From contig NC_080418.1 in assembly GCF_029873635.1 (NCBI RefSeq), positions 8,399,562-8,463,561 of the forward strand: 64,000 nt of DNA, given 5' to 3'. Positions 1-64,000 of the stretch are shown here, in pieces; position 1 is the stretch's first letter; each line of letters opens with the position of its first letter. The translations under genes and the position numbers were made by a program. The notes below the pieces were generated by a model that had not been told where the DNA came from, searched no databases, and was given only the letters and a program-made list of their open reading frames with translations. Source of the stretch: Malania oleifera (Eukaryota > Streptophyta > Magnoliopsida > Santalales > Ximeniaceae).

Positions 1-864
1 TACTAAAATAAGTGTGGAGTGAATTATTGTATGTAAAATGTTCCAGGTTTTGTAAAACAGCTGGGACGGCTAATTACCGTAAGCTAATGGGTATAAGAAC
101 ATGAGTTCCAAATTGTTCCAGGTTTTATAAAATTTGTCACGTCTCGGCTAATTACCGTGGGCGAGAGTGTCCGGCTCTATATTAGAGGGTGTGAAATATT
201 GCTTGTTTGTTCCGACTGGTCATTGATGGGTGTGAGTGGACATCGTATTAGCATGATATTGTTGTGAGGCTTCAGTTATTGTAGGATATCGGGCGCTTGA
301 GTGTGACAACACTGACCATGTGTTTGGTATCGTATCTACTGGAACTGGATTGTGAAAATACTGAAACTGTATTGTGTTATGTTTTATGTCGAAATAACAC
401 TTGTATGCCACACACTGATATAAACTGTTTTCTTCCTTACTGAGAGGTGTCTCACCCTGAATATACAAATATTTTTCAGGTCCTTCGAGTAGCGAAAGTA
501 GTATCCCAGCATTCGGGAGCGTGAGTGTCGGTTAGCTACGTAGAGTACTTGAGTAAGTACTGATTTTTGTAATCGGGTGGTCGTTGTAGGGTTTTGTGGA
601 CACCTGGGGTATGTACTGTATTTTGGAGCGTAGACACTAGTCATGTATAGACTCTGGTATGGTACGTTGTATGTATTAGAAAGAACATTTTCGCTGTGTA
701 TTTGAGGTGTATGTATGTGTATGTGATTGTGTATAGGGTTTACGTATACCACACGGGGTCAAACCCTCATTCACTGTAGTATCATGTACGTTTTAAATTA
801 TATAGAGACATGTTAGGTTACTAAAATCACACCTGGGGCCCATCCGCGGGTTCGGGGTGTGACA
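1..864 (+). mobile_element. Right end of a Ty3/gypsy-type LTR, cut by the window edge
   Basis: The sequence ends in a GGTGTGACA terminus at 864, typical of plant gypsy LTRs whose ends are short inverted repeats of TGTCACACC type. At about 440-480 it carries the same island (a TTACTGAGAGGTGTCTCACCC motif followed by a T-rich stretch and CAGG) as the other gypsy LTRs in this window. It interrupts the reverse transcriptase of the copia fossil that begins at 865. The left end and its target duplication lie outside the window, so it is not known whether this is a solo LTR or the end of a longer element. Lineage is inferred only from the terminal motif and shared islands. Confidence 0.7.
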
Positions 865-3475
865 ATACCATCTTTCTGAGTAAAGCCTTTAGCAACAAGT
901 CTGGCCTTGTAATGTTCAAGGTTACCACGAGAGTCTCGTTTGGTTTTAAAAATCCATTTACATCCAACTCTCTTGTAACCTTCTGGCAATTCTACAAGAT
1001 CGTAGACTTCATTTTGTTCCATAGACTTTAACTCTTCTTTCATGGCATCCATCCATTTATCATAATTATCATAGCTAATGGCATGTGAAAACAAAATTGG
1101 ATCATCTTCAATTCCTAAGTCAAAGTCTGACTTTTGAAGATGAATCACATAATCATTTGAGCTAGCAGATCTCTTTTCTCTTTGAGATCACCTTAACACA
1201 TCCTTTTGTGGTTTTTATATAAAAGGTTTACTTTGAATAGCGGGAGTTGTAATTTCCTTAATTTCCACATTTAATGGAACCATTCTCCCACTAGTTTCAT
1301 CATTCTCAATGAACCTAACATTTCCAGTTTCAATTATTCTTGTGACATGATTAGGACAATAAAATATATACCCTTACAATTTTTATAGATAACCAATGAA
1401 ATTACCACTGATTGTTCTTGCATCCACCTTCTTTTCTTATAGATTATAAACTTTAATTTCTGTCTAACAACCCCAAACATGTAGGTGTTGCAAACTTGGT
1501 TTCCTGCCAGTCTAAAGCTCAAATGGTGTCTTTGGAACGGCCTTACTAGGAACACGGTTTAATACATACATGGCAGTTTTTAAAGCATACATCCACAATA
1601 AATTGGGTAAAGACTTTCTACTTATCATGCTCCTAACCATATCCATCAAAGTCCTATTACGCCTTTCTGATACACCATTCTGTTCTGGTGTACCTGACAT
1701 TGTGTATTGAGCACAAATACCACATTTTTCAAGGAATTTAGCAAATGGACCAGGTAGTTGTCCAATTTCGTTATACCTTCCATAATATTCACCTCCTCTA
1801 TCAGATCTAACAATCTTCACCTTTCTGTCTAGTTGCCTTTCAACTTCATTTACATAAATCTCCAAAACGTTTACCACTTGAGATTTATCATGTAGCAAGT
1901 AGACATATTTGTAATGTGAAAAATCATCGATAAAGGTGATGAAATATCTATCATTACTGAAGGTATTTATGTCAAAGGGTCCACATATATCAGTGTGTAT
2001 AATTTCTAGAAGCTGAGTGCTCCTTGTGGCTCCTTTCTTTGTGTGTCTTGTCTGCTTTCCTTTAATACAATCTACACAAATGTCAAAGTCAGTGAAATCC
2101 AAACGTGGAAGTATTTCACTCTTTACTAATCTTTCCAGTCTTTCGTTGGAAATATGACCTAACCGTTTATGCCACAAGTAAGCAGATCATCCATTCACTA
2201 AACTTCGTTTAGTGCCAATACTATGATGCGAGGTTAAAAGAGTATCAACATAATGATTATCAAGTTTTAACTTATATAATCCATCACAAAGCATACCACA
2301 ATCAACCATACATGTATCCTTAAATAAACTGAAAAAACTTTTATTAAAATTACAAGTGTACCCAGAAACATCCAATTTAGATAATTAAACTAAATTCCTA
2401 GAAATACTAGGAACAAAAAAAGTCTCATATAAATCCAAACAATAACCAGTGTCTAGGATTAAATGATAAGTCCCGACGGCTTCAACTGACACTTTTATTC
2501 TGTTCCCCATGAAGATAGACTTCTCATTTGGGTTTATGTTCCGAATTGTAAGAAATTCTTGCATCATATTATAAACATGAGTTGTACATCCAGAATCAAT
2601 CCACCAAGTGTTATAATGAACTTCAGCTAAATTTGATTCAAAACATACATGAGCACTAGACTTACCCTTCCTTTCAAACCAAGCTTTCCGTTTCAAGCAG
2701 TACTTCTGGTAATGTCTAGGTTTTCCACAGAAATGACATTTGTCCTTACTTGATACCTTCTTTTGGATATGAGAAGAGGATTCATTATCCTTTAAAAATT
2801 CTTTCCCCTTTCCATGCTTCTTTGCTTTCTTTTCAGCTCCTTGATTGTTCACATAATGAATAAAGTGAATTCCTTTATTGTTTAGTCGTGTTTCCTCTTG
2901 AACTAGCATAATGTGCAACTCATGCACATTCCATTTATCTTTCATGGTGTTAAAGTTCATTTGAAACGGTCCATACTCAGTTGGTAATGAGTTTAAAATG
3001 AACTGAACAAGAAAATTTTCATTCACATCCATTTCCAAAGTCTTAAGTTTTGCTGCAATATTTGTCATTTCAACAACATGCTCATGCATAGTACGTGAAC
3101 CATCAAACTTCATAGTGGTTAACGTACCCATCAATGTCTAGCAAGATATTTATCTACTTTTTGGGAATGCTCTCCTACAAACTTTAAAAACTCTTTAGCG
3201 CTTTCAATTTTGGGAATAGTTGTCTTGATGTTATTTGCAACACTCATTCACATAAACATCAAACTTAACCTGTTTGATCTTTCCCAATTATTGTAATATG
3301 TTATTTCTTCAGCACTTCTAGAATCAGTAATAGCAGCAGAATGATCACTTAAGAGTATGAAATCAAGATCCAATACACCGAGGTGAAATTGAACTTGTTC
3401 ATTCCAATTAGCAAAATTCAACCCATTAAACATTGGAATAGATGAAGCATGCAAGTGTAATGATCCAGGAACAAG
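865..3475 (-). mobile_element. Ty1/copia fossil 1 (gag to start of reverse transcriptase)
   Basis: Read on the minus strand, the parts are in copia order: gag N-terminus (about 3454-3248), gag body with a CCHC zinc knuckle and the protease start (about 3134-2385), GAG-pre-integrase and integrase core (about 2177-1512, with HKRLGH, a DICGPFD block and a [12 protein letters not shown] block), and the start of reverse transcriptase (1148-865, with [11 protein letters not shown]). The reverse transcriptase is cut by the gypsy LTR that ends at 864. No LTR or primer-binding site is recognisable on the gag side. It is a broken fossil with several breaks. Confidence 0.88.
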
Positions 3476-3679
3476 TACTTCAAAAATTAACCATACTTAA
3501 TGTTTTGAATGAAACATTTATAAGATCCCAAACATAAATATATTAATGTTTTCCTTTGGAAAAAACACTAATGTAAAGAGCTTTGAAATTGTGCTAATTA
3601 AATTTTTAATTTTAACATTACTTTGGTAACATTATATGCACTCATTATAAGTATCTATTATCTTTGGATAAATAGATAA

Positions 3680-3756
<77 letters not shown>

Positions 3757-3922
3757 CAAAACATTATCCTTATACTATAAGAACAATTAATCAACCTAAG
3801 GGTGATTCTTGATATCTTAAAATAATTTAATACCATTCTAGCATCAAACATATGAATATTTTACTTAATGATTTAATCACTTTGGTGATTAAAATAAAAA
3901 ATACTTTATAACATTAAAAACG
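3476..3922. repeat. AT-rich spacer with a TAA microsatellite
   Basis: This gap between two copia fossils has no recognisable gene. Its only clear structure is an uninterrupted (ATA)n run at 3681-3755, about 25 units. An apparent reading frame through it is mostly tyrosine and is an artefact of the microsatellite. Confidence 0.85.
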
Positions 3923-6599
3923 TTAAAATATTGTGAGTAACGTAAACATGTTGTCAAAATACTTATATCCCCTTCTTCTGTGAGTATCCTTTGCCACCAA
4001 CTGTGCCTTGAATTTCTCACCTTCCTTTTCTGAAATTGCCTTTTTCTTCCTGTATACCCATTTGCAGCATATCAGTTTTTTCCTTTCTGGAAGCTCCATC
4101 AAATCCCAAGCTTGATTTTTATATTGTGACTCCATCTCCTCAATCATTCCTCCCATCCATCTACCTTTCTCCTGACCGTGCACTGCCTTTTGAAACGTAG
4201 TTGGATCATTGCAACTTGTAAGAAAAGCATAAGACACTAACTCTTCAAACCCATACCTTGGCGGAGGCCTGATAGTATGTCTAGATCTTCGTAAAGGAAT
4301 ATCGCCGACTTGCTAACTTTCCAAGATAAAGCTCCCTCCAACCATAGGACCATAATCATTTCCATTACCTTGAGCTTCCAACTCCACCTGCATAACATGT
4401 TCATCACTGCCCTAGCTTTCTGGCTCCTATTTCTGTTCATCAAAATCTTGAGTACGCTTCACCATAGCCTTTTCATCAAAGACTACATCCCTGCTGATCA
4501 CCACCTTGTTTGCCACTGGGTCCCAAAACTTGTACCCCTTTACACCCTTTGGATATCCCAAAAAGATGCAATAACGAGACTTTGGGTCAAGCTCATACCT
4601 CTCCTCGCTAGATACATGAACATAGGCTAGACACCTGAATACCTTCAATTCAGAGTAATCTACTGCATTTCCCGTCCAAACCTCTTCTTCCACTCTACCC
4701 TCTAGTGACGCCCTTGGTGATTGGTTTATTAGAAAACAAGTCATACTCACTACCTCGGCCCAGAAGTTCTTCAGTAGCCCTACATTTAATCTGAGACACC
4801 AAACCCTTTTAGCAAGAGTCCGGTTCATCCATTCTATCACACCATTCTACTGAGGTGTCCAACGAATTGTAAAGTGTCTTTTCATGCCTGCTCTGCACAA
4901 AACTCCATAAATTGAGAATCAACATACTCGGTCCCATTATCTGACCTTAAGTATTTGATTCTTCTTTCTGTTTAGTTTTCCACTTCAGCCTTCTAAATTT
5001 TAAACCTGGCAAACGTATCTGATTTGTGACGCATGAAGTAAACCCAGACCTTCTGTGAGTAATCATCTACAAAAATCACATAATACACATGTCCACCCTT
5101 TGATGCAACTTTGATTGGGCCCTAAACATCTGAATGCACATAGTCAAGAATACCCTTTGTCTTGTTTATAGCCAATTTGAACTTTGCCTCATTTTGTTTT
5201 CCAAGAACACAAATCCTAAAAAATTCCAATTGACATGATTTCAAGCCCTTCAACAATTTCCTCTTGTGTAGTTATTTCATGTCGTGCTCCCCTATATGCT
5301 CAAGATGCATATGCAACAATACGATCTTATCTGATTCAACATCTACGACTGCAGCTCCACTTACAATTGTAGTTCCCTGCAATGTGTAGATATTCCCATC
5401 CAATTTTCTACCCTTTCATTACAGTCATATTACCTTTCCATACCGTTAGAACTCCACCTTTGGACTTGTAATTAAATCCATTACAATCCAAAGTACCGAA
5501 TGATATCAAATTCTCCCTCAACTCTAGTATATGTCTTACATTACACAACGTTCTCACAGCACCATTAAACATTTTTATCTTTACATTTCCTATGCTAATG
5601 ATTTTGCAAGAAGCAGCATTACCCATAAGAATTGACCCAAAATTCGCTAATATGTAAGTGTTGAACCACTCCTTCTTCAGAGTCATGTGATAAGAACATG
5701 TTAAGTCAAGTATCCAAGCGTCTGTTAGATTATCCGACCCCATTGAAACTGATAGAACATCACCATCACTACACGTTGAATCTCCTTCTTGAACAACATT
5801 CGCAAATTTTGAAGTACCCTAATGTTTCTTAGATTTTCCTTTCTTCCAATCCAGACACTTCGGTTTCACATGTCCCTTTTTACTACATTTATAACACCGG
5901 ATTTCTTTCTTCTTCTTGGATTGATTTCGGCATTTCTAACTTGAATCACTTTTGAACCTTCCTTTGCCACACTCATTGTTTCCTTTCACCACAAATCCTT
6001 CTCCTTCATCACATATTTTCAGCCTTTGATGAAAATTTAGTAAGGCACTTGTTACCTCTTCTAGATCAAGAGTTTCTTTTTCCCATGTAAGAGTGGTCAC
6101 AAGATTTTCATAGGTACGAGTCGATGGCAAAGAGTTCAGTAACATCAAAGTTTTATCATCCTCATCAAACTTAACATCACCTCTCATCAAATCACTAATG
6201 ATTTGATTGAAGGCATTAATATGTTGATCTAAGTTTGACCCTTCAACCATCTTAAGTCAATAAAGACGCTGCTTAAGAAAAAAATTATTATTGAGAGATT
6301 TAGACATGTACCGGCTTTCTAACTTTCACCATATAGCCGCTGGAGAATCCTCCTCCATCACCCGATAGAGTACTTCGTCAGCCAAACACAAGCGTATTGT
6401 AGAAGTGGCCTTTGCTTTCAATTCTGCCCATGTTGCCTCATCCATTCCATCCGATTGAATGCCAAGTAAAGCCTTTCCTATTTTTCGTTGCACAAGAATA
6501 TCTTTCACTCTCCTTTGCCATAAACCAAAATTCTCGGTTCCATCAAATTTGACGATGTCAAATCTTGCAGAAGATGATCCCGATCCCATGACAACAATC

Positions 6600-6611
6600 G
6601 CTCTGATACCA
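6600..6611 (-). other. Primer-binding site, initiator tRNA-Met type
   Basis: The minus strand reads TGGTATCAGAGC, the standard complement of plant initiator tRNA-Met, three bases inside the LTR edge at 6615. Confidence 0.9.
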
Positions 6612-6614
6612 ATT

Positions 6615-7170
6615 TGTTGTAATAATGATCAGATATCAGATATAAGAAGCACAAGCATAGCAGAATAATTAAAATGCAACAAGTGACACAATCTGTATAT
6701 GAGAAATAACAAGAACAACAATAACGCAAGAATTTACGTGGTTCGGCAATGCCTACATCCACGGAAGCAATCATTACAACAATTTCACTAAGAAATTATA
6801 GAGTACACAATACACTTCTCAAAATGATGTCTCTTCTTTTTCACAATACACTCAGATAAGCATAAATAGACTTTCCTTCAGAGGTTTCCACCCCAAAACC
6901 AACCAACTTAACGTTTAAATTCAAATTTTGAATTTCTATCTCGCAGCTCAGGAACGAAACCATTAATAGTTTTCTGAGATCTTCTAAAACAGTCGACGGT
7001 TTGAGATACAGAGAGCAATTTCTGAGATGTCTAAGATTTTCAGTGAAATCATTGACGGTTTCAGCAAAGCCTCAGAAAACTATCGATGGTTTTCTTCCAG
7101 AAACATGTAACATGTTCTTCTTCCTTTGTGTAACTTAGTCATTCCAAGAAATAAGCCACCATATACAACA
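6615..7170 (-). repeat. 5' LTR of copia fossil 2
   Basis: On the plus strand it starts TGTTGTAATA and ends ATATACAACA (TG...CA). It lies immediately beside the primer-binding site. It contains several copies of a GTCGACGGTTT-like motif (near 6990, 7050 and 7085) and an ACGTGGTTCGGC block shared with the LTRs at 56521-57274 and 23384-24286. Confidence 0.85.
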
Positions 7171-7400
7171 GATAATTATAGCAAAAAGTGAGAGAAATGC
7201 AAAAGATGCAACTCCTAGTTTGGACTAGACCAGCCCTTCTCTCTCCACACGAGTGTCAGCACCTGATCGTTGCGTCATAGAATCTCCGTGTGACTGCCAG
7301 TGTCCAGTGCTCTCCACTCGTGGTCGAGGTACTCCAGGCGTCAATTCCCCACACTTGGCAAGTAACCAACGCATGCAAGCCCTCCACTTTCAACACAACC
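7171..7400 (+). repeat. Dispersed repeat, copy D (GC-rich terminal part)
   Basis: This closely resembles 17933-18230 and 36427-36660. The most conserved core begins CAGCACCTGATCGTTGCGTC and continues through AGAATCTCCGTGTG. It directly abuts the outer edge of the LTR that ends at 7170, so copia fossil 2 appears to have inserted into this repeat. The small reading frame through it is not conserved between copies. Confidence 0.75.
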
Positions 7401-7784
7401 TCCCCTCATTTGAAGTAAAATCACCTTTCAAAACTCAAATTTGCCCCACTAATAATAAATAAATATATTAATTTTTTTTTTAAAAATTCATGTGTCTTTA
7501 CATTATTAAAATAACATTATTAATCACAATTTTAATATAATTATAAATAACATAATCATTTTAATAAAATAAAATAAAAAGAATACATAACATCTAAGAA
7601 TAATTGTATGAAAAATACTATATCTATATGCATACATATAGGTACACTCACACATACCATCCATATATATATTTCCTTATTTAAATTTAGGACAGATTCA
7701 AAGTAGGTTTTAGTTAAACGGGGCAAATTCGAAACAACAAAATACATTTTTCACTTAATTGCCCCAACTCCTCTTACTAGTGGT
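7401..7784. other. AT-rich spacer, no feature seen
   Basis: Very AT-rich sequence with homopolymer runs. I see no gene and no transposon terminus. Confidence 0.6.
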
Positions 7785-8408
7785 GTTCGATTCTGTAAAG
7801 AGTTGGGATATTAGAATATTTGTATTGAAAACGATTCGGAATTGGTGGTGGGCTGGATCACATCTGGAATTTGCTCTTCCTGGTACTTATGGGACTTTTG
7901 GGAATTGTTAGAGGAGGAGCTACAAGCCCTTCAATTCTCTATAAAGCACCAATTTAGAGAAGATAATCAGGTGGTGGATTACTTGGCTTGTCAAGGCAAG
8001 GGAGGCAACATGAAGAGATATTTTGTAGTTGATGTGTTGTCGAGTAAAATGAGAGGTCTAATTTGTGTGGATAAGATGAGTATTCCAAACTTTCGTTTTT
8101 AATTGACATCATTTGTTCTCGTATGTTTTCCTCAAGTTTTTATTTTGCAGGTAATTGTCATCAATTTGCAGGTATTTTGTTTTTGTTTGTGTTTGTTTTG
8201 TTTTGATTCATATGGTCTTGTTTAGTTTGTTTTAGTTGGATTTTGGGTCGTGTTCTATTAGGTTTGTTATGGTCTTGTTGCCTCAGATGGTTTTGCTAGT
8301 TTAATTCTAAATCTCTTGTAACTTGTTTGTAACTTGTTTGTAACCACGGTTTTCCTCCGCCATAAGTGAGGGCGATCAATAAATTTGGAATTTTCGTTAA
8401 AAAAAAAT
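7785..8408 (+). mobile_element. 5'-truncated LINE 3' end (RNase H domain plus poly(A) tail)
   Basis: An open frame from about 7815 to the stop at 8100-8102 encodes the end of a plant LINE-type RNase H: ENDSELVVGWI, a WYLWDFWELLEEELQ block, and HQFREDNQVVDYLACQG near the C-terminus. The last of these is the usual REGNxxADxLA motif of this domain. It is followed by about 300 bases of 3' UTR with repeated AACTTGTTTGTAAC, an AATAAA at 8378-8383 and an A-tail at 8399-8407. The reverse transcriptase and endonuclease are absent, the usual result of 5' truncation. A host gene carrying this domain is a less likely alternative, because the tail and signal fit a LINE 3' end. I did not find a clear target duplication. 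Confidence 0.75.
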
Positions 8409-8649
8409 CCAAAATTAAAGTCATCTGTATTAAGTTAAGTTTGTGATTGTTAAATTAATTCGTTATTGTTAAATACTTGTGGGAATTTAGCTTTGGAGCA
8501 TTGGTACAAGGCTTTCCTTTTAATTTTGCCAAACCACTATTTTCATCATGCACCAAGATACCTATCCTCCCACATAATGACTTTTGAGCACTAGTATAAC
8601 TTTACAATAAATGGGTCACAATTTTGATGTTGGACATTTAATTCCTCTT
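8409..8649. other. Spacer, no feature seen
   Basis: AT-rich single-copy-looking sequence without a recognisable gene or transposon end. Confidence 0.5.
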
Positions 8650-9340
8650 TCATAAATAAATATACAATGCACGAGGGTAGGAAAGTAAGGATGGCAAAAA
8701 CTACATCATAAATTATATAGCATAGAGGCTACATATAGAAAGCTGAAGATTGTTGAGAGTCTTGAAGCTAAAAAGATATTGTAACCTTTAGACTATAGAG
8801 GTTAGCGATTAAAAATAGTTTGAAGATTATATCCTTGGTGTTGTAGGAAACCTTGAGGTTGTAGGTAGTCTAAAGGCTTATAATTGATACTATAGGGAGA
8901 CCAAAGGCTATAACTAGTTCAAAATTTATGGGATCTTAAAAGTTAAATGTAGCCCGAAAGCTTATATCAAAGGTTGAAGGAGCTTATATCAAAGGTTGAA
9001 GGAGGTGCGGTGTTTAGTGGCTACAAGTAGTCAGGTGGTTGTTCATAACTTGGAGGCTATAGGAAGCTTGGAAGCAATAAATAGTTTGGAGTTTTTTAGT
9101 GTTTCTAACAAGGTTCAAAATTATTTAGATCTAATTAGAAGTATAAGTTTGCTCTTGTGTTATATGACTCAACTAGGTAGCGCATGTAGCATGAGACATT
9201 TGCATACCATTTTTAAAAAATAAACATAACTCAATGATGCTCTTGAATCTTGAAGGAAAAATCTTATATATACCCTGCAATAATTTGTCATTTAGAGATT
9301 ATATACTTGGTTTGCGAGCCTGCTAAGCAAAAAAGTTGTT
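8650..9340 (+). repeat. Dispersed repeat, copy A (5' part)
   Basis: It matches the start of copy B (about 14400-14830) and, in its last 230 bases, copy C (from about 35340). Shared landmarks are GTTGTAGGAAACCT, GTGGCTACAAGTAGT, CTTGGAAGCAATAAA and CAAGGTTCAAAATTATTTAGA. Within it a 25-bp unit ending AAGGTTGAAGGAG is tandemly doubled near 8960-9005. It is mostly non-coding and its class is unknown. Confidence 0.65.
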
Positions 9341-9370
9341 CATGAACATCCTGGTTTTTTTGTAGCTATT

Positions 9371-9700
9371 TGGAATACAATCTGAGACACGTAAGATGCA
9401 GTGGTAAAACCCACTTGAGCAAACTATTGGAGAATTAGTCCCATAAGGGAGAAGATGACTTCCGTTCAAGGTGTAACAGTTGGAACTCACGAGTGGTGGA
9501 GCTTCCGTTCAAAGGGGAGTAATTGGAACTCACAAGTCCACATTGGAAAAAGTGAGTATTTGATGGGTGCTTATATACATGGTGTAGCCCAAGACTCAAT
9601 AGGCTTAAACTTTTGGGTCAAGTTGGTGCTCATCCATGTGTATCAAGCACACCTATCGACTCCTCCGGTGCCAACACTAAATAATGGGAAGTTAACTTCT
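9371..9700 (+). mobile_element. Partial TRIM-like element (internal end plus one terminal repeat)
   Basis: The reverse complement of the TRIM at 62339-63126 matches here: first the internal stretch (AATACAATCTGAGACAC, ACTATTGGAGAATTAG), then most of one terminal repeat (CACATTGGAAAAAGTGAGTA, CTTATATACATGGT, TTAAACTTTTGGGTCAAGTT). The 5' terminal repeat is absent, so the copy is partial. The frame through it is not a gene. Confidence 0.7.
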
Positions 9701-9957
9701 CCGAGTAACAGTCATTCTTAAGAAAATATATGTGCCTTTTGTTCTTGGATGCACCATATTTGTGAACTAAATGTTTAAATTATTGCAAACAAAAATCTTG
9801 TAGACAAAGGTTTTAAAATTGCTCCTATTTATGAAGTGCTCTTGTTTGGAAATATGGTCTGCAATTCCTACGTATGCCTGTGGTAGCAATTAGTATTATA
9901 TTTGACCATGATTTTGGAATTTTCATCGTTCTTGTTAAAATTTACTTATTCCAACAG

Positions 9958-12169
9958 GCACTTGGTAATGGTGGTTTTTTTATAGATTTGAAGCTAAAAG
10001 ACATGAATGTCGTGGAAGCATACAACAAATGGAACAGCCTATTGCAAAAATGGCAGAGAATATAAGTGTCATGGGTGTGTGAAATTGGTGGAGCACATTA
10101 AGTTGGCAAAAGAGGTTAAACAGCACAAAGAAGAAGTTAATGCACTTCAGTTTCAAATGTCAGATGAAGCGCTCCAGAAGATGGCAGACTTTTATGGCCG
10201 GGTACCTACCATGTTTTTAACCTTTTAAATATTTGTGCTCTATAGTATTTAATTCTGGTCTGAATGATCTCCGGACTGATACTCTCTCCTGATACCTTTG
10301 GTGTTCATTTGCAGATCGATGTTCTGAAAGATATTGGTTATGTAGATGCAGACCTTATATTTCAGATCAACGGCCATCGTACATGTGAGATGAACCCGGG
10401 GGAAGAGTTGATATGCACGCATTGTTTGTTTGAGAACCAACTGGATGACTTGGAGCCAGAAGAAGCAATAATGTTCGTTCTTGTGTTTCAGCAGAAGAAT
10501 GCTTCTGAACCAAAGGCTAGGCAAAGGCTTTTTCCTTCTTTCATTCTACTCACCTTGTCTTTTTATTTACCGGATTCCATGACAAGATTTCTTGTTGTGC
10601 ATGCATACATGAATGTGTGTGCGTACCGTTTTTAGATGTTGTGTACATAGACATTGTCTTAAATCTGAGTTTCAGCCTAATTTTGGTTCACAATTAGCAT
10701 TATGGGATTCAGTGCATGTCAGGATCGACCACAAAAATTGCCCCTTTAGGATGTCATTATATAATTGTATTGCTTTTCGGATTCTCCCCTAAAGTTGTGG
10801 CTGACTTTCAACGAGCTCGTTGGATCTTTAAATTGTTGATTTGTTTCAATGCTCCTCTCAAAAGAAAATTCCAATTTATTTACACGTCGACCCCTACTAT
10901 AAAATCCCCATTAATTGAACATACAAAATGCCAAATATGTTCTCATTTTTTGAGATAAAGTAACTTCTGATCTTATATTTGTCATCTATGATGTTTAAAT
11001 AAACTTATAATATTAGTTATAAGAATTCACAGATTTTTTTTGTGAGTTATCCTCGTCACAAGTATCTGTATTTTACAAACTATTTCAAGTCCAAGCTATT
11101 TACTTGTAAAAGTCAAGATATGCTACATCTGAGATTTGAAACTGAAAGTGCATTAAGTTCCCCTTTGTGCCGTTTAACCTCTTTCATCATTCTTGTTAAA
11201 ACTTTATTGATTCTAAGAGGGCGCTTGATAATGGTGGTTCTGCAAATGAAATAGCCTTTTCTAATTTGTTTCCATGTCACCCAGCCACCGTCAAATCTTA
11301 ACATACAAAATACTAAATTTGTGAGATAAAATAACTTTTTATTTTACATTATCGTCTATAATGTTTAATTATAATTTACAATACAAATTTTACTAGAGTC
11401 ATGTTGAATCATGGACTAATTCTCTTACCAAGTAATCAATTTTCCTCATAAAATTTAAAAAACGAGGGCAAACTATATGAGCAAAAAGTCAGTGTGCCTC
11501 ACAAATTGAGGACTAGTTCATCATATTGCTTGTTTTGTCAGCTAAAATTATTTGTGATGGAGGACATTGAAACAAATAAATAGTTTAAGGGGGGACATTC
11601 AACATTGAAAAGGGTAGCCTGGTGCACAAAGCTCCCGCATGTGGGGTCCAAGGAAGGGGCGGACCATGATAGGTCTATAATATACAGCCTTACCTTGCAT
11701 TTTTGTAAGAGTACCATATTTTGTGTTTTGTTAGTGGACCTTAGTTGAAGAGTAACATTGAAGCAAAAAGTTCAAGGGGGACACTGAACAACTAAAAGGT
11801 CAAAGGGAATAAGAAATTTGAAAGTTTAATGGGGATTCGAAACCTGAATAAACTTCAAATGTAAAGGGATTCAGTTTGGCTCTTGGGTTGTGCTGAACCT
11901 GTAGAGTGTAGCCATGAAACATCCTATTAAAGTACTTCCAGGATCAGTTATTAAGATTTTAACTGAAGTCATGGCTTACATTTTTAAATTTTGCTTTGTT
12001 ATTTTCATGTTCTTATAATTTCAGAATTTTATCAACTCTAGGTTGTTCAATACAGCAATAAGACTTGGGAAACTTCAAGCTCAGTTCATATTGCAGATAG
12101 ACCCTCAGGAGTATGCTCAAGAAAATCTCAAAGTTTGGTCTTGTTGAAGTCGTTTAGGAATGGGCAAAG
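9958..12169 (+). pseudogene. Broken fragment of a SKI2/DExH11-type RNA helicase gene
   Basis: Three exon-like blocks match the C-terminal half of plant SKI2 (the DExH helicase of the Ski complex, which feeds cytoplasmic RNA to the exosome). Block 1 (9958-10201) reads DLKLKDMNVVEAYNKWNSLL, then KCHGCVKLVEHIKLAKEV and FQMSDEALQKM. Block 2 (10315-10526) reads IDVLKDIGYVDADLI, EMNPGEELICT and FENQLDDLEPEEA. Block 3 (12042-12169) reads LFNTAIRLGKLQAQF and IDPQEYAQENLK, then FGLVEVV. Introns between blocks are kept, so this is a DNA-level duplicate and not a processed copy. The frame is broken near 10048 and 10062 inside block 1, by one extra base at about 12133, and by a TAG at 12155-12157. Block 2 ends at a GC and not a GT donor (10527) and lacks a few residues of the family. 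The helicase core and the C-terminal end are absent. Family assignment is from memory of plant SKI2 sequences. Confidence 0.82.
10915..11390. repeat. Locally rearranged duplicates inside the SKI2-like fragment
   Basis: Three pieces lie in the long second intron of the helicase fragment. The reverse complement of about 11118-11190 matches exon block 1 (GAGGTTAAACGGCACAAAG). Right beside it, about 11185-11250 matches in direct orientation the intron-exon junction at about 9925-9975 (TTCTTGTTAAAA ... TAATGGTGGTT). About 11300-11385 repeats about 10918-11005 (AACATACAAAAT, GAGATAAAATAACTT). This is a scrambled local duplication, partly inverted. Confidence 0.7.
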
Positions 12170-12245
12170 GTTTCTATTCTCAGGTCATATTAATTTAGAT
12201 CCGCCACTAGCTTCTTTTCATAAATAAACATTATACGAGAGTGAA

Positions 12246-12594
12246 TGTAATGACCCGAAGAATAATGGTAATTAAATAATAAAGAAAGAGGGAAATGAAA
12301 ACAGAAACAAAAGGAGGCAGCAGGCTTCGTCGACGACATTGCATTTTGAATATAATAACTCGGAATATTTTTACACAGGGCCTCATCGACGAACACAGGG
12401 AGTTCATTGACAAGGGCATAAGTAGGCCTCGTCGACGAGAAAATACCGAGAGGGTGTTTTGGGCCACTCTGAAATTTGTCGACGAAATTCCTTAAGGACT
12501 TGTCGACGAGATGACGTGTCTTGTCGACAAATTCAAGTTTATAAATAATGAAAACTCGGATTAAATTGCAAAATTTGGCGCAGCAATCACTCAC

Positions 12595-12634
<40 letters not shown>

Positions 12635-14294
12635 AAACGCACCCCTCTCCTTCTCTCTTCGATCCCGGCCCTGTTTCATGCCGGATCGACGATCTGAAGC
12701 CACCACGATGCTCCTAACGAAGTTCTCTACAAGTCTGCCGGAGCGGATCGTTGGTGAAAGAGGTTTGAAATTCGTCCCAATTCAGGGTAATGTATTTTAT
12801 TCCGATTATGCCTTCCTTGTAGTTATAAGAAATGTTAGAGGTAAGAAAATACTGATGTTTTGTACTGGGGGATGTTGTTTTCAGGGTGTTAAGTGGAAAA
12901 CCCTGCGGGTATAGGGCTAGAGTACAGTAGGGACTTTTCAGAGATAAGGTAAGGGAAATATGCTATGCTAGGAAATTTATTTATGTTATCAGAAATTTTA
13001 TACATTTATATATGCATGTGTACCAGTTATATTACAAAATGTGAATTTTTAAAGTATGTGTGGCCGGAGTAGATATTACCTGATATGAAATTTTGTACAG
13101 TTTTCAATATAGCAAGCTATACAGATATAGTTAGATATTTTACAGATTTTTATATAGACAGAATATGTATACATATACAGTTTTACTCAGATGATTACAT
13201 AGACAGATATTTAACAGTATACAGATAGAACAGTATATATGGTGTATATAGAAAGTTATGTTTTCCTAAATACCATAGCACCCAAAGAGTGCAGATAGAT
13301 TATACAAAGAGAAAGTACAGACAGATTATACAGATAGAAAGTACAGACAGATTATACAGTTATAGCATCAAGATGCTACAGATATTACAATATTTACAGT
13401 ACAGAAATGTAGTGTTATGGTTATTTTGAAAACATAATGAAAACAGTATAAAGAAGATAGTATGTATATATAAAGTATTAGATCCCTATGGAAAGATTAC
13501 AGACAGATACAGTACAAACACAGAATATAGAGCACGGTATCGTTGCTATATACAGAATAGAGTGCAACCATATATCTCGGATAGTGTGTGGGTACCGTCA
13601 ACCGTGCTCGGAGAATATGCAGCTTCCCATTTCGTTGGGTTAAGGGGGCCGGTTTGACGAGGTAGCAGCCAGTCCTGCACCTAGGAGAGTATGCAGTTTG
13701 GCTGGGCTAAGGTAGTGTAGAGTATAGTGACTTATCTGGAGGGCAGACCAGATTAAGTCCCGCCTACGGGCCGCACAACCCTGTCATGAGGGGTCAAATC
13801 ATGGCATACAGAGTTTCAGGGATAAATCACAGTTATGTATATGTATACAATTTTACAGCTTTTGTTGTATATAATGTGATATTAGTAGTATGAATGATAG
13901 AAAATTCAGATGATACATATGTTTTAAGCTACTATACATATGATATATGTGTTTTTACAGATTTACCAGATCATGCAGTTTTACATACTTTTTTTATAGT
14001 TTTACAACTCAGTCGCCACACATTAGTAATAGCATATTTTCACTTACTGAGCGTCGTCTCACCCCATTACTTTATCATTTTTCAGGTGAGCTAACTAGAC
14101 AAGCAGATCAAGCTCGCGAATAAGGAGTTTATTTGATTACCTTGGTTGTAGGGTGAGTTTTTGATAGAGTTTTTTATTTTTGGGGTAGATGATACTGGAA
14201 TGAATTATTTTGTATGACTATGGTCTGTATGTACTGGATTCTGATATTGTATAGTATATATGGTTATATGATTTATGTTTCTGTTGCTTAGGTA

Positions 14295-14335
<41 letters not shown>

Positions 14336-14371
14336 AATGATGATGATGATGTAAATTTTGAGGTCGTTACA
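12246..14371 (+). mobile_element. Solo Ty3/gypsy LTR with perfect 5-bp target duplication
   Basis: It begins TGTAATGACC and ends GGTCGTTACA, terminal inverted repeats of a common plant gypsy type. It is flanked by GTGAA on both sides (12241-12245 and 14372-14376). There are no internal coding sequences, so it is a solo LTR left by recombination. It holds a (TC)n run at 12600-12633, six GTCGACGA-like motifs at 12327-12530, an (AT)n run near 14298-14329, and two islands shared with the sister LTRs (about 13590-13810 and 14040-14100). Confidence 0.9.
12320..12535 (+). repeat. Array of GTCGACGA-like motifs in the LTR upstream region
   Basis: Six spaced copies of a motif built on the palindrome TCGACGA/GTCGAC occur in about 210 bases, just upstream of the pyrimidine tract at 12600. 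The position fits the U3 promoter part of the LTR. A regulatory role is inferred only from position and repetition. Confidence 0.7.
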
Positions 14372-14399
14372 GTGAAACCTTTGCTCATGGAGCAAGAAA

Positions 14400-17300
14400 T
14401 TGTAGAGTGGCCGTAGACAAATAATTTTTAGTTTTGTAGGAAACCTCAAGGTCATAGGAAGTCTATAGGCTATAATTGACGCTATAGGAAGATCAAAGGC
14501 TACAAGTCAATTTAAAGTTTATTTAAAAGCTTATATAGGGAGCCTAGTGGCTACAAGTAGTTAAGAGGTTATAAAAAATTTGGAGTCTATTGGGTGCTTG
14601 GAAGCAATAAAAAGTTCAGAGTGGTAGGTTTTAGGTTTTGTAACAAGGTTCAAAATTATTTAGAATTAATTAGAAGTCAAAGTTGGCTCATGACTCAATA
14701 TCATTTTTCAAAAACAAACACAATTCAATAATACTCATGAATCTTGAATAAAATATCTTACATGGTTTGCTATTAAATGTTTGTGATTTAGACATTATAT
14801 TTGGTTTGTGAAATGTCCACTCTTATTAATAGAGTAGTTGTCATATAAATTAGTTTGATAGTTTGAATAAGAAAATGTAATATAATCATAGAAAAAATAA
14901 CAACATAAAATTTTTTTATAAATTTATAACAAGAAATAGAGAAGGAATAACTGTTCGCAAATTTTGTCTTGAAAATGTCTATTCCTTTCTTAATTCGTTG
15001 TAATAACATGAACTTTTGTACCAGTGATTTTTTTTCTTTGCACTTTTATTTAGTTTTCATTAAATTCTCTCTATATTATATTATATATCTTATAGGCACT
15101 TCATGAACCAAATATAACCAAAATGATTTTGAAACTCGAGGGACATATTGAAATCATATTCAAAATTGATGATGACCTTAATTTAAAAAAAATATAAAAT
15201 AACAAAGGTCATATAGAGTTTTATTGTGAGTTTAGTCAGAAATCATTAGTCCAATCACATAAGTTAGCCAACAAAATGACACAATTCATAGAGATTAATG
15301 CTCTTAATGTAGAAGAAAATTACACTCATAAATGTCCTTATTTTTTGTTGCGTGTATAACCCTATTGTAACTCCTCGAACCCGTCAAGTGGGGCCCAGCG
15401 TGTTATGAGACCAATCACACGTCTCTGATACCATTCATGCAGCTGAACTAATTAAACAACCTCAAATATAATACTAGAGTACTATAAACATATATACAAA
15501 CCCATAAAGTAGTATAACCAAATTCTCCATATCATATATCTAGGAAAGAAATTAAACATAACACTTAACATATATATGTTCCTTTAAGCACTCACAAAAC
15601 TAAACTCCGCCCTAGAACTTTCTAAACTCGATCACCTAAAGGACTTGAAAAGAATAATAAATCGTCAGGGTGAGACACCTCTCAGTAAGAAAGAAAAAGT
15701 TATAATAGTGTGTGGCAGAGAGTTTAGTACATACAAAAATAATCATCTATTATTTAATATCATTAGCACTAAAGAATCCGCATCATCAATTACATCACTG
15801 ACATCTGATAACATACACACAACATAAATATTTTGTTAGCGATAATTCCTGAGAATAAGGAAGTTTATCTGCCCATACAAGTAGTTTCCCTCTACTTTAA
15901 CACTAATGTTAGGGCACTCACCTTACTCAGTAAGCCCTCAGGTTATGTATCCAGGCAAATTCTCCGAGAATAGGGAAGATTACCAGCCCATATAAGTAGT
16001 TTTCCTCTGCTCTGGTACCCACAGAAAATTACCAAGGCACTCGCCTTTCTCAGCAAGCCCTCAGGTTGAGAATTCTACTTTACCATAAATACTTATGTAA
16101 TTATAGTTACGAGCATCCAATGTCATCATTTCACGGAGAACCACGTATACACACATATCACAACCCATCTACACAAGATACACACATACTTCATGCACAC
16201 CCACAAAGGGTCCATAACCACACAAGTGATACAGTTCACACATGACTCACATCCACACAGGAATATCGTCTACACAGGACTCACAACCACACAGGTTACT
16301 ACACAAGCTTCCCAACCACACAGGTTACAAATCCACACACACACAACCTTGTTCATAGTTAATCGGTAAAACAAACTTCTCATTCCATTGCCAATGTTTT
16401 ACCCCCTTAATGTAAATGTCCATATAATGATCTCCTAATACCATTTCCAACATTATATGAAGATTTATATCAAGTACGATATAATGACATCCTCATACGA
16501 CTTCCAATGTTATATCGCAATTTACATGAACCATAAAACAATACACATACATAACATGACCAATCATCCAAGCACATCAATGCATTCACCATAGTATACA
16601 CAATCAGACAGTATTCATAATCAAGTATAATTTACAACCCAAATGGTATCCACAAGCGAACAGTAATCATAATCACGCAGTACTCGCAACCATTTAATTA
16701 CGAAAGTTATTTTCATACCACACGGTTTTTCCCTTATATAAAATATATTTAAAATCATTATTTTCCAAATTTCTAACTGTTCAGATAATTCATTCCTAAA
16801 TATACATATTTTTTTATACTCAAATTTAACCGGTTTAAAATTAATGAAAAACTGCTATAACGTTTTCCCCTTACCTGCTCCTCGAGATTCTGCCTAAATC
16901 GAACTGAAAAATGAGACCCTGTATTCCAAAAATATCAACTTACTCAAATATTAGAACACTACTCATTTAACACTTCCTAGGTTCCATATACTTCATTTAA
17001 AATATCTCACTTACCCTGATTTTGGGATGGTGCCCCAAAATCCCAATTCAACGATCTGTTCTAGTAGCTTTACAAAGAATGATCTCATGAATCTCGTGGT
17101 AGTTCTGAATCGTCAAAAATAAGCCTTAATGGAGCGAGAATCGAAGAGAAGAAGAGGGAGAAACCGTAGGGTTTCGTGAGAGGAAGAGAGGAAATTTTTA
17201 TTTCTTTTGAGGAATGCTCACAGGACCTTCTATATACCACCTCTACGCAGAAAATCATCGCCGATTTTCTCAGGCTTCTAGATAACCGTCGCCGGTTTTA

Positions 17301-18230
17301 TCTTTAATCGGCCCAAATTTATCATTTAACTTGTTACCAGCTCGTGGAAAAATCACGTAACTGTTGACGGTTTTCTCTTCACTTCAAAAAATTTTCGCCA
17401 GTTTTGTGGTTGACTCACCCAGTTGACTCGAAACTATCGCTAATTTTTTTTGCGCCTGTGAAACCGTCGCCGGTTTGGGCCCTGTCTTACCAAATTCCTT
17501 TTTTTTTTTTTTTATTTCTCTTTATTTCTTTCTTTCATATTTATTTTCTTTTAATTTTCAGGTTTAGGTTACTACACCTATGACAGTAAACACATAAGGT
17601 TCATAAGAGTCTGTTGATGCTTTCAACCAAGAGAACCATAACGAAATAAAGTTATTGAGCAAAAATAACTATACTCTAATAATTTGTTTGTTGGACACAT
17701 AAGCGACTTATAATAGTATAAGGCATCCTTTATTTGCATTGAATAACTTTTTAATAGAGGTGATCTCTTATTGGATCATAAATAAACCAATTAAATTCAT
17801 CCAAAAATACATTTTAATAAGTTCAAAATGTTTCTTATTCAATCATTCACAGCTTCAGTTTGCTTTAACACCATCCCCATTTGGTTCATTAATTTAGAAT
17901 TTACTTCAACTTGAAAACATAATTACTTAATTTTGCCAGAAGCGAAGGAAATGCAAGACATGCAATTCACCAATTCCTTGTTTGGGCTAGGGCAACCCTT
18001 CCTTTCCACACTTGGGTCAGCACCTGACCGTTGCGTCACAGAATCTCCGTGTAGCCGCCGGTGTTCGGGAATCTCCACGGCCGGTGTCTGGCACTCGCCA
18101 CTCGTCGTCGGGGTGCCCCGGCTTCAATTTCCTACACCCGGCACGCCCTCAAATACTACACCCGGCAAGGAGCTCGAATGCAGGCTCTCCACGTCACCGA
18201 AACTCCCCCTAGGTAGAATAAAACGCAATG
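14400..18230 (+). repeat. Dispersed repeat, copy B, split by a solo LTR
   Basis: The two parts (14400-15365 and 17577-18230) match copy C in the same order. The split is exactly at the target duplication CCTAT of the LTR at 15366-17576. The first part also matches copy A. The second part ends in the GC-rich core (CTGACCGTTGCGTCACAGAA, CTCCGTGTAG) shared with copies C and D. It encodes no recognised protein and its class is unknown. Confidence 0.7.
15366..17576 (-). mobile_element. Solo Ty3/gypsy LTR, minus orientation, perfect target duplication
   Basis: The minus strand begins TGTAGTAACC and the plus-strand left end reads TGTAACTCC. Both sides carry CCTAT (15361-15365 and 17577-17581). On the plus strand it contains GGTGAGACACCTCTCAGTAAG, the complement of the island seen in the other gypsy LTRs. 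It also has an internal tandem duplication of about 118 bp (15842-15957, then to about 16075; each unit carries CTCAG-AAGCCCTCAGGTT) and a stretch of CACACAGG repeats near 16190-16340. CCGTCGCCGGTTTT motifs recur at 17230-17480. Confidence 0.9.
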
Positions 18231-18871
18231 AGGCGCGACCGTGTTTTTGCTTTTGCGCTAGCTAGTACGTTACTGGTAGTGTAGGTTTGTACAGATGCAC
18301 TTTGTTCATTTGTTTGTTATTGACATAAGAGACGTGAGATCAATTAATGCTTTACGATTTTCATGTAACCTGCTGATGAACTCGTGTAATCAGAATTTCA
18401 TTCTCATTTTCAAGATGGATGAAAAGAGTAGTTTTTACTTTTTAAAACTAGGAGTATCTTTCTTATTTCTTGTTTTCCGATTCAGTTTCTCCATGGTAAA
18501 AAAATAGATTATAAAGATAAATTTATTTTTATTGTCACTTATCTATTTCTATCACTCATTTTTAGCTATTTTTCAAAAAATTAAAAATTAAATTTTATAA
18601 TTTTTTATTATTTTAACAATCTATTATCAGAAATTTTAATATCCAAAAATAGTTTGTTGACCTTATGGATCATATTCCGTTTTAATTATGACAAATATTA
18701 TGATATTTAATGTCTGTCAAGTTTGTGTGCATGATCATATTGATGAAATCATATGATGACATGTGGTAACTTGAAGAAAATGAAGACCTAACATATTTAT
18801 TTGTTGTAATTTATATTCGGGCATGTAATATTTTTTGAGAACAATTTGTAATAATTGATGCATATCGTGCA
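18231..18871. other. AT-rich spacer, no feature seen
   Basis: The sequence between the dispersed repeat and the SIRE-like LTR is AT-rich. A 70-codon frame at 18295-18507 has no recognisable domain and I do not call it a gene. Confidence 0.5.
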
Positions 18872-18919
18872 TGTTGGATCTTATAAGCTCAAAATCACAT
18901 ATTGATCTTAGGGATCACC

Positions 18920-19425
18920 CTTCGGTCGACCAACGCCAGATTTTTGGGTTTAATTTAAAAGCGTAGGCCATAAACTGACTTTAAGTCCCCAAGCACCTCA
19001 TAACAAGCCCCCCATAACTTAAAAGTTATACCCATATGAACAGGGCTAACTTCTGATAAAAATTATTACCTAAATTAGTGTGTTCGGTCGACCGAACCCA
19101 AACCTACATAGACTATTTGGTCGACCGAACCTCCTAGGGTCAATAGGTTGACTATTCAATCGACCATTTTTAAAATGAACTTGAACGGTTTGGTCGATTG
19201 AATTGGCATGCGACTGATTCTTAACGCCCTGATCAACCGAACTTCTAGTTGAAAAATGTCCTAGTCGATCGAACCTATCAATTTGGTCAATTGAACTTGG
19301 CTTAGTCGACCAAACCTCGGAGGGTCCAAAATCGTCTCAAATATGGTCGACCAAAACCTCAATTCAAAATCTCCTTGGTAGACCGAACTTAAAATGTGGT
19401 CGACCGAAACTCTCAGGTTAGCCTA
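18920..19425 (+). repeat. Array of GTCGACCGAAC-like motifs in the SIRE-like LTR
   Basis: About a dozen intact or decayed copies of GGTCGACCGAAC recur at irregular 20-60 base spacing. They lie upstream of the TATA-like TATAAATA at about 21815, which is displaced by a later insertion. The position corresponds to U3. Confidence 0.75.
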
Positions 19426-19520
19426 ATTTTTACTGAGGTTAATTGAGATTAAATAGAGTTAATTTTTTAAAACTCAATTAAAAAAATTCTAATAATTCCC
19501 TTGGTATTCCCAACGGTTAT

Positions 19521-21173
19521 TGTAGTGACCTAGAAATTGTAATAATAAAAGAAAATGAAAAAATAAATTTTTGAGTAAGGTAGAAGAAAATCAGCGACGG
19601 TTTTCTGAAGGAGCTAAAAAACTGGCAATAGTTTTGGGATTTTAACCGCAACCGGGTAAAGGCAAAACGGTAAATTAGGGGCCGATTAATAGAAAATCGG
19701 CGATGATTTTCTTAGAAGCACAAAAACCGGTAATAGGTTTCTGGCTAGTGCTGAAAGTTATAAAGAACCGAGAGAACTTCATTTTTTTTAAAACAAATCA
19801 TATTCTCTCTCTTTCCTCTCTCAAACCCACGAACCTCTCTCACTTCTCTCTACAAATTATGTTTCGTTAAGTCTCATTTCAATGATCAGAAACCACCACA
19901 GGGTTCTTGGGAAAATTCTCTACAACATAGGTAGAATAGAATTTCAATTTGGGGTTTTGGGGAACCATCCTAAAATTGAGGTAAAAGTGTTATTTGAGTG
20001 TTTTGGGTTGATTATTTAATTATTAAAGATATAAGCTTAGATGTGAATGTATTTCTGAGGTTAAATGGAGAAATTGGGATTTTGTATAATTTAGGGTTGG
20101 TGTATACACGACAGATATGCTAGGTTTTCAGTGGGTATTTTTCCTCAGGAACCCAAGTAAATGATAAATAGTTTATAATTTAAGAAATGTGAGTATAAAA
20201 CTATTAAGGAAATTCAGTTAGTAACAAGAAAATATATATGTGTATAATTTCAGGATAATGGAATTATGAACGCCGTGGGCGTGAGTTAGAATTAGTAGGC
20301 GAGTTCAGTTACCTAGGTAAGGGAAATATACTATGCTAGGAATTTCAGAAATTTTATCAGTAATATCTATTTGTTTCGGGGTAAATTCTACAGAGTATAA
20401 ATTATTTTCATTATAAAAAATTCCAAATTTTTGTACAAGGGTTTTTATTTATTTAATTGTATGACATGAGTTAATATCATATCAGTTCAGAATTTATACA
20501 GTTTTTCAGAATACCATGATTTACAGTATTTTTGCACAGAAATATGTTTTATTAGTTTTACAGAATTATAAATTACAATATATATACAGACAAACATTAT
20601 ACTAACATATATTAGTATACAGACACATATTTTACAGTATTTATAGAATACCAAAATTTCTAGAATTTCAAATCCATAACACTTAGATATTACAGTTTAT
20701 TCAGTCAGATAATACAGATTAGATATTACAGTTATTTTAATCAAATATTACAGTATTTTTAGATCAGATTTACAGTATTATGGTTATTTTAGAATCATAA
20801 TAAAACAGTAAGATACTTATATAGTATTTGATCCTAATGAATTATTTTAGTCAGATTTAGTGACCAAAGCACGATACTGTAGCTATTTCAAATCAGAGTG
20901 CAACCACATATCTCAGATAGTGTGTGGATTTTCGTCAACTATGCCTTGGAGGGATTGCATGCTCCCCAGTATTCAGGGTAGAGGTGGCTGGTTTGACGAG
21001 GGAGAAGCCAGCACCGAGCCTTTGGATGGATTGCAGTAAGGCCGGTTTGAGGATTGATAGAGTATTAGTTGACTTATCCTAGTGGGCCAACCATAGTTAA
21101 GTCCCGCCTATGGGTCGCATAACCCTGTCATGAAGGGTTAAATCATGACGCACAGATTTTCAAGGTAGTTTTC

Positions 21174-21214
<41 letters not shown>

Positions 21215-21795
21215 TTTACAAAATAACAACAAATATATTATAATATTAGTAGTTTGAATAAATAGAAAACTCAAATAATACAGTTGTATTTTTAAGCCAT
21301 ATAGGTGTGAGTTACATAGTATTATATTTTACATGATATCTCAGTTCAGTTATTTATCAGTAAATTATTTATGTAAACTCAGTTGCCACACATTGCTAAT
21401 AGCATATTTCGTCTTACTGAGCATTGTCTCATTCCAGTAATTTAATATTTTTCAGGTGATCTAACTAGACGAGCAGATCAGGCTCGGAGATAGGGAGGTC
21501 GGTTGCACTGCCTTGTTTGTAAGGTATGTGTTTCCAAGAGAAAAATATTTTTAGGTAGATCTTAGGGGTTTTGATAGATGATATTTGAGAGTTATGTTTT
21601 TGTATATATATATTTTAGGGAGATACTGAATTCTGGTATTATGCATATGGTTGTACAATTTTATGTTTTCCGCTGCATAGGTGTATTTCAATAGTCATTA
21701 TAGAGGTATCATAGTAAATGATTATCAGTCTATTTATAGTTTATTTTATAAAAAAAAAAGAAAAAAGAAATGGTATGAATTTTGAAGTCGTTACA
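19521..21795 (+). mobile_element. Solo Ty3/gypsy LTR with perfect target duplication GTTAT
   Basis: It begins TGTAGTGACC and ends AAGTCGTTACA, with GTTAT at 19516-19520 and 21796-21800. There is no coding sequence. It shares two islands with the other gypsy LTRs: about 20920-21150 (GTCCCGCCTATGGG, CATAACCCTGTCATGAAGGG) and 21412-21480 (CTTACTGAGCATTGTCTC, TTTTTCAGGTGATCTAACTA). An (AT)n-(GA)n run lies at about 21174-21214. Confidence 0.9.
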
Positions 21796-22482
21796 GTTAT
21801 AATTTTGGCAATGTTTATAAATATGAGTTCATTCGTACAATTAAGATATGATTAGCATTGAAACTCTTTGAAAATTTTCAAAGGTCAATGTAGACACCCT
21901 AATTTTTACTAGGTTTTCCTGGAAAGACTCGGTGTAATAAAAGTTGATTTCAAATCTTGAAAATTGGAGGACCTATTTTCGAAAAGCCCGATACTTTTTA
22001 AATCGAGTCCCAGTATTTTGAAATTGAGTCTCAAGTGCTTTGAATTGAGTCTCGGTGAGTTTTAATCAAGATCTGACATTTTAATTGAATTCCAGTGAAT
22101 TTTAATTGAACTTTGGTATTTTAATCGATTCCCGGTGAATTTTAATCGAGTCCCGTCAGGTTCGGGTCCTCCAGTGTTCGATAGTCAAGCCTTCTTAAAA
22201 CCGAGTCGCTCTTCGGGAGTACAAAATTGAAAGAGAAATACATACAATACAAAAAGGAACAAATACCAAGTAAATCCAAAAAAAAAAAAAAAATTTAGCC
22301 CATAGTCACATGCATCTTCCTCCCCAGGAATAAAAGAACAGGATAGTCGGGGAAGCTAATTTCAGTTGTAACCGATCGTGAAGAGTGATTCTTGCACCAT
22401 AAACTCTCTATAAGGAGAGGGTCTCACCAGAGGGATCGGGGGGTCACCGGGAGGCATTTCATTTTTTTATTGTTTATCTCTT

Positions 22483-22675
22483 CTTTTTTTTTTTGATAAC
22501 GCACCAGGTTTTCACGTGACTAATCCTGTGTCCCTTGAAGTTGACCCCACAACTCCAAAGGGAGCGTAAATTCAAGAGTCCAGGGGCGGAAACGAACCCA
22601 GAAGGATTTGAACACCTGACCTCGTGAAAGGCACTTACGCAGCCCGCACTACCACCTGAACCACACCTGGGGGTT
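22483..22675 (-). mobile_element. tRNA-derived SINE, full length
   Basis: Read on the minus strand, it starts with a GGTTCAGGTGGTAGTGCGGG stretch that fits a Pol III A box, then GTGTTCAAATCC as B box. A body follows (GGAGTTGTGGGGTCAACTTC, AGGATTAGTCACGTG) and it ends in a run of A residues (T run at 22484-22494 on the plus strand). It is bounded by a 12-bp direct repeat TGTTTATCTCTT (22471-22482 and 22676-22687), the hallmark of LINE-dependent insertion. It sits in the Tat/Ogre-like LTR. A second, 5'-truncated copy is at 50114-50260. Confidence 0.88.
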
Positions 22676-23383
22676 TGTTTATCTCTTTCTTGGCTGCACG
22701 CAGAGATGACACTGCTCACGAAGAATCCATCTCTCCCAGTTCCCTCGACTCTCTGCTCTCTCGCATAACCACTAGCCTACACACCATAGCCACCGTCATA
22801 CAGCCACCCTCCTCTTCTTCTCCATCACTCCACGACAGCATAGGAAAGAACCAGAGCAGCTCCACACCAGAACTTCTAGCCGAGCACCACCATCTGCGAC
22901 CATACCAGTAGAGCCGCCAGTTCAAGTTCTCTTCCGAAAACTCCATGAGCAACCTCCTCCTGGCCATCTGAACTCATGAACAACCCCTCCCTCTCTGCTG
23001 TGAGTTTTCCAGATGCACAATACGCACTTCTAACACACTAGTTAACACATCACTCACATATTTAGGCCTCATTTTATTGTGTTCTATCATTGTGGTGTTT
23101 TGTTCATTTAACATTCTGCTTTTCGTGTGTGGTATTTTTTGTATTATTGTTGTGAGGTCTGTATTGATGAGGCAGCGTCTGAGTTAATAAGAACGTCTGT
23201 AGAGCCAGTTTTTGAACAGTATAAACCTTCCGTCTTATCTTCCCTCAAGTTCTCCCAGTTGACTCTTGGTAATGTGGCTCCACAGCTCACACACAAATAC
23301 TGCTCCATGCACTCACACACACTGTTTCACGTAGCAACGTGCGCTGCACAGTACACCAACTCACATCACTACGACACACACAC

Positions 23384-24286
23384 TGTTGTGTGTAACTCCA
23401 GCTTATTGCTAATTCTATTTTCAGATTTTAGTTAATTCCAAATCAGCCCCAATAATACCTAAACATAAACCTGTTTATTTTGATGCATGTGTGCTAAGCC
23501 TGATCAAGAAAAATGTACGTTCACTAAATAATATTTAGCAAAGCATAAACATGTCACAAGCACAATCCACAAGAATACATTTACATGGTTCGACCCAAAA
23601 ATTGGCCTACGTCCATGGCAGAAACTCACCTCTAGAGACACTATATTAAATAGGCGGAAATAAATACAAGTACACACAGATTTACCCTTGTTTCTTGTCT
23701 TACCGATCTCTTTTGAAAATCAGCCCAAGAATAATCCTAGAAACCCCCTCTTCGCACCTACGAAGAACCCTAGATTTCTCCCTATATTCCTCCCTGATTT
23801 CCCTACAAGAAATCCTCCCCAAGAAACCAAATCTGTGTCTTTTACCTTGCCTTTACCTGAGCGTGCACCTCCGTTGGAAATCCCCAACACCGAACGCCCT
23901 CCTGCCATGTCCTTCTCTCACGCAACCCTCGCTCTCCCACACGATTGAAGAAAACAACGGCTGCAGGTGCTCTCTCTCACGGCTGAAGAATCCTTGGCTG
24001 CAGGTGCCCTTGCAACTGGTGAAGGCTCGCGGTTCTGCAGGAAGAAGTCTTGGCTCCTGCGCTGCAAGCTCAAATCTGCTCTGCAGGATTCTCTCCGCTG
24101 TTTCTTGAAGCTGCAAATAGAAAAATTAAAGCAGCCTTTCCCCGCCTCTCCTGTATTTTATTATATTTACAATAGTAAAAGGCAATTACATCCATGCCCC
24201 CATAAATAATAAAAACACAACAGCAGCCGTTGGATCTAAAACGAAATGGACGGCCTGGATTTGTTTCAAGCCTTGACACTCCAACA
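23384..24286 (-). repeat. 3' LTR of copia fossil 3
   Basis: The 903-bp LTR starts TGTTGTGTGTAACTCC and ends GACACTCCAACA on the plus strand. Its partner at 27657-28559 has the same length. Long reading frames inside it, such as those near 23690-24110, are LTR shadows and not genes. Confidence 0.92.
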
Positions 24287-27200
24287 ATTCTCCACCTTGG
24301 CAAGCTTGTAACCCTTGCACCTCCTTAGCATCTCTGATGGCGGTTCCTGCAAAACAGACACTAGAAACTTTCAAGGTTAACCAAGTTTGAACAATGCTCA
24401 AACTTGGATTTAGGTACTGCTTTAGTCATCATATCCGAAGGATTATCCTCCGTTGGAATTTTTCTTACTTCTATTTCTCCACTAGAAATAATATCTCTCA
24501 CAAAATGCAGCCTAACATCTATATGTTTGGACCTATCATGATAAACATGATTCCTAGCCAAATGAGTAGTGCTTTGATTGTCACAATAAATTGTAACGGC
24601 TCCACTATACATTCCTAACTCTAGGCATAGTCCTTTTTATCCATATAGCTTCCTTAAAGGCTTCAGTCATGGCAATATATTCAGCCTCCGTGGTAGACAA
24701 GGTTACCACCGACTGCATGTGAGATTTTCAACTAATAGCACTACCTAAAAAACAAAAGACCATACCAGAAAAAGACTTCTTAGTATTTAGATTTCCAGCA
24801 TAGTCAGAATCTACATATCCTTTTAATCCTATTTCACAATGCATATCCTTTTTACCAAATATTAATCCTTGCTGTTTTGTTCCAGACAAGTATTGAAAAA
24901 TTTGTTTCAAAACATGCCAGTGTGGTTTTCCAGGTTTGCTCATAAATCTACTCACTTGACTTACAACATAAGATAGATCAGGTCTAGAACATACCATAGC
25001 ATACATTACACTACCAACCATACTAGCATAAAGTATTCTATTCATAAATAGTGACTCAACTTCAGTTTTAGGACACTGTTTGCTAGACAACTTAACATGC
25101 TGTGCAACAAGAATATAGGTAGATTTAACATGACTCATTCCAAATCTTTTTAATACCTTTGAAATACAAGACTTTTGAGACAAGTAGAGAAGCTTTTTAT
25201 TCCTTTCTCTAGTTATTTTCATACCAAGTATCCTTTTAACAGGTCCTAAGTCCTTCATTTCAAATTCAGATTTAAGCATGCACTTAACTTGATTTAACAT
25301 ATCCATGTCTTGACAAGCAACCAACATGTCATCAACATATAATAGTAAATATATATGACATTTATCACATGATTTAAAATAAACACAACCATCATAATTG
25401 CTTCTACAGAAATTGCTTTGAATCATGTAAGAATCAAATCGTTTATACCATTGTCTAGGTGATTGTTTCAACCCATATAAAGATTTCTTTAATAAACATA
25501 CATGCTTTTTATTCATTTCCATATCAAAACCCTCGGAAGGTTGCATATAAACTATTTCTTCTAAAGTACCATGCAAGAAAGCAGTTTTAACATCAAGTTG
25601 TTCTAAATGCAAGTCATGTACAACAACAAAGGATAATATAATTCTAATAGAACTATGCCTCACAACAATGGAAAAATATTTCATTATAGTCTACCCCTTC
25701 CCTTTGTGTAAATCCCTTAGCCACTAACCTAGCTTTATACCTAGGTGGTTCAACTCCAGGGATTCCCTCTTTCCTCTTAAAGATCCACTTGGATCCTATG
25801 AGTTTTTGTTTTTTTTTTCGGTCTAGGTACTCATTCTTGTTTAGAGACTCTATTTCCTCTTACATTGCAAGAATCCAATTTTTCAGCCTCTTTACTATCC
25901 ATGGCTTCTCTAAAAGTCCTAGGCTCCACCTCAATTTCTGTTTCAGCAACCAAAAGAGCAAACACTGTCATATCAGCTTCCCCATACCTTTAAGAAGGTC
26001 TTATGACCCTCCTTTCCCTATCCCGTGCTAGAAGGTAAGTTTTACTTAATTCAGAGGTTTCCGTTTCTGAGTTTTGCTCCTCAAAAATTGCAGCATCTGT
26101 TTCTAAATGGCTATGAGAAGTGGAGGGATGCTCCACCTCAAACTGCGGGTCACTAGTATCAAAGTGTCTAACAGTCTGAATGTATGTAATCAAGAGTCTG
26201 TTTTGTGGTGTGAGTGGACTTCTTAAAACTAACCCTAGTAGACTTACCCAAGACACACTCCTCACAGAATAACAATTCCTCAAGTTTCCTATCTCCAAGG
26301 AGCCCCTATTTCTCCAGCTCCTTTAAGCCCTGTAGGCTAACATGCTCTAGCTTACTATGCCACAAGGAAACCTAATTTTCTACCCTGTGATTGATAGGTG
26401 AAACCTCACCCATCACTGTCTTTCCTACTAAGGTGTACAGCCCATTCTTTAGCACCCCTTTCATCACTACCAGTGAACCTCTACAAACTCTTAGGCTACC
26501 TCCTTCAGACTTAAACGTGTACCTTGTCTTATCTAAGCTACCCAGAGAAATCAAGTTTCTCTTCAGCTCAGGTATGTACCTCACATCTCTTAGCACTCTC
26601 TCCATCCCATCATGCATTAGAAGTCTCACAGTCCCTATACCCTATATTTTACATGACTTATTGTTTCCTAGGATAACATGACCTCCTTCTAAGCACGTAA
26701 AGGACTCAAACTAGTTTTTTAATGGACACATGTGGAAGGAACATCTTGAATCTAATATCCATTCTTTTCCCGAATCTCTATCAGAAACATTCAACACTTC
26801 CGCACTATCATACCCATCTAAAACTACAGTTGCCTTACCCTTTGATTCAGAGGTGGTGGCCTTTGCACCATTTTTCCTCTCAGGGCAATCCCTCCTAAAA
26901 TGTCTTTCCTTGTGACATGCATAACACTTTAGTGCCTTATTCTTAGATTTTGATCTAGACCTCTTGTCTTTTCCTTTCTTGTTCCTCTTTTCAGACTTAC
27001 CTCTCACATTTAACCCTTCCCCTAACCCTAATTTAGACTCAAACTTAGTGTGCAATTCCCTAGAGTGCAAAACGGCTTGCACATTTTCTAAAGTCAGCCT
27101 CTCTCTCCCATACATCATAGTTTCTTTAATATGGTCATATGTGGAATCAAGAGAACTCAATAAAAGAATTGCCTGGTCTTCTTCATCTATACTAATATCA

Positions 27201-27641
27201 ATATTAGCAAGATCCAAATTTTTTTTATTAAATTCATCTAAATGTTCATCAATTGATGTTCCAGTGGTCATTCTAAAGGTGTAGAGTCTAGTCTTCTTAT
27301 GGAGTCTATTTTCTAGGGATTTTGTCATGTACAAATTTTCTAGTTTTGACCACACTCCAGCTGTCGTATCCTCATTGGCAACTTCCCTAAGCACTTTGTC
27401 TCCTAAGGACAAGATAATGGCACTATGTGTTTTTTGGAGGATTTCGGGCTTCACTTTGTCGGTGGAGGGAAAATCTTGTTTCCCCTCTTGTGAAGTGGAT
27501 GCTCCTTTCTTTTCTCCAAGAAGAGCCTCCTCAAGCCCCTGTTGTACCAAGATGGCACGCATCTTAATCTTCCACAAACCAAAGTCATTTTTTCCGGTGA
27601 ATTTTTCTATTTCAAACCTAACGGTCCCCATCACATAGCCA

Positions 27642-27654
27642 GGCTCTGATACCA
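27642..27654 (-). other. Primer-binding site, initiator tRNA-Met type
   Basis: The minus strand reads TGGTATCAGAGCC, two bases from the LTR edge at 27657. Confidence 0.92.
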
Positions 27655-27656
27655 CT

Positions 27657-28559
27657 TGTTGTGTGTAATTTCAGCTGATTGCTAATTCTATTTTCAGATT
27701 TTAATTAATTCCAAATCAGCCCCAATAACACCTTAACATAAATCTGTTTATTTTGACGCTTGTGTGCTGAGCTTGATCAAGAAAAATGTACGTTCACCAA
27801 ATAATATTTAGCAAAGCATAAACATATCACAAGCACAATCCACAAGAACACATTTACGTGGTTCGGCCCAAAAATTGGCCTACATCTACTGCAGAAACTC
27901 ACCTCCAGAGACACTATATTAAATAGGCAGAAATAAATACAAGTACACACAGATTTACCCTTGTTTCTTGTCTTATCGATCTCTTCTGAAAATCAGCCCA
28001 AGAATAATCCTAGAAACCCCCTCTTCGCACCTGCGAAGAATCCTAGATTTCTCCCTATATTCCTCCTTGATTTCCCTACAAGAAATCCTCCCCAAGAAAC
28101 TAAATCTGTGTCTTTTACCTTGCCTTTACCTGAGCGTGCACCTCCGCTGGAAATCCCCAACGCCGAACGCCCTCCTGCCATGTCCTTCTCTCGCGCGACC
28201 CTCACTCTCCCACGCGGCTGAAGAAAACAACGGCTGCAGGTGCTCTCTCTCGCGGCTGAAGAACCCTCGGGTGCAGGTGCTCTCGCAGCTGGTGAAGACT
28301 CGCGGTTTTGCAGGAAGAAGTCTCGGCTCCTACGCTGCAAGCTCAAATCTGCTCTGCAGGATTCTCTCCGCTGTTTCTTGAAGCTGCAAACAGAAAAATT
28401 AAAGCAGCCCTTCCCAGCCTCTCTTGTATTTTATTATATTTACAATAGTAAAAGGCAATTACATCCATGCCCCCATAAATAATAAAAAAACAGCAGCAGC
28501 CGTTGGATCTAAAACGAAATGGACGACCTGGATTTGTTTCAAGCCTTGACACTCCAACA
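27657..28559 (-). repeat. 5' LTR of copia fossil 3
   Basis: This is the partner of 23384-24286 and lies beside the primer-binding site. Both contain an ACGTGGTTCGGCCC-like block and a conserved CTCGCGGTT region near the end. Confidence 0.92.
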
Positions 28560-28564
28560 CACAC

Positions 28565-30170
28565 TGTTTCACGCCGCCCATCACACAGATACACACACTC
28601 ACACTCACCTGCACACACCTTGTGAACACTTTGATGCACGCACCTTTACACAAACCAGCAGAACACTCACCCATGGAACACACCCACACTTACACACACC
28701 AGAATACTCTCCTACGCACACGTTCTTTGCACACAGCAAAGCCACATACACACACAGTCCCGGCAACCACACCCCCCACACCCACCCACCCCCCCCCCCC
28801 CCCCCCCCCAACTGTGAACTCCCCTGCTCCAAACCCAGCTGCCTCACACCCATTCACCCATGCCACCTGCTACAATTGCTGTCACTGCTACTCCTGCTAG
28901 TGTGGCTGCCCCTGCTTCTGCTCTAGTCATTCCTCCCATGCAATTTGCCATTCTTGCTGGATCAACACTAGCAAAGAACGACATGAGGAGTAGTAGTATT
29001 GATCGAAGAAAGAGAAAAAAATAAGTATGATACGACCTTTCATCTACGAAAGAAGTAATATATGCAATACATGACCAGAGTTTTGCCTTGTTTTGGGTTT
29101 GGATTCAAGGAACAAGAGTAGCAAGTTTATTGGGTGTTCACAACAGCCGAGCACACCAGCACACGTTTTGGCTGCAGCAGATTACTCTTGGATTTGCAGA
29201 CAGCAGCACACCAGCGCAGGACCTCTTGGCCAGAGAGCAGCAGCACCTGAGCAATACTGGTATACCTCTCAACCACACCAGCAGCACCTCTTCGCAGCAA
29301 CAATAGCTCCTCGCTATAAAAACACACATACACACCAAGCACACACAGAAAACCCACCGCTTCACTCACTAAAATACACGCACTAAAACACACCGATACA
29401 CACTGCACACCCCCATATTAAAATACACTCCTACATGCACTGCTACACACACTGTTTCACACACCGTTTCATGCACACACACTGCTACACACACTAAAAC
29501 ACCCACTGCTACACACACACTGACACTCACCTATACACCTACCTACACACACAATGACACACTCCACTAACCCACAATTTAAAATCTCACAAACACACAC
29601 TTTTACACACACAAAGAAAATGCACCACTGACACGCTGCCATATGCACTTGCAAAGCTATTACACACACAGTACCCACACCACTACCCACACACACTTGC
29701 ACACGCACACGAATTCACCCTCTCATCCACGTACCCACATGCACATGCATATTCACACCACCCACATGCACGCATATACATGCTTGCAATTTCACATATG
29801 TGCACCATTCATAACCCCGTGCGTGCATGCATGTAGTCACATATACACACACATTCACATTTATATACATGCATGCATGCACTCATGTGCTCATGCATGT
29901 ACACGTATGCCATTTTGCACATACACACGCATGCATGCATTCATGCACCACGCATGCACGCTCATTCCCATCCATGCACACGTACACTTAGACATTCCGA
30001 TATCACCCATGACATCACTACTTCGGCCATTGTCCATTCACGCTTGCATGCATGTACATGTTCATTCACACGTCACGCATGCATGGTAGTTCTCACTCAC
30101 GCTCACACATGCTTCATGCACCACTTGCATATTCTAACATACACCTGAACACATACAAATGCATGTGGAA
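28565..30170 (+). repeat. CA-rich low-complexity tract inside the Tat/Ogre-like LTR
   Basis: About 1.6 kb is dominated by CACAC, CATGCATGCA and ACACTGTTTCAC words, and it includes an uninterrupted run of 21 C at 28789-28809. The same texture occurs left of the copia insertion (about 23270-23383), which fits one tract split by the element. Several open frames of 70-150 codons here are histidine/threonine-rich artefacts on one strand and cysteine/valine-rich artefacts on the other. Confidence 0.8.
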
Positions 30171-31085
30171 GGCAACGCGTGTGGATGATCTCAACCAAGA
30201 CTTTAAGTTGGTTTTTCTCTGAATCGGTTAACGTTTGACTGGTTTGTCATCCCTCGAGCCGGTTCATGCTGATTTTCTCCATTTCATTTGTATATTATTA
30301 TTTAGATCTTCAGAAAATTCACAAAAAATCACAAAATTCTTAGAAAATCCAAAAAATATTTTCATATTTTGATTTCCATAGTTTTTATTTTTGCTATTTT
30401 AAAGTTTGAGAAAAATATTGAAAAATCACAAAAAATGTTTTGACACTTGGAAAAAATCACAAAAATATTTTTGTAGGCCCAAAAAATTATTTTCATCCCG
30501 AACGAAGTCCGAAAACCTCCCGCAATACTATTTTCATACTTAGAAAAATCTTACAGATTTTAAAACTCCGGGAGTGTGATTTTGTAACTTATTTTCTTGA
30601 TTTTCCATCCCGATGATTGTAACAAAGGGCATGGACTCTTCGGAGTATTGGATTGCCCTAGTTATGAGGGAATATCTTTATAGTAATTTCATTCTTTGGT
30701 TTTTGGAAGGGGGTAATTTTAAAAGGCTTATTAGATTTATTTTGGGATAATTTTTTATTAATCTGGTACTGTGCGTAAGAATGGGCGCGTAGGGGGTGCT
30801 AATACCTTCCCCTAGCGTAATCGTACTCCCAAGCTCGACTCTGGTGACGCAGACCGATTCTACCCCTAACGGGATAGCAATCAAGTGTTCTAACCACACT
30901 TCAAAAGGTTAGTGGTAACTCCATCACACATTGTTTTTCCACAAAAATCTTTTTTTTCAAAATCACACATTCATTTTTCTCAGTTCACAACCGAACCCAC
31001 ATTTTTGCCGGAGAGTGGTTTTCTATGGCCGAGTCTGGGACGTCACAACACTCAAAAAGCTTATACCCTCACATACTACTATTCC

Positions 31086-31105
31086 TGTAGTAACCGGAAA
31101 AAAAA

Positions 31106-31149
<44 letters not shown>

Positions 31150-31251
31150 TAATAAAATAAAATTAATTAATTAAATTAACAAGTAAAATGAGTAGTATGA
31201 TAAGGACAAAATATATATATATATATAAAAGTAATTATGATATTATATATA

Positions 31252-31283
<32 letters not shown>

Positions 31284-31455
31284 ACAAGCTTCTTCAAAAA
31301 AAAAAGAAGCTTTGAAAAGTCAAATAAATTCAAACCACAAGTTTAAGCTTTGAAAAGTCAAATAAATTCAAACCACAAGCTTAAGCTTTGAAAAGTAAAA
31401 AAAAAGAAAAAAATCCAATTTGAATTGGATTCATTTGGTGTGCCTGAGTGCTCTT

Positions 31456-31502
<47 letters not shown>

Positions 31503-33391
31503 CGACTCTCTCTCTTCGATTCCAGGCTAGTTTTACGCCGGATCGACAAACCGAAACCACCACGACGCTCCTGGCGAAGTTCTCTACAAGTCTGCCGGAA
31601 CGGATCGTCAGGAAAACGAAGTTGGATTTCATCCCAAATCTAAGGTAAGGCTTTATATTCAATATTTGGATTTTTGACAGTTGAAGAAAGTAATATACGC
31701 GTAAAAATACTGAACTTTAATACTGAAAATTTTCAGTTCTAGGGTATTGATTGGGAACGTTGGGAATCATCCCTAAGTTGAGGTAAGATTTTTTAAGTCG
31801 AATTTGACTTAGTGGTAGTTATAGAAAATATTGTACGTACGAAAATACTAAATTTTAATTCTACGAGTTTTCATTTTCAGGGTATTGAGTTGAGAACCTT
31901 GTGGGTACGGGAAAGATTTTCTTAGGGGCTTTTCAGGAATCAGGTAAGGGGATAAACTAAGCTAGTTTTGTTTTGAGAAAATGTATGTATATATATGTAG
32001 CATTTGGTTTCAGGAAAAATAAATATATTTATATATATGATTTATATTTGGAAAATACTGTTTAAATGATGATATGTTAAATACGTAGAAAATTTGTTTA
32101 GTGTGGCATGAGTATAAAAATGTTGTGAAATACTGTTTTTTTTGGAATTGGGACGATATGGATTTCTATGATGGAAAACTGGCATACGGGCCGAGATATT
32201 TTTATATGTATATGTGATTTGCCGGCGTATGGGCCGTGCTATGTGGATGAGATTTGCCAGCGTACGGGCCGTGCTATGTGATTTGCCAGCGTACGGGCTG
32301 TGCTATGTGATTTTCCGGCGTACGGGCCGTGCTATGTGATTTGCCAGCGTACGGGCTGTGCTATGTGATTTGCCGGCGTACGGGCTGTGCTATGTTAAAA
32401 TGTGTAATACAGGCGTACGGGCCGATGATTTTCATGATACACGTATATATGTGAAATGATATGATTGATATGAAAATAAATGATATGAGATATTTATGTA
32501 TCACGGTTTTAGTATATGTATATAATATCAGAACCTGGTTGGTTTGGTCTAGGCTAGCACTTGCACGGTACCGTTGCTATGTGTCCATGGTCCTCGTGAT
32601 CATAATATCTGTGTTAACGCCGCTGTACGGAGTGGTGTGAGATTGGATGGTCGATGTGGTTATTTTCAAGAAGTGTGCTGTTATCGCCCCTAGTGTACGG
32701 ACCAGTCTGGGTAGACCCATCGGACCTACAGACTACTGTTTGACTTGGCAGTGGTCGGCCAACCATTGTCAGGTCCCGCCTTCGGGCCACACAACCCAGT
32801 CATGTGGGGGTAATACATGACAACAGCCAGCTAACCTACCAGGATTGTTTTATATTATTATTAGTGTATGAGATGAGACATGTATGTTTTCCCAGATTTG
32901 ATAAACAGTATTGAATATGTTATGTATGGTATATGTAGAACACATAATACTCATGTTGCCACACACTGGTATTAGTTTATTTCCCTTACTGAGAGGTGTC
33001 TCACCCCTAAATCTTATACATTTTTTCAGGAGCCCCTGATAGGAGAGCGGGAAAAGCCCCGCTGATCTAGATCAGTTGTTTGCCCTCTTTGGAAGGGTAA
33101 GTTTTTGGTAGGGACAGTTAGGTTTTGTGGGGATTGTCCCTAGATTTCATTTTTGAGATGTATATACTGTGAGATAGTAATTGTAGTGACTCTGGTATGT
33201 GTTATGCACTTTATGATGAGATGTATATGATTTTATACTTTCTGCTGCGTAGGCTTCTACTGTATGTTTTGTTATATCCCTGGTGCCCATGGGCCCAGGT
33301 GGATTGTGACCTGCTGAGCTGGGATATATGATGTGATGATAATTTATTTATATAAAAAAAAAAATATGTGAAAAAGGAGCAGGTCGTTACA
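31086..33391 (+). mobile_element. Solo Ty3/gypsy LTR
   Basis: It begins TGTAGTAACCGG and ends AGGTCGTTACA. The flanks are ATTCC (31081-31085) and GTTCC (33392-33396), one mismatch. A block at about 31530-31620 (GCCGGATCGACA, CCACCACGACGCTCCTGGC) is nearly the same as 12680-12760 in the solo LTR at 12246, which places both in one family. It holds an (ATA)n run at 31108-31147, a (CT)n run at 31451-31499 and a minisatellite at 32215-32395. Confidence 0.87.
32215..32395 (+). repeat. 29-bp minisatellite in a gypsy LTR
   Basis: About six tandem units read GATTTGCCAGCGTACGGGCC then GTGCTATGT, varying at a few positions (GCCGGCG/GCCAGCG, GGGCCG/GGGCTG). Decayed half-units flank the array (near 32178 and 32410). 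Confidence 0.88.
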
Positions 33392-34385
33392 GTTCCTTTG
33401 CTAAATCAAGCCTTGTGAGAGTACTTGAGTGATTATACTTTATTCCCATTTGCTAGAAACTCTCATTGTGCTAATTTTTTGTTTGATTTTTGGATTGAGA
33501 GTTGAGCATAGGTTTTCCCTTGATTTAATCTAATAAATCTATTGTGTGGGAAACCTTAAATCTTGTGGGTCCTGGCATTCGAATTGAAAGACACCTTAGT
33601 TTGTGTTTTTATTTGAGTAAAAATCATTTTCATAAGCTTACGTTTCGAATATCTCTTGAGCTTGAATCTTGAGAAAATTATTTTAGAGATATTTTGATTA
33701 TTCTTGTTGGAAATCTTTGAAACCTTAAATTGTGATTGAGATATACATCTATACGTAGTTTCAAAGATTAGCTTGATAATACACTATTATGCTCGATTGA
33801 ATATTGATATAAAATTGAGTGTTTTGCACACATATAGCACTGAATTTATAGTTCTTATGTTATTGATGTGCATTGATTGATACTGGTACAAATCTGCTTA
33901 TTGAAGAAGCATATATTTTGTACACATCTTATATTGTGAATTGATTGTATTTCAGACGTGGCCTGAGGGGGCATTAATCCAGTCTGGAAGGATTAGTTAT
34001 AAAGGTTGAGATCAACCTTGTGTTAATTTGACATAGTTGTATTAGATTCTGCTCCACTCGTTAAGTGAGCTGTAGTGAAATCCTTATGCTTGTGAGCCAA
34101 AGCGAGGACTTAGGTAGTATTGGCGGCCGAACTCTGATAACATATTTTGTGTTGGCTCTCTGTTTATTTTCCACATATTCAATTCCGCACATGTATGCTA
34201 GTACTTGAACTATTGTGAATGTTTTAATTGTTTTAAATATTTGTATACATACTTGCTTGAGGAATTGAGTCTATTTTAAAAAAACCCTAAGTTGTGTAAT
34301 ACTATTATTGGATTAGTTGAACTTAGGGGATTAATTTTTTAAATCTCCAATTCACCCCCTTCTTGGGATTGCACCAAAGTCAACA

Positions 34386-35012
34386 TAATTCTTTTTACAT
34401 TAAATTATTTATTTTATACATTTTAAAATTAAAATCAAAATTAAATGATAATATAAATTTAAATATAATTAAAAAATATACATAAATTTTTAAAAATAAT
34501 AAAAAAAATTCAATTACAAAATACTTTTATTATTTTACAATTATCATGTCTAATAAAATTTTTATTGTAAAGTAAATTTTGAAAGGAGAATAATTAAGTA
34601 AAATAATTATAATAAATTTTAATTTTATTTTTAATGTGTATTATTTGTAATTCTATTATTTTGATCATATTTTTATAATATTTTGATTTAAAGATGAAAA
34701 TAAATATTTTTTAATTAAGTTTTAAATTTATATTAGTTTTATAAATATAAACCAAGCAGATTGTTGATTTTTAGTTTTTAGTTTCTATTTCTAATTTTTT
34801 CTTCTTTAGTTTATGATAGTAATACCAAAGGCGGAAAGAGCATAAACTTGTTTATTAATTTGGTTGAATTGCCATTTTTTTTTCTTTATTTTGTTTTTCT
34901 TGGCCAAGCAATATTAGAGCATTCGTGCAGGACAAAAAAATAGATCTTCTAAGAGGATCAGTGAGGTCTTTCCATTAAGTCTTCTTGTGTAATGAAATTA
35001 CTTCAAATATTG
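34386..35012. other. AT-rich spacer, no feature seen
   Basis: Very AT-rich intergenic sequence between the SIRE-like LTR and the small element at 35018. No gene or transposon terminus is recognised. Confidence 0.55.
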
Positions 35013-35017
35013 AGTTT

Positions 35018-35245
35018 TGTTAGATTGCCACTTTACCTAAAAACTTAAGCTTTTAGGTGAAGTGGTAATCTAACATGGTATTAAAGCTTTAAGACTCCCC
35101 CGCACATGCAGCTTGATAGCACGTGAAGAGATAAAAAAATGACAAATAATGCTACAGAATAAAGACGGGCGACAAGATTAGAACTCAGGATCTCCTGGTA
35201 ATCAGATCTTAAGTTTAAGCTTTTAGGTGAAGTGATAATCTAACA
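35018..35245 (+). mobile_element. 228-bp SMART/TRIM-like miniature retroelement
   Basis: It starts TGTTAGATTGCCACTTTACC and ends GGTGAAGTGATAATCTAACA, with AGTTT on both sides (35013-35017 and 35246-35250). The first 58 bases form a near-perfect palindrome. A TGGTATTAAAGC stretch follows directly at 35076-35087, close to the tRNA-Met primer-binding site. The last 35 bases repeat the second half of the palindrome in direct orientation. The size and structure fit the smallest LTR retroelements. A palindromic foldback DNA element is the main alternative. Confidence 0.72.
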
Positions 35246-35339
35246 AGTTTCACATGATAGAATCCTTAAACATCTTGATGAGTCATGCTCATGATTTTAT
35301 TGGGTAGGAGGGTATAAGACTTTCTTTTTAATATTTCCA

Positions 35340-35453
35340 AATAATCATTTTCAAAATCATTTAAAATTAATTAGAAGTAAAAGTAGCCTCTCGTGTGGCT
35401 TATACAACTTGCTAGCTACGGCATCTATTATAAGGCACATTCACATTATTTTT

Positions 35454-35490
<37 letters not shown>

Positions 35491-36660
35491 AAATACTTAA
35501 ATAATACTCCTGAATCTTAAATGAAAAATCCTATATGATACGCTACAAAAGTTTATCATTTAGACATTCCATTTGGTTTGCAAGATGTCTACTCTTTGGA
35601 ACAAAATAACTATAATAATAATAAAAAAGGGTTATCATCGTGAAACAAATAACAACATAACAACATTGAAATTTGTTTGAATCTATAACAAGGAATAGAA
35701 AAATGAATAGTTACTCACAATTTTACCATGAAAATGCCTATTCTTTTCTTATTTCTTATTGGATGAAATAATGTATCTTTATATAATTTTCATCACTTTC
35801 TTTATATTTTATCATATTATGAGAAATTGGCATTTCGTGAACTAAATGTAATTTAAGTGGGTTTGGAACTCAAGAAATATATTGAAATCATAATCAAAAT
35901 TGATGATGATTTTAACTAACAAAAAAATATAATAAAGGCAAAATAGAGTTTTATTATTAGTTCAATCACTCAAGTTAGCTCGCGAAATTAAGGCACAATT
36001 AATAGTGTTTAATGCTATTAACATAAAAGAAAATTGTACTTGTAAATGTCCCATCTGTTTTTTGTCGCATATGTAACCTTTTGACGGAAAACGTGTGGTT
36101 TATGAGTGTCCATTAATGCTTTTAACAATGAAAACGCGAAAGAGACAAAACTATTGCACAGAAATAACTCTTCAGTGCTAGTTGGTTCATTGGACGTATA
36201 AGTGATTTAATAATTATATTTTCTATTTGCATTAAATGACCCTTTAATAGGCTTAATTTTTTATTAGATAATAATTAAGTGAATTAAATTCATTCAAAAA
36301 TATCATTTTAATAAGTTCAAATATTTTTTATTCAATTGTCCATGACTTGACTTTGCTTAACCCCATCCTCACTTGGTTCATTAGATTGTAATTTATTTAT
36401 ATTTCGAAATATGGTGCTTAATTATAATGCAAATTGCAAAACATGCAATTCCTTGTTTGGGTCTCTCCACACGCGTGTCAACACCTGACCGTTGCGTCAC
36501 AGAATCTCCGTGTGACTTCCGGTGTCCCGCACTCTACCCTCAGCACCCATGGTGCCGCGGGCTTCGATTCCCTACACCGGGCAAGCCCTCAAATCCTACA
36601 CCCAGTAAGGACCACGAATGCGTCCTCTCCACGTCAGTGCAACTACCCACGGGTGAAATA
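35340..36660 (+). repeat. Dispersed repeat, copy C
   Basis: This is the same order of blocks as copy B (14640-15365 and 17577-18230) without the LTR: TTAAAATTAATTAGAAGT, ATTTAGACATTCCATTTGGT, GAAATTGTACTTGTAAATGT, TTGCATTAAATGA and then the GC-rich core (CACCTGACCGTTGCGTCACA, GAATCTCCGTGTGAC). An (AAAT)n run is at 35456-35492. The right end lies about 400 bases upstream of the LEUNIG-like start codon. A 133-codon frame over 36427-36828 is not conserved in the other copies and is not called as a gene. Confidence 0.7.
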
Positions 36661-37075
36661 AAAATGCCCTTGAATGTTCACAAAAATTACAAGCGCGCCA
36701 CAACGAAAAAGCTGCGAACTCGAAAGCCTGCACGTAGCGCGACTCGCCTCGCCCCGCCAGCGAAGTGTACGGCCAATACAGACTCTGAGGAACTAAAAAA
36801 CCGTCTGCATTTGAAATATCTGTCTTAATTTAATAAGAAACTTTCCCTCTTTCTTGTTTTTCTTGCTTTTGGTTTTTGGTTCTCTCTGCATGCAATTCCC
36901 TCTCTCACACCTCCACCTTGCAGCTCTTGGCTTCTTCTCTCTCCCTTTCTCTCATTAATTACTTTCTGAACAGAAAACTCGCTTTCTGTTTCATTTTTGT
37001 TTTTCTTGTTTTCTGAATCGAAGCGTTTCCATTCTTGTTCGGAAATCAAATACCCTGAAGCCGGAGCCAGCAGCC
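36661..37075 (+). promoter_or_regulatory. Upstream region and probable 5' UTR of the LEUNIG-like gene
   Basis: A short GC- and CpG-rich stretch (about 36690-36790, AGCGCGACTCGCCTCGCCCC) is followed by a pyrimidine-rich stretch (about 36835-37010: CTCTTTCTTG, CTCTCTCCC, CTTTCTCTC). This is the usual make-up of plant 5' leaders. No convincing TATA box was found. The boundaries of promoter and leader are inferred. Confidence 0.5.
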
Positions 37076-37113
37076 ATGGCTGATTCTGGAAACTGGTGGA
37101 ATAGTCGATTAAT
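37076..37113 (+). CDS. LEUNIG-like gene, exon 1
   Basis: It encodes [12 protein letters not shown] plus two bases of the next Met codon, with donor GTAAGT at 37114. A near repeat of this exon sequence, TGGTGGAGTAGTCGATTAGT at 37191-37210, lies in intron 1, suggesting a small local duplication. Confidence 0.85.
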
Positions 37114-38159
37114 GTAAGTTCGTCGATTGTTTTTCTTCTTTTGAAGAATTTTTTGGCAGTTGATCGGAAAGAACTACAAGTTGATATTGACTGGTGGAGT
37201 AGTCGATTAGTGCGAGTTACTCGATCTTTGTTTTTCGTCTTTGAAAGATTTTTTTCGCTGTTGAAAAGCACTATGAGCTCAGCAACAGAGTTTATCCCTT
37301 CATTTCTTTCGGTGTTTTTCCCTGTTTTGCTTTTGCTGCTGCTGCTGCGAACTAATTTTTGTTGTTGTTACATATGCTGGTATAGGTTTGAACGCTATCT
37401 TTATGATTACTTGAAGAAACGGAACTTGCATCAAGTTGCGGAGATCTTCAGGAGAGAGACGGACATCCAGATTGACCCTACGGCTCGGCCATGTAATTTA
37501 GTTTAAAAAAAATAAAAATAAATTATGTCATTCCTTTTGTTGTTTGCTTTATTCGATGAATATTAATTGCATTTCTGTACGCGTTCTCTACTTCTGAATC
37601 TGGAACGTCTGGCACTTTCTTGATGTTGGTTGCTTCTATTTTGCTTTCTTTCTATGGCACATTGAGCATGAAGCTTTTTAATGTTTTAATCCATTACTTC
37701 TTCCCGATCTTTGCTATTGATGATGAAACTTTGAAAATTGTTTTTGATCACTAATCCAAAAAATACTACTGTACTAGTAGGCGTTTTAAAAATGTCGTTA
37801 AGAGGTTGCTTGCCCCCAGGGTGTTGCTGTTTAAAATTTTATTCTTTTAATTTGGGTTTCTTTCTTGCGTAGCAATCTATGAAAACTTGGGGTGCGTTTG
37901 GAATTGAGCTGCGTCATTCTTTCCATTTTTATAAAATTTTTTCCTTCAGCCAAAACTGAAAAGAGAAACATGTCGTTTTTATTTTAATTTTTAATTTTTT
38001 GCATTTTTTTTTTTGTTTTTAAAACAGAGAGCTTGGCTGTTTTAGAGAACTCTTTGTTTAAAAAACATCCTAAGCCCCTTCTCTGCGTTTTTGAAATTTT
38101 CCTTCCTTTTTTAAAAAGGAAACTGAACTTATTTTAACATTTTGTTTTGCCAAGAAGAA

Positions 38160-38191
<32 letters not shown>

Positions 38192-41100
38192 AGAAGAATA
38201 AGACAATGAAATAAAAACAGAAAACGTTATACAGAAAAGTTTTCTTAAAGCTAACATTTAATATAACTTAATATAACAGAAAATGTTATTGTTGGTCTGC
38301 AACTTAATATAACTCAAGGTTTTAGGAGTAACAGAGCTATATTTAGTTATTTACTCGGACTTCCTGGGGTTTAGTCTTCTTGTCCGTGTAGCTTGATATA
38401 TATTGTTGGCCACAACCTAACAGGTATACTTACCTTGATTTGTATATGTTGGTTATATTGGTCCTCAGTTTCTTGGATCATGTATAAGAGGAATGTTTTA
38501 TTATTTTCTTGGATCATGTATAAGAGGAATGTTTTATTGAATCTGACTCTTTAATCCACATGATTTTTATACTTTGTGCTGATTTTGCTTCATGGATCAT
38601 CATTACTTGGTTACTGGTTCCCCCTCTTCAGCTATAGATGTTCCTGATGGTTTTCTGCATGAATGGTGGTCCACATTCTATGACATGTTCAATGCAATGC
38701 AATCAAACAATCATGAGAATAATCAGGCTCTTGACAGAATGGTGGTGATTTTTTTTCTTTTTCTTTTTAAATTTTGTTAGTTTCTTCGAACACAACTTTT
38801 TTCCCTTCCTGTTTTCAGTCATACTAATCCTTATTCTTTCTTGGTTCCTATAATTAGGCTGAAAACCTTATGGAAATTGGGCAACAAAGCAATGCTTCAC
38901 TGCAAAATTATGAATCAAATGATCAAATGATTATGCATCCAACTGTTAGAGCTGATTCTGGTAAAGTGTCTATCATGCCTCATAAATTATGCAAGATCTT
39001 CTTCAGATGGACAGGCATAGACTGTTAGCTCCAATCTTTGGCTTGCTAAATATTCACTTACTTTGCGGGGTCATTTTTTCCCTCCAAAAACATTTATGAA
39101 ATTTCTCTAAGCTTTTTTGGGGATATTTTAAGATGGTTGAGCAAGCAGCTAATGCCTAATTATTCTAAAATAATTATGTAAATTTTTCTTCACCTCTGGT
39201 GGTCCCTCACATGGGCTTGGACAGCTAAACTTCTAAATCCTGATCAGAGTTAGAAATTCTGTTTGGCTAGTGATTGGTTTTTTCATCACTCTGCATACGC
39301 AAATAGTTCCTATTTTGTGCCTAGTAATTATGATTTATGAGAAGTGAAAAAACAAAGCAAATTGGACTAGTAGTGTTAAGGTTGTGTACGTGATGAACTA
39401 GAAATAGTCAATAACCCAGAGAAAGGGTAAAAGAAATTGTGTGTGAGTTGGTTTTGGTCCCTGCTTTGTTTGCTGTATTAAGTGAGCTCTCTCATTAGTT
39501 TTCACATAAAAACGTGTAATAGATGTTAAACTGTATTGATATTTACATAATTATGGAAATCATACATCAACATGGCTTTTATTATTTACTATTGTGGCTG
39601 CAGATACTGTCTATGCAACAAAATTTTTATTTAGTTCTTTTTAGTATCAATTACTAATTTTGTCTTCCTATCATGGGGGAGTTACTAGAGAGGGAAATTT
39701 AACTTAAGCGTTAAGTCTCTTGAGGTGGTTTGTTGTGTTTTCTATTTTTACCTTTTTTGGGCCTGTTGATATTAAGCCAATATTCAAATGCACAAGCATG
39801 ATGGGTTTTTGTGCAAGTGACCTCCTAAACATTATTGAGATACAGTACATGAGATTAACCTTGTAAGGATTAAAAGGTTAAGTATGACTAAGCGTATTGA
39901 TGCTGGAATTGTTGTTGAACACTGGGAACAGATGACACAGAATATTGTAAAAGAACTTACAATTTGTTGTAGGTGTGCATATGTACTGTCCTAAAGGATA
40001 GATTCTGCCTCTCGAAAATGAGTCTCAGTGCAGAAGGTTAACAATGACCACACTTCTAGGATATAACTATTGTTGTCATAAGGGTGCACATGCTACGCAA
40101 GGATAGCAGGAACCACTTGCATAATCTGACAACTCACAAATGAATGAACGAGTATCAAATAGCAGTGGAAAACACAGTGGGGGCTAGGTTAATAGACTCT
40201 GTCACAGGACAATCTCTATAAAATTTATAAAGGGGAAATAAAAGATTAAGAGCAAGACAAAAACTTATTTGATTGCAGAGATCTGAAAAGGATGGTTAAG
40301 CAATCAATATGATTAAGAGCATTATACAGAGAATATCTCTAATTAGTTTGTAAATGATTTGGAAAAATAAAAGTATAAGTGGGCTGAAAATGGTCCACCT
40401 GCAAGCCGTGAAATTGGGATTTGCAACCCCTTGCGCATGATGTCACATGCATCATCCCTGGCCTACCTGTTTTAAGACCTGGCTCATCAAAATGAATGAG
40501 CCGTGCTTTGCCTTGTGTAAGTGTGGGGGACTCTTGGTGCTTGTTTATTCACAAGGCCCAAGTAGTGCTCCCACGTATAAGGAGGTTCAAGAAGGCAGTT
40601 CAAGCAATGAGGGACAAGGGAAAAAAAAGATAACTGCCACAAGGAAGGAAAAAGGCGCAAAAGACATAATGAACCAGAGGACACTAAGGGATGTATAGAT
40701 TTTAAAATGCAGTAAGGTCACTTGATCTAAAACTACCCTCGCTTATTTCAAAAAATTTAGATGAAAAAGGGAGGACTATTGTGGATTTTATGTTGGAATG
40801 TAATGCTTCATCTAGTGCCTTTTGGGCTACGAACCAGACCTGGATATGTAAGTCTTAACTTGAAGAAATTTGGGGAAATATAAAGATTTCTATGAGCTGT
40901 AGTTTCCTTATGTTATTTAGTGATCTCATCATCTAAATCACACTTGCAAAAATAATGTTGTTCTCAAGATTATGAAAGTAGGCATGTTCCCTGCCTTAAG
41001 GTTTACGAGTGTTCTAGATCTTCCCTATGATCTTGTAGGGGTGGCCTCGCTCTACACTCCTGTAGGTGAACCCATCAAGTGTAATTGCTGACTAGGTACA

Positions 41101-44100
41101 TCACCTGTTGGATACTCTAATAAAACAATAACTTTGCCTTTATCTTAATTGTCCAGCATTGATTTCGCCAGAAACTTGAAGTCCCTTCATCGTCTGAAGC
41201 TGAGCTCTTGAGCGAACACACTTGCACGTGCACAAGACATGGTGAAAGAGGGGAGAAGCCTACTCCCCTCTATGCATAGCCTCCTAGTTTTTTCCTTTCC
41301 CATGATATACCCCAATAACATAACAATGCGCACTAGGTCATCATTAACTTGTTCTTACCCTTATGGACCTACTTCATGGTATCTCAAATCACATAGATTG
41401 GGTTTATGTGTTGACAATTTAGAGACGGAGGAGAGAAGAAGAAAAGAAGAGAAGAAGAGAAGAAAAGAAGAAGAGAAGTAAAGAAGAAGAAAGTGAGAGA
41501 AAGGAGGAGGCAGCAATATTTGTTGAAATCTCGAGTATCCTTGGGTATATTGAGTAAATTAGGAAAGTAGTAAATATAGAAGATTGTATATTATTCTGTA
41601 GGAAGATTGTTTACTTATTTAGAATCTTTGATCGTATTATATATTATAAGATTGGGATGTACAAATTATTCTATTGAAGAAATACAGAAATTGAATTCTA
41701 TCTTCATAGTATCAGAGCTAGGGTTTCTAAACCTTAGCTAACTATGGCCAGCGGCACCGTCAACAGCAGAGGATCGATTTCCTCTGAAAATCTCGATAGA
41801 GACTCGGAAGCCACATCCATTGGGGGTTCGAATGGGCTAGAAAGCTCAGCCTTTCCACTCGTAGTGGAGAAATTAAACGGAAAAAATTTTCGGGAGTGGG
41901 CTCAATCCATCAAATTGGTGATTGAAGGAAAAGGGAGGTTAAGATACCTTATCGGCGAAAGGAAGAAACCAACCTCTACTGATGTTGTAGCCTTGCAGAA
42001 ATGGAGGTCCGAAAACTCCATGGTTACTGCTTGGCTCGTAAACTCAATGACGCTGTCAATTGGGAAGATCTACTTGTTCTTGCCAACGGCGAAGGACGTC
42101 GTATTCCGACGTCGAGAGTTACTCTCAGATCTTTGAGATAAATACCCGACTGTGGTAGATGAGGCAAGGCGAGAGGGACGTTACCGAGTACTTCATGGAG
42201 ATGGCCCATCTCTGGCAGGAGCTCGATCTGAGCATCAAGGAGGAGTGGGAATGCTCTTGCGACAGCACACGCTATAAGAGACGACTTGAGAACGAACGGG
42301 TCTTCGAGTTCTTGACCAACCTCAACCGTGATCTAGACGACGTGCGGGGAAGAATCCTTGGCCAATGACCCCTGCCATCGACCCAGGAGGTGTTCGTAGA
42401 AGTGAGGCATGAGGAGAGTAGAAGACACGTGATGCTGAGACCACCGATGGGCCATATTGGGCTTGAAGTCTCGGCCCTAATTTCAAAAGGCCCTACGGGA
42501 TTTGGGCAAAAATCACAAAAGGGAAAATTATGGTGCGAGCACTGTCATAAGCCAAGTCATTCAAAAGATACCTACTAGGAGATTCATGGAAAGCTTGCAG
42601 ATTGGAAGCCGAGGCAATATCAAAAAAATCGTGGCTATCAGGCTACTACCGATAATTCAACTGAGAAGTCCTAAGGCAAGAAAAATAACAATATGACTCC
42701 AAGTGGTGTATTTAGTCCAGAGCTGTTGGACCAGCTATATAAAATGTTTTCCCGATCAATTCAAACATCGGGTCAATCTTCCACTGGTTCTTTAGCCCAC
42801 CGAGGTAATTTTTTATCAGCTTTAAATTCTATATCCCACTACAAACCACCATCGATAATTGACTCGCGTGCCTCTGATCATATGACTAATTCTTATCAAT
42901 TGTTCTTATCCTATTCACCATATACTAGAAATCTGAAAGTTTAAATTGCAGATGGATCTCTCTCACCGGTTGCAGGCAAAGGAAGTATTTGCATATCTCA
43001 TTCTATAACTTTAAAATCTGGCCTGCATGTCCCTAAGTTATCTTGCAATTTGTTATCCATTAGCCAGTTGACAAAAGATTCCAATTGCTCTGCTAAATTT
43101 GTTTCATCTCACTGTGTTTTCTAGGACCTATCACTAGGGAAGACGATTGGCAGTGCTAAGGCGTTTGAGGGACTCTACTACTTTGAAGAGGCAAATACGA
43201 GTGAACAATGTAATATTGCAATTTGTGATTTTGCTTCTATTTCTAGAGATAGTGAACTTTTGATATGGAATTCTAGGATGGGTCATCCAAATTTTCAATA
43301 TTTAAGACGTTTATTTCCTTCCATTTGTTCAAATAAAACGTCTTCTGATTTTCAATGTGAAGTTTGTGAGCTTGCAAAACACCAGCATAATTCTTTCCCA
43401 AAATCCACATACAAACCATCCCGCCCATTTACTATGATTCACAGTGATTTATGGGGGCCCTCATGCTCCCCTAATCGCATTCATACTAAATGGTATGTTA
43501 CTTTTATTGATGATCATACTCGTATTTGTTGGGTTTACTTGTTGAAAGATAAAACTGAAGTCCGTTCTTTTTTTGTCAGTTTTTACTCCATGATTCAAAC
43601 ACAATTCCAAATTCGCATTCAAATTTTATGTACTGATAATGGTACAAAATATTTTAATGATATCCTGAGACGTTATCTTCAAGAAAATGGAATTGTTCAT
43701 CAGAGTTCTTGTGTGGATACCCCTCAACAAAATGGGGTTGCTGAACGAAAAAACAGACATATATTTGAAGTAGTTCGGGCATTGATGTTCACTACAAATA
43801 TGAAAAACTATTTTTGGGGAGATGCTATCTTAACAGCTACACATCTCATTAATCGAATGCTGAGTTGAGTTCTTTCTTTTGCCACTCCTCTCTAGAAATT
43901 TTAGGAACATTTTTTTACCTCTCGACTCCACTCCAATCTCTCTCTGAAAATCTTTGGATGTACTGCATTTGTTCATGTTCATGCTCACAGTCGGGATAAA
44001 TTGGAATCTCGTTCCATTAAATACGTCTTTATTGGTTACTCTCCTATCCAGAAAGGCTACAAATGTTATGAACCTGTCTAAAAAAAAATGTTTGTTAGCC

Positions 44101-47100
44101 TTGATGTCACGTTCTTTGAAACCACTCTTTATTTCCCAAAGCCTTCTTTTCAGGGGGAGAAGTAGAGTGAATATCGGTTCTTTTATTTCTCTACTACTGA
44201 ATTTGTGCCATCTAATGAGTCTCCTATTGAAACATTCCCTGACCCATCTACTGAGTCTCCCATTGCTGAGCCTCCCATTGCATCATGTCTTGACCTGTCA
44301 TATACAAATGATCACTTAAACTCAAGGGGAGATGTAGAAAAACAAAAGGAAATACTTGTTTACTCAAGAAAGCAAAAAACAAAGAATAGGGAGAATCTCA
44401 TACCTGAGGCACCAAAAGAGTTGGAACCGGTGATAGTTCCGAGCAACCACGAGTCCACGCCCAGTCTCGATCAGGTAATCAATGACCATGAGCTTTCTTC
44501 TGATAAGTCTGCACCTGATGACATCAATTTACTCATTGCAGTCAGAAAACAAACTAGGTCATGTACTCTATATCCCTGGTCGAAATACATGTCTTTTAAA
44601 TCTCTGTCTACAGGGTATTGTGTTTTTACCTCTAACCTTGATAGGATGAAAATTCCAAAGAATATCCAGGAAGCCTTGGAGATTCCTGAATGGAGGGAAG
44701 TTGTCATGGAGGAAATGTGGGCCCTGAAAAAAAATGGAACTTGGGACGTTATGAATTTTCCGAGAGGAAAGAAACTAGTAAGCTGCAAATGGGTCTTCAC
44801 AATGAAATATAAAGCTGATGGGACAATTGAACGGTATAAAGCCCGACTTGTTGAAAAAGGGTTTACACAGACCTATGGTATTGACTACACGGAGACATTT
44901 GCACCAGTGGCAAAATTGAATACATTCGGGTCCTCCTGTCCTTGGAAGCCAACTTAGATTGGCCACTACAACAACTTGACATTAAGAATGCATTTCTAAA
45001 TGGCGAGTTAGAAGAAGAAGTCTACATGACGATACCACCAGGTTTCAGTAAGAATGGTGAAGAAAATAGAGTATGCAAACTCAAGAAGTCATTGTATGGA
45101 CTCAAACAATCTCACAGAGCATGGTTCGATAGATTTGCAAAAGTGATTAAAAATCAGGGATAATGACAAGGACAATCAGATTACACTATGTTCTTCCAAC
45201 AGTCTGAAAGTGGTAAGAAAACAATTCTGATAGTATATGCTAATGATATAATCCTAACTGGAGATGATACAGTGGAGATGAAGGATTAAAGAAAGTCCTA
45301 GCTACTAAGTTTGAAGTTAAAGACCTGGGACAAATGCAGTACTTCTTGGGAATGGAAACTGTTAGATCAAAAAAGGGTATCAGTGTCTCTCAGCGAAAGT
45401 ATATTCTTGATCTCCTAACACAAATTGGCATGCTTGGTTGCAAACCTAGTGAAACTCTGATTGAAGCGATAAAGAGGGTTGAAGAATGTAGGATACCAGT
45501 TGAAAAAGAAAGGTATCAGAGATTGGTTGGTAAACTAATTTACCTATCGCATACCAGGCCCGACATTGCATTTGCAGTAAGTGTGGTAAACCAACACATG
45601 CATTCACCGAAAAAGACTTACCTAGATGCTGTGTATAAGACCCTTAGGTACCTCAAGGGTTCTCCAGGCAAAGGACTTTTCTTCAAAAAATGTGAAAGCA
45701 AGGGAGTAGAAATCTTCACAGATGCGGATTGGGCAGGATCAACGGAAGACAGAAGGTCTACCACTGGATATAGCACCTTTGTATGGGGAAATTTGGTAAC
45801 TTGGAGGAGCAAAAAACAGAATATAGTGGCTCGAAGCAGCGCTGAAGCTGAATTCAGAGCAGTTGCACAAGGAATATGTGAAGGACTGTGGTTACGGAAA
45901 CTCTTAGAAGAGTTACAAATTTATGTGAAATTCCCTATCAAACTCTAATGTGACAACAAAGCAACCATTAGTATCTCTCTCAATCCAGTTCAACATGACA
46001 GGACTAAACATGTGGAAGTAGATCAACATTTTATCAAAGAGAAGGTTGAAGAAGGAACCATTTGTATGACTTATGTACCTACCAAGGAACAAACTGCAAA
46101 CATCTTTGCTAAAGGGTTAACACGACAGAACTTTGATGATTTCATTGGCAAGTTGGATATGATTAATATTTATGATCCAACTTGAGGGGGAGTGTTGAAA
46201 TCCCGAGTATCCTTGGGTATATTGAGTAAATTAGGAATGTAGTAAATGCAGAAGATTATATATTATTCTGTAGGAAGATTGTTTACTTATTTAGAATCTT
46301 TGATTGTATTATATATTGTAAGATTGGGATGTACAAAATATTCTGTTGAAGAAATACAGAAATTGAATTTTGTCTTCAGTATCCTAGAGAGTTATGTAAA
46401 ACTCTAGGTTTGTCCTCTTATGGACCTACTTCATGGTATCTTAAATCACATAGATTGGGTCACCATCACTATTAACCTTGATTATATGTTGAAAAGTTAG
46501 AGATGGAGGAAAGAAGAAGAAGAAAAGAAGAAGAAAGTAAGAGAAAGGAGGAGGCAGCAGTATCCTAGAGATTGACGTACAACTCTAGATCTTCCCTCTT
46601 ATATATTAATAATAATAAAATCCATAAGGACAAAAATACCCCCACTCACACAACCTAATTGCTGCAACAACCTGCTCTCTTTCTAACATTCTCCCTCAAG
46701 CTAGAGGTGTATAAATGTCACCCTCCCCCAACTTGTCACAACCATTAGACAGGCAGGATTAAATAAAGGTTTTGTGAAAACATCCTCTTACTGATCCTTG
46801 GATTTCACAAAAGGATTCCTCACAACCTTCTTCAGTGCAGCATTCCTCACAAATGACAATCAAAATTCAAAGTGCTTTGCCTCTTATGGAATACTGGATT
46901 GCTAGTGATATAAATGGCAGCTTGATTATCACAAAGCATATCCATCCGCTTTGTTACTAAAAAACCCCATCTCTGATATAAGAGATTTTAGCCACATAAG
47001 CTCACTCACAATATGAGCCACTGCTCGGTATTCTGCTGCAGCACTAGATTTGGCTATAATAATTTGTTTCTTGCTATGCTAGGTAACAAGATCACCTCTC

Positions 47101-50100
47101 TCAAATGTACAATATCTATTAGTTGACCTTCAATCATTAATAGAGCCAGCCTAATCTGCATCAGAGTATCCGATGGTCCAACTAGTTTTATTACATTTAT
47201 ATATCAAACCTTTGCCTAGAGAGCCTTCGAGATACCGTAAAATCCTATAAAGAGTATCTCAATGTGGTTGTTTGGGTTTTCCACTAACTGACTCACCACC
47301 TCTACTGCAAAAGATATGTCATCTCTAGTGACAATCAAGTAGATCAACTTGCTAACCAACTGTTTATATCAACGCTTGTCTTAGAATTCCAGTCCAACAT
47401 CCATAGATAGCTTGATGTTAAGATCCATAGGGATATTAGTTGGTTTAGCTCCTAACAAACCAGTCTCACTTAGAAAGTCCAGTGCATATTTTTGCTGAGA
47501 CAGACTCAACCATTTCCTACATCATACAATCTCAATACCAAGAAAGTAACGTAGAGCACCTAAGTCCTTGATTTTAAATTTAGCTTGAAGCCAACTTAAC
47601 ATCTGCAATCCCACTATGGTCACTGCTAGTGATGATGATATCATCAATATAAACTACTAAAAGTACCACATGTACCTCTGCGTTGGTCTCACAAGGCTTA
47701 GAATCTTGTTTTGATGATAACAATGCAAAGGAACTTAACATATTTGGTTAAGTGAAGTTGCAAGACTCAAGAGTGTTGATAAAAGACCAAGGTCAAGTGC
47801 TTGAAAAGTCCATTGAAAGCTTGTACTTAAAGCTAGAAGAACTTGATGAAGTATGTACTTAAGTCAATAAGTTATGAAGGAAGTCAAAACAAATACATGA
47901 AGATATTGAAAGCAAAGCAAATACATGAAGATACTGAGAGCAAAGCAATTACATGAAGATTTAGCGCTTAGAAAGTTATAGTCTTTTAAGAAGTCTCATG
48001 TAAGTACTTCAAATGATTTCAATATGGATGCATGAAGCTCTTAGGTTAATTATTTGGACCTAGATACCTTTTAAATTACTTGGAAAATATTTTTATAAGG
48101 TCAAAAGTTATTTCAAAAAGGTTAAAATTATTTTTGGAATGAAAAGCACCAAAACAGGATTCTCCAAATTCCCTTCTTTTTTTTACATCTGCATGGATGA
48201 GCACGTTTCTCTATCAAACATTCCTTATCTTAAAAAGTGTTCAACATGAAAGTTGTGGGATTTTTTCTTAGCTTTCTGTTGATACCAAGAATGGCCAATT
48301 TGGAGTTGTATAGAAAAAGTTATGACCAAAATACTGAAGGGTGGTCGAAACTGATAGGCACCTCACAGATCCTTCTCAAGCGACTGACTGAACATACTCA
48401 GGCTCCTGACACAGCACTGACTTTTGAAATACGCTCATGATCTTAAATTTCCACGAAATTGTGGAAATTTCCGTCGAAATTTCCTATTTTTGTCACCTTT
48501 GAAATCGAAATGGCAGTCGATTTTTGTCTTGCATATTTTCCGTCAAAATCTCAACGAATCATCCGAAATTTATCGAAACCTCAAAATTTTAGCGAAATTT
48601 GTCGAAATTTTAACTATACAATGAAATTTCGTTGAAATTCAAACGAGAGATTCAAGAGTGAAGTGAAATTTCTTTTTTAATTTATTTTATTTAAACAAAA
48701 GGTTAACACAAGTGCTTTTGAAATTATATGAAAAAATAAACTTATAGTAATATTTTATTTAACCATTCATGTCTAAATTATCAATATTTGTATAATAAAT
48801 AATATTTAAATGAATTATTAATTTCATTTGCATTAACTGAATCTATTTAATGTACATTATCTTACAAACATGTTTGATACACATACTATTTTACAACTTT
48901 TCCACCCTATACAAAACATAGATGTATTTAATTTGTAATATATTAGTCTTAAAACTTATATTATTATATTTGTTAACCATTTCTAAAGTTTCACAAAGAA
49001 TTCCATGTTTTACTACTAGTTTTCGTTATTTTTTCAAATTGAAATCGAAATTGACATCGAAATCGAAATTTTCGTTCTTTTGGAGCTTCAAAATTTGAGT
49101 CAAAATCGAAATTTAAGACCTTGAATACACTGGATTTTTAAGTGATAGGCGCTGGACACTTTTTGATAGGCGACTGATCTTCGTAAAATTCAAATTTTAA
49201 CAGTTACGAAACTTTCCAAAAGTGATTTCTTGCCCACCAAAGTTTGTGAAAACTTGGGGAATACTCCAAGCAACTTGGGCAACACGAAAAATACTTTTTA
49301 AACCCTATAAATACATGCTAATCTCAAGGGATTACATACACCAACAAAGATAAAAAATCAGCTATTGATCAAATTCTTTCACATTCAAAGAGTTCTGGTT
49401 GAATATTTTATGAGAAGCTATTTTCTGAGTATTTGCTGAATTAAAGCTTGAGGTTCTTGTGCTCTAACTGAGATTTCTTCAAATCTAAAGAACCTCGGTG
49501 ATAAATTCTTGAGCTTCATATTTCTATATTGAATTTTCATTGAAGTATATTGTGCTATTCAATTGTACTAATTTGCTCTTATTGAGAGTTGTTCTTGTAC
49601 ACAAGGCTCTTTTTTGTGTTATTGTTTTGACAGTTTAGGTTGTTGAATTGTTGTACCAAGCGTGGGGTATCGCTTGGAGAGGAGGGCTCCATCCTACTTG
49701 AAGGAGTGTGTAAAAGGTTTGCTCTGCCCGGTTAAGGGAGTGGTATAGTGAAATCGTTGGGGTGGTTTACCTCAGGTGAGGTCGTAGGCGGGTATAGCCG
49801 AACCTCGTAAAATCTCTTGTTTTTCTCTTCCCTAATCTCTTTAATTTTCTGCATATATATAAATTGCGTGTATGTTTACTTAATTGTTGAAAATTAATCT
49901 GTTATTGGGAATTGAGGAAACTTTGGTTTAAGGGAATTCGTTGATTGATCTTTTGCGGAAACCTCAAAGGGAGTACGTTGATTAATCTTTTGCAGAAACC
50001 TTGATTAAAGGAAGTGTGTTGATTGATAAGTATCAAAACTCATTAACTTACTGATTTGTTTCATACTTAAATTCAAAGTCTGAATTTTGGAAGCTTGCTG

Positions 50101-50638
50101 AAATCTTTATTTTATTTTATTTTTTGGATTACGCATTGGGTATCCACGTGTCCGTTTTACGGTCCACGTGACTAATCCTGCGCCCCTTGAAGTTGACCCC
50201 ACAACTCCAAAGGGAGGGTAAATTCAGGAGTCCAGGGGTGGAAACGAATCCGGGAGGGTTTGAAATCTTTATTTTGATTCATATTGTGAAATCAGCATAC
50301 TATAACTTTATTGATTGGTTGATTAAGTTTTTTGATTCATATTTTAGATCAGCTGTGTCTTCACCTCAAAGGTTTGAACTTGAAATTGAATATTGGATAT
50401 TGATTTCAATCAAGGAGTTGATTGGATTAAAATTTCTAAATTTTTGAATATTTAATCTTGTTTAATAAATCATTCTATTGAAACAAGATTAAAAGAAAAT
50501 TCAAGATTACTTATCGATATTGTCTTTGAAGTATACTGAAAAGAAAATCTTATCTAAATTTTTATCTGTTAAAATTTTGAAAGTTGAATTAGCAATATCA
50601 TCTCTTGTTGATAAGAATTGATTGGAGAGTGTGATTGC

Positions 50639-50679
<41 letters not shown>

Positions 50680-53600
50680 AATCAAAACTAAAATTGAAGA
50701 AGGGTTATACTTAACTAAAAGTTTACAAAGAAAATTTTAAAACCCAATCCACCCCCCTCTTGGGAGTACACCTTACTTCTCACTCTGTTTTGCAAACAAA
50801 CACCGAATGATCAAAATAGCACTGGATGAAGCCAAATGTATGGACCCCACACTAAATTTGTCAAACCAAGATTGAGGAGATTGCTTAAGACCTAAGACCA
50901 TAAATGGCCTTATACAACCTACATGCTTTGCCATGGTCCCCCTAAGCAACATTCCACTGAGGTTGATTCATGTATACTTCTACCTGTAAATCTCCATGTA
51001 AAAAGGCATTCTTCACATCCAAATGGTATAAGGGCTAATCAAAATTAACTATGAATGAGATCAACACAGGAACAAAGTTTAGTTGAGCAACCGGAGGGAA
51101 GGTTTCAGAATAATCAATACCATATGTTTGGGTGTACCCCTTGGCAACCAGTGGAGCCTTAAGTCGTTCAATAGAGTCGTTAGGAAGATATAGTGTAGAT
51201 CCAACGACACCTAACCAAATCCTTATCGGGAGAAAGATCCACCAAGTCCCATGTCCCTTGAGTGGTCAAAGCATCCATTTCTACATCCATTGCATGCTTC
51301 CACCTAGGGTTGGCAAGCGCTTCAACATGTGAGGAAGGAACAAAACAGAGTAAATAGACAAGTTGGGGAGGTGAAGAATTGAAACATAATAAAGAATTGG
51401 ATCAATAACTAAGTACTGGGTACATATTCAAGTACCTTTTCGGTGAGCAATGGGAAAATCCAAGTCACATTGGGATGGATCTTCAGAATTAGAAGTCGAA
51501 ACAGTGATGGGAAGAATAGGCGGTTGCATGGTGGTAATGATGTCTGTGCTTGCTTTTTGTCGTTTATAAAACCTCAATTGTTTATCTTTGTTTGTGTATG
51601 ATGAATTTGGATAAGGAATTGAAGTTTTTTGGATAAGGATAACAGAAGGAATTGGAGGATCAACACGTGAGGGGGAATCAAAAATCATTGATGGACTCAA
51701 AATAGATTCATCAAAGGGGGACCTTGCATAGAGAAATAAGGTGTCCCTTCAAAAAAGGTGACATTTGCGCTAACATATTTCCTGCAAGTGTAGGGATCAT
51801 AACATTTATAACCTTTCTAAGTTCTTGAGTACCTGACAAGGACTCATTTAAGACCATGCAGAGAGAATTTGTCATGTCCAATGTGTGGAACATGACCAAA
51901 ACATGTGCAACAAGACATGAGGCACAACAGGGAATGTGGATGTTTTTGGGTACACGATGGAGAAACGTTTTTTCCCTTAGAACACTGGAGCGCATCCTAT
52001 TAAGCTAAAAATAAGCTGTAAGAAGAGCATTAGTCCAAAAAGTTTTAGGTTCATGCATATAAAGGAGGAGAAATCGTGCTATGTCAAGTAAATGTATATT
52101 TTTTCTTTCAGCAATTCCATTTTGCTAAAGGGTATGAATACATGATGATTGATGAATAATTCCTTTGGCCAAGTAAAAAGATTGAAGCTCGTTTTGAAGA
52201 AATTAAAGTGCATTATCAGATCAAAAAATTTGAATAACAATGCCACACTAAGTTTTTATTTCTTGGTAGAATTGAGTAAATACATTCAAAAATTTTGACC
52301 TGACTTTTAACAAAAAAAGTCTAAGTTGTATGCGAAATATCATCCACAATTGATGGTTTCTTCCTGCAGCCTAGCTTCCTTGTTCTTTGCTTCACCATGC
52401 TTTCCCGGCGCATGCGTTCCACTCAATATGAGCCACGTATCCAACAATCTTCACCTTGGCGAATATTCACCAAGTAGGAGAAATATGAAAGCATAACCCA
52501 CTGCTCCACCTAGGATAGTAGATTGGGATTGCCTCTCGTCTAGCAGCTGGAGACGTTGATCAAGCCCAAGCAATGCTTGATCTTGTTTGTTGTGACAAAC
52601 TTTGTCAACATATTAGCTACATTCTCAGACGTGTGAACCTTCTCAAGTAGAAGTTCAACTAAAGCAACTAGTTTCGTGATCTTGTGAAACCGCACGTCAA
52701 TGTGCTTTGTCCTCGCATGATACACTTGGCTCTTCGCCAAATAGATGGCACTCTAACTATCACACTGCAGCCGAACTCCACCTTGTTGGACACCCAACTC
52801 TTTGACCAATCTTGTAAGTCACAACGCTTCCTTGGCAGCCTCAGCCACTGCCATGTACTCTGATTCAGTAGTAGATAAATCAATGAGCGACTGCACCATA
52901 AACCTCTAACAAATAGGTCCTCCCACAAGGGTGAATACATACCCTGTGGTAGACCTCTTGTCATCCAAGTCTCTTACGTAGTCAGCATCCACATACCCTA
53001 CCACTGATGGATCACTCTATTGTCTACTGAACATAATGCCATATCCGGTTGTACCCCTTAAGTACCTAAGAATCCACTTGGCTACATCCCAATGTTGTCG
53101 ACCCGGATTGCTAACCATGCTGACAACTTGTGCTAGGTCCGGCCTTGTACATATCATGGCATAATCAGACACCCCACTGCATTGGCATAGGGGACCTTCG
53201 ACAAGTCACAAGCCTCATCGTCCGTATTTGGGGACTGGGCGATAGATAGCCTAAAATAACTTGCTAACGGTTTATTCACCGGTTTAGCATTAGTCATGCT
53301 AAACCTTTCCAATACCTTCTCCACATAGCCGCCCTGAGGTAACCACAATCTCCCTGCAACTTTGTTCCTACGAATCTACATCCCAAGTATCCTCTTGGTT
53401 GCATCCAAGTCTTTCATGTCGAACTCTTTACTCAACAGAGTCTTCAACTAATTCATCTCAGTCATATCCTTCACAGCAATCAGCATGTCATCGACATAAA
53501 GCAACAGAAATATGAGAGAACTGTCCTCAAAACTCTTCACATAGACACAACAATTGTACTCACACCTCCTGTAGCCAATATAGATCATATAGGCGTCAAA

Positions 53601-56600
53601 CCATTTGTACCACTGTCTCGGAGACTGCTTCAGCCTATAAAGTGACTTCTTCAGTTTACAAACCAAGTGCTCCTGTTCAGGTTGACAAAACCCTTCTAGC
53701 TGTGTCATGTAAATCAACTCCTCTAAATCATCATGGAGGAACGTTGTCTTTACGCCCATCTGCTCCAGATGCATGTCATATTGCACCACCAGTCCCAACA
53801 CTAGCTTGATGAAAGTGTGTTTGACCACAGGAGAGAAGATTTCATCATAATCAACTTCCTTTCTTTGTGAGTATCCCTTCGCTACCAATCGAGCCTTGAA
53901 CTTCTTTATTTCTTTTTCTAAAAAACTGCTTCTTTCTTCCCGTAAACCCACTTGCATCCTAGCGTCCTCTTCCCAGCTGGAAGCTCCACCAAATCTCACA
54001 TCTGGTTCTTATGCAGTGATTCCATCTCCTCCACCATAGCGCCCATCCAACTATTTTTCTCCTGGCTGTGCATCGCCTCTTGAAATGTAGTAGGATCTCT
54101 GCTGCTAGTGATAAGTGCATATGACACCAGATCATCAAATATGTACCTGTGGATGGCCTGACAATGCATCTGGGTCTGTCTACAGCTATATAGAGATGCT
54201 GCTGGTCTCTCAAGTTAGAGCTCCCCGCACTCTAATCTTTGCCCTGAGTCTCCAACTCCACCTGCACCGCCTAGAACTTCCTGCATTTCTGCCCCAAGTC
54301 TCTAACTCCACTTGTGCAACATGCTTATTGCTACTGCAGTTTTTTGACACCTGTTTCTCTTCTTCTTCCCGAGTACGCAGTGACATGGCTTTCTCATCGA
54401 AAATCACGTCTCAACTGATCAGCACCTTGTTTGCCACTAGATCCCACAACTTGAACTCTTTCACACCTTTCTAATATTTTAGAAAGATGTACCGTCTAGA
54501 CTTTGCTTCGAGCTTTAAACTCTCATCACCAGGAATGTGCACATAGGCTGGACAATCAAATACTCTCAAAGCGAAGTAGTCTACCTTGTTACCTGTCCAC
54601 ACCTCCTCAGCAATTTTCCCATCTTGTGATGCCCTTGGTTATCTTTTAACCAAGAAACAAGTCATACTCACCGCCTCGACCCATAAATTCTTAGCGAGCC
54701 CAGCATTCAACCTGAGACACCGAGCCCTTTCAACTAGGGCTTGGTTCATCCTTTCTGTCACACCATTTTGTTATGGTGTCCGGAGTACTGTAAAATGTCT
54801 CCTTATGCCATACTGCTCGCAAAAATCTTTGAAGCTCGAATTTGTGTACTTAGTTCCATTGTCTATCGTGAGGCACTTTATCTTTCTCCCGGTCTAGTTT
54901 TCCACCTCAGCTTTCCACAATTTAGACTTGGAAAACATCTCTGACTTGTGCCGCACGAAGTACACCTGGACCTTCCATGAGTAATCATCAATGAAACTCA
55001 CGTAGTACATATGTCCACCTCGTGATGCTACCCTCACCGGTCCCCAAACATCTAAATGAACGTAATCGATGATTCCCTCTGTCTTGTGCATGGCTGCCAT
55101 GAACTGGACCCTATTTTGTTTCCCACTTGCATGATTTGAACCCCTTCAACAGACTTCTCTTGTAAAGTTCCTTCATTCCACACTCACTCATATGCCCTAA
55201 CCGCATATGCCACAAGGTTGTATCATCCGACTCAGACTCTGCAGCTGCACCTCCACCTACTACTGTAGTACCCAGCAGTGTGTATTTATTCCCCGGTACT
55301 CTCAGCCCCTTCATCACAATTAGAACACCCTTACTCACATTCATTTCCCCACTTTCAGACTTGTAACTGAACCCGTTATAGTCTAAAGTGCCTAATGAAA
55401 TCAAATTCTTTCTCAATTCTGGTATGTGTCTTACCTCACATAACGTCCTCACCACACCATCTTACATCTTGATTCAGATATTTCCCATTCCGAAAACTTT
55501 GCATTCAACATCGTTTCCCATAAGAACAGAACCAGAATTCACCAATCTGTAAGTGGTGAACCGGTCTTTGTTCGGCATCATATGACAAGAGCACGCTGAT
55601 TCTAAGATCCAAGAATTTGTGAGACTGTCTTAATCGGATGAAACTGATAGCATATCACTATCACTGCTCCCAAAGTCTCTTTCTTCCGCTACGTTTGTTG
55701 TGTTTGATGAACATTCTATTTTTAGCATTCCCCTTCTTCCTCACTGGGCAATCAAGTTTTATGTGCTTCTTTTTCCTGCACTTAAAACACCGCTCATCCT
55801 TCCTCTTCCTGGAATTGGATCGAGCCCTATTGTTACTCGGTCCACCCTAGAACTTGCCCCTTCCACAATCCTGGTTCCCCTTCACCATGAGTCCTTCACC
55901 TTGTGAACTCTCATCGCTAGCCTTCTTCCTCTAATGGAAACTTTGCAATGCACTTGTGATATCTTCCAACTTCAGGGTTTCTTTCCCCCATATTAGAGTC
56001 GTAACCATATTCTCATACGTAAGAGACATAGGTAGGGAATTCAGCAGCATCAATGCTTTGTCTTCATCCTCGAACTTCACATCAACCCGCTTCATATCAC
56101 TAATGATCTGATTGAATGCGTTGATATGTTGATTCAAATCCGAACCCTTTGCCATCTTAAGCCTATAAAGTTTTTGCTGAATATATAAATTGTTTTTCAA
56201 TGACTTGGACATATACCGACTCTCCAGTTTCATCTAAACTGCTGCTGGAAATTCCTCATCGATGACATGATACATCATGTCATCAGTTAGAAAAAGCCTG
56301 ATAGTAGCCACAGTCTTCGCTTCCAACTCCTTCCAACTCGTGTCATCCATGTCTTCTGGCTTCCTTCCGTGTAATGCCTTCACCATACCTTGCTGCACCA
56401 ACATGTCCTTAACCCTCATCTACCAAAGTCCTAAATTCCCCATTCCATAGAAATTACCAATATCGAACTTTGCAGAAGAAATTCCAGAAGCCATTATAAC
56501 CTCAGGATCTGATACCAATTTGTTGTGTAGAGTGGTAGTATACCAATGCGTAGCGAAAAAACACAAATTGAATCCAGAACAAGCAATGCAGCAACTAACG

Positions 56601-59600
56601 ATGAATATACGGAAATAATCAATCATAAAGAGAATAAAATAAAGCAATAAGAACACACGACACAAGAAATTACGTGGTTCGGCAATGTGTCTACATCCAC
56701 GGGAGCAAACGGCTGATTTTCACTATCAATCGTCAAAGCTTATACCAAGGGATACAAAATATTGTTTATATTCTAACCCTATGCGTACAGAAGACTTAAA
56801 ATGCGTCTAAAACACTTTTGTAGCAAATCCCAAAAGAAAATCCTCCAAATCTCCCAATCTACTGGTCTTCCGATTAAAAATCTATGATTTGCGCCAAACG
56901 AAACCATCGATAGTTTCAGCAAACTGTCGATGGTTTAATACTGAGAACCGTTCCCCTGCAGATTGAAACCGTCAACGATTTTATCTCCCAAGACCAAAAC
57001 CGTCAATCATACCATCGACTAAACAGTCGATGGTTTCTTCCTACAGCCTAGCTTCCTTGTTCTTTACTTCACCATGCTTTCCCGGCGCATGCGTTCTACT
57101 CAATATGAGCCACATATCCAAATCGTCAACAGTTATCTCCTGAGACCAAACTGTCGCTCCTACCGTCAACCAAATAGTCGACGGTTTCTTCCTACAACCC
57201 AGCTTCCTTGTTCTTTGCTTCACCATGCTTTCCCAGTGCATGCGTTCCACTCAATATTAACCACATATCCAATGATCTCCACCTTGGCGAATATTCACCG
57301 CTTAGGAGAAATATGAAAGCATATCCCACTGCTCCACCTGGGACAATATATTAAGACCGCCTCCTTTCTAGCACCTAGAAACATTAATTAGGTCCAAGCA
57401 ATACTTGAACTTGTCCGTTGTGATAGACTTTGTCAACATATCAGCTGCATTCTCAAAAGTGTGAACCTTCTCAAGTAGAAGTTCACCTGAAGCAATTGGT
57501 TCCCTGATCCTATGAAACCGCACATCAATGTGCTTTGTCCTCGCATGATACACCTGGTTCTTCGCCAAATAGATGACACTCTGACTATCACACTGCAGCC
57601 GAACTCCACCTTACCGGACACTCAATTCCTTGACCAATCTTGTAAGCCACAACGTTTCCTTGGCAACCTCAGCCATTTTCTTGTACTCTGATTCAGTAAT
57701 AGATGAAGCAACGAGTGACTGCACCATAGACCTCCAAAAAATAGGTTCTCCCACAATGGTGAATACGTACCCTATGGTAGACCTCCTGTCATCCAAGTCT
57801 CCTGCGTAGTCAGCATCCACATACCCTACCACCGCTGGATCACTCTGTTGTCTGCTGAACATAATGCCATATCCAGTTGTACCCCTCAAGTATCTAAGAA
57901 TCCACTTGACTACATCCCAATGATGTCAACCCGGATTCGAAAAGAACTTGCTTACCTCGCTGACAACTTGTGTCAGGTCTGGCCTTGTACGTACCATGAC
58001 ATACATCAGACACCCCACTACACTAGCATAGGGGACCTTCGACGTGTCATGAACCTCATCGTCCGTCTTTGGGCACTGGGCGGTAGACAACCCAAAATGA
58101 CTCGCTAACGGTGTACTCACCGGTTTAACATTAGTAATGCTAAACCTCTCCAACACCTTCTCCACATAGCTGCCCTAAGATAACCACAATCTCCCTGCAG
58201 TTCTGTCACTGCGAATCTCTATTTCAAGTATCGTATTGGCCACACCCAAGTCTTTCATGTTGAACTCTTTACTCAACGGAGCGTTCAACTAATTCACCTC
58301 AGTCATATCCTTCGCAGCAATCAGCATGTCATCGATATAAAGCAACAGAAATATGATAGAACTATCCTCAAGACTCCTCACATAGACGCAGCAATTGTAC
58401 TCACACCTCCTGTAGCCAATATGGATCATATAGGCGTCAAAACTGTTTGTACCACTGCCTTAGAGACTGCTTCAGCTCGTAAAGTGACTTCTTCAGTTTA
58501 CAAACCAAGTGCTCCTGTCCAAGTTGGCAAAACCCTTCTGACCGTGTCAAATAAATTAGCTCCTCTAAATCACCATAGAGGAACACTGTCTTTACGTCCA
58601 TCTACTCCAGATGCATGTTGTATTGTGCCACCAATCTCAACACTACCCTAATGGAAGTGTGCTTGATACCTTTGAAAAATTTCAATAATTTGATCAATGC
58701 ATTTTGAGCGATCCTGATTAGGACTTTGTGTATAAATGCTAAGTCTACACACAACATATGCAATGTTAGGGATGAGTATAGTTTATCAGGTGCACTATGA
58801 ATAACTTGAGCACATTTTGATTCCATCATTACCTCTATTTTTCTTTAGTTGAGTACTATCATCATAAGGTGTGGACATAAGTTTATAATAAAAAATGTCC
58901 AAATTCTTTAGAATTCTCTCCTAAGAAAACATTAAGCCATTATCAAGATATTTATGCCAATCAGATCGGCCTCTCTCTAATTCTACTTGTGAAATAAGAT
59001 GGATGAGAATCTTTTGGTGTTTTGCACAATCGCTATAGTTGTTTAAAAAATAAGGATGCTATCTGCACATAAACTGATTATGCCCTAATTACTATCTTCT
59101 ATTTTGGTATTACACATTTTTCGAACCCCATAATTGAGAAACCAATTAGGTAGTAACACGACCAAGTTTTTTATGCCATTGTATTACAGCATGCTTCAAC
59201 CAATATAGTGATTTTACAAGTTTGCAAGCCACCCACCCTTAAGTTGTAGCATATATATTTCTTCTTCAAGGTTCCTATATAAAAGGCTATCTTTACATCC
59301 ATTTGGTATGAAAGTGGGGTGAATTGGGTTTATAAAAATTCTTTTAAGTGTTTTTTAGAATTTTCAACCTTTTGTAAACTTAAGCAAACACACAAGAATG
59401 ACTTAATTTTAAATCAACCACAATCCAAACACAAGCCAAATACCAATCACAAACCAAACAATAATCAATCAACCAATCACAACACTTAACCAAATTGTGA
59501 AAGCTTGCAACACTTTCTTATTTCAATGTTTGCCAAATTTTAGTTTGTAGCCCTGTATGAATGATTTTTTAAGCGCTTCTTTAAATCAAGATTTCCGCAA

Positions 59601-62600
59601 GCGATTAATTAACGTACTCCCTTTAAGGTTTCCGCAAACGATTAACCAACGTACTTTCTTAAATTAAAAGGTCTTCTCAATCTCAGTTTTCAGAAATCCT
59701 GCACTTTGAAACACAATTTGTATATGCTGAAATTTAAATAGAAAAGGGTAGAGAGAGTAAAACCGAGATTTTTTACGAGGTTCGGCTTATCCGTAGTCTA
59801 TGTCCTCGCCTTAGGCAAGACTACCTAAGGATTCCACTAACACGTTCCTTTGCGGGCAGAACAAACCGTTTACAATCCTCCTTCAAGGTGGAACCCCCTC
59901 TCCAAGCGATTCCCTATGCTCGGTTACAACGATCTAATCACTTGAACTGTCAAAGAAACAAGAAACAAGAAACGATTTCTTTTGTACAAAGAAAGCTCTC
60001 AGATAGAGCTGGTTAGTACAATTGAAAGCACTATATACTTCAATAACAAATATCAAAAGAAATAGAATTGAAGCTCAAAAACAAATTCTCTGGATTTCTT
60101 CTTTAGACAAGGATCAGCAATTCAGATGTTAGAGCTCAGAGAAGATTGATTGAAGACTCAGAGAAACTCAGCGATTCTCAGTTTGAAAGAGTGAGCAAGA
60201 GAGCTTTGAGAGAGCAAGAGAGCTTTTAGCTTAAGAGCAGATTTTCAATGCTTGGTTTGAGTTTGATTAGAGAAAACATGTATTTATAGGCTCAAAAAGG
60301 TTAATTCGTGTAGCCCAAGTTTACTTGGAGTGTTTCCCAAGTTTTTACAAAATTTGGGGCACAAGAAACTTAAATTTGAATTTTAAAAATTTTAAAAAAA
60401 ATAGTCGTTAACAATGTTCAGGCGCCTGAAGTCCCAGGGTCAGTCGCCTGAGGTTCCTTAAAACTGTGAATTTTCAACTGAAAATAGGGTCAGGCGCCTG
60501 AGGTGACCAGGGTCAGTTGCCGGAGCCTACACTGCCTCTTTAGAAATTTTTCTAGGAAAATCTTCAGGCGCTTGAGCTTATTCTTTAGTCGCTTGAGGAA
60601 AATCTTCAAGAGCCTGAGCTTATTCTTCAGTCGCCTGAACAGATAAAAATTTTGATTTTCAGGTTATTTTTCAAAACCACTTAGCCCTCTTGCTTTGTCA
60701 CTCTAAAAGAACATTTTACGGGGTTTTTAAAACAAGGTTTGTAAGTCCATGACAACCCCTAATGAGCTTCAAACCATTTCCACATGATATTTAGTAAGAA
60801 ATACTTACATAGGTTATCCTAAAGCCTTAATCACTCTAAGCTTGTAGTCTTCATATGAGTCTTTGCTTTGAATCCTCTTAGACTTTGAGTTTGAGTCAAC
60901 TTTAGGTTTCCACATGCTTTTATCATTTTGGGTCCATTTGAGCTTCCTTTGGATCACTTTGAAGATGAGTGTGGCTTTGTAGTACTTTTTGATCTTTTGA
61001 ACTTTGTCTTTCAAGCTTTCTTGAAATGTTATCACTTAACAAAAACATGATAAATCAACCTTTATTTGTTATCATGGAAACAAGATTCGAAAGTCATGTT
61101 AGGCCAACATTGTAGATTACAACTTTATGTATGGAGGGTTTGGAGGTTAAGGCAATTAAAACCTTAATTGGAGACAGTTTTTCTATGAGAGCACAAACGT
61201 TGAAGTAATCCACATTCTTGTTTTGGGTATATCCCCTCTCTACTAATCTGGCCTTAAATTTATCAATGGACCCACCGGTTTGAATTTCTTTTTGAATATC
61301 ATTTACACACTATGTGCTTAGCTCAGGACAGTAGATCCACTTTTTCATGTTTGCTATTTAAGGCATCTTTGCAGAAGAAAACACCAGGTGATGATACAAC
61401 TTCTTTGTAAGTTAATAGGTCATTATCTACAAGGAAGGCAATTGATTATTAATAGGTCCCCAATAAAAATGCCTTAAAGAAAACAAACGAAAATATAATT
61501 AAAATAGAAAATCTTCTTCATTCTAGCTACATCAATCACCCTCATTTATAAAAATTCCAACCTTGAATTTTGAAAATCTGAAGGATGAAGTACTGATATT
61601 GTGATCAAGCTTGAAGGAGACCTAGAAAAGGTGCCGACTTAAAACAAAAAGGATTGATGGAGAAGAGCTCATGAAGGTGTAGATGGGAAAGTTCACTTGG
61701 AATGAAGAATTCAACCAATTGAGGTTTGCAAAGAATGTGGACATGTTGTGAAGCCTGGCCTTGCATTGTGGAGCAAATAAAGGGGAAAAAACTATAAAAA
61801 GTAAGTCAATTGGGACTTCAATTTTAAAATGGATGAACCTTGCTTATATTTTTTGAGATGGGAATCAGAGAAAAACCTCTTAAGTAGCCCAAATAAGTGA
61901 GATGCCATGACTCATGAGGGATAGTGAATTCAAATATCATGCATTGACAAATGGTAAGAGGATTACATGTTTTTTCCAAGTTTGAGTGCTAAAAGAGAGA
62001 GGAAGTTTGAAGAGCCAATCACAATAAAATAGAGAAGTTTGAATTCCATAATTAAACTGGGTATATGTGCTTTTATATCCAAAAGGACAGAGCAGGATTT
62101 GGTGATTGGTTCTAGCTCTAGCATCAAGTTGTTGGTTGACTGATAATGTATTGAAAGGAATCATTTTTAGTCTAACTTGCCCTTTAGAGGAGGAGGCTGT
62201 CTTATTCCATTAGAAATCCATCATTTACTAGAAAAAAAAATGGTTATAGAACCTAGTCTCCATCTATTCAATATATTTTGATTGGAAACATAAATTGGTC
62301 CAATAATTTTTTAGCATTGAAATGACTAACATCCTATCTACTAGCATCGGGGTAGTCTCCATGGGGGCTTGATGGGTGAGTCCCATTTTGACCCAAAAGC
62401 TTAAACCTATCGGATCTTGGTCCCAACCATGTATATAAGTACCTATAATCCACTTTGTTTTTCCAACGTGGGACAAACTCATAAGTAGAATTCTCAACAG
62501 CCATCCCCTTCACTTGTGAGTTCCAACCACTCCTTGAATGGAAGCTATTCTTGAGCGTTTAGTGTGATGCAACCAATTAGGAGTCATGAATCAACTATGG

Positions 62601-63977
62601 GAAAGGGCACAAAACCATGGGAGTCCACTCATCACCCCTCCTCTTCCACATGTCTACATTTGGAGAATTTCCCCCTTAAGCTAAAATCATCTCCTTAATA
62701 GGAGTAAGCCCAATTCTCCAATAGTTGCTCAAATGGGCCTTACCCCCACTCCTTAAGTGTCTCAGATTGTATTTCACGTGCCTCCAAACCAATCCTATTT
62801 CTCATGTCGTCTGACCCTATTTGGATCCATCTGGCTTAGATGATCCTTATTGGCTTGGTCAAACTTGGTCCTCCAACTGTTAGCATATCAGGAGAATTAG
62901 CTTCAAACCTCAACTTTACGATGTCACTCACCTAGAGTTATAAACCATTGGCTCTGATACCACTTATTAGTACCTAGAGAGTGTTCATGAGGGCTTGATA
63001 CACATAGATGAGCACGAACTTGACCCAAAAGCTTAAGCTTATTTGATTTTGGACTCAACCATGTATATAAGTACCCATAATCTACTTAGTTTTCCAATGC
63101 TGGACAAACAAGCAGAATTTTCAATATTATCATTAGACCTTTCTTTCATTGGAAAAAAGAATTGCCCATTTTGTGCCTCTCAGGGAGGATACAAACCCTT
63201 TTCTATCATCATTCGCTGCACTAGGGAGCATTTTTCCGCCTTCTCTTCATTCATTAGAATCCTGATACTTCTTTTCCCAAGTCATCTAGTCTCACCTTCC
63301 ATTTGATACATTCATGCACTTTCAGAATGTTGAGCTTTATGTCTATAGTTTGTTGCAACATGATGCCATAAGGGCAACAAAATTGCATATTTTTTCGTTT
63401 GGAATCAATTAGAGACGCAATAACTTTGCTCAAAATAGCATCTAATATTTAAATAGATAGCTTTGTCTACGAATAGATGAAAAAAAAATGCTTATGGAAT
63501 TGATGCCCCAAAACAAATCATTCCTTTGTATTATTATGATTGTATAGTAAATTTTTTTTCCCATATGCTTTTTTTATTCACTGATTTACAGTGTATTTGA
63601 GAATTTGAAATCCCATTTTCATATCTACAGGATTGACTGCAATGGGCGACAATCCACTGCCATCTGTGGGGTGGCCTTTGACAGTAAGAAGCTTTATTAG
63701 ATTCAGTCCATTTACTTTCATTTTGAGTTGTAAATGTTAATCTGATGTTTTTTTTAATCTTGTCAAGGGAGATGTGCAAATGGCACAACATTTTTCATTT
63801 TCTCAACATCAAGAAGATTTAGCAAAACTCACCTTGGAGACATCATATCAACAAGGGTTGCCAGCACTCACATCAGAGACATTGTATCCTGCTGGCAACC
63901 TTTTCAATTTAAGTGCACAAGAAATAGAAAGTGATGTTCGCACAGCCCTGAGAATAGATAATGTTGTGCCTAAAGAG
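37076..63977 (+). CDS. LEUNIG-like transcriptional corepressor, N-terminal part (gene continues past the window)
   Basis: Six exons join in one frame: 37076-37113, 37386-37492, 38632-38741, 38858-38960, 63631-63683, 63768-63977 (207 codons so far). All five internal introns, and the donor at 63978, have GT and AG. The protein starts [14 protein letters not shown] LisH dimerisation motif follows at residues 14-45 ([18 protein letters not shown]), then the LUFS signature [20 protein letters not shown] at residues 49-68, a short linker, and a [11 protein letters not shown] stretch that matches the GWPLTG of LUG/LUH proteins. In this family LUFS binds SEUSS-type adaptors and a C-terminal WD40 propeller follows. 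The propeller must lie to the right. The glutamine-rich stretches typical of LUG are absent from the part seen, and the start differs from the usual NWEADKMLD form, so this is probably a divergent paralogue. The start codon was chosen because it lies in a purine-rich CAGCCATGG context and splices in frame. Intron 4 is about 24.7 kb and full of retrotransposons. Confidence 0.88.
37386..37492 (+). CDS. LEUNIG-like gene, exon 2 (LisH)
   Basis: The acceptor is TATAG at 37381-37385. It encodes [20 protein letters not shown] and on to PTARP, the LisH motif. The donor is GTAATT at 37493. Confidence 0.9.
38152..38197 (+). repeat. (AAG)n microsatellite in intron 2
   Basis: About 15 AAG units with one interruption (GAGG near 38181). 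Confidence 0.95.
38632..38741 (+). CDS. LEUNIG-like gene, exon 3 (LUFS)
   Basis: The acceptor is CTTCAG ending at 38631. It encodes [20 protein letters not shown] and on to NNQALDRM, the second half of the LUFS domain. The donor is GTGGTG at 38742. Upstream in intron 2, at 38470-38540, a 35-bp unit TTCTTGGATCATGTATAAGA... is present twice in tandem. Confidence 0.9.
38858..38960 (+). CDS. LEUNIG-like gene, exon 4
   Basis: The acceptor is AATTAG ending at 38857. It encodes [20 protein letters not shown] and on to VRADS plus one base of a Gly codon, with donor GTAAAG at 38961. Phase 1 at the end matches the start of exon 5 at 63631. Confidence 0.82.
38961..41105. other. Left part of intron 4, no feature recognised
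   Basis: There is no recognisable coding block or transposon end. Open frames such as 40447-40698 have no domain, and the GA-rich stretch at about 41430-41490 that follows belongs to an LTR. Part of 39900-41100 may be an old element I cannot classify. Confidence 0.5.
41106..46688 (-). repeat. 3' LTR of copia fossil 4, split by a nested copia
   Basis: Its two pieces (41106-41520 and 46379-46688) add up to about 725 bp. It contains a tandem duplication of about 150 bp: the block from TTATGGACCTACTTCATGGT to GAGGAGGCAGCA occurs at about 41371-41514 and again at about 46418-46560, and the nested copia sits between the two. Confidence 0.78.
41521..46378 (+). mobile_element. Full-length Ty1/copia fossil 5 (Ale-like), plus strand
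   Basis: Two direct 186-bp LTRs (41521-41706 and 46193-46378) differ at 11 sites by eye, about 6 percent. A tRNA-Met-type primer-binding site lies at 41708-41719 (AGTATCAGAGCT) and a polypurine stretch TTGAGGGGGAG before the 3' LTR. Parts in order: gag (from 41744), zinc knuckle (about 42530), protease (about 42845), GAG-pre-integrase and integrase (43260-43868), connector (43950-44630), reverse transcriptase (about 44640-45310) and RNase H (about 45540-46160). Flanks ATATT and GTATC match only in part. The short LTRs and GGGGGAGTGTTGAAA junction suggest the Ale lineage. It is broken with several breaks. It lies in the same orientation as the host gene. Confidence 0.92.
48436..49120. mobile_element. 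Non-autonomous TIR DNA element (MITE-like) rich in GAAATTTC words
   Basis: The left end reads GATCTTAAATTTC and the right end GAAATTTAAGACC, so 13-bp inverted termini with one mismatch. Flanking imperfect direct repeats are TTGAAATACGCT (48424-48435) and TTGAATACACT (49121-49131), which suggests an 8-11 bp target duplication (hAT or Mutator type). Both subterminal regions are packed with CGAAATTTC/GTCGAAATTT words in both orientations, with an AT-rich centre. No transposase is encoded. Confidence 0.65.
50114..50260 (-). mobile_element. 5'-truncated tRNA-derived SINE, second copy
   Basis: This is the same body as 22483-22675 (CCTTGAAGTTGACCCCACAA, CTCCAAAGGGAG, GGAGTCCAGGGG) in the same minus orientation, but cut near the B box. 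The 3' tail is a TAAAA-type run (plus strand ATTTTATTTT). It is bounded by TGAAATCTTTATTTT at 50099-50113 and 50261-50275. Confidence 0.85.
50640..50674. repeat. (AT)n microsatellite
   Basis: An uninterrupted AT dinucleotide run of about 17 units near the end of the SIRE-like LTR. Confidence 0.9.
52349..57274 (-). mobile_element. Ty1/copia fossil 6 (Tork-like), minus, near full length
   Basis: On the minus strand: 5' LTR 57274-56521, primer-binding site about 56519-56508, gag (about 56495-55931), CCHC knuckle (about 55795-55750), protease/GAG-pre-integrase (about 55620-55111), integrase (about 55100-54600), connector, reverse transcriptase (about 54120-53150; [22 protein letters not shown]), RNase H (about 53060-52540), and only the end of a 3' LTR (52446-52349). 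It is the same family as fossil 2 and the unit to its right. It is broken with many breaks. Confidence 0.88.
56521..57274 (-). repeat. LTR shared by two copia units, with an internal tandem duplication
   Basis: It starts TGTTGTGTAG beside a primer-binding site on its left side and is followed directly on its right by the 3' internal end of another unit (CTCCACCTTGGCGAATATTC). A segment of about 152 bp (CGTCAACGATT... to CACATATCCAA) is present twice in tandem, at about 56970-57121 and 57122-57272. GTCGATGGTTT motifs recur through it. Confidence 0.8.
57275..58663 (-). mobile_element. Ty1/copia fossil 7, RNase H and reverse transcriptase part only
   Basis: This is the same family as 52349-57274 and lines up with 52447-53820 along its length. 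Minus-strand parts: reverse transcriptase (from 58663 down; [11 protein letters not shown], then YVDDMLIA region near 58330) and RNase H (57889-57368; [14 protein letters not shown]). It ends abruptly at 58663 against another remnant. It has no LTR of its own on the right. It is broken. Confidence 0.85.
59309..61109 (-). mobile_element. SIRE/Maximus-like copia solo LTR, minus orientation
   Basis: The minus strand begins TGTTGGCCTAACATGAC, then ATCTTGTTTCCATGATAACA, and ends CCAATTCACCCCACTTTCA. The flanks TGGTA (59304-59308) and TTGTA (61110-61114) differ at one site. It is 1801 bp long. A motif array of CAGGCGCCTGA type lies at 60418-60640. It interrupts the reverse transcriptase of remnant 8. 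Confidence 0.85.
60415..60645 (-). repeat. Array of CAGGCGCCTGA-like palindromic motifs
   Basis: About eight copies of TCAGGCGCCTGA or its decayed forms (AGTCGCCTGAG, CAGGCGCTTGAG, CAGTCGCCTGAA) occur in about 220 bases of the LTR, in the part that corresponds to U3. Confidence 0.75.
61401..62333. other. Unresolved part of intron 4
   Basis: No coding domain was recognised. A 75-codon minus frame at 61937-62164 might be decayed copia but shows no diagnostic motif. It could be old element or original intron. Confidence 0.45.
62339..63126 (-). mobile_element. TRIM element with two terminal repeats
   Basis: Two direct repeats of about 160 bp (62339-62499 and 62968-63126) share GACCCAAAAGCTTAA, AACCATGTATATAAGTACC and TAATC-ACTT-GTTTTCCAA. 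Between them lie about 470 non-coding bases. A tRNA-Met primer-binding site (TGGTATCAGAGCCA on the minus strand, 62962-62949) lies next to the right-hand repeat, which sets the orientation. The flanks CTATC (62334-62338) and TTATC (63127-63131) differ at one site. It has no coding capacity, as usual for TRIMs. A partial copy is at 9371-9700. Confidence 0.85.
62949..62962 (-). other. Primer-binding site of the TRIM
   Basis: The minus strand reads TGGTATCAGAGCCA, complementary to plant initiator tRNA-Met, five bases from the terminal repeat. Confidence 0.88.
63132..63630. other. Right end of intron 4, no other feature
   Basis: T-rich, intron-like sequence leading to a TCTACAG acceptor. A frame at 63043-63306 shows no domain. 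Confidence 0.6.
63631..63683 (+). CDS. LEUNIG-like gene, exon 5
   Basis: The acceptor is TCTACAG ending at 63630. The two leading bases complete a Gly codon, then [22 protein letters not shown] is the anchor to LUG/LUH family proteins. The donor is GTAAGA at 63684. Confidence 0.8.
63768..63977 (+). CDS. LEUNIG-like gene, exon 6
   Basis: The acceptor is GTCAAG ending at 63767. It encodes 70 codons starting [20 protein letters not shown] and ending IDNVVPKE, with donor GTATTC at 63978. The content is polar and of linker type, with no WD40 repeat yet. Confidence 0.78.
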
Positions 63978-64000
63978 GTATTCATCTCTGTGTGTATGTG

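Follow-up and report, generated by a model that had tools for sequence, protein, structure and literature searches.

A divergent LEUNIG-like gene of Malania oleifera with a long, repeat-rich fourth intron and no detected WD40 half

The window analyzed here is a 64,000-nucleotide stretch of the Malania oleifera genome (C2:8399562-8463561). It was extended by the 59.4 kb of C2 that follow, where coordinates above 64000 are marked "ext." and the overlap with the window is identical, and genome searches covered the 1.494-Gb assembly of 510 contigs. The window holds the first six exons of a LEUNIG-like gene; three further exons lie past its end, and the TGA stands 1.7 kb beyond it (Table 1). The full gene model has nine exons and eight GT-AG introns, gives a single open frame of 1,131 nt (376 amino acids), and covers 28.6 kb from start codon to stop codon. 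Three of its donors look weak by eye (GTGGTG, GTATTC, and GTAGTT). A separate open reading frame on the opposite strand, near ext. 74 kb, lies 8.2 kb beyond the TGA; a weak homologue of it was seen on C1, and it matched nothing in Pfam at E≤1.

Table 1. Exons of the LEUNIG-like gene and repeats within its fourth intron
Feature	Position	Strand	Basis or description
Exon 1 (start codon)	37076..37113	+	Gene model, GT donor
Exon 2, LisH/LUFS part 1	37386..37492	+	Gene model; paralogue matches; Pfam LisH 21.1 bits
Exon 3, LUFS part 2 (GFLHEWW)	38632..38741	+	Gene model; SSDP/SSBP2 PDB matches; paralogue matches
Exon 4, phase-1 end	38858..38960	+	Gene model
Intron 4, 24,670 bp, phase 1	38961..63630	+	Gene model, self-comparison
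Degraded copia-type LTR retrotransposon	41360..46602 (edges approximate)	+	gag, GAG-pre-integrase, integrase, and RT pieces
TIR-like high-copy repeat	48436..49123 (about)		92-95% to most copies listed
Dispersed repeat	49226..50014		Inverted copy at 59576-60368, 69%
Inverted similarity to the + strand copia RT region	50968..51172	-	66% over 205 bp
Degraded copia-type element	52346..57121 (edges approximate)	-	RT, GAG-pre-integrase, gag
Partial second copy of the - strand copia family, 1.49 kb	57180..58666	-	86%
Dispersed repeat, inverted partner of 49226-50014	59576..60368		69%
High-copy repeat, about 710 bp	60401..61109		80-88% to copies listed
Exon 5 (GWPLT), entered in phase 1, left in phase 0	63631..63683	+	Gene model, C3/C6 homology
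Exon 6	63768..63977	+	Gene model
Exon 7	ext. 64067-64237 = C2:8463628-8463798	+	Beyond window; frame, GT-AG
Exon 8	ext. 65185-65289 = C2:8464746-8464850	+	Beyond window; frame, GT-AG
Exon 9 with TGA	ext. 65443-65676 = C2:8465004-8465237	+	Beyond window; frame, GT-AG

The N terminus of the predicted protein carries a LisH/LUFS domain. Pfam LisH is matched at E 3e-4 (21.1 bits, slightly below the 21.6 cut-off), SSDP/SSBP2 chains of the PDB match the LUFS region at E 2e-4 to 2.9e-4, and four paralogues can be aligned to it. Exons 7 to 9 returned no relatives at E≤1 when these were sought across the genome, and because of this we infer their use from frame, phase, and GT-AG sites. Exon 9 opens with ASR in phase 0 at the place of the C3 gene's ASKNQNGRKRKQ exon, a homology that is positional only, so the gene would keep the LEUNIG plan to roughly that point and then end. 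The exons between the GWPLT exon and exon 9 are unlike those of C3 and have no sequence match. Glutamine makes up 24 of the 290 residues after LUFS, with a longest run of 2, against 36 of 175 with a longest run of 8 in two C3 linker exons; the predicted linker is thus not Q-rich like that of C3, a comparison made with no preset threshold.

The splice junction that frames intron 4 was recovered exactly as the first-pass annotation had placed it. A GT donor directly follows the phase-1 end of exon 4, and exon 5, preceded by an AG acceptor, opens with the GA that completes a Gly codon; the intron length of 24.7 kb claimed there and the end point at 63977, which is the end of exon 6, also hold. 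GWPLT, part of the GWPLTG word that had been pointed out after the junction, is characteristic of the LEUNIG/LUH family. In the C3 and C6 paralogues the GWPLT exon is likewise preceded by AG and is entered in phase 1 and left in phase 0; its length is 50 nt in each of these paralogues and 53 nt in the present gene, and in C3 the G of GWPLTG is supplied by the following exon. Since C3 and C6 carry a homologous exon with the same phases, the junction between exons 4 and 5 is not a product of chance, and we take this homology to be the decisive support for the reality of intron 4. The first pass had also raised the possibility that 63631-63977 comes from another complete locus, which would leave the gene split between two. 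For this assembly the idea was rejected by a genome search with a 207-amino-acid model, in which 5 matches reached E≤0.001 among 14 scored candidates, 4 of them at the gene's own locus and 1 at a weak C12 exon.

Intron 4 is rich in repeats. Its open reading frames of at least 85 amino acids number 36, and copia-type domains were found in 9 of the 25 scanned with Pfam (Pol_BBD, at 42675-42944, falls below the curated cut-off). These domains lie on the + strand at 41.7-45.9 kb and on the - strand at 53.4-56.2 kb, in agreement with the earlier claim of insertions on both strands. The + strand element has an LTR-like direct repeat of 193 bp (93%) and the - strand element has direct terminal repeats of 99 bp (94%). 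The repeat at about 48436-49123 is called TIR-like after imperfect inverted repeats at its termini, judged by eye. Whole-genome searches with the two segments that hold the high-copy repeats returned at least 41 and at least 44 matches, query included, the best 40 of 7,543 and of 14,551 candidates being scored. Together the eight repeat pieces, whose edges are approximate, sum to 14,690 of 24,670 bp, which is about 60% of intron 4. The count of at least six retroelement insertions was not confirmed: four pieces can be called copia-related and the remaining ones are unclassified repeats. The SINE was not confirmed either: no Rfam family reached its gathering score and no tRNA was found in the window, neither scan being specific to SINEs.

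Such an intron is ordinary for the family in this genome. Five family loci were found, with spans of 26-73 kb; measured between the first LUFS hit and the last WD40 hit, the paralogues extend over about 73 kb (C3), 52 kb (C12), 29.5 kb (C5), and 26.5 kb (C6). The homologous intron 4 was measured in two of the four paralogues, C3 (11,683 bp) and C6 (8,881 bp). Within the WD40 part of the C3 gene, where exon identity to an Arabidopsis LEUNIG sequence is 71-82%, one intron reaches 31,541 bp. Plant precedents are documented as well. Work on grapevine describes long introns driven by transposons (PMC3058033), and work on Chloranthus presents LTR elements as what looks like the main contributor to long introns (PMC8626473). 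As far as these two accounts go, the case is the same here, with LTR elements lengthening introns and exon structure kept, and we see no difference in kind. Because intron 4 is long in C3 and C6, C3 has a longer intron elsewhere, and such precedents exist, it is not exceptional; the long paralogue introns and long family loci rule out the idea that it is unusual for the family. In its intron the locus is ordinary: every LEUNIG-type gene located in the assembly is long.

What sets the gene apart is its 3' end. The 57.8 kb beyond the stop codon yielded no LEUNIG-type WD40 exon, 2,500 of these bases (ext. 102501-105000) being N. Three query sets were run against the window and the 59.4 kb downstream. 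With a LEUNIG WD40 part as query the lowest E was 2.2. It was 1.6 for a set of three linker queries, two of them extending into the first WD40 residues, and 0.18, from a 7-amino-acid match, for a set of 25 peptides taken from the WD40 regions of C3, C5, C6, and C12, some of these peptides being intron read-through. The VESFLS exon and the WD40 exons, which come next in C3, have no counterpart in the same sequence, and WD40 exons within the window or past it were rejected on this evidence, the 2.5 kb of N being the exception.

Genome-wide, the LEUNIG WD40 part produced 52 matches at E≤0.001 among 121 scored candidates and a C12 WD40 query produced 84 matches at E≤5 among 92. Among the best candidates scored in both searches, matches of at least 43% identity occurred only at C3, C5 (56.76 Mb), C6, and C12. 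Each of these four WD40 loci has its own two LUFS exons, and therefore no orphan WD40 half was seen. Both queries also match other WD40 genes at 20-42% identity, none of them near the gene. One strong-scoring match outside the four loci, C5:84680477-84680842 (34% identity, E 2e-16), is taken for another WD40 gene, and the only matches on C2 lie at 90.3 and 45.1 Mb, far away. The WD40 half, on which repression by such corepressors depends, thus seems to be absent from the gene, with residual doubt from the N stretch, and we therefore class the gene as a truncated relative and not as a LEUNIG-family corepressor. The first-pass annotation had described the gene, provided it is expressed, as a corepressor gene that survived a massive intron invasion. 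Frame and splice phase are indeed kept, but the invasion is not exceptional, and "corepressor" is doubtful because the VESFLS and WD40 exons appear to be missing.

On sequence grounds the gene looks like a diverged, 3'-truncated paralogue that is either decaying or encodes a LUFS-only protein possibly competing for SEUSS/SLK adaptors. Probably it is a divergent LEUNIG/LEUNIG_HOMOLOG paralogue that has kept LUFS, the GWPLT exon, and a rewritten linker, whose WD40 half is absent, and which would act as a SEUSS/SLK competitor if its protein is made. A decaying partial paralogue is somewhat unlikely; in that case deletion or rearrangement would have removed the 3' half, and what is left, its frame still intact, would go untranslated or be unstable. 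The failure to find the WD40 part in local and genome-wide searches fits decay, and we keep it as a rival because no more than 4 of the 9 exons have codon scores above a stop-free null (p<0.05, uncorrected for nine tests), because the LUFS branch is long, and because exons 7 to 9 have no relatives and the linker is not Q-rich. LUFS is identical to the paralogues at only 28-31 of 63-64 codons, and in a 63-column tree, with two C12 residues filled in and the gene's row flagged as unsure, its branch is 0.99 against 0.25 for C12, a length that also fits relaxed constraint. Decay sits less easily with nine exons joined by GT-AG introns with no internal stop, or with codon-position G+C in the tail of 0.49/0.44/0.28, ordered like the 0.49/0.44/0.36 of the training exons. 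Third codon positions are the most different in all four paralogue comparisons (25/18/32 against C12), a bias that also argues against decay but sums over the full history of divergence, of which the recent branch is one part. The annotated frame was the best of six in all nine exons, a result that is partly circular because frames with stops were penalized.

That the gene is instead a complete LEUNIG gene, with WD40 exons beyond a further giant intron, overlooked by the searches, or in the assembly gap, is decidedly unlikely. The 31.5-kb intron within the WD40 part of C3 offers a model for it, the N stretch offers a place, and the final codons before the stop, AG|GTGAAC, allow a second reading as a phase-2 splice donor. 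Against this, exon 9 ends in an in-frame stop, WD40 exons with the degree of divergence seen in C12 are readily detected elsewhere (up to 88 bits), and none of the genome-wide WD40 matches lies near 8.4-8.5 Mb on C2. Plants have intronic heterochromatin that is able to shift transcript ends, as at the IBM1 gene, and this precedent would allow two transcription units here, exons 1-4 and exons 5-9, with transcripts ending within the retroelements of intron 4. We regard such a division as very improbable, given that the join agrees with the phase-1 junction seen in C3 and C6 and that long introns are the rule for the family in this genome.

Intron 4 derives from the common LEUNIG gene plan, as its identical place and phase in two paralogues show. 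Under the truncated-paralogue reading it would be removed whole by splicing, as must also happen with the long paralogue introns. Loss of the WD40 half would postdate the separation from the C12 gene, which bears WD40. The protein, if made, could bind SEUSS/SLK-type adaptors through LUFS and would presumably be unable to repress alone; binding adaptors without repressing, it would be a competitor of the full-length proteins. According to PMC4015341, LUH residues 1-88 (the LUFS domain) are enough to bind SLK1 and SLK2, and reporter expression was not lowered when LUFS replaced LUH, so a LUFS-only protein would be expected to occupy adaptors without repressing. By analogy, a stable LUFS-only relative might titrate SEUSS/SLK adaptors away from full-length corepressors as a plant counterpart of AES/GRG5 that arose through WD40 loss, its output further limited by a heterochromatin-prone intron; this extended scenario is unlikely. 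We found no paper on a WD40-less LEUNIG gene by title or abstract start, in a search whose coverage excludes most subscription journals. A soybean survey removed truncated sequences without essential domains by hand (PMC13275459), and family surveys may drop such truncated genes.

Compared with the LEUNIG and LEUNIG_HOMOLOG corepressors, which combine LUFS, a Q-rich linker, and WD40 repeats, the gene shares LUFS, the place and phase of the GWPLT exon, and the place of intron 4. It differs in having no detected WD40 or VESFLS exon, a linker unmatched in the paralogues, and an in-frame stop in the exon standing at the position of the C3 RKRK exon. A protein that is short in a similar way is known from animals, where AES lacks WD40. 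AES/GRG5, a short relative of Groucho/TLE, is likewise a short member of a long corepressor family with the N-terminal part kept and would be the nearest functional parallel to the predicted LUFS-only protein (PMC2997355). Its N-terminal domain is unrelated and it belongs to another kingdom, and on our side the function is a predicted one. If real, a natural LUFS-only LEUNIG relative would test whether plants, like animals, keep short proteins that antagonize Groucho-type corepressors.

Downstream of the apparently truncated LEUNIG paralogue, a minus-strand open frame looks like the first exon of a neighbouring gene. A weak homologue of this frame was found on C1 of the same assembly (40% over 57 aa, E 1.3e-3), and a Pfam search with the frame returned no match at E<=1. 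Farther out, ~25 kb beyond the LEUNIG-related gene, the long minus-strand frames look like a retroelement.

Additional copia-type pieces lie upstream of the gene, where window 3970-6620 shows 67% similarity to 53858-56526 in intron 4. Intron 2 carries a perfect tandem repeat.

Features flanking, within and related to the gene (ext., window numbering continued above 64000 along C2)
Feature	Location	Strand	Detail
Copia-type pieces (gag, integrase, RT)	window 1512-3137 and 24728-27670	minus	upstream of gene
Tandem duplication	window 38469-38538		intron 2; 36-bp unit, 1.9 copies, 100% identity
Open frame	C2:8473414-8473626 (ext. 73853-74065)	minus	start MEAETKIEEETREYFDGVVPKRHTKPQRSEYS
Long open frames, retroelement-like	C2 ext. 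90898-99546	minus	largest 1,114 aa
Divergent LEUNIG-like locus	C12:59409712-59461566		span ~52 kb

The assembly holds a second divergent LEUNIG-like locus, on C12, which has retained WD40 exons, apparently unlike the C2 gene.
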